A stretch of DNA of 64,000 bases, taken from Actinomycetota bacterium. GTDB lineage: Bacteria > Actinomycetota > Actinomycetes > Mycobacteriales > Micromonosporaceae. The notes below the pieces were generated by a model. That model saw only the letters and a program-made list of their open reading frames with translations. It was not told the origin of the DNA and made no database searches. The DNA is taken from assembly GCA_005885555.1 (NCBI GenBank), contig VAWN01000040.1, forward strand, positions 47,464 through 111,463. The letters run 5' to 3'. The position numbers were made by a program, and so were the translations under genes. Positions 1 to 64,000 of the stretch are shown here, piece after piece. The first letter of the stretch is position 1, and each line of letters begins with the position of its first letter.

Positions 1-2
1 CC

Positions 3-659
3 TCAGCCCCGCACCTCGCCGAACGCCACGCCCAGGCTGGTCAGGTCGATCGCCCGGCGCGCCTCCGGCGGCACGTGGTCGACCAACGCGCGCATCACCT
101 CCAGCGCCGCGAGGATCTCCCGCCCGACCTGTTCGGCCGGGCGCATGGCGTCGACGGAGACCAGGATGCCGCGCTCGCCGTACCAGTCGACGATCGGCGC
201 GGTCACCTCGTGGTACAACGCCAGCCGGCGGGCGATGACATCCTCGGTGTCGTCCGACCGGTGCTCCAGGACGGCGCGCGCGAGCAGCCGGCGCATCAGC
301 TCGTCGTCGCCGGCCTGCAGGTGCAGCGCCACGTCGGCGGTCATGTCGAGCTCGCGGCCGATCTGGTACAGCTGCCGGGCCTGGGACAGGTTGCGGGGGA
401 TGCCGTCCAGCACGTACCCGCCACCGGCCGCCTTCGCCGCGATCATCGCCTCGGTCACCATGTCCAGGACGATCTGGTCGGGTACCAGCTCGCCCCGGTC
501 GAGGTGCCGGCGCACCGCCCGGCCCAGCTCCGTATCCCGCGCCACGTGGTGACGCAGCAGCTCGCCGGTGGCGATGTGCGGGATGTCGAAGTGCGCGGCG
601 ATCAGCGCGCCCTGGGTTCCCTTACCCGCCCCCGGCGGTGCGATCATCAGTACCCGCAC
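3..659 (-). CDS. adk: Adenylate kinase, short-lid type (probable second copy)
   Basis: A 218-residue nucleoside monophosphate kinase that would convert AMP plus ATP to two ADP in the cytoplasm. A P-loop (PPGAGKGTQ) lies at about residues 8-16, the AMP-binding region reads ATGELLR, and GIPRNLSQA matches the usual DGFPR motif with I for F. The LID is the short zinc-free kind seen in actinobacteria (HRSDDTEDVIARRL). The tail after about residue 185 is longer than in the ribosomal-operon adk. The GTG start at 659 has a GGAG sequence upstream and lies inside the 3' end of the sulfoquinovose synthase gene (38 bp overlap), so the two are probably co-transcribed. No secY or map lies next to it, which suggests a paralogue and not the housekeeping copy. 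The stop codon lies only 2 bp from the window edge. Confidence 0.85.
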   Translation of the reverse strand: MRVLMIAPPGAGKGTQGALIAAHFDIPHIATGELLRHHVARDTELGRAVRRHLDRGELVPDQIVLDMVTEAMIAAKAAGGGYVLDGIPRNLSQARQLYQIGRELDMTADVALHLQAGDDELMRRLLARAVLEHRSDDTEDVIARRLALYHEVTAPIVDWYGERGILVSVDAMRPAEQVGREILAALEVMRALVDHVPPEARRAIDLTSLGVAFGEVRG

Positions 660-1836
660 CGGTGGTCTCCTCGCGTCCGAGCCCGCTCGACACGGGTCGG
701 CGCCAGTTTACGTTCGGCCGCAGGGCGGTCAGATCGGCCCGGTCCCTGTACCGGTCGGCGATGGCGTACAGCGAGGTCAGCAGCGTGTCGGAGAGCAGGT
801 GCGGGCGCAGCCCGAGGTCGACCAGCCCGGTGTGGGTGACCTTGTAGTAGTGCGACTCGGCCTCCACCCGCGGGTTGTCCAGGTGCTCCACCTCGACCAC
901 GTTCGGGTGCAGGTCGGCGACCAGCTTGGCGATGTCCAGCACGGACATGCTCTCGGTCATCTGGTTGAACACCCGGAACTCGCCCCGCGCGGGCGGGTGC
1001 TCGGCCGCCAGCCGGATGCATTCGGCGGTGTCCCGGATGTCGATCAGCCCGCGGGTCTGCCCGCCGTCGCCGTACACGGTCAGCGGGCGGCCCAGCGCCG
1101 CGAGGATCACGAACCGGTTGAGTACGGTGCCGAACACCGCGTCGTAGTCGAACCGGGTGGCCAGCCGGTCGTCGCGGGCGGTCTGCGCGGTCTGCTGCCC
1201 GTACACCACGCCCTGGTTGAGGTCGGTGGCGCGCAGTCCCCAGACCCGGCAGGCGAACTCGATGTTGTGGCTGTCGTGCACCTTCGACAGGTGGTAGAAC
1301 GACCCCGGCCGCTTCGGGTACAGCACCCGGTCGGACCGGCCGTTGTGCTGCACGGTCAGCCAGCCCTCCTCGATGTCGATGTTCGGGGTGCCGTACTCCC
1401 CCATCGTGCCCAGCTTGACCAGATGGATGTCCGGGTCGGTCTCGGCGATCGCGTACAGCAGGTTCAGCGTGCCGACGATGTTGTTCGACTGGGTGTAGAC
1501 GGCGTGCCGCCGGTCGATCATCGAGTACGGCGCCGAGCGCTGCTCGGCGAAGTGCACGATCGCCTCCGGCCGGAACGCGTGCAGCAGCTCCGTGGTGAAC
1601 TGCGCGTCGGTCAGGTCGCCCACGAACGTGTCGATCCGCTGCCCGGTCAGCTCCTGCCAGACCCGTACCCGCACCGCCAGCGGCTCGATCGGCACCAGGC
1701 TCCGCACGCCCAGCTCGTGGTCGTACTGCCGGCGAACGAAGCTGTCCGCGATGCCCACCTGATGCCCGCGGTCCGAAAGATGCAGGGCCGTCGGCCAACC
1801 CAGATACCCGTCGCCGCCGAGAACGAGAATCCTCAT
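622..1836 (-). CDS. sqd1: UDP-sulfoquinovose synthase, SQD1 family
   Basis: A 404-residue SDR-type enzyme that makes UDP-sulfoquinovose from UDP-glucose and sulfite, using bound NAD. The N-terminus LVLGGDGYLGWPTALHL is the family's nucleotide-binding motif. Further family hallmarks are HFAEQRSAPYSMIDR, LVKLGTMGEYGTPNIDIEEG, the catalytic YHLSKVHDSHN, and TRGLIDIRDT. I chose ATG 1836 because GAGGGGG lies 4 nt upstream; an in-frame TTG sits just before it. About 25 residues past the usual C-terminus (after NWRRPV) overlap the adenylate kinase start and look unstructured. In plants and cyanobacteria the product feeds sulfolipid synthesis. Here the neighbours (GtrA, a GT2 fusion, an epimerase) suggest a sulfosugar-bearing glycolipid or polysaccharide, which is inference. 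Confidence 0.92.
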   Translation of the reverse strand: MRILVLGGDGYLGWPTALHLSDRGHQVGIADSFVRRQYDHELGVRSLVPIEPLAVRVRVWQELTGQRIDTFVGDLTDAQFTTELLHAFRPEAIVHFAEQRSAPYSMIDRRHAVYTQSNNIVGTLNLLYAIAETDPDIHLVKLGTMGEYGTPNIDIEEGWLTVQHNGRSDRVLYPKRPGSFYHLSKVHDSHNIEFACRVWGLRATDLNQGVVYGQQTAQTARDDRLATRFDYDAVFGTVLNRFVILAALGRPLTVYGDGGQTRGLIDIRDTAECIRLAAEHPPARGEFRVFNQMTESMSVLDIAKLVADLHPNVVEVEHLDNPRVEAESHYYKVTHTGLVDLGLRPHLLSDTLLTSLYAIADRYRDRADLTALRPNVNWRRPVSSGLGREETTGAGTDDRTAGGG

Positions 1837-1969
1837 CAAACCCCCTCAGCCGGGCCCGTGCCCATCCAATCGATCATGTACCCTGCGACGCTATTCACCG
1901 AACCTCAACGCCACCTTGAAACTGGCTGGGAGAACCCGGTGCGCAGGGCGGTCCGTCACCCGGTCCACC

Positions 1970-1975
1970 TATGCT
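1970..1975 (+). promoter_or_regulatory. -10 box of a leaderless gene (gtrA-like)
   Basis: TATGCT is followed by exactly 6 nt (GGCCAG) and the GTG start at 1982. There is no Shine-Dalgarno sequence. The arrangement fits a transcript that begins at or next to the start codon. Confidence 0.6.
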
Positions 1976-1981
1976 GGCCAG

Positions 1982-2416
1982 GTGATCTGGACGCGGTTTC
2001 TGCGGTACGCCCTCGGGTCCGGGCTCGCGACGCTGACCTCGGCGGTGGCATTCGCGGTAGCCTACCGGGCGCTGGACCAGGGTCCGCGGATCGCGACCGG
2101 CGCGGCGTTCCTGGCCGGCGCACTGGTCAACTTCGTGGCGAACCGGTTCTGGGCGTGGCACCGCCGCGCCCGGCAGGGCCTGGGCCGTGACGCGCTGTAC
2201 TACGCGACGCTGTCCGTGGGCACCGCACTGGTCGCCGCCGCGGTGACCAGCCTCACCCACCTCTACGTCCAGGACCTCGACCCGAACCGGCGCGCGGTCC
2301 TCGTCGAGGCCAGCTACTTCGCCACCTACGCGGTGCTGTTCCTGGTCAAGTTCGTCGTGCTGGACCGGATCGTCTTCCGCTCCCGCCACCAGGTGCCGAC
2401 GACAACCCGCGCATAG
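1982..2416 (+). CDS. GtrA-like membrane protein
   Basis: A 144-residue, four-helix integral membrane protein of the GtrA/DPMS family, thought to flip polyprenyl-phosphate-linked sugars across the cytoplasmic membrane. The hydrophobic segments and the motifs FLRYALGSGLATL near the N-terminus and NFVANRFWAW at the second helix are typical. The GTG at 1982 gives the normal family length, and an upstream ATG would add an unlikely polar extension. Its last 91 bp overlap, in the opposite direction, the end of the GT2 fusion gene. This is odd because the two proteins are plausible functional partners yet are convergently transcribed. A leaderless -10 box lies 6 nt upstream. Confidence 0.85.
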   Translation: MIWTRFLRYALGSGLATLTSAVAFAVAYRALDQGPRIATGAAFLAGALVNFVANRFWAWHRRARQGLGRDALYYATLSVGTALVAAAVTSLTHLYVQDLDPNRRAVLVEASYFATYAVLFLVKFVVLDRIVFRSRHQVPTTTRA

Positions 2417-4473
2417 CGGGCGCCGTACACCAGATTGCCGCCCTTCTTGCTGCGGCCCTGCGCGCGCCGCCGCATCGTCATCGGCCGCTCCACCACCCGG
2501 TACCCGCGGCTGAGCACCCCGATCAGCAGCTCCGAGGACTGGTACTGCGGCTGGGTCAGGGTCAGGTCGTGGAGAATCTCCGCCCGCATCGCGCGGAACC
2601 CGAACGACGTGTCGGTGATCCGCTGCCGGGTCAGCAGGGAGACCAGGGCGGCGAAGACCCGGGTACCGAGCCGGCGCACCGGGTCGGTGGACTCGTTGGC
2701 GCCCAGGCGCCGCGATCCGGTGACGAAGTCGGCGGTGCCGGCGACCAGCGGCTCCAGCAGCGCCGGCAGCTCGGCCATGTCGTACTGCCCGTCGGCGTCC
2801 GTGGTCACCACGAACCGGGCGCCGCGCTGCGCCACGAGGTGGTAGCCGAGGCGCAGCGCCGCCCCCTGTCCGCGGTTGACCGGCACCACGCAGGTCACCG
2901 CGCCGTGGGCCCGGGCCACGTCGGCGGTACCGTCGGTCGCGCCGTCCACCACGACCAGGCTCGCCACGTCCAGCCCGCAGCATTTCGGGGGTACCGTGTC
3001 CAGCACCGCCCCGATCCCGTCCGCCTCGTTGTAGGCGGCGATGAGCACCACCACCGGCGGGAAGGTGCGGTCGGGGTCGATGCCGGCCAGCGCCGCCTCG
3101 TCGGCCGGTTCGGGGAACGGCGCCGGTGCCGGCCGGCGCAGCGCCACGACGCCCAGCGCCCCGGCCAGCGGCAGCAGGACGTACCCCGGCAGCTGGTACC
3201 GCCAGGAGAACTCCACCACGTCCCCGGCGAGCAGCACGAGCACCCCGCCGGCCAGGAACAGCAGCGGCTCGGGCCGGCGGCGCAACCCGGCCAGCGCCAG
3301 CACGACGAGGACGGCGAGCAGCGGCCCCGGCGTGTACCCGACGCTGAGCTGGTACCCGCGCAGCAGCCAGCCGACCGGCCGCACCGCGACCGGATCGCCG
3401 TCGCCGTACCGGTGGCTGAGCTGCGTGATCGAGTCGATCGTCACCAGGTCGGGGAAGGTGGGGAACTCGGTCTGGAACCGCCAGCGCTCCACCGGCGTGG
3501 TCCACCACTCCCAGTCGCCGCGCTGCCAGGACAGCGCCTTGACCGCGTCGCCGGCCACCGAGGCGACGAAGTCCAGCGGCTGGTGCCGGATCGCCCGCAG
3601 GGCGAAGTCGCGGGCGAGGTCGTCGGCGCGGTCGGGGGCGGACTGTTGCAGCGCGGCGAACGGCGACCTGCCGTCATGCGCCCAGAAGTCCGGACCCTGC
3701 CGCTGCGCCCGGGGTACCGGCGGGCACAGCACCCGCTCCTGCGCCGGCAGGTCGAGCCCGGCGCAGTCGACGAAGACGGCCACCCGGCCGTAGAGCGCGC
3801 TGCCACCCGCGTGCGACAGCGCGTACTTGCCGGTGACGTCGTGGTAGTAGTTCACGTAGGCGGCGACGGGTACCACGAAAGCGAGGGCGGCCACCGCGGC
3901 CAGCGCGCCGCGCCGCCCCCAGCGACCCCCCGCGACCAGCGCGTAGAGCACCAGCGGCGCGATCAGCACCGCGCCGACCTCGCGTACCGTGGCCGCGAGG
4001 CCCAGCAGCAGCCCGGCGGCGACCGCGCCGGCCCAGCCGGGACGGTCCGGCCAGGCCAGCGTGACCAGCGCGGCGACCAGCAGCGCCTCGAACAGCGTGT
4101 CGGCCATCAGGTTGTGCTCGATCTGCACCTGGTACCCGTCGAGCAGCACCGGCGTGACGGCCAGCGCGGCGAGCCACCGCCCGGCGCCCTTGTGCCGCAG
4201 CAGCGCGTACCCGGCCACCGCCATGCCGATCCCGAGCAGGTGCTGGAGCGCCGCGACCGCGCGCAGGTCGGCCACCTTCACGACCGGGCCGAGCAGGAAC
4301 AGGTCGTACCCGATCGGGTCCTGGCCGCTGGGGTCGAGGGTGGGCAGCGGCAGCAGGTACGAGGCGAGCGAGTCGACGTAGAAGATCGCCGGCCGGTACC
4401 CGACCATGACGACCACGCGCAGCAGCACGCCGAGGACGAGCAGCACCAGGAAGGGACGGTGCCGGCGGATCAC
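2326..4473 (-). CDS. Membrane glycosyltransferase with C-terminal GT2 (polyprenol-phosphate sugar synthase) domain
   Basis: A 715-residue fusion. Residues about 1-460 form a multi-helix membrane region resembling GT-C/dolichol-phosphate-mannose-dependent transferases: an early lumenal loop with YVDSLASYLLPLP and a later long soluble loop. Residues about 475-715 are a GT2 domain: VVVLIAAYNEADGIGAVL, the metal-binding TTDADGQYD, TGSRRLG, and the acceptor region TDTSFGFRAMR. The C-terminal domain should load a sugar onto polyprenyl phosphate and the N-terminal part may use such a donor. The GTG start at 4473 overlaps the epimerase stop by 4 bp (GTGA), so the pair is translationally coupled. The 3' end overlaps the gtrA-like gene on the other strand. 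Sugar and acceptor cannot be read from the sequence. Confidence 0.8.
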   Translation of the reverse strand: MIRRHRPFLVLLVLGVLLRVVVMVGYRPAIFYVDSLASYLLPLPTLDPSGQDPIGYDLFLLGPVVKVADLRAVAALQHLLGIGMAVAGYALLRHKGAGRWLAALAVTPVLLDGYQVQIEHNLMADTLFEALLVAALVTLAWPDRPGWAGAVAAGLLLGLAATVREVGAVLIAPLVLYALVAGGRWGRRGALAAVAALAFVVPVAAYVNYYHDVTGKYALSHAGGSALYGRVAVFVDCAGLDLPAQERVLCPPVPRAQRQGPDFWAHDGRSPFAALQQSAPDRADDLARDFALRAIRHQPLDFVASVAGDAVKALSWQRGDWEWWTTPVERWRFQTEFPTFPDLVTIDSITQLSHRYGDGDPVAVRPVGWLLRGYQLSVGYTPGPLLAVLVVLALAGLRRRPEPLLFLAGGVLVLLAGDVVEFSWRYQLPGYVLLPLAGALGVVALRRPAPAPFPEPADEAALAGIDPDRTFPPVVVLIAAYNEADGIGAVLDTVPPKCCGLDVASLVVVDGATDGTADVARAHGAVTCVVPVNRGQGAALRLGYHLVAQRGARFVVTTDADGQYDMAELPALLEPLVAGTADFVTGSRRLGANESTDPVRRLGTRVFAALVSLLTRQRITDTSFGFRAMRAEILHDLTLTQPQYQSSELLIGVLSRGYRVVERPMTMRRRAQGRSKKGGNLVYGARYARVVVGTWWRERKTIRSSTTNLTRNSTA

Positions 4474-5372
4474 CGGAACTCGTCCCACACCGTCGCCAAC
4501 CCCTCGGCGAGCCCGACCGACGGCCGGTACCCGAGCCCGCGCGCCCGGTCGATCGACACGATCACCGCCGGCATCTCCCCCGGCTTCGGGTCCACGTGCT
4601 CGACCTTGACCGGCCGGCCGATCACCTCGCCCGCGACGGCGAGCACTTCCAGGACGCTGACCGACCGGCCGGCGCCGACGATCAGCGGCCCGACGAGGTC
4701 GGCCCGCCAGGCGGCGAGGATGCCGGCCACCGCGTCGGTGACGTGCACGAAGTCGCGGCGCTGCTCGCCGGTGCCGTAGACGTGGACGGGCCCGTCGGCA
4801 CGGGCGGCGCGCATGATGCGCGGAACCAGGCTGTCCTTGTGCGCCATGCCCGGCCCGTACACGTTGGTCAGGCGCACCGCGCAGGTGGTCATCGCGTACC
4901 CGCCGGCGTAGCCGGACAGCAGCATCTCCGCGGCCGCCTTCGTCGCGCCGTACGGCGTCAGCGGCCGCAGCGGCAGGTCCTCGTGCAGCGTCGCGTCGCC
5001 CCGGTCGCCGACGACGGCGTTGGTGGACGTCATGAGAAACCGCGGTATCCCGCGCACCCGCGCCAGTTCCAGCAGGGCGGCGGTCGCCTCGACGTTGACC
5101 TCGTGGACGAGTGCCGGCCGGGCCAGCGAGCCGAGGACCGAGGTCTGCGCGGCCAGATGCACGATGCCGGACAGGTCGGGCGTGACGGCCGCGTCCCGTA
5201 CCGCCCGGTCGCGCAGGTCGCCGACGACGGACGGGACGGCGCCGTCCGGGTACGGGTCGCGGTCCAGCACGGTGACCGTGGCCCCGGCGGCGCGCAGGGC
5301 CGGCACCACCGACCGGCCGACGAAGCCGGCACCGCCGGTGACCAGAATCCGCGCCCCGGCCAGCTCTGCCAC
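4470..5372 (-). CDS. NAD-dependent nucleotide-sugar epimerase/dehydratase
   Basis: A 300-residue extended SDR. The Rossmann motif is ILVTGGAGFVGRSVV near residue 8; the catalytic set is the TSTNAVVG region plus YGATKAAAE (YxxxK); and NVYGPGM and DFVHVTDAV match the UDP-glucose 4-epimerase group. I chose the GTG at 5372 because GGAGG lies about 7 nt upstream and the Rossmann strand follows directly; the frame stays open farther upstream but without family similarity. It is the first gene of a two-gene unit with the GT2 fusion and probably supplies or tailors its nucleotide sugar. The exact substrate is unknown. Confidence 0.85.
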   Translation of the reverse strand: MAELAGARILVTGGAGFVGRSVVPALRAAGATVTVLDRDPYPDGAVPSVVGDLRDRAVRDAAVTPDLSGIVHLAAQTSVLGSLARPALVHEVNVEATAALLELARVRGIPRFLMTSTNAVVGDRGDATLHEDLPLRPLTPYGATKAAAEMLLSGYAGGYAMTTCAVRLTNVYGPGMAHKDSLVPRIMRAARADGPVHVYGTGEQRRDFVHVTDAVAGILAAWRADLVGPLIVGAGRSVSVLEVLAVAGEVIGRPVKVEHVDPKPGEMPAVIVSIDRARGLGYRPSVGLAEGLATVWDEFR

Positions 5373-5499
5373 CGCACACCCTCCATCCGCGCCGCCCGCC
5401 CCGAACCCTATCCGCCGGTGTTCAGCAAACGCTGGAAACCCGCGCATGACCCGCGTCGCGGTGGGTACGCGAACAGGTATCCGGCTGCAAGGAGGAACC

Positions 5500-5727
5500 A
5501 TGACGAGCACCAGCGAGACCGGCCACGTCACCGGTACCAAGGACAAGAACTACGACATCATCTGGTTCACCGAGGCCTGCCTGGACAACGTGCTGCGCCT
5601 GGAGACGTACGTCAAGGACGCGGAGCGCGACGGCGACAACGAGCTCGCCGAGTTCTTCCGCAAGGCGCAGGCGGACAGCCGCAAGGGCGCCGAGCAGGGC
5701 AAGCAGCTGCTGCGCGCCCGACTGTAG
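5500..5727 (+). CDS. Small acidic conserved protein
   Basis: A 75-residue soluble protein rich in Asp, Glu and Lys with no membrane segment. AAGGAGG lies 5 nt before the ATG. It reads like a short helical protein ([20 protein letters not shown], then [20 protein letters not shown]). I believe similar small proteins occur in other actinomycetes, but I know of no function. The stop codon is part of a perfect 15-bp tandem duplication, and a strong hairpin follows 30 bp later. Confidence 0.75.
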
Positions 5728-5751
5728 CGGGCTCGGCTGTAGCGGGCTCGG
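5722..5751 (+). repeat. 15-bp tandem duplication that copies a stop codon
   Basis: Two perfect copies of CTGTAGCGGGCTCGG (5722-5736 and 5737-5751). The first contains the TAG stop of the 75-residue gene. One of four such duplications in the window. Confidence 0.9.
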
Positions 5752-5756
5752 CTTGC

Positions 5757-5786
5757 GCGCCGTGGCGGCCCCGGCCGCCACGGCGC
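5757..5786 (+). terminator. Perfect 14-bp hairpin after the small acidic gene
   Basis: GCGCCGTGGCGGCC and its exact complement are separated by only CC. There is no T-run, as is usual in actinomycetes. The hairpin ends 2 nt before the -10 box of the next gene, which argues against the upstream TTG start of the dehydrogenase. Confidence 0.6.
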
Positions 5787-5788
5787 CG

Positions 5789-5794
5789 TACCCT
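5789..5794 (+). promoter_or_regulatory. -10 box of a leaderless alcohol dehydrogenase gene
   Basis: TACCCT, 6 nt (GGCCTG), then GTG at 5801; no ribosome binding site is present. Confidence 0.55.
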
Positions 5795-5800
5795 GGCCTG

Positions 5801-6787
5801 GTGCGCGCTTGGCGGGTCACCGGGCCGGGTGTCCTGGAACTGGACGACATCCCGGTACCCGCACCGGCGGCCGACGAGCTGCTGGTGCGGGTCTCGGTCT
5901 GTGCGGTGTGCCGGACCGACCTGCACGTCCGCGACGGCGACCTGCCGGTGCACCGGCCGAAGGTGGTACCCGGGCACGAGGCGGTCGGAGTCGTCGCGGG
6001 CGCCGGTGCCGAGGTGTCCGGGTTCGCCGAGGGCGACCGGGTCGGTGTCGCGTGGCTGCGGCGCACCGACGGAGTGTGCCGGTACTGCACCCGGGGCGCG
6101 GAGAACCTGTGCCCGCGGTCGGAGTACACCGGCTGGGACGCCGACGGCGGATACGCCGAGTACCTGACCGTGCCGGCCGGCTACGCGTACCGGCTGCCCG
6201 ACGGGTACTCCGACGAGCAGGTCGCGCCGCTGCTGTGCGCCGGCATCATCGGGTACCGTGCCCTGCGCCGGGCCAACCTTCCCGAGGGCGGCCGGCTGGG
6301 GGTGTACGGCTTCGGCGCCTCCGCGCACCTGACCGCGCAGCTGGCGATCGCGCAGGGCGCGACGGTCCACGTGCTCACCCGCTCGGCCGCGGCACAGCAG
6401 CTGGCCCGGTCCCTCGGCGCCGCCTCGGCCGGCCCGGCCGACGCCAGGCCGCCCGAACCGCTCGACTCCGCCATCCTGTTCGCTCCGGTCGGCGACCTGG
6501 TACCGGTCGCGCTGTCCGCGCTGGACCGCGGCGGCACGCTGTCCATCGCCGGCATCCACCTGTCCGACATTGCGCCGCTGAACTACCAGCGGCACCTCTT
6601 CGAGGAGCGCACCGTCACCTCGGTCACCGCGAACACCCGCGCCGACGGGCGGGAGTTCCTGGCCCTGGCCGGCCGGCACCGGCTGCAGGTCAGCACCACG
6701 CCGTACCCGTTCGCCGCGGCCGCCGCGGCGCTCGCCGACCTCGCCGCCGACCGGGTCAACGGCGCGGCGGTTCTGCATCTGTCGTAG
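5801..6787 (+). CDS. Zinc-dependent alcohol dehydrogenase family protein
   Basis: A 328-residue medium-chain dehydrogenase. Catalytic zinc ligands are CAVCRTDLH and GHEAVG; structural-zinc cysteines are in the CRYC...ENLC stretch. The cofactor domain has [14 protein letters not shown], where the usual GxGxxG reads GFGASA, as in the AdhA-like 'zinc-binding alcohol dehydrogenase family' branch. It should oxidise an alcohol or reduce an aldehyde with NAD(P); the substrate is unknown. The GTG at 5801 is preferred over an upstream in-frame TTG because a perfect hairpin and a leaderless -10 box lie between them. The last 32 bp overlap the convergent LapA-like gene. Confidence 0.87.
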
Positions 6788-7175
6788 GGCCCGCGTCCGC
6801 GACCGGTTGCGCGGGCGGTCCCGGTTCCGGTTGGGGCGGCGGCTGCGGTTGGGGCGGCGGCTGCGGTTGCGGCGGCGGCTGCGGTTGCGGCGGCGGTTGC
6901 GGGGGCGGGGCGGCCGCTTCGGCGCGCCGGCGGGCGAGGACGCGCAACTGCACGATCCGGGCGGTACCCGGCAGCGCGACCAGCAGGATGCCGAAGACCG
7001 CGGCCAGCAGCAGTGCGACGCCGACCGGCGGGTGGGCGTGCGCGCCGAAGAACGAGATCTCCGCCCGCTGGCCGTTCTGCAGGATGAAGATCAGCAACAG
7101 CAGCAGGACGACCGCGAAGAGCACCGAGGCGATCCACAGCCCGGCGGTACGGGTCATCGGCACGCGGGTAGACAT
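6756..7175 (-). CDS. LapA-domain membrane protein with Pro-Gln tail
   Basis: A 139-residue protein with two membrane helices (about residues 10-32 and 48-70) and the LapA-type signature [15 protein letters not shown] between them. After a basic stretch ([10 protein letters not shown]) the tail is a low-complexity run of PPPQPQ units, which should extend into the cytoplasm. LapA-like proteins are small membrane proteins linked to envelope assembly; no specific role can be read here. ATG 7175 is chosen, with GAGG close upstream; ATG 7157 is an alternative. The 3' end overlaps the end of the alcohol dehydrogenase gene. Confidence 0.75.
6829..6909. repeat. Imperfect tandem repeat, GGTTGCGGCGGCGGCTGC-like
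   Basis: About 80 bp of G/C-rich near-repeats with period 18, written GGTTGGGGCGGCGGCTGC or GGTTGCGGCGGCGGCTGC on the + strand. On the minus strand it encodes the PPPQPQ tail of the LapA-like protein. Such an array is prone to length changes. Confidence 0.8.
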
Positions 7176-7213
7176 GCCTCGACGTACCCGTTGTGCCTCA
7201 AGAACATCCGCGG

Positions 7214-8131
7214 TCAGGGGCGGGGCGGGTCGTTGGGGCGGTTCTGCTCGGCGAGGAACCGCTCCAGCTCCGCGCCGAGCTCCTCGGCCGAGGGCAGCGG
7301 TCCGGCGTCGGCGAGCAGGTCGGTACCCTGCCGGCCGCGCACGAACGCGTCGTACTGCTCCTCCAGTCCCCGTACCAGCGCACCGGCCTCGGCGTTCTGG
7401 GCGATCTGCTCGTCGACGTCGGCGCGCACCAGCTCCGCCGCCGAGCGCAGGTTCCCGGTCGGCAACAGCAGGCCGGTGACCCGGGACACCGCCGACAGCA
7501 GTTCCTGCGCCGCGGCCGGGTACCCCGCCTGCGCCAGGTAGTGCGGTACGTGGACGGCGAAGCCGATGGCGTCGTGCCCGTGCGAGCCCAGCCGGTACTC
7601 CAGAAGGTTGCCGGCACTGCCGGGTACCTGGACCCGGCGCAGCCACGGCTCGTACCCGGTGATCAGCTCCGGCCGGGTGGCGTGCGCGGTGAGCCCGGTC
7701 GGCCGGGTGTGCGGTACCGCCATCGGGATCGCGTTGAGCCCGACCGTCACCCGTACCGACAGCCGCCGCACCAGGTCTTCGACCGCCCGGATGAACCGTT
7801 CCCACTGCAGGTCCGGCTCGGGCCCGGCGAGCAGCAGGAACGGCGTGCCGGCGTCGTCGTGCAGCAGGTGCAGTTCGAGCGCCGGCTCCTCGTACTGCTC
7901 CCAGTGGTCCTCCAGGAAGATCATGGGTGGCCGGCGGGCCCGGTAGTCGATGAGCTGGTCGGCGTCGAAGGTGGCCACCAGGCGCGGCTCCAGCGCGCCG
8001 AGCAGGTGCTCGCGGGCGAGGTAGGTGGCGTTGCCCGCGTCGACGAAGCCGGTCAGCGCCTGTACCAGTACCGGCCGGCCCACCTCGGGCAGCTCGCCGG
8101 CCAGCTCGTACAGTTCCCGCGGATCGAGCAC
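7214..8131 (-). CDS. PAC2 family protein
   Basis: A 305-residue cytoplasmic protein of the PAC2 family, which is related to the proteasome assembly chaperone 2 of eukaryotes and is widespread in proteasome-bearing actinobacteria. Typical pieces are [16 protein letters not shown] near the N-terminus, [28 protein letters not shown] and [15 protein letters not shown]. No catalytic motif is evident, and the biological role in bacteria is unsettled. The GTG start at 8131 is preceded by a perfect leaderless promoter spacing and no ribosome binding site. Confidence 0.85.
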
Positions 8132-8137
8132 CGACTC

Positions 8138-8143
8138 AGCCTA
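8138..8143 (-). promoter_or_regulatory. -10 box of the leaderless PAC2 gene
   Basis: On the minus strand: TAGGCT, 6 nt (GAGTCG), GTG start at 8131. Confidence 0.6.
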
Positions 8144-8235
8144 CCCGGCGCCGTCGCGCACCCGATCCGGCCGAATGGCCGGTCCGTCCGCTTCGCGCCG
8201 CGCACGCAATGCCCGCCAATTTTGGATATTTCACA

Positions 8236-8241
8236 TAGAAT
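8236..8241 (+). promoter_or_regulatory. Likely -10 box for the chemoreceptor gene
   Basis: TAGAAT sits in the most AT-rich patch of this region (8218-8241), about 35 nt upstream of the chemoreceptor ATG. No good -35 hexamer is visible and the motility-sigma consensus is not met. Confidence 0.4.
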
Positions 8242-8275
8242 CGGCGCGTTTAACGCAGGTCGATCGGGGGATGCC

Positions 8276-10222
8276 ATGGGTCGGTTGTTCCAGCCGGCTG
8301 CGCTGTTGCTGGGCCGGTTACGGTACGCGCAGAAGATCGTTGTGGTGGCGGTCGTGCTGCTGCTGCCCTTGGGCTTCGTGACGTGGGGCTACGTCGAGAT
8401 CCAGCGCGGCCAGGTGGACTTCAGCGCGACCGAGCGGCGCGGGGACGGCTACCTGAAACCGTTGCTGGAGCTGACCGTTCGCGCGGTGCGCGCCCGGCAC
8501 CTGGCGGTCAGCGGTGCGGATCCGGCAGCGGCCGACGTTGCCGCGGCCGTCACCGGGGTGGACGCGGTGGACGCGGCCTACGGTGCGGCGTTCGAGACCG
8601 GGCAACTGTGGAGCGCGGCCAAGGAGGCGTTGAACCAGGCGGCGACGGTTCGGCAGCCGGCGGCTGCGTTGGGCGCGTACAACAAGGCCACCGCGGCGCT
8701 GCTGGCGCTGATCAACCGGGTGTCGGACCGGTCGAACCTGACGCTGGACCCGGACCTGGACTCCTACTACGTGATGGACGCGCTGGTGTTCCGGGTCCCG
8801 ATCCTGCTGGACACCACCGGCCAGGCGGTCGACGAGGCGCTGATCAACTCCCGGGCGAGCGCGGACCTGGTCGACGGCGCCCGCATCGATCTGGCCATCG
8901 ACAGCGGCACGTTGTCCACGACCCGGGACGCGTTCGACTACGACCTCAAGACCGCCCGCGCCCACACCGTCAACCAGGACCTGCTGTCCAGCACCGGGGC
9001 CAGCGATGCGCTGCTGGACACCGTCAACGCGGTGTTGGACCAGACCACCACGGCGATCAAGAACAGCCGCATGGATGCCCTGCGGGCCGATGCCGGCGAG
9101 GCAGCCGCCACCCGCATCGCGGCGCTGAACACGACGCTGGTTCCGGTGCTGGACCAACTGCTGGCCATCCGGATCGCCGGGTTCCAGGCCAAGGCCCAAC
9201 GGGTGGAAGCGGCCGGGCTGATCGCCGTCCTGCTGGTCGTCTACCTGCTGGTCGGGTTCTACCGCTCGGCGACCGTCCCGCTGCGCCGGATGGTCGCCGC
9301 GCTGGACGCCCTGGCCGGCGGCGACCTGACCAGCCACACCGTGGCCGACACCCGCGACGAGGTCGGCAAGATGGCGCACGCCTACAACGAGGCGCTGGCC
9401 CGGGTCCGGCACGCCATCGAGTCGCTGAGCGGCAACGCCGCCGGCGTGTCCGACTCCTCGACCGAGCTGTTGCAGGTCAGCCGCGAACTACGCGACACCG
9501 CGCAGGCCACCTCCGAGCAGGCCGACGTGGTGAACACGGCCGCCGGGCAGGTCTCCCGCAACGTGGACATGGTGGCCAGCGGTACCGAACAGATGAGCTC
9601 CGCGATCACGGAGATCGCCCAGGGCGCCGCCGAAGCCGCTGACGTCGCCGGCCAGGCGGTGGCCGCCGCCGCGGCGAGCAACGAGGCCGTCGCGCGGCTG
9701 GGCAACAGCTCGGCCGAGATCGGCGACGTGATCAAGGTCATCACCTCGATCGCCGAACAGATCAACCTGCTCGCCCTCAACGCCACCATCGAAGCCGCCC
9801 GCGCGGGCGAGGCCGGCAAGGGCTTCGCCGTCGTGGCCGGCGAGGTCAAGGACCTGTCCCAGGAAACCGCCCGGGCCACCGAGAACATCGCCGCCCGGGT
9901 TCAGGCGATCCAGCAGGACACCCACGCAGCCATCCAGGCCCTCGGTCACATCGCCGAGGTCATCGGCCGGATCAACGAGATCCAGACCACGATCTCCTCG
10001 GCGGTTGAGCAACAGTCCGCCACCACCGGCGAGATGGCCCGCAACGTCACCGAGGTGGCCACCGGTTCGGCCAGCATCGCCGAAGGACTCGTGGCCGTCG
10101 CCACCAGTGCCGAGCAGACCACCGCCAGCGCCACCGCCACGGAACGGGCCGCCAGCCAGCTCGCCCGCACCGCCGACGACCTGCGCGCCATCGTCGCCGG
10201 CTTCACCACCAGAACCGACTGA
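8276..10222 (+). CDS. Methyl-accepting chemotaxis protein
   Basis: A 648-residue chemoreceptor. A short cytoplasmic start is followed by a first membrane helix (about 20-42), a roughly 260-residue extracytoplasmic helical sensor region, a second helix (about 305-328, [15 protein letters not shown]), a HAMP domain and a long coiled-coil signalling domain. The conserved tip [18 protein letters not shown] at about residue 500 contacts CheA/CheW. The sensor domain's ligand cannot be told. The ATG at 8276 has GGGGG 5-6 nt upstream. No che genes are nearby, so this is an orphan receptor; in an actinomycete that makes motile spores it would be expected to work with a chemotaxis operon elsewhere. Confidence 0.92.
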
Positions 10223-10320
10223 CCGGAGATCGGCGGAAGACCGGCTCGACGGGTCGGGAAGGACGAGCCCGGCCGTCCCGAGGCCGAAGAGGCCCGCGCC
10301 GCACTACGGGAACTCGACGG

Positions 10321-11146
10321 TCACTCCCGCTCGTAGAAGTTGCGCTCCCAGACGTGCTCGGCCAGCGTCGCGAGCTGCTCGCCGGTCAGGGTACGGCCGT
10401 CGCTGACCGCGGCGTTGCGCTCCACGTTGCGAACCGTGCGCATGCCCGGGATCACCGTGGACACCTCGGGCGCGCTGAGCACGTAGCGCAGCGCGATCCC
10501 GGGTACCTGCTCCAGCGGCACGCCGAGGTCCGCGGCGAGCGCGTCGACGTGCTGCTCGACCCGGGCCGCCCGGTCACCGCCGAAGTACCCGTTGCGGAAG
10601 TCGCCCTTCGGGAAGCTGGCCCCAGCCCGGATCCGGCCGGTCAGCCCGCCCTCGTCCAGCGCCACCCGGACGATGACCCCGACGCCGTGCTCGGCGCAGG
10701 CGGGGCAGCGCGTTGATCGTGTCCAGCCAGTCGCCGCGGCCGACCCAGTCGTCACTCCAGACGTGGAACTGCAGGACGTCGAAGGTCTCCAGCCCGCAGG
10801 CGCGCAGGCTGGTCTCCACGCTGGACCGGATGTGCGCGCCCGGGAACGCCTGGTCCGGGTGGATGCCCGCGGGCGCCGGCCAGACGAGGTTCTTCGGCGG
10901 TACCTTGGTCGCCACGTAGATCTCGTCGCCGGGATGGTCGCGCACGAACCTGCCGACGATGCGTTCGCTCTCGCCGTACCCCCGGGCGGTGTCGATGAGG
11001 TTGACGCCCAGCTCGACGGCCCGGGCCAGCGCCCGCAGCGACTCGTCCTCGGCGGCGCCGATCCACATCGACCCGCCGATCCCCCAGGCGCCGTAGCCGA
11101 TCTCCGAGACGGACAGTCCCGTTCGGCCCAACGGTCGGTAGTGCAC
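10321..11146 (-). pseudogene. Aldo/keto reductase, broken by internal deletion and frameshift
   Basis: The N-terminal half (start GTG 11146, AAGGGG 6 nt upstream; [19 protein letters not shown]) reads in one frame to DWLDTINAL near 10710. The C-terminal half ([20 protein letters not shown] to the stop at 10321) continues in another frame. Intact relatives as I remember them have roughly 48 more residues between these two points (the middle barrel strands), so about 145 bp seem to be missing in addition to the frame change. The product would be a truncated barrel without function. A sequencing error would not explain a gap of this size. The adjacent permease gene is also frameshifted. Confidence 0.75.
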
Positions 11147-11200
11147 GTGCTACCCCTTGTCCTCGCCATCGATCAGGGTCCATCGTAAGGAGGCGGGACG

Positions 11201-12798
11201 GTGATCTCGCTGGAGGTCGAGATGGTTGCTGACAGCGCGGCGGTTCTGACCCTACCCGGCATGACGATCGACGAGATCGAGGAGAAGTCCAAACTCCAGA
11301 AGAGCCTGCGCCGGTTCGACCTGGTCTTCTTCCTGATCTGCACGCTCGTCGGCCTCGACACGATCGGCGCCGTCGCCAAGAACGGCGCGCAGGGCTTCAC
11401 CTGGCTGGTGTTCCTCGGCATCTTCTTCTTCGTGCCGTACGGGCTGCTGATGGCCGAGCTGGGCTCGGCGTTCCCCTTCGAGGGCGGGCCGTACGTGTGG
11501 AGCCGGCTGGCCTTCGGCCGGTTGGTGGCGGCGATCGTCACGGTGCTGTACTGGCTGTCCAACCCGATCTGGCTGGGCGGCACGCTGACATCTCCGCGTT
11601 CGGCGACTTCTTCACGCCGCTGCACGGGTTCGGCAAGCTGCTGTTCGCGCTGGTGTTCATCTGGTTCGCGGTGGTGTCGGCGATCGTGTCGTTCCGGCTG
11701 GGCAAGTGGATCCCGAGCATCGGCGCGTTCGTCCGGGTCGGCGTGCTCGGCTTCTTCACGCTGTCGGTGCTGCTCTACGCCGCGCACAACGGGGTGCACG
11801 GGTTCGGGGCGTCGGCGTTCTCGCCGGGGTACGCGGTGTTCATCGCGGCGGTACCGGTGCTGATCTTCAACTACGTCGGGTTCGAGCTGCCCAGCTCGGC
11901 CAGCGAGGAGATGGTCGATCCACGCAAGGACGTGCCGCGCACCATCGCCTGGTCGGGCCTTGGCGCGATCCTGCTGTACGGCATCCCGATCCTGGCCATC
12001 CTGCTGATCCTGCCGGCCTCGAAGGTCACCGGCGTCGGCGGCTTCCTCGACGCCATCAAGCAGGTGTTCACGGTGTACGGCGGCAGCGTGGCGGCCGACG
12101 GTACCGTGACGCTGACCGGTGCCGGCAAGGTACTCGGCGACCTGGCCGCGATCGCGTTCATCTGGGCGCTGCTGTCCAGCGGTACCACCTGGATCATGGG
12201 CGCGGACCGCACCCAGGCGGCGGCCGGCTTCGACGGCGCGGCGCCGCGCGTGCTGGGCCGCATCAACCGCCGGTTCGGTACCCCGCTGACCGTCAACGTG
12301 CTCACCGGCATCTTCTCGACGATCGTCATGCTGCTGGCGTTCTGGCTGTCCGGCGGGAACGCGGAGAGGTACTTCGCCGCGGTGCTGGGCCTGGCCATCT
12401 CCACCACCACGATCTCCTACCTCGGCATCTTCCCGGCCCTGGTCCGGCTGCGGCACACGCAGCCGGAGGCGCCGCGCCCGTACCGGGTACCCGGCGGCAC
12501 GGCCGGCGTCTGGATCGTCACCGTCCTGTCGACCCTGTGGGCGCTGGTCGCGACGATCTCGTTGCTGTGGCCCGGTTTCGGCGTCGGCTGGTTCGGTACC
12601 GGCGGAAACCCGGACGACTCGCTGCCGGCCGGCATCGGGCGGGGTGCGTTCGAGCTGACCCAGATCCTGCCGCTGCTGGTGATGATCGCCGTCGGTGTGG
12701 TTTTCTACCTGGCGGGCGCGCCGACCCGCGCGCACCGGGCGAGCGCTGCCGAGGTCTCGGCCGCCGACCAGCGCGGGATCGGCACCGCGCCGGGCTGA
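11201..12798 (+). pseudogene. APC-superfamily amino acid permease with a frameshift
   Basis: The first frame (GTG 11201 or ATG 11222, both with good ribosome binding sites) gives KSLRRFDLVFFLICTLVGLD and runs to NPIWLGGTL near 11588. The permease then continues in a different frame from ISAFGDFF near 11590 to the stop at 12798, with the remaining transmembrane helices intact (FNYVGFELPSSASEEM is the substrate-site helix). By eye two to four residues are missing at the join, so a small deletion is likely. An intact protein would be about 530 residues with 12 helices and would import or exchange an amino acid. A sequencing error remains possible here, unlike in the neighbouring gene. Confidence 0.7.
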
Positions 12799-12815
12799 AT
12801 CTTGATGTTCAGACC

Positions 12816-12825
12816 GGGTTAACCC
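12816..12825. promoter_or_regulatory. GGGTTAACCC palindrome
   Basis: A perfect 10-bp palindrome inside the imperfect inverted repeat GACC-GGGTTAACCC-GCGGTC. It lies 18 bp after the permease stop and 68 bp before the phosphoesterase start, so it may be an operator or part of a terminator. Confidence 0.35.
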
Positions 12826-12892
12826 GCGGTCGCGTCCGGGCAACGAGGATGGCTGCGGTCGTCACGCACACGTGTTCGGGAGGGAGTTCGTC

Positions 12893-15040
12893 GTGCACCG
12901 GAACCGGAGAGCCGCCGCGCTGACGTCGCTGGCGGTGGTCGCCGCGGCGCTGGTCGCGGTACCCGCGGCACAGGCCGCACCAGCCACACCGGCGGGCGGG
13001 GCCGGCATGGCATCAGCCGGCTCGAACTGCCGGCTGAGCCCGAGCGGCAACGGCATCAACCATGTCATCTACCTGCAGTTCGACAACGTCCACTTCACGC
13101 GGGACAACCCGAACGTGCCCAGCGACCTGGAGCAGATGCCGAACCTGCTGAACTTCCTCACCCACAACGGTGTCCTCGATGCCGACCACCACACCCCGCT
13201 GATCGCGCACACCGGTACCGACATCCTCACCTCGCTGACCGGCGTGTACGGCGACCGCATGGGCCAGCCGGTGTCCAACTCGTACCGGTACTTCACCCCG
13301 GCCGGCACCTCGAACCCGGCGGTCACGTTCGCGTACTGGACCGACGGCGTGTTCGATCCCACGACCGCCGCGCCCACCGACACCGCGCCGACGATGGTCG
13401 CGCCGGACGGCAAGGTCGCGCCGGCGCCGTGGGTACCGTTCACCCGGGCCGGCTGTGACGTCGGCGCGGTGGCGGCGGCCAACACGATCCTGGAGAACAC
13501 CGGACCGGACGTGCCGAAGGTGTTCGGCCCCGGTTCGCCCGAGGCGGCCGAGGCGGCGGCCAATCCGAGCCTGGCCACCACCGACTTCGTCGGGATCGGC
13601 GTGCACTGCGCCAAGGCGTCGGCCCGGTGCGCGGCCGGCAACGCCCGGCCGGACCTGCTGCCGGACGAGCCGGGCGGGTACACCGGGTTCGACGGGCTGT
13701 TCGGCGCCAAGTACACCAACCCGGTGATCTCGCCCAACGGGCCGGTGACCACGGTCGACGGCAGTACCCCGATCGTCGACTCCGCCGGCCGGCCCGGCTT
13801 CCCCGGCTTCGACGGGATGAGCGCCGCGAACACGCTCGGGTACGTCGCGCAGATGCAGGAGGCCGGGGTACCGGTCACCTTCGGGTACATCTCCGACGCG
13901 CACGACCGGCACCCGTCCGGCGGCGCCTACGGTCCGGGTGAGGCGGGCTACGTCGCGGCGCTGAAGTCCTACGACAACGCGTTCGGGGCGTTCTTCCAGC
14001 GCCTCGGCCGCGACGGCATCACCCCGGCCAACACCCTGTTCGTGGTCACCGCCGACGAGAACGACCACTTCGCGGGCGGCCCGCCGACCCCGGCAAACTG
14101 CGACGGCATCCACGTCCCGTGCACCTACTCGCTACTCGGCGAGGTCAACACGAACATCCGCGGCCTGCTCGCCACCCAGCAGCAGACGACCACGCCGTTC
14201 CAGGTGCACGCCGACTCGGCGCCGAACTTCTACCTCGACGGCCGGCCGGCCGCCGACGCGCCGACCACGCGGGCGTTCGAGCGCGCGGTCGGACGTACCA
14301 CGGCGACGAACCCGTACACCGGGCAGAACCAGACCATCGTGCAGTTCATGGCCGATGCGACCGAGCAGCGGCTGCTGCACATGACGACGGCCGACCCGCT
14401 GCGTACCCCGACGTTCACCGCGTTCGCCGACCCGGACTACTTCCTGTTCGCCGGGGCGCCGAACTGCACCGCGCCGTGCGTGTCGGTCAACCCCGCGTTC
14501 GCCTGGAACCACGGTGACTTCAGCCCGGACATCAACGTCACCTGGCTGGGTGTCGCCGGGCCGGGCGTGCGGCATCTCGGGGTCACCCGCGACGTGTGGA
14601 GCGACCACACCGACATCCGGCCGACCATCCTGGCCCTACTCGGGCTGCGCGACGACTACCGCTCCGACGGCCGGGCGCTGTGGGAGTTCGTCGAGCCGTC
14701 CGCGCTGCCGCGCGGGCTGCGCGGGCACCGGTCCACGCTCGACGCGCTGGGCGCGGTGTACAAGCAGCTCAACGCCTGCGTCGGGGAGTTCGGGTCGAAC
14801 ACGCTCGCGGCAGCCACGACGGCGATCCGGTCGGACACCCCGGGTGATGCCCGGTACCAGGCCACGGTGGCCGGGCTGACCGCGCTCGGACAGGCCCGTG
14901 ACCGGGTCGCCGGGCAGATCGCCGCGCTGATCGACGAGGCGACGTTCGGTGGCGGCCGCATCGACGAGCGGCGGGCCCGCGAGCTGACCGCCGAGGCGCA
15001 GTTCATCATCGGGCTGTCCGCGGTCGGCGTGCACACCTGA
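12893..15040 (+). CDS. Secreted phosphoesterase-like protein (alkaline phosphatase superfamily)
   Basis: A 715-residue exported protein. A Sec signal peptide (HRNRRAAALTSL then a hydrophobic run ending VPAAQA-AP) is followed by a mature domain with NHVIYLQFDNVHFTRD at the start, TADENDHFAGG in the middle and WSDHTDIRPTILALLGL near the C-terminus. These are placed like the metal-ligand Asp/His positions of alkaline phosphatase superfamily phosphoesterases. The substrate is unknown. I chose GTG 12893 because GGGAGGGAG lies 6 nt upstream and the signal peptide begins there; an in-frame GTG at 12872 lacks a site. A strong hairpin follows the stop. Confidence 0.75.
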   Translation: MHRNRRAAALTSLAVVAAALVAVPAAQAAPATPAGGAGMASAGSNCRLSPSGNGINHVIYLQFDNVHFTRDNPNVPSDLEQMPNLLNFLTHNGVLDADHHTPLIAHTGTDILTSLTGVYGDRMGQPVSNSYRYFTPAGTSNPAVTFAYWTDGVFDPTTAAPTDTAPTMVAPDGKVAPAPWVPFTRAGCDVGAVAAANTILENTGPDVPKVFGPGSPEAAEAAANPSLATTDFVGIGVHCAKASARCAAGNARPDLLPDEPGGYTGFDGLFGAKYTNPVISPNGPVTTVDGSTPIVDSAGRPGFPGFDGMSAANTLGYVAQMQEAGVPVTFGYISDAHDRHPSGGAYGPGEAGYVAALKSYDNAFGAFFQRLGRDGITPANTLFVVTADENDHFAGGPPTPANCDGIHVPCTYSLLGEVNTNIRGLLATQQQTTTPFQVHADSAPNFYLDGRPAADAPTTRAFERAVGRTTATNPYTGQNQTIVQFMADATEQRLLHMTTADPLRTPTFTAFADPDYFLFAGAPNCTAPCVSVNPAFAWNHGDFSPDINVTWLGVAGPGVRHLGVTRDVWSDHTDIRPTILALLGLRDDYRSDGRALWEFVEPSALPRGLRGHRSTLDALGAVYKQLNACVGEFGSNTLAAATTAIRSDTPGDARYQATVAGLTALGQARDRVAGQIAALIDEATFGGGRIDERRARELTAEAQFIIGLSAVGVHT

Positions 15041-15047
15041 GTGCGGC

Positions 15048-15081
15048 TGTGGGGGCCCGGCCGCCCGGCCGGGCCCTCACA
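15048..15081 (+). terminator. 16-bp stem hairpin after the phosphoesterase gene
   Basis: TGTGGGGGCCCGGCCG pairs with CGGCCGGGCCCTCACA, with one G-T wobble position and a 2-nt loop. It begins 7 bp after the stop and is followed by a short TTT. Confidence 0.7.
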
Positions 15082-15116
15082 CGTTTCCGCCAGCGAGCCG
15101 CCGGGTACCAGCCGAC

Positions 15117-16298
15117 GTGTCAGCGACCGGGACGCCGCCGACCGCGGCGCCTGAACGCGAGCCGCAGGAGGCGCAGCCCCGGCGGCGCGATCCACTGTGG
15201 GCGAAGCTGCTGGTGGTCTTCGGGGCGTTGCTGATCGTGGCCAGCGGCACGCTGCTCATCGGGTACCGGCTGCTGGTGGCCAGAGCGAACGGCAGCGTGA
15301 CGCAGAACAACCTGCTCGGTGACGCCGGCAACCAGGCGGGCCGCCACGTCAACATCAACGGTCCGGTCAACATGCTGCTGGTCGGCATCGACACCCGGCC
15401 CGGGCAGAACCCGACCGACCAGTCCCGCGCCGACTCGATCATCATCGTGCACGTGCCGGCCAGCCACGACCAGGCGTACCTGGTGTCGATCCCGCGCGAC
15501 ACCCTGGTACCCATTCCGCCCGACCCGGCCACCGGCTGGGCCGGCGGCAAGGACAAGATCAACGCGGCCTTCGCCTACGGGTCGCGCAACGGTGGCGGCG
15601 TGGCCGGCGGGGTACGCCTGCTCGGGCAGACGATCAGGTCGCTGTACGGCATCGGGCTGGACACCGCCGCGGTCGTCGACTTCGCCGGCTTCCAGCAGGT
15701 GGTCGGGGTACTCGGCGGCGTCGACATGTGCATCGACGAGAAGGTCACCTCGATCCACGTCGGGTTCACCGCCGACGGCAGGGAGACGGTACCGTTCCGC
15801 CAGGACGCCGACCTGAGCCTGCACCCGATCCCGGGCGTGACCCCGAAGGTCTACGAGCCGGGCTGCCGGCACCTGGCGGCCTGGGAGGCGCTGGACTACA
15901 CCCGCCAGCGCGACCTGCTCGCGAACGGCGACGCGGACTACGGCCGGCAGCGCCACCAGCAGCAGTTCATCAAGGCGGTGTTCAAGCAGATCCTCAGCGC
16001 CGGCGTGCTGACCGACCCGGGCAGGCTCAACCGGGTCCTGGACACCGTCGGCAAGGCGATGACGGTGGACAACGGCGGGGTGTCGATCCAGGACTGGATC
16101 TTCGCGATGCGCCACATCGGCGGCGGCGACATCCTGACCGTCCGGACCAACAACGGCCAGTTCAACACGATCAACGTACCCGGCATCGGCGCCTGCGAGG
16201 TGCTGACCGACACCAGCCTGCAACTGCTCCGGTCGGTGCGCGACGACACGGTGGCGACCTTCGTCGCCGCGCACCCCGACTGGGTCTCGTCGAGCTGA
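15117..16298 (+). CDS. LytR-CpsA-Psr (LCP) family cell-wall ligase
   Basis: A 393-residue membrane-anchored protein: a short cytoplasmic N-terminus (about 28 residues, Pro/Arg-rich), one membrane helix (about 29-52) and an extracellular LCP domain. LCP enzymes transfer polyprenyl-linked glycopolymers onto peptidoglycan. Diagnostic parts are NMLLVGIDTRPGQ, ADSIIIVHV, YLVSIPRDTLV with the conserved Arg-Asp, GGVRLLGQTIRSLYGIGLD, VGVLGGVDMCID, and the DYTRQR arginines that bind pyrophosphate. The GTG at 15117 has no clear ribosome binding site. It converges with secA2, with 67 bp between the stops. Confidence 0.93.
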   Translation: MSATGTPPTAAPEREPQEAQPRRRDPLWAKLLVVFGALLIVASGTLLIGYRLLVARANGSVTQNNLLGDAGNQAGRHVNINGPVNMLLVGIDTRPGQNPTDQSRADSIIIVHVPASHDQAYLVSIPRDTLVPIPPDPATGWAGGKDKINAAFAYGSRNGGGVAGGVRLLGQTIRSLYGIGLDTAAVVDFAGFQQVVGVLGGVDMCIDEKVTSIHVGFTADGRETVPFRQDADLSLHPIPGVTPKVYEPGCRHLAAWEALDYTRQRDLLANGDADYGRQRHQQQFIKAVFKQILSAGVLTDPGRLNRVLDTVGKAMTVDNGGVSIQDWIFAMRHIGGGDILTVRTNNGQFNTINVPGIGACEVLTDTSLQLLRSVRDDTVATFVAAHPDWVSSS

Positions 16299-16365
16299 CC
16301 CTCAGGCGCCCGCCGCGGCGCAGCGCCGGTCACGGCGAGCCCGCGCCGCGTACCGCCGGCGGCGG

Positions 16366-18714
16366 CTACCTCGACATCCTCCGCCGGGTCGCCCGCGCGA
16401 GCGCGGTGAAGAACCGCTCCCCCTCGGCGCCGAACGGGTTGTCGTGCACCATGTACGTCCACGTCGCCGTCGGGCGTACCAGGCCGGCGTCGGCGATCCG
16501 CCAGTCCGGCCCGGTGATCTCCGCCTCGTCGAACGTCGCCACCGTGCGGTCGTCCACGTCGGACAGCAGCTTGGCGAACGCCGGTACCGTCGCGCGGTGG
16601 TACTCGTCGAGCGGGTCCAGCCGGGCCAGCGCCCGCAGGTGCACGCCCTCCCGTACCTCAGCGAGGTAGGCCAGATGGTCGGCCCAGGCCCGGTCCAGGT
16701 GGTACAGCGCGATCGACCGCGCCATGCCGGCCAGCGCCTCATCGCCGACCAGCTCGGACACCTCGGCGTACCGGTCCGGGCTGCGCTCGGCGAGCAACCG
16801 CGCGGCGGCGTCGGTGCCGACCAGCTCCGCGCGCCGCGCAGCGAGCAGCTGGCGCTGCCGTTCCACCAGCACGCTGTACCGCCACGTGTTGCGGTGGATC
16901 TCGAAGGTGATCCCCTCGGCCACCCGCTGGGCGTGCTCGACGGCCCGGCTGACCCCCGGATCGTGTACCCGCCCGTTCGGCCACACCTTGCGCAGCGCCG
17001 GTACCTCCTCGGCCGCGTGCCGGGTGACCAGGTCGTCCTCGACGCTGACGAAGAACACCGAGCCGCCCGGGTCGCCCTGCCGCCCGGCCCTGCCGCGCAG
17101 CTGGTCGTCGACCCGGCGACTGTCGTGCCGGCCGCTGCCGACCACGTACAGCCCGCCCAGGTCGGCGACCCGGTCGCGGCCCGCCTCGTCCCGGCCGCCG
17201 AGCCGGATGTCGATCCCCCGGCCGGCCATCTGCGTCGACACGGTGACCGCGCCCGCCCGGCCGGCCTCGGCGATGATCTCCGCCTCCTCGGCGTCGTTGC
17301 GGGCGTTGAGCACCACGCACTCGACGCCCGCGGCGCGCAGCCGGGCGGCGAGCCGCTCGGACTCCTTGACGTCGAGCGTGCCGACCAGTACCGGCCGGTC
17401 CTCCTCGTGTGCGGCGGCGACCTCCTCGACGAGGGCCGCCTCCTTGTGCTCCCGGGTGGCGTAGATCCGGTCCGGCTCGTCGACCCGGATGACCGGGGCG
17501 TTGGACGGGATCACCGCCACCTCGAGCCGGTAGAACTCGCGCAGCTGGTCGCCGACCAGCGCGCCGGTGGCGGTCATCCCGCAGGTCGTCCGGTACAGCC
17601 CGATGAGCGCCTGTACCGTGATCGTCCCCAGCACCTCGCCCTCGGCGGTGGACTCCAGGCCCTCCTTGGCCTCCACGGCCGCCTGCAGCCCGTCCGGCCA
17701 GCGGCGGCGGTGCGCGACCCGGCCGCGGTACTCGTCGACCAGGTCCACCTTGCCGTCGCGCACGATGTACTCGACGTCGCGGTGCAGCAGCGTCCGGGCG
17801 TACAGCGCCAGGTTGACCGCGGTCAGCCGGTCCAGGTGGTCGGGCGAGTACAGGTCGATCCCGCCGAGCGCCTCCTCCGCCGCCGCGGCGCCGGCCTGGG
17901 TCAGCTCGACGCTGCGGCCGTCCGCGGAGACCTCGAAGTCGCGTCCGGCGCGCATGCCGTGGACGAGGCCCGCGGCCACCCGCAACGGATCCTGGTCGCC
18001 GGCACGGGCGCCGGCCAGCACCAGGGGTACCCGGGCCTCGTCCACGAGGATCGAGTCCGCCTCGTCGACGAGCACCGTGGCGAGGTCGCGCTGCACGGCG
18101 TCGTCCGGACCGGCGGCGAGCTGGTCGCGCAGGTAGTCGTAGCCGACCTCGCTGAAAGCACCGTAGGTGACGTCGCAGGCGTACGCGGCCCGGCGCTCCT
18201 CGGGCGTGGACAGCTCGTTGATCCAGCCGACCGTCACGCCGAGCCGCCGGTACACCGGCTCCATCCACTCGGCGTCGCGGCGGGCCAGGTAGTCGTTGAC
18301 GGTCAGGATGTGCACCGGTTCGCCGCGCCGGGCGTACCCGAACGCCGCGATCGCCGCGGCCAGCGTCTTGCCCTCGCCGGTGGCCATCTCGGCGACGTGG
18401 CCGGACAGCATCGCCAGCGCGCCGAGCAGCTGCACGTCGAACGGGCGCTCGCCGAGCCCGCGCTCGGCCGCCTCCCGGGCCAGGGCGCAGATCGCGACGA
18501 GATCCTCCGGCTCCACCGCGGCGGCCTCCTCGGCCAGCTCCGCGTCGGTCAACCCGGAAAGCTTCCCGCCGTACTCGGTCACCTGCGGCAGCAGCGCCTC
18601 GAACGGCCGCAGGTCCACGGTCGTCCCCGGCCGCTCCAGGAAACGCCGGAACCGGTTCTTCAGCCGCTCAGACACCCGCACCCGCCAACCGTACCGGGGC
18701 CGGGTCGCGGCCAT
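16366..18714 (-). CDS. secA2: Accessory preprotein translocase ATPase SecA2
   Basis: A 782-residue SecA-family motor, shorter than housekeeping SecA and without the C-terminal zinc/SecB-binding tail. Walker A reads EMATGEGKTLAAAIAAF (about residue 110), Walker B VDEADSILVDEARVPL, and the helicase motifs VSTQMAGRGIDIRLGG and DDQLRGRAGRQGDPGGSVFF are present. The whole chain, including FDVQLLGALAMLSG, GGIDLYSPDHLDRLTAVN and TWTYMVHDNP near the end, closely follows mycobacterial SecA2 as I recall it. SecA2 exports a subset of proteins lacking classical signals, through the SecYEG channel. The ATG at 18714 is taken as start; internal GTG codons 10-12 residues later are possible. An LCP gene and a secreted phosphoesterase precede it on the other strand. 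Confidence 0.93.
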   Translation of the reverse strand: MAATRPRYGWRVRVSERLKNRFRRFLERPGTTVDLRPFEALLPQVTEYGGKLSGLTDAELAEEAAAVEPEDLVAICALAREAAERGLGERPFDVQLLGALAMLSGHVAEMATGEGKTLAAAIAAFGYARRGEPVHILTVNDYLARRDAEWMEPVYRRLGVTVGWINELSTPEERRAAYACDVTYGAFSEVGYDYLRDQLAAGPDDAVQRDLATVLVDEADSILVDEARVPLVLAGARAGDQDPLRVAAGLVHGMRAGRDFEVSADGRSVELTQAGAAAAEEALGGIDLYSPDHLDRLTAVNLALYARTLLHRDVEYIVRDGKVDLVDEYRGRVAHRRRWPDGLQAAVEAKEGLESTAEGEVLGTITVQALIGLYRTTCGMTATGALVGDQLREFYRLEVAVIPSNAPVIRVDEPDRIYATREHKEAALVEEVAAAHEEDRPVLVGTLDVKESERLAARLRAAGVECVVLNARNDAEEAEIIAEAGRAGAVTVSTQMAGRGIDIRLGGRDEAGRDRVADLGGLYVVGSGRHDSRRVDDQLRGRAGRQGDPGGSVFFVSVEDDLVTRHAAEEVPALRKVWPNGRVHDPGVSRAVEHAQRVAEGITFEIHRNTWRYSVLVERQRQLLAARRAELVGTDAAARLLAERSPDRYAEVSELVGDEALAGMARSIALYHLDRAWADHLAYLAEVREGVHLRALARLDPLDEYHRATVPAFAKLLSDVDDRTVATFDEAEITGPDWRIADAGLVRPTATWTYMVHDNPFGAEGERFFTALARATRRRMSR

Positions 18715-18838
18715 GCCATCGCTGGCTCAGCTTGACGGCGGACCGCAGAAGATCAACCGCCAGGCGCTATCTTCCGCCGCACCGCCCCGGCTATCGGCCG
18801 GATCGACAATCATGGTGGGTCAGCGGTGGTGACCGCGA

Positions 18839-18886
18839 GATCTTGGACGCCGGTACCCCTTGCAGGGGGTGGTCCCATCCAAGATC
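18839..18886. repeat. Intergenic palindrome, GATCTTGGA family, copy 1
   Basis: 48 bp bounded by GATCTTGGA and its complement TCCAAGATC, with an inner C-rich/G-rich stem (ACCCCT-TGC-AGGGG). It lies between the divergent secA2 and cation exporter genes, so it cannot be a terminator for either. Same total length as copy 2 (59591-59638). Confidence 0.85.
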
Positions 18887-18962
18887 GCCGGGCTGGGTGG
18901 TCCGCGCGGCCTGTGGCCGGATGCCGGTGGTGGGACCGGCGGCCGTGCGGTTGACTTTCAGG

Positions 18963-19946
18963 GTGAGCCACGCGCACCCGCACGCCCCCGCCGGGCACCA
19001 CCACGGCGTGAGCGCCGACGCCGACCGGCGCTGGCTGGCCGGTGCGCTGGCGCTCATCGTCGGGTTCATGGCGGCCGAGGTGCTCGCCGGCCTGGTGGCG
19101 CACTCGCTGGCGCTGCTGTCGGACGCGGCGCACATGCTCACCGACGCCGGGGCGATCCTGCTGGCGCTGGTCGCGATGCGGCTGGCCGCCCGGCCGGCGC
19201 GCGGCGGGTACACCTTCGGGCTCAAGCGGGCGGAGATCCTCTCCGCGCAGGCCAACGGCACCACCCTGCTGGTCCTCGCCGGCTGGCTCACCTGGGAGGC
19301 GGTCCGCCGGCTGGTCAGCCCGCCCGTGGTGGCCGGCGGCCTGGTGCTGGTGACCGCCCTGGTCGGGGTGGCGGTCAACCTGGTCGCCACCTGGCTGCTG
19401 TCCCGCGCCAACCGGACCAGCCTCAACGTGCAGGGCGCCTACGCGCACATCCTGACCGACCTGTTCGGGTTCATCGCCACCGCGGTCGCCGGTGCCGTGG
19501 TACTGGCGACCGGCTTCGCCCGCGCCGACGCCATCGCGACGCTGGTGGTGGTGGTCCTCATGGTGCGCGCCGGGCTGGGCCTGGTCCGCGCGTCCGGCCG
19601 GATCTTCCTGGAGGCCGCGCCGGCCGGGGTCGACCCGGACGCGATCGGCGACCGGCTGGCCGGCCGGCCGGCGGTCGTCGAGGTGCACGACCTGCACATC
19701 TGGCTGATCACGTCGGCGCAGCCGGCGCTGTCGGCACACGTGCTCGTCGAGCCCGGCGGGGACTGCCACGCGGTCCGGCGGGACCTGGAGGAGGTACTGC
19801 GGGAGGGGTACGCGATCACGCACACCACGCTGCAGGTGGACCACGTGCCGGAACAGATCCTCACCGTCGGCCGGCCGGGTACCGATCCGGAGCACTGCGC
19901 GGACGCGCACGGCCCGGTACACGGCCGGGACGCCCATCCGCACTGA
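18963..19946 (+). CDS. Cation diffusion facilitator (zinc/cadmium-type exporter)
   Basis: A 327-residue metal/proton antiporter of the CzcD/ZitB group. A His-rich N-terminus (SHAHPHAPAGHHHG) is followed by six membrane helices; the metal site shows as LSDAAHMLTDAGA in helix 2 and HILTDLFGFIAT in helix 5 (His/Asp pairs). The C-terminal cytoplasmic domain (EVHDLHIWLIT, then HVLVEPGGD) and a further His-rich tail (HCADAHGPVHGRDAHPH) probably bind Zn(II). I start at GTG 18963, which gives the usual His-rich beginning; the frame is open farther upstream without family similarity. The 248 bp between this gene and secA2 hold the first copy of the GATCTTGGA palindrome. Confidence 0.9.
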   Translation: MSHAHPHAPAGHHHGVSADADRRWLAGALALIVGFMAAEVLAGLVAHSLALLSDAAHMLTDAGAILLALVAMRLAARPARGGYTFGLKRAEILSAQANGTTLLVLAGWLTWEAVRRLVSPPVVAGGLVLVTALVGVAVNLVATWLLSRANRTSLNVQGAYAHILTDLFGFIATAVAGAVVLATGFARADAIATLVVVVLMVRAGLGLVRASGRIFLEAAPAGVDPDAIGDRLAGRPAVVEVHDLHIWLITSAQPALSAHVLVEPGGDCHAVRRDLEEVLREGYAITHTTLQVDHVPEQILTVGRPGTDPEHCADAHGPVHGRDAHPH

Positions 19947-19998
19947 CCGCCATGGGGGCCGCCCATCGGGCCACCGGCCGTCCTGCGGCGCGGTCCGG

Positions 19999-20907
19999 TC
20001 AGCTGACCGGGTTCGGGGTGGCGCGCAGGCCGGCGACCGCGGTGGTGGCGAGGTGCTCGACGGTACCGATCCCGCCGCCCTCGGTCGGGTTGTGGTCGGA
20101 CAGCACCGCGACGAGCCAGTCGTGCCCGGGCTCGATGATGCGCCCGACGCTGTTGACGATCCACCGGCCCCGGTCCGTGACGCTGGCCAGCCAGCCGTCC
20201 TTGACGTAGACCGCGGTCGGGCCGGCGGCCGCCCGGGGTACCCCCCAACGCTGGCCGGCCCGGACCCGCGCGAGCAGCCCGAGCGCGTACCCGCGACTAC
20301 CCGCCGACAGCGGACCGGCCGGGTCGGCCAGCACCCCGAGCAGCCGTACCTGGTCGGCCGCCGTGGTCGTGGTCAGCCCCCAGTACCCGGCCCGGTTCGG
20401 CGTGGTGCGGGTCAGCCCGAAGACGCGGTTGGCCTGCGCCAGGCCGCTCGCGCCACCGATCTCGGTCCACAGCGCGTCCGCCGCCTCGTTGTCACTCTCG
20501 GTGATCATCTCGGTGGCCGCGTGCTTCTGGCCGGCGCTCAGCGGCCGCCCGGTCCGCTGGTGCTGCCAGAGCAGCGTGGCGAGGATGTCCAGCTTCACCA
20601 CGCTGGCGGTGGGGAAGCGCGCGCCGTCCTCGTACCCGACCGCGCGGCCGGTGACCCGGTCGAGCACCGCGATGCCGGTGTGCGCGCGCCGGGCGGCTGC
20701 GTACCGCGCCAGGGCCGCCCGCACCGCCGGTACCGGATCCGGCAGCGGCGCCTGCGACGGACCGGGCAGCAGCGCGAGGGGCACCACCGGCGCGGCGGTC
20801 GGCACCTGCCCCGGCCGCCGCTCGACGAGCAGGTACGAGCCGGCCAGCAGCCCGCCCACCACCGCCGCGGCGGCCGCGACCCGCAGCCGGTGCCCTCTGT
20901 TCGCCAC
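19999..20907 (-). CDS. Class A beta-lactamase-like serine hydrolase
   Basis: A 302-residue exported enzyme. An N-terminal hydrophobic segment (VAAAAAVVGGLLAGSYLLV) serves as signal or anchor. The acylation motif is TASVVKL (Ser102, Lys105), the second motif is SDN at 138-140, and the third, usually KTG, reads KDG at 236-238, with VNSVG and WLVAVLSDHNP following. The KDG variant and the missing class A omega-loop signature suggest a penicillin-interacting or D-Ala peptidase-like enzyme more than a true resistance determinant. The GTG at 20907 is the likely start. It converges with the cation exporter gene. Confidence 0.75.
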   Translation of the reverse strand: MANRGHRLRVAAAAAVVGGLLAGSYLLVERRPGQVPTAAPVVPLALLPGPSQAPLPDPVPAVRAALARYAAARRAHTGIAVLDRVTGRAVGYEDGARFPTASVVKLDILATLLWQHQRTGRPLSAGQKHAATEMITESDNEAADALWTEIGGASGLAQANRVFGLTRTTPNRAGYWGLTTTTAADQVRLLGVLADPAGPLSAGSRGYALGLLARVRAGQRWGVPRAAAGPTAVYVKDGWLASVTDRGRWIVNSVGRIIEPGHDWLVAVLSDHNPTEGGGIGTVEHLATTAVAGLRATPNPVS

Positions 20908-20984
20908 GCGTGGATGTGACCAGAAGGGACCGGGGTACCGCGGCGGAACGCCGCCGATTCACCCCGTAGGGCGCCCGGCCGCAC

Positions 20985-21007
20985 ATCGCCGCGGCCCCTG
21001 CGGCGAT
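20985..21007. promoter_or_regulatory. Inverted repeat over the -35 region of the SMP-30-like gene
   Basis: ATCGCCGC, 7 nt, GCGGCGAT: perfect 8-bp arms ending 13 bp before the TAGACT -10 box, where a -35 element would sit. It fits a repressor operator. Confidence 0.4.
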
Positions 21008-21020
21008 CGATGAACCTCGC

Positions 21021-21026
21021 TAGACT
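21021..21026 (+). promoter_or_regulatory. -10 box of the leaderless SMP-30-like gene
   Basis: TAGACT, 6 nt (GGCCGG), ATG at 21033; no Shine-Dalgarno sequence. Confidence 0.6.
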
Positions 21027-21032
21027 GGCCGG

Positions 21033-21965
21033 ATGCTGCGACGGATCGCGACGCTCGCTGCCCTGACCCTCCTCACCGCCGGGACGGCCGCTGTCGCTGG
21101 ATCCGTCCCGGCGTCGGCCGGGTCCCGGTTCCCCGCGAGCATCTCGATACCGAACGGGTTCCAGCCCGAGGGCTTCACGATCGGCCGGGGTACCAGCTTC
21201 TACGTCGGCTCCCTCGCGGGCGGCGCGGTGTTCCGCGGCGACCTCGCGACCGGCCACGGCGCCATTCTGGTGCCGCCCACCGACGGCGCCGCGAAGACCG
21301 GCCTGAAGGTCGACCGGCACAACCGGCTCTGGGCCTGCACGGCCGACGGTGGCGGCGCGGCCGTCTACGACGCGCGCACCGGTGCCCTCCTGGCGTCCTA
21401 CCGGTTCACCACCGACCCGAACACGTTCGTCAACGACGAGATCATCACCCGCGACGCGGTGTACTTCACCGACTCGGCGCGGGCGTTCCTGTACGTGGTG
21501 CCGCTGGGTCACGACGGGCGGCTGCCCGGCCAGTCCGCGGTGCGGTCGCTGGCGCTGAGCGGACCGGCGGCGGACCTGACCGCGTTCAACAACGGCATCG
21601 TGGCCACGCCGGACGGCCGGCTGATCGTGGTGCAGATGATCGCCGGCCGGCTGGTCTCCATCGATCCCCGTACCGGTTCGAGCCGGCTGGTCGACCTGCA
21701 CGGGTACTCGGTGGTCAACGGCGACGGGCTGGTCCTGCGCGGCCGCACCCTGTGGGTGATCCGCAACATGGACAGCCTGGTCGCGGTGCTGCACATGGAC
21801 GACGGGTTCCGCTCCGGACACCTGGTCCGCGAGATCACCAGCCCGCTGCTGCGGGTACCGTCGACCGGCGACCTGTTCGGCCGCTGGCTCTACGTGGTCA
21901 ACGCCCGGTTCGACGTCACGCCGACGCCGGACACCGACTACAACGTGGTGCGGGTACCCGCCTGA
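21033..21965 (+). CDS. Secreted SMP-30/gluconolactonase-like beta-propeller
   Basis: A 310-residue exported protein with a clear signal peptide (RRIATLAALTLLTAGTAAVA, cleaved near SAG-S). The mature part reads as repeated propeller strands: PEGFTIGRGTSFYVGSL, GLKVDRHNRLWACTADGG, NDEIITRDAVYFTDS, NGIVATPDGRLIVVQM, DGLVLRGRTLWVIRN. Similar secreted proteins in Streptomyces are often mislabelled superoxide dismutase. A lactonase or sugar-binding role is possible but unproven. The gene appears leaderless, with an inverted repeat just upstream. Its TGA abuts the stop of the next, convergent gene, giving TGATCA. Confidence 0.75.
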   Translation: MLRRIATLAALTLLTAGTAAVAGSVPASAGSRFPASISIPNGFQPEGFTIGRGTSFYVGSLAGGAVFRGDLATGHGAILVPPTDGAAKTGLKVDRHNRLWACTADGGGAAVYDARTGALLASYRFTTDPNTFVNDEIITRDAVYFTDSARAFLYVVPLGHDGRLPGQSAVRSLALSGPAADLTAFNNGIVATPDGRLIVVQMIAGRLVSIDPRTGSSRLVDLHGYSVVNGDGLVLRGRTLWVIRNMDSLVAVLHMDDGFRSGHLVREITSPLLRVPSTGDLFGRWLYVVNARFDVTPTPDTDYNVVRVPA

Positions 21966-22511
21966 TCAGGCCTGCTCGGCCGCCTCGGCCTCGCTGGCCC
22001 GCCAGTTGAGCCGGGTGAGCAGCGCGCGCGCCTCGTCGGCGACCTCGGCGTGTACCGTGACCGCGTACTGGCCGGCCACCAGCGAGCTGGCCGAGGCGAA
22101 GTCGCGCCGGCCGCCGGTCATCGCGTGCGCCACGGCACCGAAGACGGCGCCCCAGACCGCGCCGATCGCGATGGCGGTCAGGATCAGCAGGAACCATCCG
22201 GTGCGCGCGAAGATGCCGATCAGCAGGCCGATGAACAGGCCGAACCAGGCACCGCTCGCGGCACCGGCGAGCGCCGCCCGGACCACGGTCAGCCGGCCCA
22301 GTACCCGCTCGACCAGGCGCAGGTCGGTGCCGACGATGGCGGTCCGCTCGACCGGGAACTTGTTGTCCGACAGGTAGTCGACGGCCCGCTGGGCGAGGGC
22401 GTAGTCGGGGAACGTCGCGATGGTGACCGTGGGGATGGTGGCGCGGGTGTCGCGGGTACGGGCGGGCGTCGCCGGTACGCCGCCGGGAGCGCCGGGCATC
22501 GAAGTGGTCAT
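21966..22511 (-). CDS. General stress protein 17M-like membrane protein
   Basis: A 181-residue protein. After a Pro/Thr-rich start, residues about 28-70 match the general stress protein 17M domain (TVTIATFPDYALAQRAVDYL). Two glycine-rich membrane helices follow (about 80-125) and then a C-terminal beta segment (GQYAVTVHAEVADEA). Such proteins accumulate under osmotic or general stress in actinomycetes; no biochemical activity is known. ATG 22511 is chosen, with GAGGGG directly upstream (an ATG at 22520 is an alternative). The stop codon abuts that of the SMP-30-like gene. Confidence 0.75.
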   Translation of the reverse strand: MTTSMPGAPGGVPATPARTRDTRATIPTVTIATFPDYALAQRAVDYLSDNKFPVERTAIVGTDLRLVERVLGRLTVVRAALAGAASGAWFGLFIGLLIGIFARTGWFLLILTAIAIGAVWGAVFGAVAHAMTGGRRDFASASSLVAGQYAVTVHAEVADEARALLTRLNWRASEAEAAEQA

Positions 22512-22636
22512 GCCCCTCATGGTGCCACCACCCGGGAACGGCGGCCGGCGCGGCGGTTCCGAACCGGGTCGGGCCGGCGTAGCGTGAAACCACGCCGACT
22601 GGTGCGAAACGGCCTGTGACAAAGGGGGCGGCAGCG

Positions 22637-22834
22637 ATGAAGGCACGAACCGGCGACCGGCTGGTCATGGAGGGCGCGCACGTGGGCACGCCGCGGCGGA
22701 TCGGCATCGTGCTTGAGGTACATGGGCCGGACGGCACGCCGCCGTACCTGGTCCGCTGGCAGGACAGCGGTCACGAGACGCTCTGCTTCCCCGGCCCCGA
22801 CGCGCACGTGCAGCCGGAGCAGCAGACCACGTGA
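22637..22834 (+). CDS. DUF1918 small protein
   Basis: A 65-residue protein of the actinobacterial DUF1918 family: KARTGDRLVMEG at the start and RIGIVLEVHGPDG...YLVRWQDSGHETLCFPGPDA, a small SH3-like beta-barrel. The function is unknown; family members are often near stress or regulatory genes. AAAGGGGG lies about 10 nt upstream of the ATG. It converges on guaB1, 7 bp from its stop, and a 20-bp palindrome sits at the junction. Confidence 0.85.
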   Translation: MKARTGDRLVMEGAHVGTPRRIGIVLEVHGPDGTPPYLVRWQDSGHETLCFPGPDAHVQPEQQTT

Positions 22835-22839
22835 GTGAC

Positions 22840-25461
<2,622 letters not shown>

Positions 25462-25470
25462 GCTGCCGGG

Positions 25471-26451
25471 GTGGACACCATCACGGCCACCGACTACCAC
25501 ACCGCGGGCGAGCCGTTCCGGATCGTCACCGGTGGGGTACCGCCGATTCCGGGCACGACGGTCGCCGCGCGCCGCATCAGCGTCCCGCCCGCCGTCGACG
25601 CGGTACGGCGGCTGCTGTGCCACGAACCCCGCGGGCACGCCGACATGTACGGCTGCTTCCTGGTACCGCCGGACGACGAGGCGGCCGACCTCGGCGTGCT
25701 GTTCTGGCACAAGGACGGGTACTCGACAGCGTGCGGCCACGGCACGATCGCGCTGGGCGCCTGGGCGGTGGAGTCCGGCCGGGTACCCGCCAAGCCGGAC
25801 GGCGAGACCGTGGTCACCATCGACGTACCGTCCGGCCGGGTCACCGCCCGGGTCCGCTGCGCCGGCGGCGTCGTGCAGGGCGTGGCCTTCCGCAACGTGC
25901 CGTCCTACGTGCTCGCCCGGGACGTGCCCGCGGCCGGCGTGCGCGTCGACCTCGCGTACGGCGGCGCCGTCTACGCCAGCGTCCCGGCCAGCGCGTTCGG
26001 CCTGGCCGTCGAGCCCCGCCACTACCCCGGCCTGATCGCCGCCGGGCGCGCGGTCAAGGCCGCGCTGGCCGGCAGCGACCTCGCCCGGCACCCGACCGAC
26101 GAGCGGCTGTCCGGGGTGTACGGCACGATCCTGTACGACGACCTGGGCGACCGGCCGGACGGGCCGCACCAGCGTAACGTCACCGTGTTCGCCGACGGCG
26201 AGGTGGACCGCTCGCCGTGCGGCTCGGGTACCTGCGCGCGGGTGGCGCTGCTGTTCGCGGACGGCCGGCTGATGCCCGGGCGGGTGCTGCGGCACGACTC
26301 GATCGTCGGCAGCAGTTTCACCGCCCGGGTCGCCGGGCAGCGGCCGGAGGGCGTGATCTGCGAGGTGGACGGCACCGCGTACCGGACCGGCGAGCACCGG
26401 TTCGTCCTCGATCCCCGCGACGACCTCGGCACCGGGTTCGTGCTGCGATGA
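25471..26451 (+). CDS. Proline racemase family protein (probable 4-hydroxyproline epimerase)
   Basis: A 326-residue cofactor-free racemase/epimerase. Both catalytic cysteines are present: STACGHGTIALG (Cys88) and SPCGSGTCARVA (Cys250). The trans-3-hydroxyproline dehydratases of this family carry Thr at the second position, so an epimerase or racemase is favoured. The N-terminal TATDYHTAGEPFRIV is typical. With the FAD oxidoreductase upstream it would convert trans-4-hydroxy-L-proline to the cis-D form for oxidation. The stop codon lies in a perfect 15-bp tandem duplication. Confidence 0.83.
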   Translation: MDTITATDYHTAGEPFRIVTGGVPPIPGTTVAARRISVPPAVDAVRRLLCHEPRGHADMYGCFLVPPDDEAADLGVLFWHKDGYSTACGHGTIALGAWAVESGRVPAKPDGETVVTIDVPSGRVTARVRCAGGVVQGVAFRNVPSYVLARDVPAAGVRVDLAYGGAVYASVPASAFGLAVEPRHYPGLIAAGRAVKAALAGSDLARHPTDERLSGVYGTILYDDLGDRPDGPHQRNVTVFADGEVDRSPCGSGTCARVALLFADGRLMPGRVLRHDSIVGSSFTARVAGQRPEGVICEVDGTAYRTGEHRFVLDPRDDLGTGFVLR

Positions 26452-26475
26452 CCGGGTGGGCGATGACCGGGTGGG
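26446..26475 (+). repeat. 15-bp tandem duplication that copies a stop codon
   Basis: CGATGACCGGGTGGG occurs at 26446-26460 and again at 26461-26475. The first copy holds the TGA of the racemase gene; the second lies just before the next start. Confidence 0.9.
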
Positions 26476-26479
26476 CGCG

Positions 26480-27412
26480 GTGAGCGCGCCGCCGTACCTC
26501 GACGTGGCCGCCCTGGTGCCGATGCCGGCCGCGATCGACGCGCTGGAGGCGGCGCTGGCCGGTGGGCTGGACCCGGAGGCCGGGCCGGCGCGCGCCGTCG
26601 TCGAGGTACCCGCCGGGCAGATCCTGTCCATGCCGGCCGCGGTGGGACGGTACGCCGGTGTCAAGGTGGTGACCGTGGCACCGGACAACGCCGGGCGCGA
26701 CCTGCCCCGGGTACAGGGGGTGTACCTGCTGCTCGACGGTACGACGCTGGCGCCGCTCGCGCTGCTGGACGGCATCGCGCTGACCGCGCTGCGTACCCCG
26801 GCGGTGTCCGCGGTCGCGGTACGCCACCTGGCGGCGCCGGATGCCGCGCGGCTGCTCGTGTTCGGCACCGGACCGCAGGCGTGGGGCCATGTCGCGGCGG
26901 TCCGGGCGGTGCGGCCGGTGACCCACGTGGACGTGGTCGGGCGCCGGCCGGAACGGGTCGCCGCGCTCGTCGCGCACTGCCGCGGCCTCGGCCTGTCCGC
27001 GACCGGCCGGTCCGCGACCGAGGCAGCCGCGACCGCGGCGGCCGCCGGGGACGTGGCCGGCGCGGACGTCGTCTGCTGCTGCACCACCGCCCGGGTACCG
27101 CTGTTCGACAGCGACCGGCTGGCCGCGCACGCCACGGTCGTCGCCGTGGGTACCCACGAACCGGACGCCCGCGAGGTCGACGAGCGGCTGGTACGGCGGG
27201 CGACCACGGTCGTCGAGGCCCGCTCGGTGGCGCTGCGCGAAGCCGGCGACATCGTGCTGGCCGGCCCGCCCGACCCGGCGGCGCTGGCCACCCTGGGCGA
27301 GCTCGTCGCCGGCCGGGTCGCGGTAGCGCCCGACCGGCCGCGGTTGTTCAAGAGTGTCGGCATGGCCTGGGAGGACCTCGTCGTCGCCGCGGCGGCCTAC
27401 GACAGCCGCTGA
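26480..27412 (+). CDS. Ornithine cyclodeaminase/mu-crystallin family protein
   Basis: A 310-residue NAD(P)-binding protein: YAGVKVVTVAPDNAGRDLP, the conserved LLDGTTLAPLALLDGIALT, TALRTPAVSAVA, a Rossmann segment LLVFGTGPQAWGHVAAV and DVVCCCTTARVPLF. The family includes ornithine cyclodeaminase, alanine dehydrogenase and delta-1-pyrroline-2-carboxylate reductase. Beside a proline racemase-family gene, the last of these activities is most likely. I chose GTG 26480; an in-frame GTG at 26456 lies inside the duplicated stretch. It is probably co-transcribed with the two genes upstream. Confidence 0.8.
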   Translation: MSAPPYLDVAALVPMPAAIDALEAALAGGLDPEAGPARAVVEVPAGQILSMPAAVGRYAGVKVVTVAPDNAGRDLPRVQGVYLLLDGTTLAPLALLDGIALTALRTPAVSAVAVRHLAAPDAARLLVFGTGPQAWGHVAAVRAVRPVTHVDVVGRRPERVAALVAHCRGLGLSATGRSATEAAATAAAAGDVAGADVVCCCTTARVPLFDSDRLAAHATVVAVGTHEPDAREVDERLVRRATTVVEARSVALREAGDIVLAGPPDPAALATLGELVAGRVAVAPDRPRLFKSVGMAWEDLVVAAAAYDSR

Positions 27413-27492
27413 CCGCGCGCCCGCGGCCGCGCCCGCGGACCGGGCCGCGCCCGCCGCCTCGCGACATCGAACCCGATGAGTTCTGTATTTCC

Positions 27493-27531
27493 CGGTGGTC
27501 TGTACAGGTGGAAGACAGCCAGGGACCACCG
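27493..27531 (+). promoter_or_regulatory. Leader inverted repeat before the 89-residue gene
   Basis: CGGTGGTC and GACCACCG (8 bp, perfect) flank 23 nt that include the small palindrome CTGTACAG. The AT-rich TTCTGTATTT just before it may hold the promoter. This could be an RNA hairpin in the leader or a repressor site. Confidence 0.4.
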
Positions 27532-27548
27532 AGGAAGTGACATGAGCC

Positions 27549-27818
27549 ATGATCACCACAGTCGACCCCATCACCACCACCCGCGCGGCGGCGCTGTTCC
27601 TGAGCACCCTGTGCGTCGCCGACAACCCGAGCACGGCCGAGGTCGTCGGCGCCATCGAGCGCGCGCTGCGTACCCACGGCGGCAGCGCGGGCTGTGCGGC
27701 CGATGTCGCGCAGGCCTACGGCGACCACCCTGAGCTGGCCGCGCCCCGGATGCGCTGGGCGCGTCGGCTGGTCGGCCTGGTGTTCCCCGAGCCGGGCGGG
27801 TACGCCCTCGCCGCCTGA
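27549..27818 (+). CDS. Small protein of unknown function
   Basis: An 89-residue, largely helical protein (ITTTRAAALFLSTLCVADNP, then VVGAIERALRTHGGSAGCAADVAQAYGD). I do not recognise a family. GAGGAAG lies about 12 nt upstream and the ATG at 27549 gives the longest sensible form. Its TGA abuts the stop of the convergent GH43 gene exactly (TGATCA), as in the pair at 21965/21966, which supports it as a real gene. A structured leader precedes it. Confidence 0.6.
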   Translation: MITTVDPITTTRAAALFLSTLCVADNPSTAEVVGAIERALRTHGGSAGCAADVAQAYGDHPELAAPRMRWARRLVGLVFPEPGGYALAA

Positions 27819-28817
27819 TCAGGGGTGCCAGGTACCCGTGACCGCGTCGATCGTCCAGTGCGCGTGCCAGGCCAGCGACACGCTCGTACCCTGCACGGTC
27901 AGCGGCAGCCAGATGTACGGCGAGGTACCCAGGCTCGACGGGATCCAGCGGTCGCCCATGAACATGTACGTCGCGCCCTTGCTGCCCACCACCGGCAGCA
28001 CGAACGTGGTCTGCGAGTTGAACGTCTTGGAACCCTTGGGCGCGAACAGCTTCCACGCCGCCCAGCCCTTCGACAGCGAGGTCGACGTCGTGTACTCGTT
28101 GTCGTTGGTCCGCCAGCCGGTGCGGTGCGAGCCGAGGACGTAGTACCGCCCGGCGACCTTGAAGATGGCCGGCGCCTCGAAGTCGTCCAGCACGGTCACC
28201 AGGCTCGCGATGCGCAGGAAGTCCGCCGACAGCCGGTACATCCGCAGCTTGCCGGCCGCCCGCGCCTCGCTGAGCAGGTACGCGGCGCCGTCGTCGTCCA
28301 CGAACAGGGTGATGTCCAGGCTGATGTTGCCCTGCGGCTTGAAGCTGCCCCGGTAGGTGTAGCTGCCGCAGACGGTCGGGCTGGTCGCCACGCCGACCTT
28401 GGTGACGGTGTGCCCGGGGTCGTCGACGTGCATGTACATCACGTACTGCTTCGTCGCCGGGTTGAAGATGACCTTGGGTCGCTCGATGACCCGGTTGGGT
28501 CCGAGGTCGCCGCTCTTCTGCCGGGTCAGCACGTTGGCCACGAACTTCCAGTGCGCCAGGTCGGTCGAGGAGTAGCAGGGCACGTTGCGGAAGACCGCGT
28601 TGTCCTGGCTCTCCCCGGTCTTGTCCTCGCCGAACCAGTACCACGTGGCGCCGACCTTGATCATGCCGCCGCCGTGCGCCTGGATCGGCCGGCCCGCGGT
28701 GTCCTTCCAGGCGGTACCCGGACTGATGGTGACCTCGGCCGCCGACGCCGGCAGCGTGGCAAGAGCCACCACGGCAGCCACTCCCAGCGTCGCGAGCCCA
28801 ATCAGCGTGCGCCTCAT
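27819..28817 (-). CDS. Secreted GH43-type glycoside hydrolase (galactanase-like)
   Basis: A 332-residue exported protein. The signal peptide is RRTLIGLATLGVAAVVALA with cleavage near ASA-AE. The mature five-bladed propeller has IQAHGGGMIKVGATWYWFGE, YSSTDLAHWKFV, ERPKVIFNPATKQYVMYMH and DFEAPAIFKVAGRYYVLGS. These fit the GH43 subgroup that contains exo-beta-1,3-galactanases; the Glu in the EAPA segment is a good candidate for the proton donor. It probably trims arabinogalactan-like plant or microbial polymers. ATG 28817 is the start. The nadK gene lies upstream on the same strand. Confidence 0.78.
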   Translation of the reverse strand: MRRTLIGLATLGVAAVVALATLPASAAEVTISPGTAWKDTAGRPIQAHGGGMIKVGATWYWFGEDKTGESQDNAVFRNVPCYSSTDLAHWKFVANVLTRQKSGDLGPNRVIERPKVIFNPATKQYVMYMHVDDPGHTVTKVGVATSPTVCGSYTYRGSFKPQGNISLDITLFVDDDGAAYLLSEARAAGKLRMYRLSADFLRIASLVTVLDDFEAPAIFKVAGRYYVLGSHRTGWRTNDNEYTTSTSLSKGWAAWKLFAPKGSKTFNSQTTFVLPVVGSKGATYMFMGDRWIPSSLGTSPYIWLPLTVQGTSVSLAWHAHWTIDAVTGTWHP

Positions 28818-28857
28818 CCGATGAATGTCATCGATGCGTCGCTAGGCCGTCAAGGCT

Positions 28858-29727
28858 TCATTCCACCTCCGCGCTGCCAGTTACCCGCAGCTTGCGCCGG
28901 GCCCGCTCATAGAACGTGGTACCGCCCAGCCGCACCACCTGGGCGGCGGCCCGGGTCGCGGTGACCGGCAGCGCGTCGCCCGGCCCGACCTCGCCGCGTA
29001 CGATGCCGTCCACCTCGACCGCGAGGCGGCCGCTGGTCGGCAGCACGTCGAGGACGAGCTGCTCGTCCAGCGACAGCAGCAGCGACCGGTTGAACGCCGA
29101 GTGGGCGGCGGCCGCGCCGACCAGCAGCCCCTCCACGGTCGGCGAGACGATCGGGCCGCCGATGGAGAAGTTGTAGGCGGTGGAACCGGTCGGCGTCGAC
29201 ACGATCACCGCGTCGGCGGCGTACCGCACGAACCGGTGCCCCTCGACCGTGATCCCCACCGCCGCCAGCCCGTCCCCCGGTACCCGTACCAGGGCGATGT
29301 CGTTGAACGCCGAGCACGGGGTACCGTCCGGGAGCACCGTGCCCACCGCGGTCCGCGGCTCCACCGTGTAGCGATGTTCGTCGATTGCGGACAGCGCGGC
29401 CGGCAGCTCGTCGATGTCCACCTCGGCGAGGAAGCCCAGCCGGCCGACGTTCACCCCGAGCACCGGCGTCTTGCTCAGCTGCACCAGCCGCATCGCGCGC
29501 AGCATCGTGCCGTCGCCGCCGAGGCTGACCACCAGGCCGGCCCGGTCGACCAGTTCGGCCTCGGTGACCGCGACCGGTTCGACGTCGCAGGTCAGCCGCG
29601 TCACCTCGGCGGCGAGACCGAGCACCGTCACGTCCCGGGCCCGCGCCCAGCCGGCGATCGTCTCGACCGCGACGCCGCACTCCCGTCTGGGATGCAGCAC
29701 CAGACCGACCGCGTGTACCAGGCCCAT
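28858..29727 (-). CDS. nadK: NAD kinase
   Basis: A 289-residue ATP-NAD kinase that makes NADP in the cytoplasm. The phosphate-binding motif GGDGTMLRAMR starts at residue 70; NVGRLGFLAEV, the NAD-binding FNDIALVR and STPTGSTAYNFSIGGPIVSP are all present, and the length is normal. The ATG at 29727 sits 6 nt after a TACAGT box with no ribosome binding site, so the mRNA is probably leaderless. It is separated from its usual actinobacterial partners (tlyA, recN), which are not in the window. Confidence 0.94.
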   Translation of the reverse strand: MGLVHAVGLVLHPRRECGVAVETIAGWARARDVTVLGLAAEVTRLTCDVEPVAVTEAELVDRAGLVVSLGGDGTMLRAMRLVQLSKTPVLGVNVGRLGFLAEVDIDELPAALSAIDEHRYTVEPRTAVGTVLPDGTPCSAFNDIALVRVPGDGLAAVGITVEGHRFVRYAADAVIVSTPTGSTAYNFSIGGPIVSPTVEGLLVGAAAAHSAFNRSLLLSLDEQLVLDVLPTSGRLAVEVDGIVRGEVGPGDALPVTATRAAAQVVRLGGTTFYERARRKLRVTGSAEVE

Positions 29728-29733
29728 CGCGTC

Positions 29734-29739
29734 ACTGTA
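29734..29739 (-). promoter_or_regulatory. -10 box of leaderless nadK
   Basis: On the minus strand: TACAGT, 6 nt (GACGCG), ATG at 29727. Confidence 0.6.
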
Positions 29740-29772
29740 CGGTCCGCGCCCGGCGCAGGCACACTTGCGCAC

Positions 29773-30132
29773 ATGGGGTACCGGGTGCTGGCCGAGACGA
29801 CGATGGTGGCGCACTTCGCGTTCATCGCCTTCGTCGTGACCGGTGGGCTGCTGGCCTGGCGCTGGCCGGTGGCGATCTGGCCGCACCTGGCCGCGGCCGG
29901 CTGGGGTCTGGCGATCACGGTGTTCCACCTGGACTGCCCGCTGACCTGGCTGGAGGACTGGGCACGGCGGCGGGCCGGCGAGCGCGGGCTGTCCGCCGGG
30001 TTCATCGACACCTACCTGACCGGGGTGATCTACCCGGCCCGGTACGCCGGCCTGATCCAGGTGCTGATCGGGGTGGTGGTCGTGGCCAGCTGGGTGGGGT
30101 TCGCAGTCCGCTGGCGGGCGACCGCCCGTTAG
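29773..30132 (+). CDS. DUF2784 membrane protein
   Basis: A 119-residue membrane protein with three helices. HFAFIAFVVTGGLLAWRWP, HLDCPLTWLEDWARRRAG and the loop FIDTYLTGVIYP are typical of DUF2784. The function is unknown. ATG 29773 is chosen; there is no clear ribosome binding site. The gene diverges from nadK and its stop overlaps that of the convergent 398-residue membrane protein gene by 4 bp. Confidence 0.8.
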   Translation: MGYRVLAETTMVAHFAFIAFVVTGGLLAWRWPVAIWPHLAAAGWGLAITVFHLDCPLTWLEDWARRRAGERGLSAGFIDTYLTGVIYPARYAGLIQVLIGVVVVASWVGFAVRWRATAR

Positions 30133-31325
30133 CCCTTCCCCGGCTTGCCCTGCTCCTCGTCGGACAGCTTGATCACCGTGGTGTCGTCCGGGCCGGGCGG
30201 GCGGTCCATGCCCGGGGGTACCCGGATCACCACGGTCTCCTCCTGGTGCGCGGGACGGGGCGGTGACATGACGGCCACGGCGGCGACGTCGGACTCCGAC
30301 GGCGCCGCGGTGGTCGCCGGAGTGGCCGGGGGCGGCGGTACCCCGCGCTCGCTCTTCGCGCCGACCGGATCGATGACCTTGCCGGACAGGTACCCGCCAC
30401 CGGAGATCCCCATCAGCACCAGCAGCGCGGCCGGGACCTGCGGCAGCCCGTGCGCCGGATGCGTGGTCAGCTCCAGCACGAAGTACCCGGTGGTGAGCAG
30501 GGTGAAGGCGAAGTACTGCGCGTCGAGCAGCGCGCCCCGGCCGTGGTCGTCGGACACCACCTCGCGCAGCCCGGGCAGCACGCCGACCGAGTCGGGACTG
30601 GCGGCCGGCGTCTTCACCTGGGCGGACGGTTCGGTGCCGACGGCTTCCGGGCTGCCCGCCTTGGGTACCGCCGGGTCCTCGGCGGCGCCGGTCTTCGCGT
30701 CGATCTGGCTGAGCGCCTTGAGCACCTGCTGCTTGGCGGCCACCGCCAGGGCGACCGGCCAGCCGAGCAGCACCAGGTACTCCCAGCGGAAGCCGGACCC
30801 CAGCAGGTCGCCGAACGACACGCCGGCCATCGGGTTGGCGGGGCAGCTGCCGCGGTGCGCCCCGGCGGCGGCCCACGGGCAGTTCGGCGTGCGCCCGACC
30901 AATAGCAGCAACAGCAGCCCGAAGGCCAGCGCGACGCTCCAGATCACCACCTGGACCTGGGAGGTCGAGGCCCGGCCGTCCGCGCCGACGACCAGCCCCT
31001 TGAGCCCGGAGCGGCGGAACTCCACGATGCGGCGGGCCCGCTCGGCCGGCTCCATCGTGGCCAGCGCCGCCGCGGTCGGCCGTTCCGGGGTACCCGGGGA
31101 CAGCCGGATCGCCCAGTGCGTGCAGACCAGGGCGAGCACGACGATCGCGAGCGCGACGAGCGCCGCCCAGCGCGCGGTGAACCGGAACGCGAGCACGTCG
31201 CCGAAGCCGTACCAGCCGGCCACGCCGAGGACGCTGACCGTCCAGCCGAGGAGGATCAGGAGTGCGACGACGAGGACCAGAACCAGCCGCACCCGGCGGC
31301 GCCCACGCCGGCGTGGGTCATCCAT
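30129..31325 (-). CDS. Membrane protein of unknown function
   Basis: A 398-residue protein with an Arg-rich N-terminus, two helices at about 12-40 and 50-70, a cytoplasmic segment (RRIVEFRRSGLKGLVVGADG), helices at about 128-145 and 185-200, and further hydrophobic segments at about 270-320. Two low-complexity Pro/Ala/Thr stretches (about 215-245 and 335-355) and a charged tail (VVIRVPPGMDRPPGPDD) are probably cytoplasmic. No catalytic motif is recognisable. GGAGG sits 7 nt before the ATG at 31325. Confidence 0.7.
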   Translation of the reverse strand: MDDPRRRGRRRVRLVLVLVVALLILLGWTVSVLGVAGWYGFGDVLAFRFTARWAALVALAIVVLALVCTHWAIRLSPGTPERPTAAALATMEPAERARRIVEFRRSGLKGLVVGADGRASTSQVQVVIWSVALAFGLLLLLLVGRTPNCPWAAAGAHRGSCPANPMAGVSFGDLLGSGFRWEYLVLLGWPVALAVAAKQQVLKALSQIDAKTGAAEDPAVPKAGSPEAVGTEPSAQVKTPAASPDSVGVLPGLREVVSDDHGRGALLDAQYFAFTLLTTGYFVLELTTHPAHGLPQVPAALLVLMGISGGGYLSGKVIDPVGAKSERGVPPPPATPATTAAPSESDVAAVAVMSPPRPAHQEETVVIRVPPGMDRPPGPDDTTVIKLSDEEQGKPGKG

Positions 31326-31392
31326 CTCGTGGCCTCCTCCCCAGCCATGACCGAGCGTAGGAGTGGTCGATCGCGGTCACAACCCGGGCGGC

Positions 31393-31432
31393 TTGACGCC
31401 CACCCGGGCCGGTCGGTTACCGTGCAGTAACC
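31393..31432 (+). promoter_or_regulatory. Promoter and palindromic operator of the SDR-MDR pair
   Basis: TTGACG (31393-31398) and TACCGT (31418-31423) form a -35/-10 pair with 19 bp between them. The -10 is embedded in GGTTAC-CGTGCA-GTAACC (31415-31432), a perfect 6-bp inverted repeat typical of a dimeric repressor site. A repressor gene is not adjacent. Confidence 0.5.
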
Positions 31433-31446
31433 CAAGGGAGGCGACA

Positions 31447-32208
31447 GTGCAGTTGGACGCGGCGGTGGCTCTGGTGACCGGCGGCGCACACGGTATCGGC
31501 GCCGGGATCGCCCGCCGGCTGGCCGGGCTCGGCGCCCGGGTGGTGGTCGCCGACGTCGACACCGCGGCCGGTAGCGCCCTGGCCGCCGAGCTGGGCGGGG
31601 TCTTCGTACCCTGCGACGTCGGCCGGTTCGCCGACAGCGGGCACGCCGTGGCCGAAGCCGTGCGCGCGTACGGCGGCCTCGACATCGTCGCCCTCAACGC
31701 GGGCGTGACGACCGGCTTCGGCGTCGGCGAGGACTTCGACCCGGAACGGTACCGCCGGGTCATGTCGATCAACCTGGACGGTGTGGTGTACGGCGCCCAC
31801 GCGGCCCGGCCGGCGCTGCTGGCCCGCGGCGGCGGGGACATCGTCGCCACCGCCAGCCTCGCCGCGTTCGCCCCGACGCCGCAGGAGCCGGTCTACGCGG
31901 CCAACAAGGCCGGCGTCGTCGGCCTGGTCCGGGCGCTCGGGCCGGCCTGGGCCGGCGACGGGATCCGGGTCAACGCGCTGTGCCCGGCCTACGCCGACAC
32001 CGCCATCGTCAACCCGTTCCGGTCGGCACTGGTCGACCGGGGCATCCCGTTGCTGGATGTCGACGACGTGGTCGACGCGTTCGTCGCGATACTTGCCGCG
32101 CGCCGGGCCGGCGAGTGCTGGTACGTTCAACCGGGCCGGCCGGCCGAGCCGTTCCGGTTCCCTCATGTGCCTGGTCCCCGACCGGCGCTCTCGCGCCAGG
32201 AAGGCTGA
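31447..32208 (+). CDS. Short-chain dehydrogenase/reductase
   Basis: A 253-residue classical SDR. The cofactor motif is TGGAHGIGAGIARRL (about 11-25), Asp35 follows strand 2 (VVADVD), NAG is at 84-86, and the catalytic residues are Ser137, Tyr150 and Lys154 (YAANK). The acidic residue after strand 2 favours NAD over NADP. The substrate is unknown. AAGGGAGG precedes the GTG at 31447. The quinone-reductase-like gene follows after 4 bp, so the two form an operon under a promoter with an overlapping palindrome. Confidence 0.87.
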   Translation: MQLDAAVALVTGGAHGIGAGIARRLAGLGARVVVADVDTAAGSALAAELGGVFVPCDVGRFADSGHAVAEAVRAYGGLDIVALNAGVTTGFGVGEDFDPERYRRVMSINLDGVVYGAHAARPALLARGGGDIVATASLAAFAPTPQEPVYAANKAGVVGLVRALGPAWAGDGIRVNALCPAYADTAIVNPFRSALVDRGIPLLDVDDVVDAFVAILAARRAGECWYVQPGRPAEPFRFPHVPGPRPALSRQEG

Positions 32209-32212
32209 CATC

Positions 32213-33166
32213 GTGCGCGCCATCCGCATCACCGAGTTCGGCGGTCCCGAGGTACTCACCCTGGCCGAGGTATCGGAGCCGGAGCCTCGCGACGGGCAGT
32301 TGCTGGTCGAAGTGAGCCGGGCCGGCATCAACTACGCCGACACGCACCAGGCGGAGAACAGCTACCTGGCGCCCAGCAAGCTGCCGTTGATCCCGGGCAG
32401 CGAGATCGCCGGGCGCACCGCCGACGGGCGGCGGGTGGTCGCGATGCTGGGCGGCGGCGGGTACGCCGAGCGGGCCGTGGTCGACCCGGCGGTGACCTTC
32501 GAGGTACCCGACGGCGTCGACGACACGACCGCACTGGCCATCGTCGTGCAGGGCAGCACCGCGTGGATGCTGCTGCGGCGCACCGTCAACCTGCGCGAGG
32601 GCGAGAGCGTCGTGGTACACGCGGCGGCCGGCGGGGTCGGCAGCCTCGCCGTCCAGCTCGCCAAGGCGTTCGGCGCCGGGCGGGTGATCGCCACCGCGAG
32701 CAGTGCCGACAAGCGCCAGCTCGCGCTCGACCTCGGCGCCGACGTCGCCGTCGACGCGCAGGCGCCGGACATGAAGGCGGCGCTGCGCGAGGCCAACGGC
32801 GGGCAGGGTGTCGACGTGGTGCTGGACATGACCGGCGGCCGGATCACCGACGAGAGCGTGGCCGCGCTGGCGCCGTTCGGCCGCCTCGCGTTCTACGGCA
32901 TGGCCAACCGCCAGCCGCCCACCCCGGTCGCGCCGGCCAGCCTGCTGCTGCACTCGACCACGATCGGCGGTATGTGGCTGCCGCACGCGTTCCGCATCCC
33001 CGGCCTGATGAACGAGGCCATGGCCGAGCAGTTCGCGCTCGTTGCGGCCGGCCGGCTGCGGGCGATCGCCGGCGGCGAGTACCCGCTGTCCGAGGCCCGC
33101 CGGGCGCACGAGGACATGCGCGCCCGGCGTACCGTCGGCAAGCTCGTGCTCGACCCGTCGCGCTGA
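32213..33166 (+). CDS. Zinc-free medium-chain reductase (quinone oxidoreductase-like)
   Basis: A 317-residue member of the NADPH:quinone oxidoreductase branch of the MDR superfamily: RITEFGGPEVLTLAEV, GINYADTHQAENSY, IPGSEIAGR and the NADPH motif VVHAAAGGVGSLAVQLAKAFGA. Zinc-binding cysteines are absent, as expected. It would reduce a quinone or an activated alkene. GTG 32213 follows AGGAAGG located in the tail of the SDR gene. The stop codon is inside a 16-bp-period duplication and a hairpin. Confidence 0.87.
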   Translation: MRAIRITEFGGPEVLTLAEVSEPEPRDGQLLVEVSRAGINYADTHQAENSYLAPSKLPLIPGSEIAGRTADGRRVVAMLGGGGYAERAVVDPAVTFEVPDGVDDTTALAIVVQGSTAWMLLRRTVNLREGESVVVHAAAGGVGSLAVQLAKAFGAGRVIATASSADKRQLALDLGADVAVDAQAPDMKAALREANGGQGVDVVLDMTGGRITDESVAALAPFGRLAFYGMANRQPPTPVAPASLLLHSTTIGGMWLPHAFRIPGLMNEAMAEQFALVAAGRLRAIAGGEYPLSEARRAHEDMRARRTVGKLVLDPSR

Positions 33167-33191
33167 CAGATCGCGGCCCTGACAGATCGCG
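33163..33191 (+). repeat. Tandem duplication copying the MDR stop codon
   Basis: CTGACAGATCGCG at 33163-33175 and 33179-33191 (period 16). The first copy contains the TGA of the MDR gene. Confidence 0.8.
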
Positions 33192-33201
33192 CAGGGCCGC
33201 G
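33172..33201 (+). terminator. Hairpin after the SDR-MDR operon
   Basis: CGCGGCCCTG and CAGGGCCGCG, perfect 10-bp arms around a 10-nt loop, starting 6 bp after the stop. The second copy of the stop-codon duplication supplies much of the loop. Confidence 0.55.
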
Positions 33202-33220
33202 TGGCGCCGCGTGGCGGCTG

Positions 33221-33270
33221 CCGCTACGCGGCCTGGGTGATGTTGCCGCTACGCGGCCTGGGTGATGTTG
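33221..33270 (-). repeat. 25-bp tandem duplication of the end of the VOC gene
   Basis: CCGCTACGCGGCCTGGGTGATGTTG occurs at 33221-33245 and 33246-33270 without mismatch. On the minus strand each copy encodes NITQAA followed by TAG, so the stop and last six codons of the VOC gene are repeated downstream of the real stop. Confidence 0.95.
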
Positions 33271-33656
33271 ACCAGCCAGGAGACGCCGAACCGGTCGATG
33301 CACATGCCGAACTCGTCGCCCCAGACCTGCTTCTCCATCGGCATCACGACGGTGCCGCCCGCGGCCAGCTGGTCGAAGTAGTCGCGCAGCTTCGTGTCGT
33401 CGCCGCTGAGGCTGACCGAGAAGCCGGAGATCGGGCGGGGTTCCATGTCGCTGGTGATGTCGGCGGCCATGACGCAGTACCCGTCGGGGGTCTCCAGCAT
33501 GGCGTGCATGATCCGATCGGCGTCCGGCGAGTCCTTCGCACCGAAGTCGGCGAACGTGTTGGTGACCAGGTCGCCGCCGAGGACGCTCTGGTAGAACTCC
33601 ATCGCCTGTCGGGCGGTGCCGTTGAAGTTGAGGTACGGGTTCAACCGGGATGCCAT
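33249..33656 (-). CDS. VOC-fold protein, PhnB/YjdN type
   Basis: A 135-residue vicinal-oxygen-chelate fold protein: LNPYLNFNGTARQAMEFYQSVLGG at the start, HAMLETPDGYCVMAAD, and WGDEFGMCIDRFGVSWLVNI at the end. It resembles the PhnB/YjdN (formerly '3-demethylubiquinone methyltransferase-like') group whose function is mostly unknown. The ATG at 33656 starts the first strand. The final six codons and stop are tandemly duplicated. Confidence 0.87.
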   Translation of the reverse strand: MASRLNPYLNFNGTARQAMEFYQSVLGGDLVTNTFADFGAKDSPDADRIMHAMLETPDGYCVMAADITSDMEPRPISGFSVSLSGDDTKLRDYFDQLAAGGTVVMPMEKQVWGDEFGMCIDRFGVSWLVNITQAA

Positions 33657-33711
33657 GCGGTCAACGTATCAGCCGCCGCGGGTACCGAGGAGATCATCCG
33701 GCTGCGCTGCG

Positions 33712-34509
33712 GTGAGCGGCTTGGCGAAGTGGTACCGGTACGAGAACATCCCGGCGCTGGTCGGGCAGCTGGCGGCGGACCTCGCCCGGCTGCCCGAGGG
33801 CGACGCCCGCCGGTACTTCCACGCCACCTACCTGCGCACGACGCGGGCCGTGGCGCAGGAGATCGACCGGGGTGGGTTCGCCGACGGCGCCTGGCTGGAG
33901 CGCTGGGACATCGTCTTCGCCGAGCTGTACCTCGACGCCCTGCACGCGGACCTCGCCGGCGACCCGGTCTCCGAGCCGTGGCGCATCGCCTTCGACACCG
34001 CCGCCGAGCGGCCCGCCATGCCGCCGCTGCGACACGTGCTGCTGGGCATGAACGCGCACATCAACTACGACCTGCCGCAGGCGCTGGTCGCGGTGATCAG
34101 CCCGGCCGAGTTCGACGACCCGAAGCTGCGGGCCGGCCGGGCGGCCGACCACGCGCACGTCGACGAGGTGCTGCTGGCCCGGGTCGGCGCCGAGGACGAC
34201 GAGCTGTCCGCGGTCACCCGGCGCAGCCTGCTCGACCGGCTCCTCGCGCCGCTGAACCGGGCCGCCACCAAGCGGCTGCTGACCGAGGCGCGGGCGAAGG
34301 TGTGGCGCAACGCGGTCGCGCTGGACCGGGCGCGGCGGGAGAGCCCGGGCCGGTACGCCACGGTACTGGCCGAACTGGAGGCGCTGTCCGCGGCGCGGCT
34401 GGCCGAACTCGTCGCGCCCGGGCAGGTGCTGCTCAAGCTGACCCGGCACGGTTTCGGCGTTGTCCTACCGGACGCACCAGCGGTTGCCCCGGGCGGTCCG
34501 GACGGGTAG
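33712..34509 (+). CDS. DUF5995 family protein
   Basis: A 265-residue soluble, mostly helical protein. RYFHATYLRTTRAVAQEI, RWDIVFAELYLDALHADL and especially LLGMNAHINYDLPQALVAVI match the DUF5995 family of actinobacteria. The conserved Asn/His residues suggest a metal or ligand site, but no activity is known. GTG 33712 is the best start (family-like from VSGLAKWYRYENIPALVGQL). It may be co-transcribed with the gamma-glutamyltransferase gene 32 bp downstream. Confidence 0.75.
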   Translation: MSGLAKWYRYENIPALVGQLAADLARLPEGDARRYFHATYLRTTRAVAQEIDRGGFADGAWLERWDIVFAELYLDALHADLAGDPVSEPWRIAFDTAAERPAMPPLRHVLLGMNAHINYDLPQALVAVISPAEFDDPKLRAGRAADHAHVDEVLLARVGAEDDELSAVTRRSLLDRLLAPLNRAATKRLLTEARAKVWRNAVALDRARRESPGRYATVLAELEALSAARLAELVAPGQVLLKLTRHGFGVVLPDAPAVAPGGPDG

Positions 34510-34541
34510 GCAGGAAACTAGGCCGATCCCGGGAGGCATCA

Positions 34542-36347
34542 ATGCTTCGACGTCCGCTCGCGCTTGCCATCCTCACGACCGCGGCGCTCGTCGCCGCTCC
34601 CGCCGGCCCGGCCGGCGCGTCCGCTCCCCCGCCCGCGTCCCCGGTGGCGGTCGGCTTCGGTGGCGCGGTCGCCACCGTCGACGCCGACGCCACCCGTACC
34701 GGCATCGAGGTGCTGCGGGCCGGCGGCAACGCGGTCGACGCGGCCGTCGCGGCGGCGGCCACGCTCGGGGTCACCGAGCCGTTCTCGTCGGGTATCGGCG
34801 GTGGCGGGTTCTTCGTCTTCTACGACGCGCGCAGCCACACGGTGCACACGATCGACGGCCGGGAGATGGCGCCGGCGTCCATGGACGTCAACGCGTTCGT
34901 CAACCCGGCGACCGGCCAGCCGTACGCCTTCCAGGAGGCGCGGGTCAGCGGCATCTCCGTCGGGGTACCGGGATCGCCGGCCACCTGGGCCGCCGCGCTG
35001 CACCGCTGGGGCACGATCTCGTTCCGGCAGGCGCTGCAGCCGGCCATCCGCACCGCGCAGCGCGGGTTCCTCGTCGATGCCACGTTCAACAGCCAGGTCG
35101 CCGGCAACCGCGACGCGTTCGGCCAGTTCAGCTCGACCAGCGCGCTGTACCTGCCGGGTGGCCAGCCGCCCGCCGTCGGCTCGACCTTCCGCAACCCGGA
35201 CCTCGCCCGCACGTACCAGCTGCTGGCCCGCGAGGGTGTCGGCGCGCTGTACCACGGCCCGCTGGCCGGCGACATCGCCGACACCGTGCAGCACCCGCCG
35301 CTGTCGCCGACGCCGATCGGTACCTGGGCGTTCCCGATCCGGCCGGGTGGCATGACAACCGCCGACGTGGCGAGGTACCAGGCCCGGTTCCCGGCGCCCA
35401 CGCACAGCCGGTACCGCGGCCTGGACGTGTACGGCATGCCGACCCCGTCCAGCGGCGGTACCGCGGTCGGCGAGGCGCTGAACATCCTGGAGAACTTCGA
35501 CCTGCGCGCCATGACCCGCACCCAGGCCGAGCACCACTACCTCGAAGCAAGCGCGCTGGCCTTCGCCGACCGCAACCGGTACGTCGGCGACGGTACCCCG
35601 CGGGCGGTACTCGACGAGCTGCTCTCCGACCGGTTCGCCAAGCAGCGGGCCTGCCTGATCGACCCGACGAAGGCGCTGCCGAAGCCGGTCGACCCCGGTC
35701 CGCTCGACCTGTCCGGCAGCTGCCCCACCGGTACCGCGGCGGCCGCCGGCTCGACCGAGCAGAGCACCACCAACCTGACCGTGGTCGACCGGTGGGGCAA
35801 CGTGGTCGAGTACACGCTGACCATCGAGCAGACCGGCGGCAACGCGATGGTGGTACCGGGCCGCGGCTTCCTGCTCAACAACGAGCTGACCGACTTCAAC
35901 TTCACCCCGACCCAGGGCAGCGCGCCCGACCCGAACCTGCCCGCCCCGTTCAAGCGGCCGCGCAGCTCGATGTCGCCGACGATCCTGCTGAAGAACGGCA
36001 AGCCGTTGCTGGCAACCGGGTCGCCGGGCGGCGCGACGATCATCACGACGGTACTGCAGATCCTGATGAACCGGCTGGACCTCGGCATGAGCCTGCCCGA
36101 CGCGATCGCGTACCCGCGGGCCAGCCAGCGCAACAGCCCGACCACGCAGGTCGAACCGGCGTTCCTCGCGCTACCCGAGGCGGCCGGGCTGACCGCGCTG
36201 GGGCACGTGCTGGCGGTCAACACCACGGCACCGGAGATCGGCGCGGCGACCGGCGTCGAGTTCCTGCGCGGCGGCGAGCTGCTCGCGGCGGCGGAACCGG
36301 TACGGCGCGGCGGCGGCTCAGCGGCGGTGGTCAAACCGGCCCGGTAG
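34542..36347 (+). CDS. ggt: Secreted gamma-glutamyltransferase
   Basis: A 601-residue Ntn hydrolase precursor. The signal peptide is RRPLALAILTTAALVAA with cleavage near AGASA. AVATVDADATRTGIEVLRAG, NAVDAAVAAAATLGVTEPFSSGIGG and DGREMAP are typical of the large subunit. Self-processing should occur before the Thr in EQSTTNLTVVD (about residue 409), producing the small subunit with SSMSPTILL. It cleaves gamma-glutamyl bonds such as in glutathione outside the cell. GGGAGG lies 5 nt before the ATG. Very similar enzymes act as oxamate amidohydrolases, but the signal peptide and distance argue against a link with the pyrimidine cluster. Confidence 0.9.
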   Translation: MLRRPLALAILTTAALVAAPAGPAGASAPPPASPVAVGFGGAVATVDADATRTGIEVLRAGGNAVDAAVAAAATLGVTEPFSSGIGGGGFFVFYDARSHTVHTIDGREMAPASMDVNAFVNPATGQPYAFQEARVSGISVGVPGSPATWAAALHRWGTISFRQALQPAIRTAQRGFLVDATFNSQVAGNRDAFGQFSSTSALYLPGGQPPAVGSTFRNPDLARTYQLLAREGVGALYHGPLAGDIADTVQHPPLSPTPIGTWAFPIRPGGMTTADVARYQARFPAPTHSRYRGLDVYGMPTPSSGGTAVGEALNILENFDLRAMTRTQAEHHYLEASALAFADRNRYVGDGTPRAVLDELLSDRFAKQRACLIDPTKALPKPVDPGPLDLSGSCPTGTAAAAGSTEQSTTNLTVVDRWGNVVEYTLTIEQTGGNAMVVPGRGFLLNNELTDFNFTPTQGSAPDPNLPAPFKRPRSSMSPTILLKNGKPLLATGSPGGATIITTVLQILMNRLDLGMSLPDAIAYPRASQRNSPTTQVEPAFLALPEAAGLTALGHVLAVNTTAPEIGAATGVEFLRGGELLAAAEPVRRGGGSAAVVKPAR

Positions 36348-36376
36348 CCGCGGCCGGGTCTGGTTTCGGTACGGCA

Positions 36377-37198
36377 TCAGCCCGCGCGCAGGAACTCCTG
36401 CGCACCCCGCAGGCGGGTACGCAGGAGCGACGCGGCCTTGTCGATGCGCAGGCGCACGTCGGTGGGCCGCGCCAGGTGCAGGTCGGCGAGTCGGCCCGCA
36501 CGCAGGCGGGCCGGGTCCAGGCCGTCGCGGCGGGCCACCAGCACCCCGAGGTCGTACCGGCTGACCGCATCGCTACCGGCCACGTTGAGGATGCCGGGGT
36601 ACCCGCTGCCCGCCAGCTCCAGCACGGCGTCGGCGAGGTCGTCCACGTGGACCGGCGTGCGGATCTCGTCGGTGAACAGCACGCCGTCGGCCTCTCCCGA
36701 GGCGAGCCGGTGGGTGAGGCGCTCGTGCACGCCGCGTCCCCCGCCGATGATCAGGGACGTCCGGACGACGGCGGCGGCCGGCGCGATGGCCCGGACCGCC
36801 GTCTCGGCCGCGGCCTTGGCCGCGCCGTACGGGTACACCGGGTCGGGCGGCGCGCTCTCGTCGTAGTGCACGTCGCGGCCGGAGAACACCGCGTCGCTGG
36901 ACACGTGCACCAGCCGGATGCGCAGCGCCGCCGCGGCGAGCGCCACGTGGGCGGCACCGTCGGCGATCACCCGCCAGTCCTCCCGGCCGGCGGCGGTGTG
37001 CACCACCGCATCCGGCCGGACCCGCTCGACGAGCCGGCGGACCGCCGCCGGGTCGCGGATGTCGAGCGGCTCGCCGGCGGTACCGGTGGGTGTGGTGTGG
37101 TAGGTACCGACGACCACCGCGCCGGCCTCCGCCGCCCGCTGTGCGACCTGGCTGCCGAGGTGCCCGCTCGCCCCGGTGACCAGGATGCGTGCCGCCAT
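36377..37198 (-). CDS. RmlD-like sugar-nucleotide reductase
   Basis: A 273-residue extended SDR of the dTDP-4-dehydrorhamnose reductase type: ILVTGASGHLGSQVAQRA, VVHTAAGREDW, HVSSDAVFSGRDVHYDES and YPYGAAKAAAETAVR (YxxxK), then VRTSLIIGGG. It would reduce a nucleotide-linked keto-sugar. No other rml genes lie near it, so the substrate is uncertain. ATG 37198 is the start. It is transcribed away from the esterase gene. Confidence 0.78.
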   Translation of the reverse strand: MAARILVTGASGHLGSQVAQRAAEAGAVVVGTYHTTPTGTAGEPLDIRDPAAVRRLVERVRPDAVVHTAAGREDWRVIADGAAHVALAAAALRIRLVHVSSDAVFSGRDVHYDESAPPDPVYPYGAAKAAAETAVRAIAPAAAVVRTSLIIGGGRGVHERLTHRLASGEADGVLFTDEIRTPVHVDDLADAVLELAGSGYPGILNVAGSDAVSRYDLGVLVARRDGLDPARLRAGRLADLHLARPTDVRLRIDKAASLLRTRLRGAQEFLRAG

Positions 37199-37216
37199 GA
37201 GCAGGCACGGTACCGG

Positions 37217-37405
37217 TCAGCTCGCCGGTACCGTGAACCGGTCGTGCTCGGTGAGCAGCTTGTCCAGCCGGGCCTGGTCGACCCGGTTCACCACGCTGGT
37301 GTCCTCCTGGTAGTCGCGCACGCACTTGGCGAGCGTGGTGCTGGATTGGTCATGCCGTCGAGTGTCGGGCGCCGCGGACGGCGGGACCTGAGTACGGATG
37401 CTCAA
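37217..37405 (-). CDS. Possible short gene or gene remnant
   Basis: A 62-codon frame with a TTG start (37405) and no ribosome binding site. The C-terminal half (KCVRDYQEDTSVVNRVDQAR) looks like genuine protein, while the first 20 residues do not, so this may be the tail of a lost gene. I do not recognise a family. Confidence 0.25.
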   Translation of the reverse strand: MSIRTQVPPSAAPDTRRHDQSSTTLAKCVRDYQEDTSVVNRVDQARLDKLLTEHDRFTVPAS

Positions 37406-37441
37406 CCGGACGCGCGCGGCGACTCATGGTTGACTTGCGGG

Positions 37442-38470
37442 ATGCTGCCATGGGACGCCGAGCTCGCCGGCCGGCTGGACCGCACCATGATCGTCTCACC
37501 GCTGCTGCGCGGCAACCCGCTGGGCGACCCGCACGAGCGGCCGCTGTGGGTGTACCTGCCGCCGGGGTACGACGACGACCCGGCGGTGCGCTACCCGGCG
37601 GTGTACGTGCTGCAGGGGTACACCGGCCACGTGGCGATGTGGGCCAACCGCACGGCGTTCCGGCAGCCGTTCATCGAGACGGCCGACGCGGTGTTCGCCT
37701 CGGGTCAGGCACCCGGCTGCATCGTGGTGTACGTCGACGCGTGGACCGCGTACGGCGGTTCCCAGTTCGTCGACTCCCCCGGCACCGGGCGGTACCACTC
37801 GTACCTGTGCGAGGAGGTCGTACCGTTCGTCGACGCGCGGTACCGCACGCTGCCCGACCGGGAGTCGCGCGCGGTGTCCGGCAAGTCCTCCGGCGGCTTC
37901 GGCGCGATGATCACGCCGATGCTGCGGCCGGACCTGTTCGGCGCGCTCGCCTCGCACGCCGGCGACTCGCTCTACGAGCTGTGCTACATCCCCGAGTTCG
38001 GCAAGGCGGCCCGGTACCTGCGCGACTGGGACCACGACATCCAGCGCTGGTGGGCCGACTTCCGGTCGCGCACGGCGTTCACCAAGGAGGGCGACGGCCT
38101 GCTGGTGATGCTGCTCGGCGTCACCGCCTGCTTCTCGGCCGGTCCGGACGGTACCCCGGAACTGCCGTTCGATCCGCTGACCGGGCAGCTTCGGCCACCG
38201 GTGTGGCAGCGGTGGCTGGAGTGGGACCCGGTGCGCATGATCGACCGGTACGCCGACGAGGTGCGCTCGCTGCGCGCGGTGTGGCTGGACGCGGGTACCC
38301 GCGACGAGTGGTTCCTGGACCTGGGTGCCGAGGCGTTCCGGGCCGGGCTGCGCCGGGTCGGGTTGCCCGAGGAGCGGATCTCCTTCGAGCTCTTCGACGC
38401 CACCCACGCCGCCATTGACTACCGGTACCCGCAGGCGCTGGCCTGGCTGGCCCACCGGCTGGCGCGCTGA
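37442..38470 (+). CDS. Alpha/beta-hydrolase esterase (esterase D type)
   Basis: A 342-residue putative serine esterase of the enterochelin-esterase/antigen 85-like group. RPLWVYLPPGYDDDP, YPAVYVLQGYTGHV, and the nucleophile elbow SGKSSGGFGAM (Ser in GKSSGG) are clear. A late DAGTRDEW may carry the acid and FDATHAAIDYR the catalytic His. No signal peptide is present, so it acts inside the cell. The substrate is unknown. ATG 37442 is the start, without a strong ribosome binding site. Confidence 0.78.
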   Translation: MLPWDAELAGRLDRTMIVSPLLRGNPLGDPHERPLWVYLPPGYDDDPAVRYPAVYVLQGYTGHVAMWANRTAFRQPFIETADAVFASGQAPGCIVVYVDAWTAYGGSQFVDSPGTGRYHSYLCEEVVPFVDARYRTLPDRESRAVSGKSSGGFGAMITPMLRPDLFGALASHAGDSLYELCYIPEFGKAARYLRDWDHDIQRWWADFRSRTAFTKEGDGLLVMLLGVTACFSAGPDGTPELPFDPLTGQLRPPVWQRWLEWDPVRMIDRYADEVRSLRAVWLDAGTRDEWFLDLGAEAFRAGLRRVGLPEERISFELFDATHAAIDYRYPQALAWLAHRLAR

Positions 38471-38492
38471 CCTGGGCATTCCTACCCACCAC

Positions 38493-38507
38493 GGGCGTTG
38501 AACGCCC
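38493..38507 (+). terminator. Short hairpin after the esterase gene
   Basis: GGGCGTT-G-AACGCCC, 7-bp perfect arms, 22 bp after the stop. It could also be an operator for the following peroxidase gene. Confidence 0.35.
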
Positions 38508-38546
38508 CCTAAGGGCATTCTGCCATGTCGATGTCTTACCGGGCAC

Positions 38547-38569
38547 CCTAGCCTGGCCGTAAAGCTAGG
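38547..38569 (+). promoter_or_regulatory. Inverted repeat CCTAGC-N11-GCTAGG upstream of the peroxidase
   Basis: Perfect 6-bp arms in the 249-bp region before the peroxidase gene, which is less GC-rich than its surroundings. A candidate regulator site; I cannot assign a -10 with confidence. Confidence 0.35.
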
Positions 38570-38719
38570 CATCGCACTATGTGAATGCGCCCAGCCTACC
38601 GGCAGTGCCATTGCCGATAACCGAACCGGCACCGTCCACACAGGACAGTGAGCCGCCGTCCGGCGGGTGAAGCGCGCGCATGTCATGCGGGCCCAACGGG
38701 CATTTGTGTGGGAGGCTCA

Positions 38720-40846
38720 ATGTACGGCAGGCGCAAACCTGATCGGCCCCTCGTATCCCGGCGGCGGCGCCGGGGCTGGCTCAACCCCTGGTTGGTAACG
38801 GGCGTCGCGGTGGCGCTGGTCGCCGGCGTCGGCGGAATCGCGTTCGCGCGCACCGGTAGCAGCGGCATCGCCATCGGACCGTTCGCGACACTTGAGGTAC
38901 AGAGCCTCGACGGCTCGGGCAACAACAAGGCCCACCCGACCACCTGGGGCGTCGCGGGGAAGCCGTACTCGCGCGTCGGACCGGCGCACTACGGCGACGG
39001 CAAGGGTTCACAGGTCAGCGGGCCGAACGCGCGTTCGGTCAGCGACCGGGTGTTCAACGACGAGACCCAGAACGTCTTCTCCGAGCGCGTCGTCAGCGCG
39101 TGGGGCTGGGCGTTCGGGCAGTTCATGGACCACAACATCGGCCTCGCGCAGGGCGGCACGGGAGCCGCGTCGAACATCACGTTCAACGCCAACGACCCGA
39201 TGGAGAAGTTCAAGAACAACCTCGGCGCCATCCCGTTCACCCGGGACGCCGCCGCGCCGGGTACCGGTACCAGTACGACGAACCCGCGCCAGCAGATCAA
39301 CACCCTCAGCTCGTTCATCGACGGCTTCAACATCTACGGTGGCACCGCGCAGCGGCTGGAGTGGCTGCGCGACGGGCCGCTCGACGGAAACATGGCCAAC
39401 AACGGGCCGACCCTGATGCTGCCGGGCGGGTTCCTGCCGACCCGGGACGCCCGGGGTAACGTGAGCGCCGCGCCGACCATGGCCGTCGACGGGCGGCTGC
39501 TGGCCACCCCGGCCAAGGCCGTGGTCGCGGGCGACGTGCGGGCCAACGAGAACCTCGTGTTGACCTCCATCCAGACGCTGTTCGCCCGGGAGCACAACCG
39601 GATCGTCGGGGTGCTGCCCAAGACGCTCAGCGCCGAGGACAAGTTCCAGATCGCCCGTCGGGTGGTCATCGCCGAGATCCAGCTCATCACGTACAACGAG
39701 TTCCTCCCGGCGATGGGGATCAACCTGCCCGCGTACACGGGGTACAAGTCGACCGTCGACCCGACGCTGAGCAACGAGTTCGCGACGGTCGGGTACCGGG
39801 GACACAGCCAGATCCACGGTGACATCGACGTCCAGACCCAGAAGTCCCGGTACACCGCGGCACAGCTCGCCCAGTTCACCGCGGAGGGCATGCAGGTCGA
39901 GGACGGCGACAGCCCGGGCATCGTGAGCATCGCCATCCCCGACAACGTGATGTTCTTCGACCCCCAGGTGCTCAAGCAGGTGGGCGAGGGCCCGGTGCTG
40001 CAGTCGCTGTCCCTCGAACCGCAGTACAAGAACGACGCGCTGATCGACGACGAGCTGCGCAGCACGCTGTTCCAGGTGCCCAAGCCGGGTTCCACCAGCG
40101 CGTGCAACGAGCCGGCCGTCGACCCGCGCTGCTACACCGGCGTCGTCGACCTGGGTGCCATCGACATCCAGCGCGGCCGCGACCACGGCATGCCGACGTA
40201 CAACCAGCTGCGGGCGGCCTACGGCCTGCCGGTCGCGCGCAACTTCGGTGACGTCGTCGGTAGCGGACCGAACAGCGAGACCTTCCCGAGGGACCCGAAG
40301 CTGACGCCGGGCAACGAGGTCAACCAGCCGGCCGCTCTCGACTTCACCGGGCTGTCCGACGTCAACGGCAACCCGATCGCGTTGAACTCGCCCGACGCGC
40401 AGACCAGGGCGGTCAACTCGAAGCGGCGAACCCCGTTGGCCGCCCGGTTGAAGGCCATCTACCACGACGTGAACACGCTCGACGCGTTCGTCGGCATGAT
40501 GGCCGAGCCGCACCTGCCGGGCAGCGAGTTCGGTGCCCTGCAGAACGCCATCTGGACCAAGCAGTTCCTGGCGCTGCGCGACGGCGACCGGTTCTTCTTC
40601 GGCAACCAGCCGGTGCTCACCCAGATCAAGGATGTGCTGGGCGTCGACTTCCACACCACGATGGCCCAGCTGATCGCGCGCAACACCGACATCCCGCTGT
40701 CAGCCCTGCCGGCGAACGTCTTCCAGTCCAAGTTCGACCCGCCGTCGAGCGCCACGTCCACAGTGGACGGTAGGGCGCCCGACTTCGGTACCGCCGCGGT
40801 ACCGGGGCAGGTCGCTGGACGGCCGGAACAGTTCCCGATGTCCTGA
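38720..40846 (+). CDS. Exported haem peroxidase of the animal-peroxidase superfamily
   Basis: A 708-residue protein with a basic N-terminus and one hydrophobic segment (WLVTGVAVALVAGVGGIAF), probably a signal anchor or uncleaved signal. The catalytic domain shows the distal His region GWAFGQFMDHNIGL (about 130-143), the FAREHNRIVGVLP helix, the proximal His region GYRGHSQIHGDI (about 355-367), and DIQRGRDHGMPTYNQLRAAYG (about 480-500), the superfamily signature. It would oxidise halides, phenols or lipids with hydrogen peroxide outside the membrane. GGGAGG sits 5 nt before the ATG. A long perfect hairpin follows, shared with the convergent matB gene. Confidence 0.88.
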   Translation: MYGRRKPDRPLVSRRRRRGWLNPWLVTGVAVALVAGVGGIAFARTGSSGIAIGPFATLEVQSLDGSGNNKAHPTTWGVAGKPYSRVGPAHYGDGKGSQVSGPNARSVSDRVFNDETQNVFSERVVSAWGWAFGQFMDHNIGLAQGGTGAASNITFNANDPMEKFKNNLGAIPFTRDAAAPGTGTSTTNPRQQINTLSSFIDGFNIYGGTAQRLEWLRDGPLDGNMANNGPTLMLPGGFLPTRDARGNVSAAPTMAVDGRLLATPAKAVVAGDVRANENLVLTSIQTLFAREHNRIVGVLPKTLSAEDKFQIARRVVIAEIQLITYNEFLPAMGINLPAYTGYKSTVDPTLSNEFATVGYRGHSQIHGDIDVQTQKSRYTAAQLAQFTAEGMQVEDGDSPGIVSIAIPDNVMFFDPQVLKQVGEGPVLQSLSLEPQYKNDALIDDELRSTLFQVPKPGSTSACNEPAVDPRCYTGVVDLGAIDIQRGRDHGMPTYNQLRAAYGLPVARNFGDVVGSGPNSETFPRDPKLTPGNEVNQPAALDFTGLSDVNGNPIALNSPDAQTRAVNSKRRTPLAARLKAIYHDVNTLDAFVGMMAEPHLPGSEFGALQNAIWTKQFLALRDGDRFFFGNQPVLTQIKDVLGVDFHTTMAQLIARNTDIPLSALPANVFQSKFDPPSSATSTVDGRAPDFGTAAVPGQVAGRPEQFPMS

Positions 40847-40857
40847 AAGGAGATCGC

Positions 40858-40894
40858 AGTGCGGGAGGCGGGCCGGTGGCCCGCCTCCCGCACT
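40858..40894. terminator. Perfect 17-bp hairpin between peroxidase and matB
   Basis: AGTGCGGGAGGCGGGCC, loop GGT, GGCCCGCCTCCCGCACT. It begins 12 bp after the peroxidase stop and ends on the first base of the matB stop codon, so it can end transcription in both directions, including the 14-kb catabolic operon. Confidence 0.8.
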
Positions 40895-42330
40895 TACGGG
40901 GTCAGCTCGTGGCGCAGCACCTTGCCCATCGCGCTTCGGGGTACCGCGTCGATCCAGCGCCATTCCCGCGGCCGCTTGTAGGGGGCCAGCCGCTGGGCAC
41001 ACCACCGCGCGAGATCGTCGGCGTCGAGGTCGCCCGCGGGTACCACGAAGGCCACCACGGTCTCCCCCCACTCCGGTGACGGCGCACCCGCCACCGCCGC
41101 GTCGGCCACCGCCGGGTGCGCCCGCAGGACCTCCTCGACCTCGCGCGGGTACACGTTGTACCCGCCGCTGATGATGAGCTCCTTGGCCCGCCCGGTGATG
41201 CGCAGGTACCCGTCGCCGTCGCGCACGCCGAGGTCGCCGGTGCGGAACCAGCCGTCCCCGGTGAAGGCGGCGGCGTCGGCGTCCGGGCGGTCGAGGTACC
41301 CCTTGATGACATTGGGCCCGGTCACTTCGATCTCGGTGACTCCCCCCTCGCGCGGCGCCAGCCGCAGCGAGACACCGGGCAGCGGGAAGCCCACGGTGCC
41401 CGGGCGCCGCTCCCCCTCGTACGGGTTGGACGTCAGCATCACGGTCTCGGTCATGCCGTAGCGCTCCAGCACCCGCTGCCCGCTGCCGTCCGCGACCGCC
41501 GCGTGCAGGTCCGCCGGCAGCGGCGCCGACCCGCTGACCGCCAGGCGCAGGCCGCGCAGCGCGTCCAGGTGCGGCGAGCCGGCCAGCCGGTGGTACATCG
41601 TCGGTACCCCGAAGAACAGCGTCGCCTGCCGTTCCCGGATCGCCTGCGCCACAACGGCCGGCTCGAACCTCGGCAGGATCAGCGCGGACGCGCCGGTGGT
41701 CAGCGTGCCGTGCAGCCCGACGCCGAGGCCGTGCATGTGGAACAGCGGCAGGCTGAGCACCAGCCGGTCCTCGGCCGTCCAGTGCCAGGCGATGCGTACC
41801 GCGTGCGCCCCGGCGAGCAGGTTGGCGTGGGTCAGCGGCGCGCCCTTGGGCCGCCCGGTGGTACCCGACGTGTAGATGACCAGCGCCACGTCGTTGGGCC
41901 GGCGGGTATCGAGCTGCGTCGTCACCGGCGCCGGAAGCTGGGCCAGATCCGGTGTGGCGCAAGGGATTGCGCTCACCCGCGCCGGGTCGTCGAGCACCGC
42001 GAGCCGCGGCGCCGCCTCGCCGACCAGGTTGGCGACCTCGGCCGGGGTGTAGGCGGTGTTGACCGGTACCACGACGAGGCCGTACCGCAGCGCCGCCACG
42101 TAGGCGATGACGAGGTCGACGCTCGGCGCGGCCGACATGAGTACCCGGTCGCCCGGCGCCAGGCCGGCGGCGGCGTACCGGCCGGCCGCGGTGGCGGTCC
42201 GTTCCGCCAGTTCCGCCGCGGTGACCGTCGCACCGTCCATTGTGGACAGTGTTGGCCGGCCGGGATCGCGCGCCCACGCGGCGGTCCACGCGCCGGGCAG
42301 CGTGCCGCCCGAAGCCAGCTCGCGATTCAT
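40894..42330 (-). CDS. matB: Malonyl-CoA synthetase
   Basis: A 478-residue adenylate-forming enzyme that would join malonate to CoA with ATP. The AMP-binding motif [59 protein letters not shown], the hinge [20 protein letters not shown] and the catalytic Lys in [11 protein letters not shown] match MatB. The TSNPY(D/E)G stretch is specific to malonyl-CoA synthetases as I recall them. The ATG at 42330 overlaps the barbiturase stop (ATGA). It is the last gene of the operon. Malonate is the carbon product of barbiturate breakdown, which is why this gene fixes the pathway reading. Confidence 0.88.
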
Positions 42331-43436
42331 GACCCGAGGTCGACGATCGCGGCCACCGGTCCGCCCCCGTCCGGGCCCTGGTGCGCGGCGGAGACCGAGA
42401 CGAACACCGCCGGGTCGCCGGTCACCGACGCGGCCACCCCGCCGACGCACGCCTTGATCTGCCGGTGCCAGTGCACGTCGGAGTCGTCGAGCATGGCGTT
42501 GCGCCGTCCGCGCACCTGCCCGTCGCTGGACGCCTCGCACTTGAGGAACACGTTGACCAGCCGGCCCTGCAGGTCGCCCGGGTGCGGGCGGGCGGGCAGG
42601 AACAGCCCCGCGTCGCGGATCGCCGCCCAGATCCCGTCGGCGTCCAGCGCGTCGCGCATCACGCTGTGGCCGATGCGGTACCGGCCGCCGACGCCGCGCG
42701 CGTTGCCCACCACCACGATCTGCGCCCGGTCGAGCTCGACGCCGGACGAGCAGGACGCGACCGACGAGTACATCGCCCGGTTGTGCAGCACGTCGGCGTC
42801 GGACGGCGGCTCGATCTCGCCGAGCGCGACGGCGATACCCAGCGCGGTGGTGCCGTTGGACAGGTCCATCGACTCGTGCGTCTGCTCGGTCCACACCGTC
42901 GCGCCCCGGCTCTTCGCCTCGCGGATCGTGTGGATGGTCAGCAGCGGGGTCTTCGTCTGTACATAGTGGACGTCGGCCGGGTCGGTGATGCCGGCTCTGG
43001 CCATCGCCTCGGCGACGCCGGTCGCGACCTTGTCAACCATCGCGCGCCGGCCGATCTCCTCGGGCAGGATCGGCTCGCTCATCGTCACGCCCACGGTCAG
43101 CCGCGGCTCGTCGGTGCGGGCCACGCTGTCCGCCGGTACCGTGGCGAAGACCGTGGCGTGCGGTGACAGCACGCCGTCGGTGCCGCCGGACCAGACGATC
43201 GGGATCCGGGCCACCTCGTCGGGCTTGCGGGACCCCTTGTCCTGCAACACATCCCGGAACGCGCGGTCGGCGATGATGCGGGTGTAGTCGTTCACGCCGC
43301 CGTTGCCCTCGGTCTTGCCGATGACCGCGATCACCCGGTCGGCCTCGACGGTACCGTCGTCGATCAGCGCCGCGAGGCCCGACGCGTCGCTGACATGCTG
43401 GAGCGGTATCTTGCGCACCTCGATGGGCTCGGGCAT
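42327..43436 (-). CDS. Barbiturase / cyanuric acid hydrolase family ring-opening amidohydrolase
   Basis: A 369-residue member of the AtzD/barbiturase fold, which has three similar domains, each giving a Ser-Lys pair. Visible are [75 protein letters not shown] and [18 protein letters not shown]. The two activities cannot be told apart by eye; with a molybdenum hydroxylase and malonyl-CoA synthetase in the same operon, barbiturate hydrolysis to ureidomalonate is by far the better fit. GGAGG lies in the last codons of the kinase gene, and the ATG at 43436 comes 2 nt after that stop. Confidence 0.87.
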
Positions 43437-43438
43437 GG

Positions 43439-44365
43439 TCACCTCCGGGTTACGACCGTACCGGTACCGCCGGCCACGGCGTCGGCGATCCGGTCCAGCG
43501 ATGTGATGACGGCGCGCTCGCCGCCGGCCTCGACGAACCGGCAGGCGGCTTCGACCTTCGGTCCCATGTCGCCGCTGGCGAACTGGCCGTCGGCGGCGTA
43601 CCGGCGCAGCTGCGTCGCGGTTACCGCACCGATCGGGCGGGCGTTGGCGGTACCCCAGTCGAGCGCCGCGGCTTCCACGTCGGTCGCCAGTACCAGCGTC
43701 TGCGCGTTGGTCGTGCCGGCCAGCAGCGCGGCCGCGAGGTCCTTGTCGATGACCGCCTCGACGCCGCGCAGGGTACCGTCGGGTTCGCGGACGACCGGGA
43801 TCCCGCCGCCGCCGGCCGCGACGACGAGGTACCCGGCGGCGAGCAGCGCGCCGACCGCGGGCGCGTCGAGCACCTCCAACGGTTCCGGCGAGGCGACCAC
43901 GCGCCGCCAGCCGCGCGCGCCCCGGTCGTGCCAGACCTGTCCGTGCTCGATCATCAGCTTCGCCTCGTCGGCCGGCAGGTACCGCCCGATCGGCTTGGAC
44001 GGCGTGCGGAACCCGGGATCGGCCGCATCCACGACGGTACGCGTGACGAGTGCGGCGACCGGCCGGCGACCGGCCAGCGCGCGTTCCAGCGCGTTGCACA
44101 GCACGAAGCCGATCGTGCCCTGGGTCTGCGCGCCGCACCAGTCCAGCGGCACCGGCGGTACCACGGCCGCGGCGAGCTCGTTCTTCACCAGCAGGTTGCC
44201 CACCTGCGGCCCGTTCCCGTGCGTGACAAGGACCTCCGCGCCGGTCGCCGCGACCTGCGCGATGCGGCCGGCGGCCCGGCCGAGCGCGGCGATCTGGTCG
44301 GCCGGGGTGGCCCGCCCGTCGGGTGCGGTCATCGCGTTGCCGCCCAGGGCGATGAGGACGATCAC
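43439..44365 (-). CDS. Carbamate kinase
   Basis: A 308-residue amino-acid-kinase-fold enzyme: [62 protein letters not shown] and [17 protein letters not shown]. It makes ATP from carbamoyl phosphate and ADP, releasing ammonia and CO2. No arginine deiminase or catabolic ornithine carbamoyltransferase is nearby, so the carbamoyl phosphate must come from another reaction, most plausibly from the FdrA/YlbE-like pair encoded 12 kb away in the same cluster. GTG 44365 overlaps the hyuB stop (GTGA). Confidence 0.92.
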
Positions 44366-46164
44366 CGCCGGTCCACCTCGGGATAGGGCTTGCCGGCCAG
44401 CAGCCGGTAGCCGAGGCCGCGGTCGAACAGCAGGGGGAGCCGGGCCTTCCGCCGCGCCCGCACCGCCTCGGTGGCGTCCCGGTCGCCGAGGACGACGCCG
44501 TAGTCCTCCCGGGCGCCGGTCCGGGACACCTTGCCCCACCGCACGTCCCGCACGACCTCGTCGTACGGCCGGTCCAGCGGGTCGCCCCAGCCGCCGCCTC
44601 CGGTGGTGCGGATCCGGATCACCTCGCCGGCCCGCACCGGCTCGGCGTCGGCGAGCGCGTCGACGGTGCGCTCGTTGGGCCCGCCCGGGTCGACCACCAC
44701 GCTGAACGGCTGGCCGGCCCGGCCGCCCTTGAGGCCCCAGCAGGCCAGTCTCGACCGGTCGGCGATGGACATGAAGTACCCGTCGCGCAGCATCCGGAGG
44801 TGCTTGTCGTACCCGAGCCCGCCGCGGTACCGCCCCGGGCCGCCCGAGTCGACCGCGAGGCCCAGCCGTTCCACCACGAACGGCCAGCGGGACTCGGCGA
44901 ACTCCACCGGGATGTTGCGCGAGTCCGGAACGATGTGCACGGTGTCCTCGCCGTCGGCGTAGGGCCGGCCGCCGGAGCCGCCGCCGAGCACCTCGCGCAT
45001 CAGGTACGGCTGGCCCTCGGCGTCGGTGCCGTACACCCCGGTGTACCGGATGGTCTCCTGGTCGGCCGGCATCCGACCGTCGACGGCCTTGGCCAGTACC
45101 CCGGCGAAGACCCCGAGCAGCCGCAGGATGACGAACGTGCGCGCGTTGGTCGGCGCCGGGAACACCGGTGTCAGCAGCGTCCCCGGCGGCGGGAACCGCA
45201 GTTCCAGCAACGGCACCACGCCCTCGTTGACGTCCAGCTCGGCCATCCGCTCCGGGGTGTCGGCGAGGTTGCGCAGGATCGGCGCGAGCCACTTGGCGAG
45301 GAAGTTCCCGTCGGCGTAGTTGCCGGCGTGGTTGATCGGGCCGCGCGCCTGCGGCGAGGTACCGGTGAAGTCCAGTACCAGCTTGTCCGGCGTCTTGGTC
45401 AGCGTGATGCGCTGGGTGTGCAGCCGCGGCGGGTCGACGCCGTCGTGTTCGGCGTAGTCCTCCCAGACGTAGCTGCCGTCCGGGATCTTCGCGAGGATCT
45501 CGGTGCGGAACGCCTTCGTCGTGTTGTCCAGGATCGCGTCGAAGCAACCCTCCACAGTGGACCGTCCATAGCGGACGAACAGCTCGGCCAGCCGGCCGGC
45601 GCCCATCAGGCAGGCGGAGCACTCGGCGTCCAGGTCGGCGGCGAGCGACTCGGGCATCCGCGAGTTGCGGGTCATTATCTTCAGCGCCGCCTCGTTCGGG
45701 ACACCCTTGTCCCACAAGCGGATCGGGGGGACCATCAGGCCCTCCTCGAAGACGCTGGTCGCGGTCGAGGGCATCGATCCGGGTACCGCGCCGCCGATGT
45801 CGTCATGGTGGCCGAACGCCTGCACGAAGGCCACCACGTCGCCGTCGTGGAACACCGGGACCGTCACGCACAGGTCGGGCAGGTGGCCGATGCCGCCTTC
45901 GGAACGGTACACGTCGTTGTGGAAGAACACGTCGCCGGGCCGCATCGTCGACAGTGGATAGTCGCGGACGACGGGATGCACCAGGGCGGAGTACGACCGG
46001 CCGGTCAGCTTTCGTAGCCTGCGGTCGTGGATGCCGGCGCGGAAGTCGTGCGCGTCACGGATCATCGGCGACCGCGCGGTGCGGCCGATCGCGGTCTCCA
46101 CCTCGCGCTCGATCGAGGCGAGCGTGCCGCTGACGATCTCCACCAGAATCGGGTCAGCCGTCAC
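44362..46164 (-). CDS. Hydantoinase/oxoprolinase B-type subunit
   Basis: A 600-residue HyuB-family subunit: [20 protein letters not shown] at the start, [39 protein letters not shown] and, near the end, [20 protein letters not shown]. With HyuA it forms an ATP-dependent amide- or lactam-opening enzyme. In this operon candidates are ureidomalonate, malonamate or a ring compound, and I cannot choose. The GTG start at 46164 overlaps the hyuA stop by 11 bp. Confidence 0.87.
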
Positions 46165-48202
46165 GGGTCACCACCAGGTTGCCCAGGTCGTCGACGCGGG
46201 CGGTGAAGCCGGGATGCAGCGGTACCGTCGAGCCGTACTCCTCGACGACCGCCGGCCCGGTCAGCACCTCGCCGGGCGCGAGCGACGGCCGGTCGTAGAT
46301 CGCAGTGTCCACAAAGGACCCGTCGAAGAGAACGGGCCGGCTGCCCGCGGGCGCAGCCGCCGGCCCGGCCCGGCCGTGGCCCGACGGCAGCGGGCGCAAC
46401 GGCGGGCTCGCGATCGGGCCGATCCCGCTCACCCGCAGGTTCACCCATTCGACCTCCTGCTCCGGCCGGTCCCGGAAGCAGTACCCGTAGAGGCGCTCGT
46501 GCGCGTCGTGGAACAGTGCCACGGTCGCGTCCGGATCGCCGCCGGCCGGTACCGGTACCTCGAAGGCCTGCCCCCGGTACCGCAGGTCGGCGGTGCGGAC
46601 GAACCGCTGCCGGGCCGGTGCGAAGCCCTCCGCGGACAGCGCGGCCGCGGCCCGCCCGGTCAGCTCGGTGAAGAGACGCTCGACGACGTCGCGGTCCACC
46701 GATGCGTGCCGCGCCACGTACGTCTGCACGTAGTCGTTCTTCACGTCGACGGTCAACAGCCCGAACGCGGACAGGTTGCCGGGATCGCGCGGTACCAGCA
46801 CGGCGGGCAGGTCGAGGATGTCGGCCAGCCGGCACGCCAGCAGCGAACCGGAGCCGCCGAACGTGGTGAGCACGAAGTCGCGCACGTCCAGGCCGCGCTT
46901 GACGGTGACCTGCCGCAGCGCGTTGGCCTGGTTCCACGCGGAGATCTCCAGGATGCCGGCGGCGAGCTTCTCGGTGGGCAGGCCCAGTTTCTCGCCCAAT
47001 GCGGCGAGGCCCTCGCGGGCCGCGGCCACGTCGAGCGGTACCTCGCCGCCGAGCAGGTGCGCCGGAATCCGGCCGAGCACCAGGTGGGCGTCGGTGACGG
47101 TCGGCTCGATGCCGCCACGGCGGTAGCACAGCGGGCCGGGATCGGCGCCGGCCGAGCGGGGGCCGACGCGGAGGGTACCGTCCCGGGTCAGCGACGCGAC
47201 CGATCCGCCACCGGCGCCGACGGTCACGATGTCGATCATCGGGATCTTCGACGGGTACCCGCCGACGGAGCCCTCGGTGGTCAGCGTCGGCTGGCCGTGC
47301 AGCACCACGCTGACGTCCGTCGAGGTACCCCCGCCGTCGAGGGTGAGCACCTTGTCGAAGCCGGCCGTCTGCGCCACGAGCGCGGCGCCCAGCGCCCCGG
47401 CCGCCGGGCCGGACAGCACCGTGGTGATGGGCTGGTGGACCACCTCCTCGGCGGACACCACGCCGCCGTTGGACTTCATGATGAGGAACGGCACCGGCCC
47501 GGCGTACCCGGACAGGCGCCGCCGGATCGTTGCCACGTAACGGGAAACGCGCGGCTTGACCGCGGCGTCGATGAGCGTGGTCATCGCCCGCTCGTACTCG
47601 CGGTACTCACGCAGCACCTCGCTGGACAGCGACACCACGGCAGCCGGGTGCTCGGCGGCGAGGATGTCGCGCATCCGCTGCTCGCGCGCGGGGTTGGCGT
47701 AGGCGTGCAGGAAGCACACGCCGACCGCGTCGATCCCGTTGTCCCGGAAGAACCGGGCCGCCTCGCGGGCGGCGTCGTCGTCGAACGGGCGCAGTTGCGC
47801 GCCGGTGTGGTCGAGCCGGCCGGGCACGGTACGCACGAGGTCGGCGGGCACGATGCGGGGCGGCTTGACCCAGAAGTAGCTGTTGCCGTAGCCGTCCGGC
47901 ACGCTCTGCCGGGCGATCTCCAGCAGGAACTCGAATCCCTCGGTCGTGATGAAGCCGAGCCGCTCGATCCGGCCCTCCAGCAGCTGGTTGGTCGCCACCG
48001 TCGTGCCGTGGCTCACCGACGTCACGTCAGCCGGGGTACCGTCCATTGTGGACAGTACCTTGTGGACACCGGTCATGAAGCCCTCGGCCGGGTCGGCCGG
48101 TGTCGACGGCGTCTTGGTGGTCACGATCGCGCCGCTGTCCTCGTCGACGGCCACCACGTCGGTGAACGTACCGCCGGTGTCGACCCCGATGCGGATCCTC
48201 AT
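46154..48202 (-). CDS. Hydantoinase/oxoprolinase A-type subunit (ATPase)
   Basis: A 682-residue HyuA-family subunit with an actin-like ATPase core: IRIGVDTGGTFTDVVAVD (phosphate 1), SVSHGTTVATNQLLEG, VLTLDGGGTSTDVSVV (phosphate 2) and VTVGAGGGSVASL. It activates an amide with ATP for hydrolysis together with HyuB. The ATG at 48202 overlaps the stop of the nitrilase-like gene (ATGA). It contains a GTCCATTGTGGAC word (48041-48053) coding STMD. Carbamate kinase could regenerate the ATP it uses. Confidence 0.88.
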   Translation of the reverse strand: MRIRIGVDTGGTFTDVVAVDEDSGAIVTTKTPSTPADPAEGFMTGVHKVLSTMDGTPADVTSVSHGTTVATNQLLEGRIERLGFITTEGFEFLLEIARQSVPDGYGNSYFWVKPPRIVPADLVRTVPGRLDHTGAQLRPFDDDAAREAARFFRDNGIDAVGVCFLHAYANPAREQRMRDILAAEHPAAVVSLSSEVLREYREYERAMTTLIDAAVKPRVSRYVATIRRRLSGYAGPVPFLIMKSNGGVVSAEEVVHQPITTVLSGPAAGALGAALVAQTAGFDKVLTLDGGGTSTDVSVVLHGQPTLTTEGSVGGYPSKIPMIDIVTVGAGGGSVASLTRDGTLRVGPRSAGADPGPLCYRRGGIEPTVTDAHLVLGRIPAHLLGGEVPLDVAAAREGLAALGEKLGLPTEKLAAGILEISAWNQANALRQVTVKRGLDVRDFVLTTFGGSGSLLACRLADILDLPAVLVPRDPGNLSAFGLLTVDVKNDYVQTYVARHASVDRDVVERLFTELTGRAAAALSAEGFAPARQRFVRTADLRYRGQAFEVPVPAGGDPDATVALFHDAHERLYGYCFRDRPEQEVEWVNLRVSGIGPIASPPLRPLPSGHGRAGPAAAPAGSRPVLFDGSFVDTAIYDRPSLAPGEVLTGPAVVEEYGSTVPLHPGFTARVDDLGNLVVTRDG

Positions 48203-49086
48203 CGGGCGTGCGGGAAGCTCGTGGCCGCCGGGCGGCGCAGCTCGTCCAGATGGTGCCCGATCAGCGCGAGGTTGCGCTCGGCGAGGTGGTCGAACCGTTG
48301 CGGCACACTGGAACCCGGTGTCAGGCTCGCCATCGCGGTGGCGGGGTCGAGGCGGGCGGTGACCCAGCCGGCGTGCGAGGCGCCGCGCGCGACGACATCC
48401 GCGATCGGTGTGACGATCATCGAGTTGCCGAAGTAGATGACCCCGGCCGGGTCGGTACCGGTGGCGTTCGCGGCCACCACGAACACGTGGTTGTCGTAGG
48501 CCCGGGCCCGGTTGGTCAGCTCCCAGATGTCGGCCGACCGCAGCAGCGCCGACGGCCGGCAGATCACCTCGGCGCCGAGTACCGCCTCGATCCGGGCCAG
48601 CTCCGGGTAGTCGCCGTCGAAGCAGATCATCAGGCCCAGCTTGGCCAGCGGGGTGTCCACCACGACGGCACGCTCCCCGGCGACCACCCAGTCCTCACCG
48701 CAGAACAGGTGCGTCTTGCGGTACCGGCTGAGCACGCCGCCGTCCGGCCCGACAACGGCGGCGGTGTTGTACACGGTGCCCCGCTGCGGTCCGCGCTCGT
48801 AGGTGCCGAAGACGACGTGTACCCCGAGCCGCCGGGCCGCCTCCTGAACCGGTTCGGTGACCGGCCCGGGTACCTCGCTCACCAGGTCCCACAAGGCTTC
48901 CGGCGACACGCCCGGGGTGAAGCCGGTGCTGGCCGCCTCGGGCAGCACGAGCAGCTCGGCCCCGGTCGCGTCGACGCAGCGGTCGATGAGGTCGACGCAC
49001 GTGTCGAGGTTGGCCTTGACCGACGCGGGGGTCAGCGGGCCGGGTGCGGGCGGTACCTGGACGGCGGCGGCGACGAACGGCAGCAT
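48199..49086 (-). CDS. Carbon-nitrogen hydrolase (nitrilase superfamily amidase)
   Basis: A 295-residue amidohydrolase with a Glu-Lys-Cys triad: LPEAAS (Glu50), YRKTHLF (Lys124) and GLMICFDGDYPE (Cys155). FGNSMIV and ANATGTD are common family segments. It would hydrolyse a linear amide, N-carbamoyl compound or omega-amide. In the operon, malonamate or ureidomalonate is a reasonable substrate, but beta-ureidopropionase-like activity cannot be excluded. ATG 49086 is chosen; an in-frame GTG directly precedes it. It is coupled to hyuA by an ATGA overlap. Confidence 0.85.
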   Translation of the reverse strand: MLPFVAAAVQVPPAPGPLTPASVKANLDTCVDLIDRCVDATGAELLVLPEAASTGFTPGVSPEALWDLVSEVPGPVTEPVQEAARRLGVHVVFGTYERGPQRGTVYNTAAVVGPDGGVLSRYRKTHLFCGEDWVVAGERAVVVDTPLAKLGLMICFDGDYPELARIEAVLGAEVICRPSALLRSADIWELTNRARAYDNHVFVVAANATGTDPAGVIYFGNSMIVTPIADVVARGASHAGWVTARLDPATAMASLTPGSSVPQRFDHLAERNLALIGHHLDELRRPAATSFPHAR

Positions 49087-49092
49087 CACCCC

Positions 49093-49713
49093 TCACCGCC
49101 GGACCGCGGAGCTTGTCGGAGCGGCGGCCCCCACCCGGCGCCCGATGAGCGCGCCGACGACGACACCGAGCAGCGCGGCGGCCGCCCCGAACGCCACGCC
49201 GCGGGCGAAGTCACCACGCACCCGGGGCGGCGCAGGGGGCCGCTCGAACACCTCCCCGGCCGGCGCTTCGACCGCACCGGTCAGCACGTCGTCGACGGCG
49301 GCGAAGAACTCGTTCGCGGTCTTCTTCGCCACGCCGGCCAGGATCCGCTGCCCCACGCCGCCGACCGGGCCACCGACGACGGCGTCGGCGTCGTAGGTCA
49401 GCACCGTGCTGCCGTCCCCGCCGTCGGCGAGTCGCACCGTCACCACGGCCGAGACGGTACCCGGGGCACCCGACCCGGCGGCCTTGAGCAGAAAGGCATG
49501 CGGCGCCTCGACGTCGGTAAGGAGCACCTCGCCGGCGTAAGTGCCCTTGATGGCCGCCACCCCGGCGGTGACCGCCATCCGGTACGCGTCCGGCCCGACC
49601 TGTTCCAGCCGTTCGCAGCCGGGGATCGTGCGGACCAGTACCCCCGGGTCGTGCAGCGCCGCGTAGACCTTGTCCACCGGTGCGTGCAGCGTCGCCTCAC
49701 CGCCGACCTTCAC
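49093..49713 (-). CDS. coxG: CoxG-family protein
   Basis: A 206-residue SRPBCC-fold protein of the CoxG type (GGEATLHAPVDKVYAALHDP, RTIPGCERLE) with a C-terminal membrane helix (VAFGAAAALLGVVVGALIG). In carbon-monoxide dehydrogenase systems CoxG recruits or anchors the molybdenum enzyme at the membrane. Here it should tether the hydroxylase encoded by the next three genes. GTG 49713 overlaps the 3' end of the large-subunit gene by 17 bp. Confidence 0.85.
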   Translation of the reverse strand: MKVGGEATLHAPVDKVYAALHDPGVLVRTIPGCERLEQVGPDAYRMAVTAGVAAIKGTYAGEVLLTDVEAPHAFLLKAAGSGAPGTVSAVVTVRLADGGDGSTVLTYDADAVVGGPVGGVGQRILAGVAKKTANEFFAAVDDVLTGAVEAPAGEVFERPPAPPRVRGDFARGVAFGAAAALLGVVVGALIGRRVGAAAPTSSAVRR

Positions 49714-52072
49714 GGCGCGCCTCCCACAGCTCGGATGGAGATATCGGCATCCGGGTGATCGGAATGCCTTCAGCGTCCTCGATCGCCGAGGCGAGCACCG
49801 CGGCGCCCGGTATCACGCCCGCCTCGCCCGCGCCCTTGACGCCCAACGGGTTCAGCGGCGACGGCGTCTCCAGGTGGTCGATCTCGACGACCGGTACCTC
49901 GGAGGCGTACGGCATGAGGAAGTCCATGAACGACGCGTTGAGCAGCTGGCCGGCGTCGTCGTACACCAGGCGTTCGTACAGCGCCCCACCGACCCCCTGC
50001 GCCACCCCGCCGTGGATCTGCCCGTCGACGATGCGCGGGTTGATGAGGCGGCCGCAGTCGTGCACGACGGCGTACCGCAGCACGGTGATCTCCGCGGTCT
50101 CCGGATCGGTCTCCACGATCGCGGCGTGCATCCCGTCGGCGAACGTGGACCGCAGCGGCGAGTAGTAGTCGGTCGCCTCCAGCCCCGGCTCATCGTCGTC
50201 GGCCACCGGTGGCTTGTCGAGGCTCCCGCCGACCGCGAACTGGGTCGCCCGCGCGGCTTCGGCGTCGAAGGCGTACCGCAGCGGGTTCGCCAGTACCGCA
50301 ACGGTTTTCAGCGCGATCTGCGCCTGCGGGGTACCCCGGACGTGCACCACGCCGTCGGTCACCTCAAGGTCGCGCGGGTCCACTTCGAGCGCCTCGCCGG
50401 CGATGCGCAACGCCTTCGCGCGTACCTTGCGCGCGGCCAGCGCCACCGCATTGCCGCTCAGCACCGCCGCGCGGGACGCGAACGTGCCGACCGCGTACCT
50501 GAACCGCCGGGTGTCCCCGGTGACGACCGTGACGGCCTCGACGGGTACCCCCAGAACGGCTGCGGCCACCTGGGCGAAAACCGTTTCGTGGCCCTGTCCC
50601 TGGGTGGTCAGGCCGGTGGCGACGACGACGGTGCCGTCGGTCTCGACGCGCACGTGCGCGCCCTCGTACGGGCCGACGCCGGTACCTTCGACGTAGCAAC
50701 CGATGCCGATGCCGACCCGGCGGCCTTCCGCGCGCGCCTGGTCGCGGTACGCGGCGAAGTCGTCCCAGCCGATCAGCTTCTTCAGCTTGTCCAGGGCGGC
50801 CGGGTAGTCGCCGGAGTCGTAGATGAGCGGCCGGCCGTCCTGGAAGATCATTCCCTGGTCGTAGGGCATCTCGTCGGGCTGGATGAAGTTGCGCTCGCGC
50901 ACCACGGTGCGGTCGAGGTCGAGGTACCGCGCGATCGCGTCCATCGTGCGTTCCATGACGAAGACGCCCTGCGGCCGGCCGGCGCCACGGTACGGGGTGA
51001 CCTGGACGGTGTTGGTGTAGACCGAGCGGAACTCGACCCGGTACGCGCCGGGCTTGTACGGGCCGAGCAGTTGGGTCGAGGTGATGATCGGCGCGATGAT
51101 GCCGTACGGCGTGTACGCGCCGTTGTCGTGCGCGAAGGTGACCGACAACCCGTGCAGCCGGCCGTCGTCATCGAACCCGACGTCGACCGCGTGCGTCTGC
51201 GCCCGCTCGTGCGCCGAGGAGATGAAGTGCTCGCGCCGGTCCTCGGTCCACTTGACCGGCCGGCCCAGCCGGATCGCCGCCCAGGGAACGAGCACCTCCT
51301 CCGGCCACGGGTGCACGATCTTCACGCCGAACCCGCCGCCCACGTCGGGCGTCACGACCTCGACCCGGTCGACGGGGATGCCGAGCTTCGCGGCGACCGC
51401 GAACCGTACCGACGTCGAGGTCTGCGTCGACGAGTACACCCGCAGGGACCGGTCGGCCGGGTCCCAGCGCGCGTAGACCCCTTTGCCCTCAAGGGGTGTG
51501 GACGCCGACCGTTCGATGTCCAGGTCGAGGTGCAACCGGTGCGGCGCGGCGTCGATGGCGGCGCGCGCGTCGCCGACCTCCTGCACCAGGTGCGCCGCAA
51601 CGTTGTCGGCGACGTCCTCGTGCACGGCGGCGTCGGCCCGGAGCGCCGCGGCGATGCCGACCACGACCGGAAGCTGTTCGTACGTCACGCGGATCAGCGA
51701 CGCGACGTCCTCGGCGACGTACCGGTCCACCGCGACCACCATCGCCACCGGTTCGCCGACGTGCCGCACGATCCCGTTCGCCAGCGGGTACCCGGTGCGC
51801 GGCGCATGAAGGGAAGGGTGCGGGATCAGCAACGGCAGCGGTTCGGCGACCCGCCCGTCGAGGTCCTCGTAGGTGTAGACGGCCACGAGACCGTCGACGT
51901 CGAGGGCGTCGGTCACGTCGACGTCGGTCACCCGCGCGTGCGCGTACGGGCTGCGGACAAAGGCAGCGGCGAGCGCGTCCTGACCCAGGTCGTCGAGGTA
52001 GCGCCCGTCGCCGGACACCAGCCGCGGGTCCTCGCGCCGCTGGATCGGCTCGCCGAACATCCGCGTCGTCAT
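49697..52072 (-). CDS. Molybdenum hydroxylase large subunit (probable uracil/thymine dehydrogenase)
   Basis: A 791-residue molybdopterin-binding subunit of the xanthine dehydrogenase family. Features: FGEPIQRREDPRLVSGDGRY, TPDVGGGFGVKIV, TPYRGAGRPQGVFVMER, GLTTQGQGHETVFAQ (pterin contact) and GVKGAGEAGVIPGAAVL with the active-site Glu. The CO-dehydrogenase loop with its Cys (AYRCSF) is replaced by PYRGAG, so it hydroxylates a ring and does not oxidise CO. With uracil permease and barbiturase in one operon, oxidation of uracil to barbiturate (or thymine to 5-methylbarbiturate) is the best reading. The ATG at 52072 overlaps the small-subunit stop. Confidence 0.87.
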   Translation of the reverse strand: MTTRMFGEPIQRREDPRLVSGDGRYLDDLGQDALAAAFVRSPYAHARVTDVDVTDALDVDGLVAVYTYEDLDGRVAEPLPLLIPHPSLHAPRTGYPLANGIVRHVGEPVAMVVAVDRYVAEDVASLIRVTYEQLPVVVGIAAALRADAAVHEDVADNVAAHLVQEVGDARAAIDAAPHRLHLDLDIERSASTPLEGKGVYARWDPADRSLRVYSSTQTSTSVRFAVAAKLGIPVDRVEVVTPDVGGGFGVKIVHPWPEEVLVPWAAIRLGRPVKWTEDRREHFISSAHERAQTHAVDVGFDDDGRLHGLSVTFAHDNGAYTPYGIIAPIITSTQLLGPYKPGAYRVEFRSVYTNTVQVTPYRGAGRPQGVFVMERTMDAIARYLDLDRTVVRERNFIQPDEMPYDQGMIFQDGRPLIYDSGDYPAALDKLKKLIGWDDFAAYRDQARAEGRRVGIGIGCYVEGTGVGPYEGAHVRVETDGTVVVATGLTTQGQGHETVFAQVAAAVLGVPVEAVTVVTGDTRRFRYAVGTFASRAAVLSGNAVALAARKVRAKALRIAGEALEVDPRDLEVTDGVVHVRGTPQAQIALKTVAVLANPLRYAFDAEAARATQFAVGGSLDKPPVADDDEPGLEATDYYSPLRSTFADGMHAAIVETDPETAEITVLRYAVVHDCGRLINPRIVDGQIHGGVAQGVGGALYERLVYDDAGQLLNASFMDFLMPYASEVPVVEIDHLETPSPLNPLGVKGAGEAGVIPGAAVLASAIEDAEGIPITRMPISPSELWEARREGRR

Positions 52073-52545
52073 GCTTCGCCCCGTTGGATGGCGGCGGCGC
52101 GCAGGACGGAGGCCACGATGTTCTGGTACCCCGTGCACCGGCACAGGTTCCCGCCGATCGCCTCGCGCGCCTGCTCCTCCGTCGGGTCGGGGTGGTCCCG
52201 CAGGTATGCGGTGACGGTCGTGATGAACCCCGGGGTGCAGTACCCGCACTGCAGGCCGTGGCACTCGTGGAACGCGCGCTGCACCGGGCCCAGGCCGCCG
52301 TCCGGCGCGCGGCAACCCTCCACAGTGGTCAGTTGCGCGCCGTCGACGCTGACCGCGAACAGCAGGCACGAGCGCACCGGCTCGCCGTCCAGCAGCACCG
52401 TGCAGGCGCCGCAGACGCCGTGCTCGCAGCCGACGTGGGTACCGGTGCAGCCGAGGTCGTGGCGCAGGAAGTCGGACAGCAGCCGGCGGGCCGGCACGGT
52501 CGCGCTGCGCAGCACCCCGTTGACGGTCACGCTCACCTCATGCAT
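52069..52545 (-). CDS. Molybdenum hydroxylase [2Fe-2S] small subunit
   Basis: A 158-residue electron-transfer subunit with two [2Fe-2S] clusters: a plant-type ferredoxin motif CEHGVCGACTVLLDG (preceded by GCTGTHVG) and, in the C-terminal helical domain, LQCGYCTPGFI and NLCRCTGYQNIV. It passes electrons from the molybdenum centre to the FAD subunit. It overlaps the medium subunit gene by 8 bp and the large subunit gene by 4 bp (ATGA). Confidence 0.92.
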   Translation of the reverse strand: MHEVSVTVNGVLRSATVPARRLLSDFLRHDLGCTGTHVGCEHGVCGACTVLLDGEPVRSCLLFAVSVDGAQLTTVEGCRAPDGGLGPVQRAFHECHGLQCGYCTPGFITTVTAYLRDHPDPTEEQAREAIGGNLCRCTGYQNIVASVLRAAAIQRGEA

Positions 52546-53398
52546 TGGCCACCGCCGCCTTTCCGGCCCGCGCGGTCAGCACCGCGACGAGGTGCCGCCG
52601 GTACGCCGCGGTCGCGTGGATGTCGTCCTCCGGCCGCACGCGCGCCGCGGCCAGCGCGCCCGCCGCGGCCCAGTCGGCCGTGTCGGCGGGAAGTCCCGCC
52701 ACCGCCTCCGCGAGGTCCACCGTCAGCGGGGTCGGCCCGACCGACACGTAGGCCGCGCGGGCGGCGGCGACGCGCCGGTCGGCGGACAGCGTCACGAGCA
52801 CGCCGACACCGCACACCGCGAAGTCGCCGCGCCGCCGCGACACCTCCAGCCACGCGGTGCCACTGCCCTTCGGGGGTACCGGAAAAAGCGCTTCCACGGC
52901 AAGCTCACCCGGCCGCAGCGCCGACTCCAGTGGGCCGACGAAGAACTCGCCCGCCGGTACCGTGCGCCGGCCCGACGCCGAGGCGAGCGTCACCGAACCG
53001 GACAGCAGGCTCAGCACGGCCGGAAGCTCCGCGGCCGGGTCCGCGTGTACGAGGCTGCCCACCGTGGTACCCCTGTTGCGGATCGCCGGGTGCGCGACGT
53101 GCCCGGTCGCCTGGCGCAACAACGGAAGCGCGGCGAATGCCGCGGCGTCCCGCTCGACGGCGGCGTGCCGCGCGAGCGCGCCCACCCGGACCACCCCGGC
53201 GTCGACCGTGACGTGCGCCAGCTCGCCGAGCCGGTTGATGTCGACCAGGTGCCCGGGCGCGGCCAGCCGCATGTTGAGTACCGGCACCAGGCTCTGGCCG
53301 CCGGCCAGTACCTTGCCGTCGGGGCCGGTCTCGGCGAGGACGGCGAGCGCGTCGGCGACCGAGGCCGGCCGGTGGTAGGTGAAGGCCGGCGGCTTCAT
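52538..53398 (-). CDS. Molybdenum hydroxylase FAD-binding medium subunit
   Basis: A 286-residue FAD subunit: PPAFTYHRPASVADALAVL at the start, KVLAGGQSLVPVLNMRLAAP (FAD binding), RNRGTTVGSLVHADPAAELP (FAD binding) and a C-terminal helical domain. It is the outlet for electrons from the hydroxylase, presumably to NAD or a quinone. It lies 6 bp downstream of the permease stop, first of the three structural genes. Confidence 0.92.
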   Translation of the reverse strand: MKPPAFTYHRPASVADALAVLAETGPDGKVLAGGQSLVPVLNMRLAAPGHLVDINRLGELAHVTVDAGVVRVGALARHAAVERDAAAFAALPLLRQATGHVAHPAIRNRGTTVGSLVHADPAAELPAVLSLLSGSVTLASASGRRTVPAGEFFVGPLESALRPGELAVEALFPVPPKGSGTAWLEVSRRRGDFAVCGVGVLVTLSADRRVAAARAAYVSVGPTPLTVDLAEAVAGLPADTADWAAAGALAAARVRPEDDIHATAAYRRHLVAVLTARAGKAAVANA

Positions 53399-53404
53399 CG
53401 GCGG

Positions 53405-54865
53405 TCAGGTCCGGTCCGGAGCCGACTCCTCGTAGGCGGCCGATTCGTCGTAGGCGCCGGGCGCGTCGACGACCACGACGGCGCCCTCGCCCCGTTGCTG
53501 TTCCCGCAGGTGCGGCGGTGCGATCGCACGCGCCACATGGTACGTCCCGATCGTCACGATCGTGCCCAGAGCGATGCCGGACAGGGCGAAGTTCTTGGCG
53601 ATGGTCAGCGTGGTGTTGCCGATCGCGAGGATGATGCCGGCGGCGACGGGTACCAGGTTGATGGGGTTGCCGAAGTCGACCCCGTTCTCCTTCCAGATCT
53701 TCGCGCCGAGCAGGCCGATCATGCCGTACAGCACGACGGTGATCCCGCCGAGCACGCCGCCCGGCGTGGCCTGCACCAGCGCGCCGAACTTCGGCAGCAG
53801 GCCGAAGCCGATCGCGACGATCGCGGCGACGTAGTACGCCGCCGTGGAGTAGATCCGGGTGGCCGCCATGACGCCGATGTTCTCCGCGTAGGTGGTGGTG
53901 GGCGAGCCGCCGACCGCGCTGGCCAGGGCCGTGCCGAAGCCGTCGGCCGCGATCGCCCGGCCCATCGACGGGTCCAGGTCGGTGCGGGTCATCTCGGCGA
54001 CCGCCTTCACGTGCCCGGTGTTCTCCGCGATCAGCGCGATCACGGCCGGCAGGACGAGCAGGATGAACACCGCGTTGAGGTGCGGCAGGTGCCAGCCGGG
54101 GATCTCCTTGCCGTCCGGTCCGATGCTGGTGTGCGGCGGGAACCCGAACCAGCCCGCCGACTTCACCCCGGCCCAGTTGACCCGGTCGTGCAGGGTCACC
54201 TTGCCGGCGACCGGGTCGTACGAGTTGATCTTCCCGAACACGAGGTCGAAGATCCACGACAGCAGGTACCCGAAGATGAGCCCGAGGAACACCGCGATCC
54301 GGCCCAGGAACCCGCGGAACCCCAGCGCCATCGCCATCACGGCGAGCATGGTCAGCAGGGCGACCCACTGGTCCTGCGGCCAGTAGATGTTGGCCACCAC
54401 CGGCGCCAGGTTGAACCCGATCAGCATGACCACCGCGCCGGTCACCACCGGCGGCAGCACCGCGTGCAGCACCCGGGAACCGGCGAAGTGGATGCCCACC
54501 CCGCAGGCCAGCAGCACCAGGCCGGCGATCAGGATCGCCCCGGTGACGTCCGGCGAGGTGCCACCCTGCGCCCGGATGGCGACCACGCCGCCGACGAACG
54601 AGGCCGAGGTACCCAGGTAGCTGGGCACCCGGCCCTGCACGATCAGCAGGAAGCAGATCGTCGCGATGCCGCTCATCATGATGGCCAGCTGCGGGTTGAG
54701 CCCCATGACGATCGGGAAGACGAAGGTCGCCCCGAACATCGCGACCACGTGCTGCGCACCCAGGCCGATCGTGCGCGGCCAGGAGAGCCTTTCGTCCGGG
54801 CGGACCACCTCGCCCGGCGGCGGCGTCTTCCCGTCGTGGACGACCCGCCAACCCAACAAAGTCAT
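53405..54865 (-). CDS. Uracil-type NCS2 permease
   Basis: A 486-residue transporter with about 14 membrane segments. LGAQHVVAMFGATFVFPIVMG and GGSPTTTYAENIGVMAATRIYS are the UraA-type signatures (the glutamate in AENIG binds the pyrimidine). Xanthine/urate members usually differ in the NIG-signature surroundings, so uracil or thymine import fits best. The C-terminus has a short acidic tail. I chose ATG 54865; the upstream in-frame TTG (54895) has no support. It is the first gene of the catabolic operon, and the 223 bp before it must hold the promoter. Confidence 0.87.
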   Translation of the reverse strand: MTLLGWRVVHDGKTPPPGEVVRPDERLSWPRTIGLGAQHVVAMFGATFVFPIVMGLNPQLAIMMSGIATICFLLIVQGRVPSYLGTSASFVGGVVAIRAQGGTSPDVTGAILIAGLVLLACGVGIHFAGSRVLHAVLPPVVTGAVVMLIGFNLAPVVANIYWPQDQWVALLTMLAVMAMALGFRGFLGRIAVFLGLIFGYLLSWIFDLVFGKINSYDPVAGKVTLHDRVNWAGVKSAGWFGFPPHTSIGPDGKEIPGWHLPHLNAVFILLVLPAVIALIAENTGHVKAVAEMTRTDLDPSMGRAIAADGFGTALASAVGGSPTTTYAENIGVMAATRIYSTAAYYVAAIVAIGFGLLPKFGALVQATPGGVLGGITVVLYGMIGLLGAKIWKENGVDFGNPINLVPVAAGIILAIGNTTLTIAKNFALSGIALGTIVTIGTYHVARAIAPPHLREQQRGEGAVVVVDAPGAYDESAAYEESAPDRT

Positions 54866-54998
54866 GATTGACCATGCGGCCTCGGCGGTGACCAACTCAT
54901 GGGCGGGATCCGCCTAACCTCACCGTCGCCACTTAGCGAACATTGCCACCCCGCTCCGCCTCCCGCGCCCCCGCGCCGCCGCGCCGCCCCTCCTCGCC

Positions 54999-55066
54999 GA
55001 TCTTGGAGTTGTGTCGGGGAGATAAGGGATGTCGCTCCGCGAGTCGGGCACCACAAGTCCAAGATC
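54999..55066. repeat. Intergenic palindrome, GATCTTGGA family, copy 3
   Basis: 68 bp bounded by GATCTTGGAGTTGTG and CACAAGTCCAAGATC, arms of 15 bp with one mismatch. The middle differs from copies 1 and 2. It starts 22 bp beyond the pucR stop and lies before the permease promoter region. Confidence 0.8.
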
Positions 55067-55088
55067 GACGGGCCGGGGCCGCACGGGT

Positions 55089-56732
55089 TCAGACCGCGGC
55101 GAAGTCCAGGACGCGCAGGGCGACGGCCACGTCGAGGCGGCGGGACGGGTCGGTGGTGAACGGGCCGACCATGCGTTCCAGCTTGCCGATCCGGTACCGC
55201 AGCGTGTTGTAGTGGAAGTGCAGCCGCCGGGCCGCCTCGGCGACGTTGCAGTTGGTGTCCAGCAACACCTGCAGCGTGTGCCGCAGGTCGGCGCACCCGG
55301 CATCCTCGCCGGCCAGCTCCCCCAGCACATCGTCGGCGTACCCGCGCAGCTCCCCCGCGTCCGGGATCAGCGCGATCAGCCGGTGCACGCCGAGGGAGTC
55401 GAAGCTGGCCCGCGCGCCGTCGCCGGACAGCCGCCGGCCGATGCGGATCGCGGTGCGCGCCTGCTCGTACGCGGCCGGCAGCGCGGCCGGCCCGGTCGCC
55501 ACCCGCGACACGCCGAGGGAGAACGGACCCTCGGTCTTCACCAGGCGGTCCAGCTCGGCCACCAGCCGGGCCGGGTCGCCGTCCGCCGGCACGCCGAGCA
55601 GGGTCACCACCTCCTGGTGGAAGCTGACCACCGGGGCGCGCGGGTCACGCGAGCGCACCGCCGCCTCCCAGGCGGTCGCGAACCGCTCCCGGCCCGGCCG
55701 GGGGTCGTAGCCCGGCCGGGGGTCGTAGCCCGGCCGGGGGTCGTAGCCGGGCCGGGGGTCGTAGCCGGGCCGGGGGTCGTGGCCCGGCCGCGGGTCGTGG
55801 CCGCCGGGCCGGTCCAGCTCCGCGACGACCGCGACCAGCGGGCGGTCCAGCTCCCAGCCGAAGGACCGGGCGTAGGCGACCGCCGCGGGTACCTCGTCGA
55901 CCCGGCCGGTCAGCAGGTCGCGCAGGAAGTCGGCGCGGTACTTGCCCTCCACCGCCGCGACCGCGAGCTGTTTGGTGATCGCGAGCGCGGCCACCGTCGC
56001 CGCCCGCTCCAGGCCGTGCACATCGGCGTCGGTCAGGGGTACCGGCGGGAAGGCCACGATCCGGCCGTGGTCGACCTGGCCGGCGACGATGGGTACCACC
56101 GTCCGGTTCGGCAGGGCGGCCGCGTCCCCGGCCCGGGCCAGCACCCGGCCGTCCGGCGTGGTGATGTGCACCGGCCCGGCGAGGATCCGGGCCAGCTCCG
56201 CGGCGAGGTCGGTCAGGTCGCCGCCGGCCAGCACCACCGAGACCAGCGCCCGGTGTACCTCCTCGCTGCGCGCCAGTACCGCGGCCTGCCGGTTGAGCAG
56301 CTCGCTGAGCACCTCGTTGAGCACGTCGTCGAAACCGACCCCGGCGGGGAACTCGATGATCGGGAAGCCGCGCCGGTCCGCCTCGGCGAGCATCTGCGGG
56401 GGTACCGCGTCCAGGTACCGGTGCAGCTTGATGGCCAGCGCGGCGAGGCCCCGGGCATCGAGCTCGGCGACCAGGTCGACCAGCGCGCCGGGGTCGTCGC
56501 GCAGCGGGTACCCGGTGGTGAGCAGCAGCTCGTGCGGCTTCACCCAGGGCAGGATGTCGGGTACCTCCATGACGTTGAGTCGCCGGACGATCCGGTCCAG
56601 CCCGCTCGCCCCGGCCAGCACCCGGGCACCGGCCAGGGTCGCCGCGCCGAGCACCTCCCGTACCCGCAACCCGAGCGCGGGTTCGGCGCAGCCCGCCGAA
56701 GAATCGCCGGGCGCCTTGGCAACATCCTCCAT
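55089..56732 (-). CDS. PucR-family transcriptional regulator with internal DPRPG repeats
   Basis: A 547-residue regulator. The N-terminal PucR domain (about 20-150: LGLRVREVLGAATLAGARVL, then WVKPHELLLTTGYPLRDDP) may sense a purine/pyrimidine-type ligand. A middle GGDEF-like region follows, and the C-terminus carries the helix-turn-helix (TLQVLLDTNCNVAEAARRLH, then FHYNTLRYRIGKLE). Residues about 311-346 are six (H/Y)DPRPG units inserted in the middle domain and absent from relatives I know. The gene is divergent from the fdrA-like gene with 36 bp between starts, and the permease gene follows it downstream, so it is the likely regulator of both arms. The start ATG lies 6 nt from TATGGT. Confidence 0.88.
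   Translation of the reverse strand: MEDVAKAPGDSSAGCAEPALGLRVREVLGAATLAGARVLAGASGLDRIVRRLNVMEVPDILPWVKPHELLLTTGYPLRDDPGALVDLVAELDARGLAALAIKLHRYLDAVPPQMLAEADRRGFPIIEFPAGVGFDDVLNEVLSELLNRQAAVLARSEEVHRALVSVVLAGGDLTDLAAELARILAGPVHITTPDGRVLARAGDAAALPNRTVVPIVAGQVDHGRIVAFPPVPLTDADVHGLERAATVAALAITKQLAVAAVEGKYRADFLRDLLTGRVDEVPAAVAYARSFGWELDRPLVAVVAELDRPGGHDPRPGHDPRPGYDPRPGYDPRPGYDPRPGYDPRPGRERFATAWEAAVRSRDPRAPVVSFHQEVVTLLGVPADGDPARLVAELDRLVKTEGPFSLGVSRVATGPAALPAAYEQARTAIRIGRRLSGDGARASFDSLGVHRLIALIPDAGELRGYADDVLGELAGEDAGCADLRHTLQVLLDTNCNVAEAARRLHFHYNTLRYRIGKLERMVGPFTTDPSRRLDVAVALRVLDFAAV
55694..55801 (-). repeat. Six 18-bp tandem repeats inside the regulator gene
   Basis: Six consecutive 18-bp units with few differences (minus-strand unit encodes YDPRPG or HDPRPG). 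The four inner units are almost identical; the two nearest the 5' end of the gene read H in place of Y. It is in frame and so can expand or shrink without breaking the gene. Confidence 0.92.
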
Positions 56733-56738
56733 CTCGAC

Positions 56739-56744
56739 ACCATA
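56739..56744 (-). promoter_or_regulatory. -10 box of the leaderless pucR-like gene
   Basis: On the minus strand: TATGGT, 6 nt (GTCGAG), ATG at 56732. Confidence 0.55.
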
Positions 56745-56754
56745 GTCCGGCGCT

Positions 56755-56768
56755 TACCGTCTGAAGAC
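56755..56768 (+). promoter_or_regulatory. Start-proximal promoter and small palindrome of the fdrA-like gene
   Basis: TACCGT (56755-56760) and GTCTGAAGAC (56759-56768, 4-bp arms) directly precede the GTG at 56769. The whole bidirectional control region is 36 bp, so RNA polymerase binding for the two directions must overlap. Confidence 0.45.
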
Positions 56769-58151
56769 GTGCAGCGGCATCTGGAGATCCGGACGGGGGT
56801 CTACCGGGACTCAGTCCAGCTGATGCAGGTCAGCCAGGCGGTACGGGACCGGCCCGGGGTATCCGCCGCGCTCGTCGCCATGGCGACGGGGCTCAACCTG
56901 GAGCTGGCCGCGGGGCTCGGGTTCGCCGCGCCGCCGGGCGCCCGGCCGGAGGACCTGCTGGTCGCCATCGCGGCCGGCGACGGGGCGGCACTGGCCGGCG
57001 CGCTCTCCGCGGTGGACGCCGCGCTGGCGCCCGGTCCCGCGCCGGCCGGCGGCCCGGCCGATGTTCCGCCCCGCTCCGTCGGGTCGGCCGTCCGCCGTGC
57101 CGGGGCGGACCTGGTGCTCGTCTCGACGCCGGGCCGGTACGCGGTGCTCGACGCGTTCGACGCGCTCGACGCGGGCGCCTCGGTGCTGCTGTTCTCCGAC
57201 AACGTCTCGGTGGCTGACGAGGTGCGGCTCAAGGACCGGGCCGCCGCGCGCGGGCTGCTGGTGATGGGACCGGACTGCGGTACCGCGGTCGTCGGCGGGG
57301 TCGGCCTCGGCTTCGCCAACGTGGTCCGGCCGGGGCCGGTCGGGTTGGTCGCCGCGTCGGGTACCGGTGCGCAGCAGGTCATGTGCCTGCTCGACGCGGC
57401 CGGCGTGGGCATCTCGCACTGTCTGGGCGTGGGCGGGCGGGACCTGTCCGCCGCGGTGGCCGGGCGGTCCACGCTCGCCGCGCTGGACGTGCTGGACGCC
57501 GACCCGGCCACCGAGCTGATCGTGGTGGTGTCCAAGCCGCCCGCGCCCGAGGTCGCCGCGCGGGTCACCGGGCACGCGCGGCGGTTGCGCACGCCGGTGC
57601 GCTTCGCGTTGCTCGGGCCGGGGCGTCCCGACCTGACCGCCGTGGTCGAGGCGCTCGGTTATCCGGTACCCACGACCTGGCCGGCCTGGCAGCCGACCGC
57701 GGCCCCGGCGCCGCGGCGGGGTTCGTTGCGGGGCCTGTTCGCCGGCGGCACCCTGTGTGCGGAGGCGGCCCTGATCGCCGACGCGGAGCTGGGCCCGGAC
57801 CCGGGCCGGCAGATGATCGACTTCGGGGCCGACGAGCTGACCCGGGGCCGGCCGCACCCGATGATCGACGGCACGCTCCGCCTGGAAGCCCTGGCAGCGC
57901 AGGTGACCGATCCGGCGTGCGGTGCGGTACTGCTCGATGTCGTGCTCGGGCACGCCGCGGACCCGGACCCGGCCGCGGCGCTGGCACCCGCGATCGCCGC
58001 GGCCGGCCGGCCGGTCGTGGTGTCGGTGACCGGCACGGCGGCCGACCCGCAGGGTCTGGCGCGGCAGGCGCAGGCGTTGTGCGACGCGGGCGCGGCGGTG
58101 TTCCTGTCCAACGCGCAGGCGGCCCGGTTCGCGGCGGGGCTGGTGCGATGA
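56769..58151 (+). CDS. FdrA-like acyl-CoA synthetase-fold protein (oxamate carbamoyltransferase component)
   Basis: A 460-residue FdrA-family protein. It begins LEIRTGVYRDSVQLMQVSQA, followed by a CoA-ligase-like fold: DAGASVLLFSDNVSVADEV, LLVMGPDCGTAVVGGVGLGFAN, LVAASGTGAQQVMCLLD and GISHCLGVGGRDLS. The C-terminal half has GLFAGGTLCAEAALI and MIDFGADELTRGRPHPMIDG. In enterobacteria FdrA with YlbE and YlbF converts oxalurate and phosphate to oxamate and carbamoyl phosphate. Ureidomalonate is oxalurate with one extra methylene, so this protein may do the same to it. GTG 56769 is the first start in the family-like region. It is coupled to the next gene (ATGA). Confidence 0.83.
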   Translation: MQRHLEIRTGVYRDSVQLMQVSQAVRDRPGVSAALVAMATGLNLELAAGLGFAAPPGARPEDLLVAIAAGDGAALAGALSAVDAALAPGPAPAGGPADVPPRSVGSAVRRAGADLVLVSTPGRYAVLDAFDALDAGASVLLFSDNVSVADEVRLKDRAAARGLLVMGPDCGTAVVGGVGLGFANVVRPGPVGLVAASGTGAQQVMCLLDAAGVGISHCLGVGGRDLSAAVAGRSTLAALDVLDADPATELIVVVSKPPAPEVAARVTGHARRLRTPVRFALLGPGRPDLTAVVEALGYPVPTTWPAWQPTAAPAPRRGSLRGLFAGGTLCAEAALIADAELGPDPGRQMIDFGADELTRGRPHPMIDGTLRLEALAAQVTDPACGAVLLDVVLGHAADPDPAAALAPAIAAAGRPVVVSVTGTAADPQGLARQAQALCDAGAAVFLSNAQAARFAAGLVR

Positions 58152-59530
58152 ACCTGAACCCGACGCTCGTCACGGCCGGAGTCGCCCGGTTCGCGGATTC
58201 GCTTGCGCAGCAAGGGATTGCGCACACCGCCGTCGAGTGGCAGCCGCCGCCGGACGGGTCGGTCGACGCGCTGTCGACGGTACTGGCCGATCCGCGGCGG
58301 GCGGGCGCGAACGCCGAGGCGGCTGCGCGGATGCTCGCCGCGGGGGCGCGGCTGGTCGACGTGCGGCCGGCGCGCGAGGTCGTCGGACTGGAACCCGGCC
58401 GGTTCTGCCACGCCGGCCCGCCGGTGACGTGGGAGCGGGCGTCCGGCCCGCTGCGCGGCGCGCTGACCGGGGCGGTCCTGCTGGAGGGGCTGGCGTCCGA
58501 CCCGCCCGGCGCCGAGCGGCTTCTCGCCGGCGGCCGTGTCGAGTGGGTGCCGTGCCACCGCCTCGGCGGCGTCGGGCCGATGGCCGGCGTGGTGTCCCCG
58601 TCGATGTGGGTGTGGGTACTGCACGACGAGGTGCACGACCGGACCAGCTGGTGCACGCTGAACGAGGGGCTGGGCGCGGTGCTGCGGTACGGCGCCTACG
58701 CGCCCGAGGTAATCGACCGGCTTCGCTGGATGGGTGCCGTGCTCGGACCGGCCTTGCAGGCGGCCGTCCGGCGGCACGGGCCGGTCGACGTCAAGGCGCT
58801 CGTCGGGCAGATGCTGACCATGGGCGACGAGGGGCACAACCGCAACCGCGCCGGTACCCTCATGCTGCTGCGCGACCTGCTGCCCGACCTGGTCGAGTCC
58901 GGGCTGCCGTCGGCCGATGTCGCGCGGGTGGCCCGGTTCATCGGCGGCAACGACCACTTCTTCCTCAACCTGGTGATGCCCTGCGCGAAGCTCCAGGCGG
59001 CCGCGGCGTCAGGTATCGCGGGTTCGACGGTGGTCACCGCGATGGCGCGCAACGGCACCGACTTCGGCATCCAGGTCGCCGGTACCGGCGACGCGTGGTT
59101 CACCGGCCCCGCCGCGGTACCGGACGGGCTGTTCCTCGGCGGGTACGGGCCGGACGACGCCAACCCGGACATCGGTGACTCGGCCATCACGGAAACCGCG
59201 GGGCTGGGCGGGTTCGCCATGGCCGGTGCGCCGGCGATCGTGCGGTTCGTCGGCGGTACCGTGTCCGACGCGCTGCGTACCACGCGGGAGATGTACGAGA
59301 TCACGGTGGCGGAGAACCCCGCGTACCCGTTGCCGGTGCTCGACTTCCGCGGCGCGCCGACCGGCATCGACGCCGCCCTGGTGCTGCGTACCGGGATCCG
59401 GCCGCAGATCAACACCGGGATCGCGGGGCGGGTCGCCGGTACCGGTCAGGTCGGGGCGGGGCTGGTGAACCCGCCGCTGGAGTGCTTCGTGGCGGCGGTG
59501 GCGGCGCTCGCCGACGCGGTGCCGCAGTAG
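58148..59530 (+). CDS. YlbE-like DUF1116 protein (oxamate carbamoyltransferase component)
   Basis: A 460-residue DUF1116 protein, partner of FdrA. Recognisable pieces are LVDVRPAREVVGLEPGRFCHAG, WVPCHRLGGVGPMAGVVSPS, MLTMGDEGHNRNRAGTLM, RFIGGNDHFFLNLVMPCAK and FGIQVAGTGDAWFTGPA. The conserved His/Asn in DEGHNRN and GGNDHFFLN suggest a substrate site. The third enterobacterial component, YlbF (DUF2877), is not in the window, so either two proteins suffice here or it lies elsewhere. A GC-rich hairpin and the second GATCTTGGA palindrome follow the stop. Confidence 0.83.
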   Translation: MNLNPTLVTAGVARFADSLAQQGIAHTAVEWQPPPDGSVDALSTVLADPRRAGANAEAAARMLAAGARLVDVRPAREVVGLEPGRFCHAGPPVTWERASGPLRGALTGAVLLEGLASDPPGAERLLAGGRVEWVPCHRLGGVGPMAGVVSPSMWVWVLHDEVHDRTSWCTLNEGLGAVLRYGAYAPEVIDRLRWMGAVLGPALQAAVRRHGPVDVKALVGQMLTMGDEGHNRNRAGTLMLLRDLLPDLVESGLPSADVARVARFIGGNDHFFLNLVMPCAKLQAAAASGIAGSTVVTAMARNGTDFGIQVAGTGDAWFTGPAAVPDGLFLGGYGPDDANPDIGDSAITETAGLGGFAMAGAPAIVRFVGGTVSDALRTTREMYEITVAENPAYPLPVLDFRGAPTGIDAALVLRTGIRPQINTGIAGRVAGTGQVGAGLVNPPLECFVAAVAALADAVPQ

Positions 59531-59538
59531 CCGCCGGC

Positions 59539-59561
59539 GGCCCGCGGGCGCCGCGCGGGCC
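59539..59561 (+). terminator. Hairpin after the fdrA/ylbE-like pair
   Basis: GGCCCGCG and CGCGGGCC, 8-bp perfect arms with a 7-nt loop, beginning 8 bp after the stop. Confidence 0.45.
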
Positions 59562-59590
59562 GCGGCACGCCGCGCCGCCGGTTCCGGCGC

Positions 59591-59638
59591 GATCTTGGAC
59601 GCGCGTGCCCCCCGCCGGGGGCGCAGGCGTCCAAGATC
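59591..59638. repeat. Intergenic palindrome, GATCTTGGA family, copy 2
   Basis: 48 bp with perfect 12-bp arms, GATCTTGGACGC and GCGTCCAAGATC, around an inner GCCCCC-CGCC-GGGGGC stem. Same length and layout as copy 1. Confidence 0.88.
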
Positions 59639-59741
59639 CCGGCACGAGGCACGCGTGGAAAGCGGTATCCGCCAGGCGGGCAGGGTCTTGCCTCGCGGCG
59701 CCGAGGTCATTTAGCGTGACCCGCAACAATTAACCATCTTC

Positions 59742-59747
59742 TATATT
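59742..59747 (+). promoter_or_regulatory. Possible -10 box for the secreted jelly-roll gene
   Basis: TATATT in the most AT-rich stretch of the window (59720-59758), about 50 nt before the GTG at 59796. No convincing -35. Confidence 0.4.
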
Positions 59748-59795
59748 TCTATCTCCATCGCAGCCGTCCCCTGCGTCCGGGGAAGGAGGCGCATC

Positions 59796-60398
59796 GTGAA
59801 GCGGAAGCTCGCGGTCCTCGCCGGCGCTCTCACCCTGCTGTGCGGCGTTCTCTTCGTCACGCAGGCCGCGCAGGCACAGGTCGAGCCGGGCGGCTGGAAG
59901 CCGGTGGACCCGTCGTTCAGTCTCCAGACGGCCGGCTGCGGTCATATCAACGGACTCACGTTCCAGCTCACCTGCGGCAACAAGCGCGGCCAGCAGCGGG
60001 CCGAGCGCCGGTACGCCACCTACAGCGGCGGAAGCCACCAGTTCGAGGGCTTCTTCCGGATCACCAGCATCGGCGGCAGCCGCATCAGCCTGAAGCAGAC
60101 CTTCAAGACCAGCGGCCCGTTCTTCCTGCTCGCGGTGGAGCGCGGCGGCCGGCTGTACGCGGTGAACAACGGCCGCACGATCGCCGCCGCGGGTACCGCG
60201 GTGGTCGGCGTCACCGTCCAGGTCAACACCGTCCACGTGGTGGGCAAAGAGCTGCGGGTCTACATCAACGGCTCGCTGCGGTTCACCATGTCCAGTCCGG
60301 GCGGCAGCTTCTACGACAAGTTCGGCGCCTACCGGACCGCGAGCGGTGCCGGCCCGATCACGGTGGTCTGGAGCAACATCTCATTCTGGACCAAGTAG
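59796..60398 (+). CDS. Secreted jelly-roll protein, polysaccharide-lyase-like
   Basis: A 200-residue exported protein. The signal peptide is KRKLAVLAGALTLLCGVLFV with cleavage near AQA-QV. The mature domain alternates beta strands (HQFEGFFRITSIGGSRISLK, FFLLAVERGGRLYAVNNG, VQVNTVHVVGKELRVYING, FYDKFGAYRTASGAGPITVV), which fits a concanavalin-like jelly roll as in small polysaccharide lyases. Catalytic residues cannot be identified. GGAAGGAGG precedes the GTG. The last 18 bp overlap the convergent cbiX gene. Confidence 0.7.
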   Translation: MKRKLAVLAGALTLLCGVLFVTQAAQAQVEPGGWKPVDPSFSLQTAGCGHINGLTFQLTCGNKRGQQRAERRYATYSGGSHQFEGFFRITSIGGSRISLKQTFKTSGPFFLLAVERGGRLYAVNNGRTIAAAGTAVVGVTVQVNTVHVVGKELRVYINGSLRFTMSSPGGSFYDKFGAYRTASGAGPITVVWSNISFWTK

Positions 60399-61217
60399 GT
60401 CGTGTGGATGGTCGTGCGGTGCCTGCGCGGCGCCGAGCCGGTGTTCGTGGTGCGGCAGAGCCACCCGGTACAGGCACGTGTCGCAGTTCATCCGGATGTC
60501 ACCGGCGAGCGCTTCGCGGTACCGCTCGACCACCACGTCGGCCAGCTCGTCACAGTCGCCGAGCACGCCGGCCACGGCCACGTCGAGGCCGGCGAAAGCC
60601 AGCGCCTGCGCCGCGACCCGCTGCGGCAGCACGCCGGTGAAAAGGAAGTACGGCAGCACGACGACCCGCCGCGCGCCCAGCCGGCGGCACCGCTCCAGCG
60701 CCACCGGCGTGTCCGGCGGCGCGAGCGAGACGAACGCGTACTCCACGCCGGCCACGTCGGTCGTTTCGGCCAGCAGCCGGGCCACCTTCGCCACTTCGGC
60801 GTTGGCGTCCGGGTCGGTGGACCCGCGGCCGACCAGCAGCACGGTGCTGTCCGGGTCCGCGCCGGCTTCGGCCAACCGCTCGCGCAGCAGCGCCAGGATC
60901 GCCGGGTGCGGGCCGAGCGGGCGACCGTAGGCGAAGGACAACCCGGGATGCCGCTGCCGTTCCCGCGCCAGCGCCGCGGGAATGTCACCCTTCGCGTGTC
61001 CCGCTGCCACAAGCATCAGCGGTACCGTGGCCAGCCGCCGCCCTCCCCCGTCCACGAGCCCGGAAACCGCTTCGGCCAACGGTGGTGGGGACAGCTCGAT
61101 GAAGCCGCCGGCGACGGGTACCTCGACGCGGGTGCCGACCCGCTTGACGAACCGGCGGAACTGTTCGGCCCCTTCGGTGTCGGCGGTACCGTGGCCGGCG
61201 ATCAGCAGTGGGATCAT
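60381..61217 (-). CDS. cbiX: Sirohydrochlorin cobaltochelatase
   Basis: A 278-residue CbiX-type chelatase that puts Co(II) into sirohydrochlorin for cobalamin synthesis. Two tandem half-domains are visible: LLIAGHGTADTEG with GFIELSPPPLAEAV, and VLLVGRGSTDPDANAEV with VVVLPYFLFTGVLPQRVAAQ. The His in GHG and the second-half residues bind the metal. The tail MNCDTCLYRVALPHHEHRLG followed by more His (HDHPHD) is a Cys/His-rich metal store or cluster site. ATG 61217 overlaps the cobH stop (ATGA). Confidence 0.88.
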   Translation of the reverse strand: MIPLLIAGHGTADTEGAEQFRRFVKRVGTRVEVPVAGGFIELSPPPLAEAVSGLVDGGGRRLATVPLMLVAAGHAKGDIPAALARERQRHPGLSFAYGRPLGPHPAILALLRERLAEAGADPDSTVLLVGRGSTDPDANAEVAKVARLLAETTDVAGVEYAFVSLAPPDTPVALERCRRLGARRVVVLPYFLFTGVLPQRVAAQALAFAGLDVAVAGVLGDCDELADVVVERYREALAGDIRMNCDTCLYRVALPHHEHRLGAAQAPHDHPHDLLGPE

Positions 61218-61786
61218 GCGAGCGGGTCTCCGTAGCGCAGCGCGTTGACCGCCGCGGCCGCGACGGCGGATCCGCCACGGGCGCTGCGGTTGGACAGTTG
61301 GGGCAGGCCGGTCGCCCGCAGTGCGGCTTTGGCTTCGACCGCGCCGACGTACCCGACGGGTACCCCGACGACCAGCGCCGGCCGGCGGGCCACCCGGAGC
61401 ACCTCGTCGAGCGCGGTCGGCGCGTTGCCGACGACCCAGACCGCACCGTCGCCGACTTCCGTTGCGGCGAGCCGGATTCCGGCCGCGGTACGGGTGAGCC
61501 CGTCGGCCGCGCGGGCGTCGGCAAGGCGGCACACCGTCGGGTACCCGCTGATCCCGGCGGCCACCATCGTGACATCGACGACGAGCGGCGCACCGGCGGC
61601 GAGCGCCGCTGCTCCGGCCGCCAGCGCCGCCTCGTCGGTCACCAGGTCGTCCAGCCAGCCCGGGTCTGCGGTGGTGTGGATGATCCGCTCGACGACGTCG
61701 CGGGTGTACCGCGGCAGGCCGGTCGTGTCGACCGCGGCGCGCAGCCGGCGGTACGACTCGGTTTCGATCGGGTGCACGGTTCTCAC
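61214..61786 (-). CDS. cobH: Precorrin-8X methylmutase
   Basis: A 190-residue CobH/CbiC enzyme that moves a methyl group from C-11 to C-12 to give hydrogenobyrinic or cobyrinic acid. HPIETESYRRLRA, RDVVERIIHTTADP (catalytic His), VVDVTMVAAGI, GNAPTALDEVL and VGVPVGYVGAVEAK are characteristic. The length is slightly short of the usual 205-210. GTG 61786 overlaps the transporter stop (GTGA). Confidence 0.92.
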   Translation of the reverse strand: MRTVHPIETESYRRLRAAVDTTGLPRYTRDVVERIIHTTADPGWLDDLVTDEAALAAGAAALAAGAPLVVDVTMVAAGISGYPTVCRLADARAADGLTRTAAGIRLAATEVGDGAVWVVGNAPTALDEVLRVARRPALVVGVPVGYVGAVEAKAALRATGLPQLSNRSARGGSAVAAAAVNALRYGDPLA

Positions 61787-62835
61787 TGGCGGTACCGCTG
61801 GTCCAGCCGGCCGAACCGCCACACGAGCACGGCGCCGCCCCAGGCGAGCACGAACGCGCCCACGATGACGTACCCGAGGATCTCGAACCGGTCGGCGAGT
61901 CCCGCGTACGCCCCGATCGGCCCACCCACGCCGGTCAGCTGCACGATGACGTCGGCGAGGTACACCGAGGCGACGAACAGCGCGACGACCACGGTCATCC
62001 CGGTGGTGGCGAGGTTGTAGTACAGCCGGCGGGCGGGCTGGCGGTATGCCCACGAGTACGCGCGGGTCATCAGCAACGAGTCGGCGGTGTCCATTGTGGA
62101 CATTCCACTGGCGAACAGTACCGGCAACGTGAGCACGGCCAGCGCGGGCAGGGCGCCCTGTGCGGCGGTGGACGCCTGCAACGACAGCAGCGTGACCTCG
62201 CTCGCGGTCTCCAGCCCGAGCCCGAAGAGCAGCCCGACGGCGAACATGTGCCAGCTCTGCCGGATGAGGCCGCGCAGCCGGCTGCCCAGCATCCGGTTCA
62301 TCAGGCCGCGGTTGGCCAGTTCCCGGTCGACGGCCGCCTGGTCGACCTCGCCGCGGGTGAGCCGGCGCCAGAGCCGGACCAGCGCGACGAGCACCAGCGC
62401 GTTGAGCACGCCGACGAGGGTGAGGAAGCTGACCGCCACGATCGCGGAGGCCAGCGCGCCGGCATGGCGCAGCGCGTCGAGGTGGTTGGCCGCCGCGCTT
62501 CGGGCGGCGAACGCGACCACGAGCGCGAGGACAAGCACGACGGTCGAGTGCCCCATGGCGAAGAAGAACCCGACGCCGACCGGCCGCCGGCCGCGCAGCA
62601 GCATCAGCCGGGTGGTGTCGTCGATCGCCGCGATGTGGTCGGCGTCGAAGGCGTGCCGGATGCCCAGCACGTAGGCGAGGGTACCGGCGCCGGCGAAGGC
62701 GCTGGCCGCGGCCAGGCTCTGCGCGTAGTAGAGGTACAGCGACCAGCCGAGCACGTTCAGCGCGACGACGGTACCCACGATGCCGGACAGCCGGACCCGT
62801 TCGGCCCGCGTCCACTGTCCTATCTGGACGGTCAC
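61783..62835 (-). CDS. NiCoT-type nickel/cobalt permease
   Basis: A 350-residue membrane transporter with about eight helices. The signature RHAFDADHIAAIDDTTR in helix 2 binds the metal, and GFFFAMGHSTVVL and LFGLGLETASEVTLL are the other conserved helices. In a cobalamin operon between chelatase and ferredoxin genes, cobalt uptake is the natural role. GAGGAGGAGA lies just upstream of GTG 62835. It contains a GTCCATTGTGGAC word coding STMD. Confidence 0.92.
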   Translation of the reverse strand: MTVQIGQWTRAERVRLSGIVGTVVALNVLGWSLYLYYAQSLAAASAFAGAGTLAYVLGIRHAFDADHIAAIDDTTRLMLLRGRRPVGVGFFFAMGHSTVVLVLALVVAFAARSAAANHLDALRHAGALASAIVAVSFLTLVGVLNALVLVALVRLWRRLTRGEVDQAAVDRELANRGLMNRMLGSRLRGLIRQSWHMFAVGLLFGLGLETASEVTLLSLQASTAAQGALPALAVLTLPVLFASGMSTMDTADSLLMTRAYSWAYRQPARRLYYNLATTGMTVVVALFVASVYLADVIVQLTGVGGPIGAYAGLADRFEILGYVIVGAFVLAWGGAVLVWRFGRLDQRYRQ

Positions 62836-63011
62836 GTCTCCTCCTCGGTTGGCTCGATGCGGACGGCGTCGACGGGGCACACCTCGACGCATTCGCCGCA
62901 GCCGGTGCACCGGTCGGGCAGCGCGTGAAGGTGACCGCCGTCCGGACGGATCGCATGGGTCGGGCAGGTCAGCAGGCAGGCACCGCAGCCGGCGCAGCCG
63001 GTGAAGGTCAC
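62832..63011 (-). CDS. Small 2[4Fe-4S] ferredoxin
   Basis: A 59-residue ferredoxin with two CxxCxxCxxxCP motifs: CAGCGACLLTCP and CTGCGECVEVCP. In cobalamin operons such proteins probably deliver electrons for precorrin ring contraction or cobalt reduction. The start is taken as GTG 63011, which overlaps the upstream TGA (GTGA) like most junctions of this operon; GTG 63020 is an alternative. Its own stop overlaps the transporter start. Confidence 0.87.
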   Translation of the reverse strand: MTFTGCAGCGACLLTCPTHAIRPDGGHLHALPDRCTGCGECVEVCPVDAVRIEPTEEET

Positions 63012-64000
63012 GGCAGCCACCGGTACTCCCGGGGGGTGACGAGGCGGCCGGCGACGACAGTGCTGCGGCTGGAGCCGACGACGACGAGCGAGCGCATGTC
63101 CACAGTGGACGGATCGAGCGCGTCGAGCGTGGTGAGCCGGATCCGTTGTCCGGGCCGGGTCGCGTCGCGTACCACGCCGACCGGGGTGTCCGGCTTGCGG
63201 TGCTCGGCGAGGATCGCCAGCGTCTCGTCGAACTGTGCGGTGCGCCGGGCGCTGCGCGGGTTGTACAGGCACAGCACCAGGTCGGCGGCGGCACACGCGC
63301 GCAGCCGCCCGGCGATGACCGGCCACGGCGTGTGCAGGTCGGACAGGGACAGGTACGCGTGGTCGTGGCCGAGCGGGGCACCGAGCAGCGCGGCGGCAGC
63401 GAGCCCCGCCGTAATGCCCGGTACCGTCTGCACGTCCACGTCCGGGCCGGCCAGTTGCAGCGCGGGCGAGGCCATCGCGTACACGCCCGCGTCGCCGGAA
63501 CCGACCAGCGCGACGGCGTGCCCGGCGCGGGCGAGCTCGACGGCGGTTCGGGCGCGCGCCTCCTCCTCGCCCAGCCCGCTGCGCAGGACCGTCGTGCCCG
63601 GCCGGAGCAGGTGCTCGATCTGGTCCACGTACTGGTCCAGGCCGACGACGGTTTGCGCACGGCGCAGGGCTTCGGTGGCCCGCGGGGTGCGCAGGTCGGC
63701 GGCGCCGGGGCCGAGGCCGACGAGGGTGAGCCGGCCGCGCGGTACCAGGCGGGCCACCGCGACGGTCGCCATCGCGCTCGCCCGCTTGGTGACGACCAGG
63801 GTCGCGTCCCGCCCCGCGTCGCGTGCCGCGTGCAGCGCCGCCGCCTCCGCCACGCTGGGGGTACCCACGGCGGCCCGCACGACCTCCGACGGGTTCGGCA
63901 CGTCCACTGTGGACAGTGCGGCCGCGGGGAACGTCAGCAGCGGCACGCCGAAATCGTGCGCGGCGGCCACGATCCCGGCCTCGTCGGCCTTCACGTCCAC
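63008..64000 (-). CDS. CbiG-CobJ fusion, 5' end beyond the window
   Basis: A 330-residue fragment of a bifunctional cobalamin enzyme. The first 85 or so residues match the C-terminal part of CbiG (cobalt-precorrin-5A hydrolase: VPLLTFPAAALSTVDVPNPS, AVGTPSVAEAAAL). From about residue 88 it is CobJ, the precorrin-3B C17-methyltransferase (RLTLVGLGPGAADLRTPRA, VVGLDQYVDQIE, ALVGSGDAGVYAMASPALQL, VPGITAGLAAAALLGAPLGH, VLCLYNPRS). The CbiG N-terminus should lie to the right of the window edge. The reading frame is open to base 64000. Confidence 0.9.
   Translation of the reverse strand: MDVKADEAGIVAAAHDFGVPLLTFPAAALSTVDVPNPSEVVRAAVGTPSVAEAAALHAARDAGRDATLVVTKRASAMATVAVARLVPRGRLTLVGLGPGAADLRTPRATEALRRAQTVVGLDQYVDQIEHLLRPGTTVLRSGLGEEEARARTAVELARAGHAVALVGSGDAGVYAMASPALQLAGPDVDVQTVPGITAGLAAAALLGAPLGHDHAYLSLSDLHTPWPVIAGRLRACAAADLVLCLYNPRSARRTAQFDETLAILAEHRKPDTPVGVVRDATRPGQRIRLTTLDALDPSTVDMRSLVVVGSSRSTVVAGRLVTPREYRWLP

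Follow-up and report, generated by a model that had tools for sequence, protein, structure and literature searches.

A candidate energy-conserving variant of oxidative pyrimidine degradation in a gene cluster of Actinomycetota

Oxidative pyrimidine degradation by uracil/thymine dehydrogenase, barbiturase and ureidomalonase was described enzymatically long ago and has been studied in Rhodococcus. To our knowledge, barbiturase alone among these enzymes has a known gene. A 21-kb locus of R. erythropolis NBRC 15567 contains a group VI barbiturase, a permease, a molybdenum hydroxylase, CoxG and HyuA. In addition, an amidase-signature enzyme adjoins the barbiturase, and a class III CoA transferase and a carboxyl transferase are present; no AllFG or carbamate kinase match was found within these 21 kb. 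A related logic is known from AllFGH and AllK of E. coli, by which an acylurea is converted to carbamoyl phosphate and then used to form ATP. The E. coli enzyme needs three subunits, one of which is AllH (PMC11326118, in part). In nitrifiers, allFGHK adjoins biuH and trtA, so that oxamate carbamoyltransferase genes are found outside a full purine pathway there as well; the main text of that article makes no mention of barbiturase (PMC12625717). Finally, cyanuric acid catabolism, which involves AtzD/TrzD and the biuret and allophanate hydrolases, uses a ring-opening enzyme of the same family as barbiturase.

The cluster described here lies at positions 40894-59530 of a 64,000-nucleotide stretch of an actinomycetotal contig (VAWN01000040.1), the whole of which is referred to as the window. 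All parts that the preliminary description had named were recovered in this region with strong Pfam matches, i.e., AMP-binding, AtzD/TrzD ring-opening amidohydrolase, AA_kinase, Hydantoinase_B, Hydantoinase_A, CN_hydrolase, CoxG, MoCoBD_1/2, Fer2, FAD_binding_5, Xan_ur_permease, PucR, Ligase_CoA (AllF) and AllG. They are listed in Table 1. From UraA to MatB, eleven genes follow one another on the minus strand with gaps of at most 6 bp and with overlaps at seven of their ten junctions; they therefore very probably form a single operon. It is flanked by PucR on the same strand and by the divergent pair AllF-AllG on the opposite strand. As there is no start codon at 56745, AllF probably starts at the GTG at 56769. 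The arrangement is not unique to this host and recurs in many genomes of Actinomycetota.

Table 1. Genes of the cluster, in order of their position in the window.
Feature	Position	Strand	Evidence
MatB-like malonyl-CoA synthetase, last operon gene	40894..42330	-	AMP-binding
Barbiturase (AtzD/Bar family, group VI)	42327..43436	-	PDB 'Barbiturase' 5hwe, E 1.9e-204
Carbamate kinase (carbamoyl phosphate + ADP to ATP, CO2, NH3)	43439..44365	-	AA_kinase, carbamate kinase models
HyuB, HyuA partner	44362..46164	-	Hydantoinase_B 3.1e-141
HyuA, hydantoinase/oxoprolinase/caprolactamase family	46154..48202	-	Hydantoinase_A 2.3e-87
Nitrilase-superfamily amidase, candidate malonamate amidase	48199..49089	-	CN_hydrolase 9.4e-50
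CoxG-like maturation or membrane factor of the hydroxylase	49093..49713	-	COXG 3.6e-22
Hydroxylase molybdenum subunit	49697..52072	-	MoCoBD_1/2; NCBIfam 'CODH_aero_grp5'
Hydroxylase 2Fe-2S subunit	52069..52545	-	Fer2_2 1.5e-29, Fer2 1.1e-07
Hydroxylase FAD subunit, candidate uracil/thymine dehydrogenase	52538..53398	-	FAD_binding_5 8.1e-43, CO_deh_flav_C 3.1e-16
UraA/RutG-type NCS2 nucleobase permease, operon gene 1	53405..54865	-	Pfam Xan_ur_permease 1.4e-73
PucR-family regulator	55089..56732	-	PucR 3.3e-35, HTH_30 6.4e-20
AllF (FdrA)	56769..58151	+	Ligase_CoA 1.6e-24; PDB 3dmy FdrA 6.4e-63
AllG (YlbE)	58148..59530	+	AllG 4.6e-92

The window shares the barbiturase, permease, hydroxylase, CoxG and HyuA with the R. 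erythropolis locus, and it has in addition AllF-AllG, carbamate kinase, the nitrilase-type amidase and MatB. AllF, AllG and the kinase are 38, 44 and 41% identical to their E. coli counterparts, but no AllH was found, AllG falls into another clade and the genes lie in a barbiturase neighborhood instead of among allantoin genes. Moreover, AllG has Gly427 at the position of E. coli His385, a His that is shared by the nearest relatives of the E. coli protein. Compared to cyanuric acid catabolism, the specificity residues are barbiturase-type, and the operon proteins scanned gave no PF01425 (Amidase) or Isochorismatase match. As to a urea-forming ureidomalonase, these proteins include a CN_hydrolase but no PF01425 amidase.

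Altogether, the cluster probably serves the aerobic catabolism of uracil, perhaps also of thymine, by an energy-conserving variant of the oxidative route. The sequences speak best for the identity of the barbiturase, the operon structure and the co-occurrence of the genes, while the other substrates and the order of the steps are inferred; no more than half of the links are clean. UraA would import the base and the molybdenum hydroxylase would convert uracil to barbiturate, the ring of which would be opened by barbiturase to ureidomalonate (3-oxo-3-ureidopropanoate). AllF and AllG, the proposed subunits of a ureidomalonate:phosphate carbamoyltransferase, would split this acylurea phosphorolytically, yielding malonamate and carbamoyl phosphate, in a reaction analogous to oxalurate cleavage in E. 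coli with a substrate one carbon longer. Carbamate kinase would then produce ATP, CO2 and ammonia, while the nitrilase-type amidase would convert malonamate to malonate and ammonia and MatB would activate malonate to malonyl-CoA. PucR is the probable regulator. HyuAB is a conserved ring-amide enzyme; it may provide a second ring-opening activity, with a methylated compound as its substrate.

A genome search for barbiturase and AllG revealed a co-occurrence far above chance in two samples. In the first (397 genomes), AllG is present in 94 of the 104 barbiturase-family genomes, with an AllG total of 110 (Fisher 1e-61, kinship ignored); in the second (396 genomes), these numbers are 22 of 27 and 49 (4e-18, kinship ignored). 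Both genes are mostly neighbors, lying within 30 kb in 69 of the 94 genomes of the first sample, and the linkage extends over many families. The counts still comprise the genomes of several loci that were rejected as barbiturases for want of the group VI signature (L081 and L082 of f50; L077, L143 and L144 of f2/g4; L080, L141 and L142), and four barbiturase-family matches that are fragments (G407, G477, G515, G535) were counted by family match and not by signature. Carbamate kinase follows AllG: among 80 barbiturase-family genomes, 66 have both, two the kinase only (G477 and G535, both incomplete), three AllG only (G441, G466, G633) and nine neither (p 5e-8, kinship ignored). Leaving aside four genomes without the group VI signature, the table becomes 66/2/3/5 (p 6e-5, kinship again ignored). 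In a tree of 66 AllG sequences (matches longer than 330 residues without a stop), the copies of group VI genomes (n = 36, one copy each) form one clade with support 100/95, and E. coli AllG falls outside. This tree excludes matches that are shorter, truncated or interrupted by a stop, and also second copies in genomes such as G386, G455, G496, G509 and G593. The AllG of G614, whose AtzD-family gene is not group VI, lies outside the clade too.

These data bear on the possibility that the textbook route operates here, with the nitrilase-type amidase or HyuAB producing malonate and urea, and with AllFG and the kinase being nearby by chance and acting on oxalurate or another ureide. The published route does form urea (PMC3758960, in part), N-carbamoyl hydrolases occur in the nitrilase superfamily, AllFG is transcribed divergently and AllH is missing. 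However, chance proximity is at odds with the linkage over many families and the separate AllG clade, and the kinase gene lies inside the operon beside barbiturase and is absent from four well-assembled barbiturase genomes that lack AllG, all of which carry an amidase. Furthermore, the draft genome of the host (99.98% complete) contains no match to urease or to the AllD family, the source of oxalurate. As PF02615 matches were found in only 18 of 60 genomes, the absence of AllD from the host is not decisive. We consider this first alternative unlikely. The idea put forward in the preliminary description, namely that ureidomalonate is the substrate of FdrA/YlbE, the product of which would feed carbamate kinase, is instead supported by the co-occurrence in both samples, the AllG clade, the joint absence of AllG and kinase from amidase-carrying clusters and the fact that the host gave no match to the AllD family.

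As these four well-assembled genomes without AllG resemble the R. erythropolis locus in having an amidase and no kinase match, two variants of the pathway seem to exist: a hydrolytic one (ureidomalonase, urea) and a phosphorolytic one (AllFG, carbamoyl phosphate, ATP), to which the window belongs. Some loci speak against this division, as both a barbiturase-adjacent amidase and carbamate kinase are present in L132 and L198, and neither in 13 of 97 scored loci. Urease was considered as the cause of the two variants and set aside as only suggestive. Urease matches occur in 52 of 78 genomes, three of them weak and partial (G490, G496, G509); seven of the eight kinase-negative genomes with the group VI signature have urease, the exception being G607, where AllG, kinase and urease are all absent, and kinase-positive genomes are mixed.

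The phosphorolytic variant would need an extra amidase for malonamate, as had been suggested earlier. In relatives, the slot between CoxG and HyuA is occupied by a nitrilase-type or amidase-signature enzyme. It is filled in 17 loci with and one without carbamate kinase, and empty in four with and ten without (p 1e-4, kinship ignored). In this table, 'without' means no kinase on the stretch, duplicates were removed (L167 = L261, one contig), and loci with barbiturase off the stretch or with other slot genes (L132, L270) were omitted. By genome, the slot is filled in 11 of 15 AllG-positive genomes in which it is readable (G000, G410, G465, G627, G009, G308, G024, G226, G118, G085, G455; empty in G279, G529, G514 and G432) and in none of four AllG-negative ones (G607, G562, G605, G775). 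The slot amidase thus tracks the kinase as expected from the suggestion, but the empty-slot loci comprise all those whose stretch also shows AllF, AllG or AllH (L068, L139, L167, L168, L224, L267), and therefore several AllFG clusters have no amidase at this position. In the window, the amidase has PEA at residue 50, RKTHLF at residue 124 and ICFD at residue 155, in keeping with the Glu-Lys-Cys triad.

The six best solved relatives of the kinase are all carbamate kinases (1e19 at 1.4e-74). The five best of the MatB-like protein are malonyl-CoA synthetases or chimeras of one, and malonyl-CoA synthase is its best NCBIfam match, at 462.9 bits below the cut-off of 558; its earlier designation as a malonyl-CoA synthetase is upheld at that level. 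Activation of the acid with CoA recurs elsewhere: of 126 distinct group VI loci, 51 have a class III CoA transferase on their stretch. HyuA belongs to an ATP-dependent family and matches caprolactamase alpha best in NCBIfam, far under the cut-off.

That barbiturate is the ring opened is likewise supported. The window barbiturase shares 83.4% identity with the protein of R. erythropolis NBRC 15567 and shows the complete group VI signature (N194/H324/K328/V348/S349), in agreement with the published specificity positions Asn, His, Lys, Val and Ser/Ala (PMC3758960, in part). All 128 rows of at least 60% identity share N-H-K-V with the window protein, and their fifth residue is Ser, Ala or Gly. The signature of cyanuric acid hydrolases (Arg, Thr, Arg, Gly and Gly at these five sites) is absent from the window protein, although it scores above the cut-off of the cyanuric acid amidohydrolase model NF052395. 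It is therefore quite unlikely that another heterocycle, e.g., a substituted pyrimidine, a hydantoin or a triazine, is degraded to a different acylurea, an explanation that is also at odds with the permease, whose best NCBIfam match is RutG (under its cut-off), and with malonyl-CoA synthetase as the end point. Such a substrate would fit the presence of HyuAB within the operon and the clusters L087 and L088, where sister AllG sequences and AllF adjoin a hydroxylase and HyuAB with no barbiturase on the stretch. We also know of no substrate of a group 5 hydroxylase.

For uracil as the substrate, the hydroxylase remains the candidate enzyme. The best solved relative of its molybdenum subunit is quinoline 2-oxidoreductase, which is closer than the CO dehydrogenases, and the motifs YRGAGR and GAGEAG are found at residues 361 and 747. 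The active-site motif of form I CoxL, the aerobic CO dehydrogenase, is AYxCSFR; its Cys is absent from the window subunit, which reads PYRGAGR there.

A weak point of the proposed reaction is the third partner of AllFG. AllH/YlbF was found neither in the window nor in the host draft genome, and a profile of 19 AllH sequences located near AllF finds no diverged copy in the window; as a control it retrieves L172 at 7e-49, a sequence that is itself one of the 19. A plus-strand ORF after AllG (59796-60398) was rejected as AllH, as it appears to encode a signal peptide and gave no match to Pfam. In the 80-genome set, 33 genomes with AllG belong to families other than f89, and 27 of these have AllH no more than 5 kb away from AllG. 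In Pseudonocardia acaciae DSM 45401 (L200), AllF, AllG and AllH are all located beside barbiturase. G401/L172, the closest relative by AllG, keeps AllH between AllF and PucR, which would suit a decaying AllFG remnant beside an otherwise working oxidative pathway, but this is rather improbable given that AllF and AllG are open with a third-position GC of 0.93, that the kinase and slot amidase are kept, and that 35 of 36 sampled AllG genomes of f89 retain AllFG without neighboring AllH (an unlinked PF11392 gene is present there). As to the proposed carbamoyltransferase, only three conservative changes in AllF separate the two groups. The AllG model (pLDDT 92.6) has a sole solved fold relative, the uncharacterised 3clq, so no mechanism follows from the fold.

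No description of this gene cluster was found in the open-licence literature searched. The earlier view that the gene set is without parallel holds for that literature and not for genomes, many of which contain the cluster. The known oxidative pathway would be present here in a new variant, and uracil dehydrogenase and ureidomalonase now have candidate genes. On balance, we lean towards the combined view that the energy-conserving form is old and widespread in Actinomycetota, that the group 5 'CO dehydrogenase' is a uracil dehydrogenase and that the AllG His to Gly change is a marker. If true, a dedicated AllF-AllG(-AllH) subfamily phosphorolyses ureidomalonate and replaces the urea-forming ureidomalonase, so that the host can do without urease, and the Gly in AllG is the mark of a move from oxalurate to a substrate that is one carbon longer. 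The CO-oxidiser annotation (NF040766, 'group 5 aerobic CO dehydrogenase') would then be wrong in part, with consequences for estimates of CO oxidation that are made from genomes. The two seemingly interchangeable cluster forms offer testable genes for uracil/thymine dehydrogenase and ureidomalonase, and they lead us to propose a new carbamoyltransferase activity for which a single residue would serve as the marker. By this activity, one carbamoyl group of uracil would be kept as carbamoyl phosphate and yield ATP instead of being lost as urea.

The cluster exists as described and is conserved; Pfam matches and boundary analysis bore out the coordinates and gene list of the preliminary description. 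In the operon, which lies in a window with a GC content of 73%, the intergenic gaps range from -17 to +6 bp. The PucR gene is located immediately upstream on the same strand; AllF and AllG (FdrA and YlbE) are encoded in the opposite orientation, with a 4-bp overlap between the two. We consider it very likely that the cluster serves oxidative pyrimidine degradation.

Features in the window, in the host draft genome (G000) and in the loci compared (L-numbers)
Location	Coordinates	Feature	Remark
Window	16366-18714	SecA-like protein	782 aa; possibly accessory SecA2
Window	38648-40846	Haem peroxidase gene, animal-type	Convergent with operon end; one border of the cluster
Window	40894-59530	Cluster	Minus-strand operon: UraA-type permease, FAD subunit, 2Fe-2S subunit, molybdenum subunit, CoxG, CN_hydrolase amidase, HyuA, HyuB, carbamate kinase, barbiturase, MatB
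Window	49697-52072	Molybdenum subunit	
Window	55089-56732	PucR protein	Run of heptapeptide-like repeats (GHDPRP/GYDPRP) within GGDEF-like region
Window	about 60381 to 64000	CbiX, CbiC, TP_methylase, CbiG_C	Cobalamin biosynthesis; other border of the cluster
Host genome	G000:C148:51109-52002	Second carbamate kinase	47% identical
L199 (R. erythropolis NBRC 15567)	4340-9061	PucR, class III CoA transferase, carboxyl transferase	Divergent from barbiturase
L199	17359-19881	Molybdenum subunit	In barbiturase locus
L081	5677-13547	AtzD-family protein, signature N-GGG (group V-like)	Beside molybdenum hydroxylase, amidase and MatB-like gene
L077, L143, L144		AtzD-family protein with cyanuric-acid-hydrolase residues (RTRGG)	Adjoining permease and isochorismatase-type hydrolase
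L087	7029-20000	Hydroxylase, HyuAB, AllF-AllG, AllH	Sister system; no barbiturase on stretch
L088	177-14272	Hydroxylase, HyuAB, AllF-AllG, AllH	Sister system; no barbiturase on stretch
L084		Hydroxylase, HyuAB, AllF-AllG	Sister system; no barbiturase on stretch
L078	7158-11697	Isochorismatase-type hydrolase, AllF-AllG, carbamate kinase	
L079	8050-12583	Isochorismatase-type hydrolase, AllF-AllG, carbamate kinase	
L089	5170-10919	Isochorismatase-type hydrolase, AllF-AllG, carbamate kinase	

The AtzD-family protein of the window matches, at 1.9e-204, a PDB entry deposited under the name barbiturase (5hwe); its matches to cyanuric acid hydrolases are far weaker (best 4.4e-96); it is 83.4% identical to the R. 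erythropolis NBRC 15567 protein. Peat et al. describe five positions that tell barbiturase from cyanuric acid hydrolase (PMC3758960), and the window protein carries the barbiturase-type residue at all five. These residues speak against the name cyanuric acid amidohydrolase that NCBIfam gives to the protein. The signature N-H-K-V is present in 129 of 137 AtzD-family rows, window included, with Ser in 92, Ala in 27 and Gly in 10 at the last of the five positions; the remaining eight, all 30-43% identical, lack it. As for the group V-like signature, the sole enzyme of that group assayed is described in the same source as inactive on both rings (PMC3758960).

The obvious candidate for the oxidation step is the molybdenum hydroxylase, a putative uracil/thymine dehydrogenase. 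For its molybdenum subunit, the score is higher against quinoline 2-oxidoreductase (459.7 bits) than against CO dehydrogenases (397.1 bits or lower). Form I CoxL carries an active-site Cys in its motif; the window subunit reads PYRGAGR, in which this Cys is absent. NCBIfam places the subunit in the class CODH_aero_grp5 (1495.8 bits), the same model that recognizes the R. erythropolis subunit (1401.3 bits). Of 126 distinct loci with a group VI (barbiturase) member, 43 contain a relative of at least 60% identity on the same stretch; many of these loci are too short to reach the gene. Their neighbourhood argues that the CODH_aero_grp5 proteins of these clusters, named aerobic CO dehydrogenase, are N-heterocycle hydroxylases instead.

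The ring-opened product, ureidomalonate, is probably cleaved phosphorolytically by AllFG. The families PF09663 (barbiturase) and PF06545 (AllG) were looked for in two sets of genomes. Among 396 genomes of the phylum, the barbiturase family is present in 27, AllG in 49 and both in 22 (Fisher p 4e-18, kinship ignored); among 397 genomes of the order, these numbers are 104, 110 and 94 (p 1e-61, kinship ignored). In the 94 order genomes, the two genes lie within 30 kb in 69 (median 6.8 kb), further apart on the same contig in 10 and on different contigs in 15. Linkage within 30 kb is seen, with rearranged gene order, in families f5, f16, f33, f39, f47, f76, f77, f83, f88 and f89 and in that of the window. 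A maximum-likelihood tree was built from 66 AllG rows, second copies of some genomes being excluded. One clade (100/95) unites 36 rows from group VI barbiturase genomes with two from genomes in which no such barbiturase was detected, and leaves out E. coli and 27 other rows. One column of the conserved NTGIA motif is Gly in 37 of the 38 clade rows, the 38th ending before it, and His in E. coli AllG and the nearest sister rows; a distant paralogue group also has Gly here, in nine rows. Should this position lie in the active site, Gly would suit a longer substrate by leaving more room in the pocket. The isochorismatase-type loci (L078, L079, L089), whose genomes have no barbiturase-family match, possibly represent another acylurea route.

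The urea-forming route was reportedly worked out in R. erythropolis. The NBRC 15567 locus has barbiturase, amidase (PF01425) and aminotransferase followed by permease and hydroxylase, and no match to AllFG or carbamate kinase was found in the 21 kb covered. Of the 104 barbiturase-family genomes, 80 were scored for carbamate kinase (present at E 1e-75 or better); a truncated contig-edge AllG match in G483 was counted as present, and G614, whose AllG is of the other type, as lacking AllG. Kinase and AllG occur together in 66, kinase only in two, AllG only in three and neither in nine, or five without four genomes whose family member has no group VI signature. Four well-assembled group VI genomes, three of one genus (G562, G605, G775) and G607, have neither; by tblastn similarity, they carry an amidase-signature enzyme in the barbiturase locus, a layout resembling that of NBRC 15567. 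Such loci and the published urea-forming oxidative pyrimidine pathway (described in PMC3758960) make the barbiturase-adjacent amidase the strongest candidate for ureidomalonase. Among 97 loci with both flanks known, the kinase is absent in 6/8 with this amidase versus 13/89 without (p 6e-4). The putative hydrolytic and phosphorolytic variants are seemingly interchangeable.

A second amidase is required if malonamate is the product of AllFG. Between CoxG and HyuA, 18 distinct barbiturase loci carry either a nitrilase-type amidase, like the window, or an amidase-signature enzyme, and in 14 this slot is empty; the kinase is present in 17/18 and 4/14, respectively (p 1e-4). A per-genome hand count found the slot filled in 11/15 with AllG and 0/4 without. 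However, six of the empty-slot loci share their stretch with AllF, AllG or AllH, which counts against a clean rule; there, the second amidase, if required, must be elsewhere. The acid end product is predicted to be CoA-activated. The five best solved relatives of the window MatB are malonyl-CoA synthetases or chimeras of one, and L068 also has MatB (>50% identity). Of the 126 distinct group VI loci, 51 contain a class III CoA transferase. In R. erythropolis, a carboxyl transferase goes with it; the divergent genes there perhaps convert malonate via malonyl-CoA to acetyl-CoA.

AllH, HyuAB and the sister systems L087 and L088, which have hydroxylase, HyuAB and AllFG but no barbiturase on the stretch, do not fit this scheme. 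According to PMC11326118, AllF, AllG and AllH are all needed in E. coli. Among the 33 AllG-positive genomes outside f89 (80-genome set), 27 have AllH no more than 5 kb from AllG. AllH was found neither in the window's draft genome nor, with a profile built from linked AllH sequences, in the window. In f89, a neighbouring AllH is absent but an unlinked one is present in 35/36; since the three f89 genomes without AllG have it too, it may have another job. HyuAB, located inside the window operon, is found in both variants and might open a ring closed to barbiturase, e.g., 5-methylbarbiturate from thymine.

No Ldh_2-family match was found in the window's draft genome, nor in 42 of 60 genomes searched; the host thus has no AllD-type ureidoglycolate dehydrogenase and no known source of oxalurate. 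Urease alpha has no match in this draft genome either. Literature searches found, in titles, abstracts and term counts, no description of the cluster or of ureidomalonate phosphorolysis, which, given the confinement to open-licence papers, is no proof of novelty. We rate the cluster as a new variant of an already known pathway; without being proof, the missing AllD family and urease in the host agree with a pathway that has to end in something other than urea.
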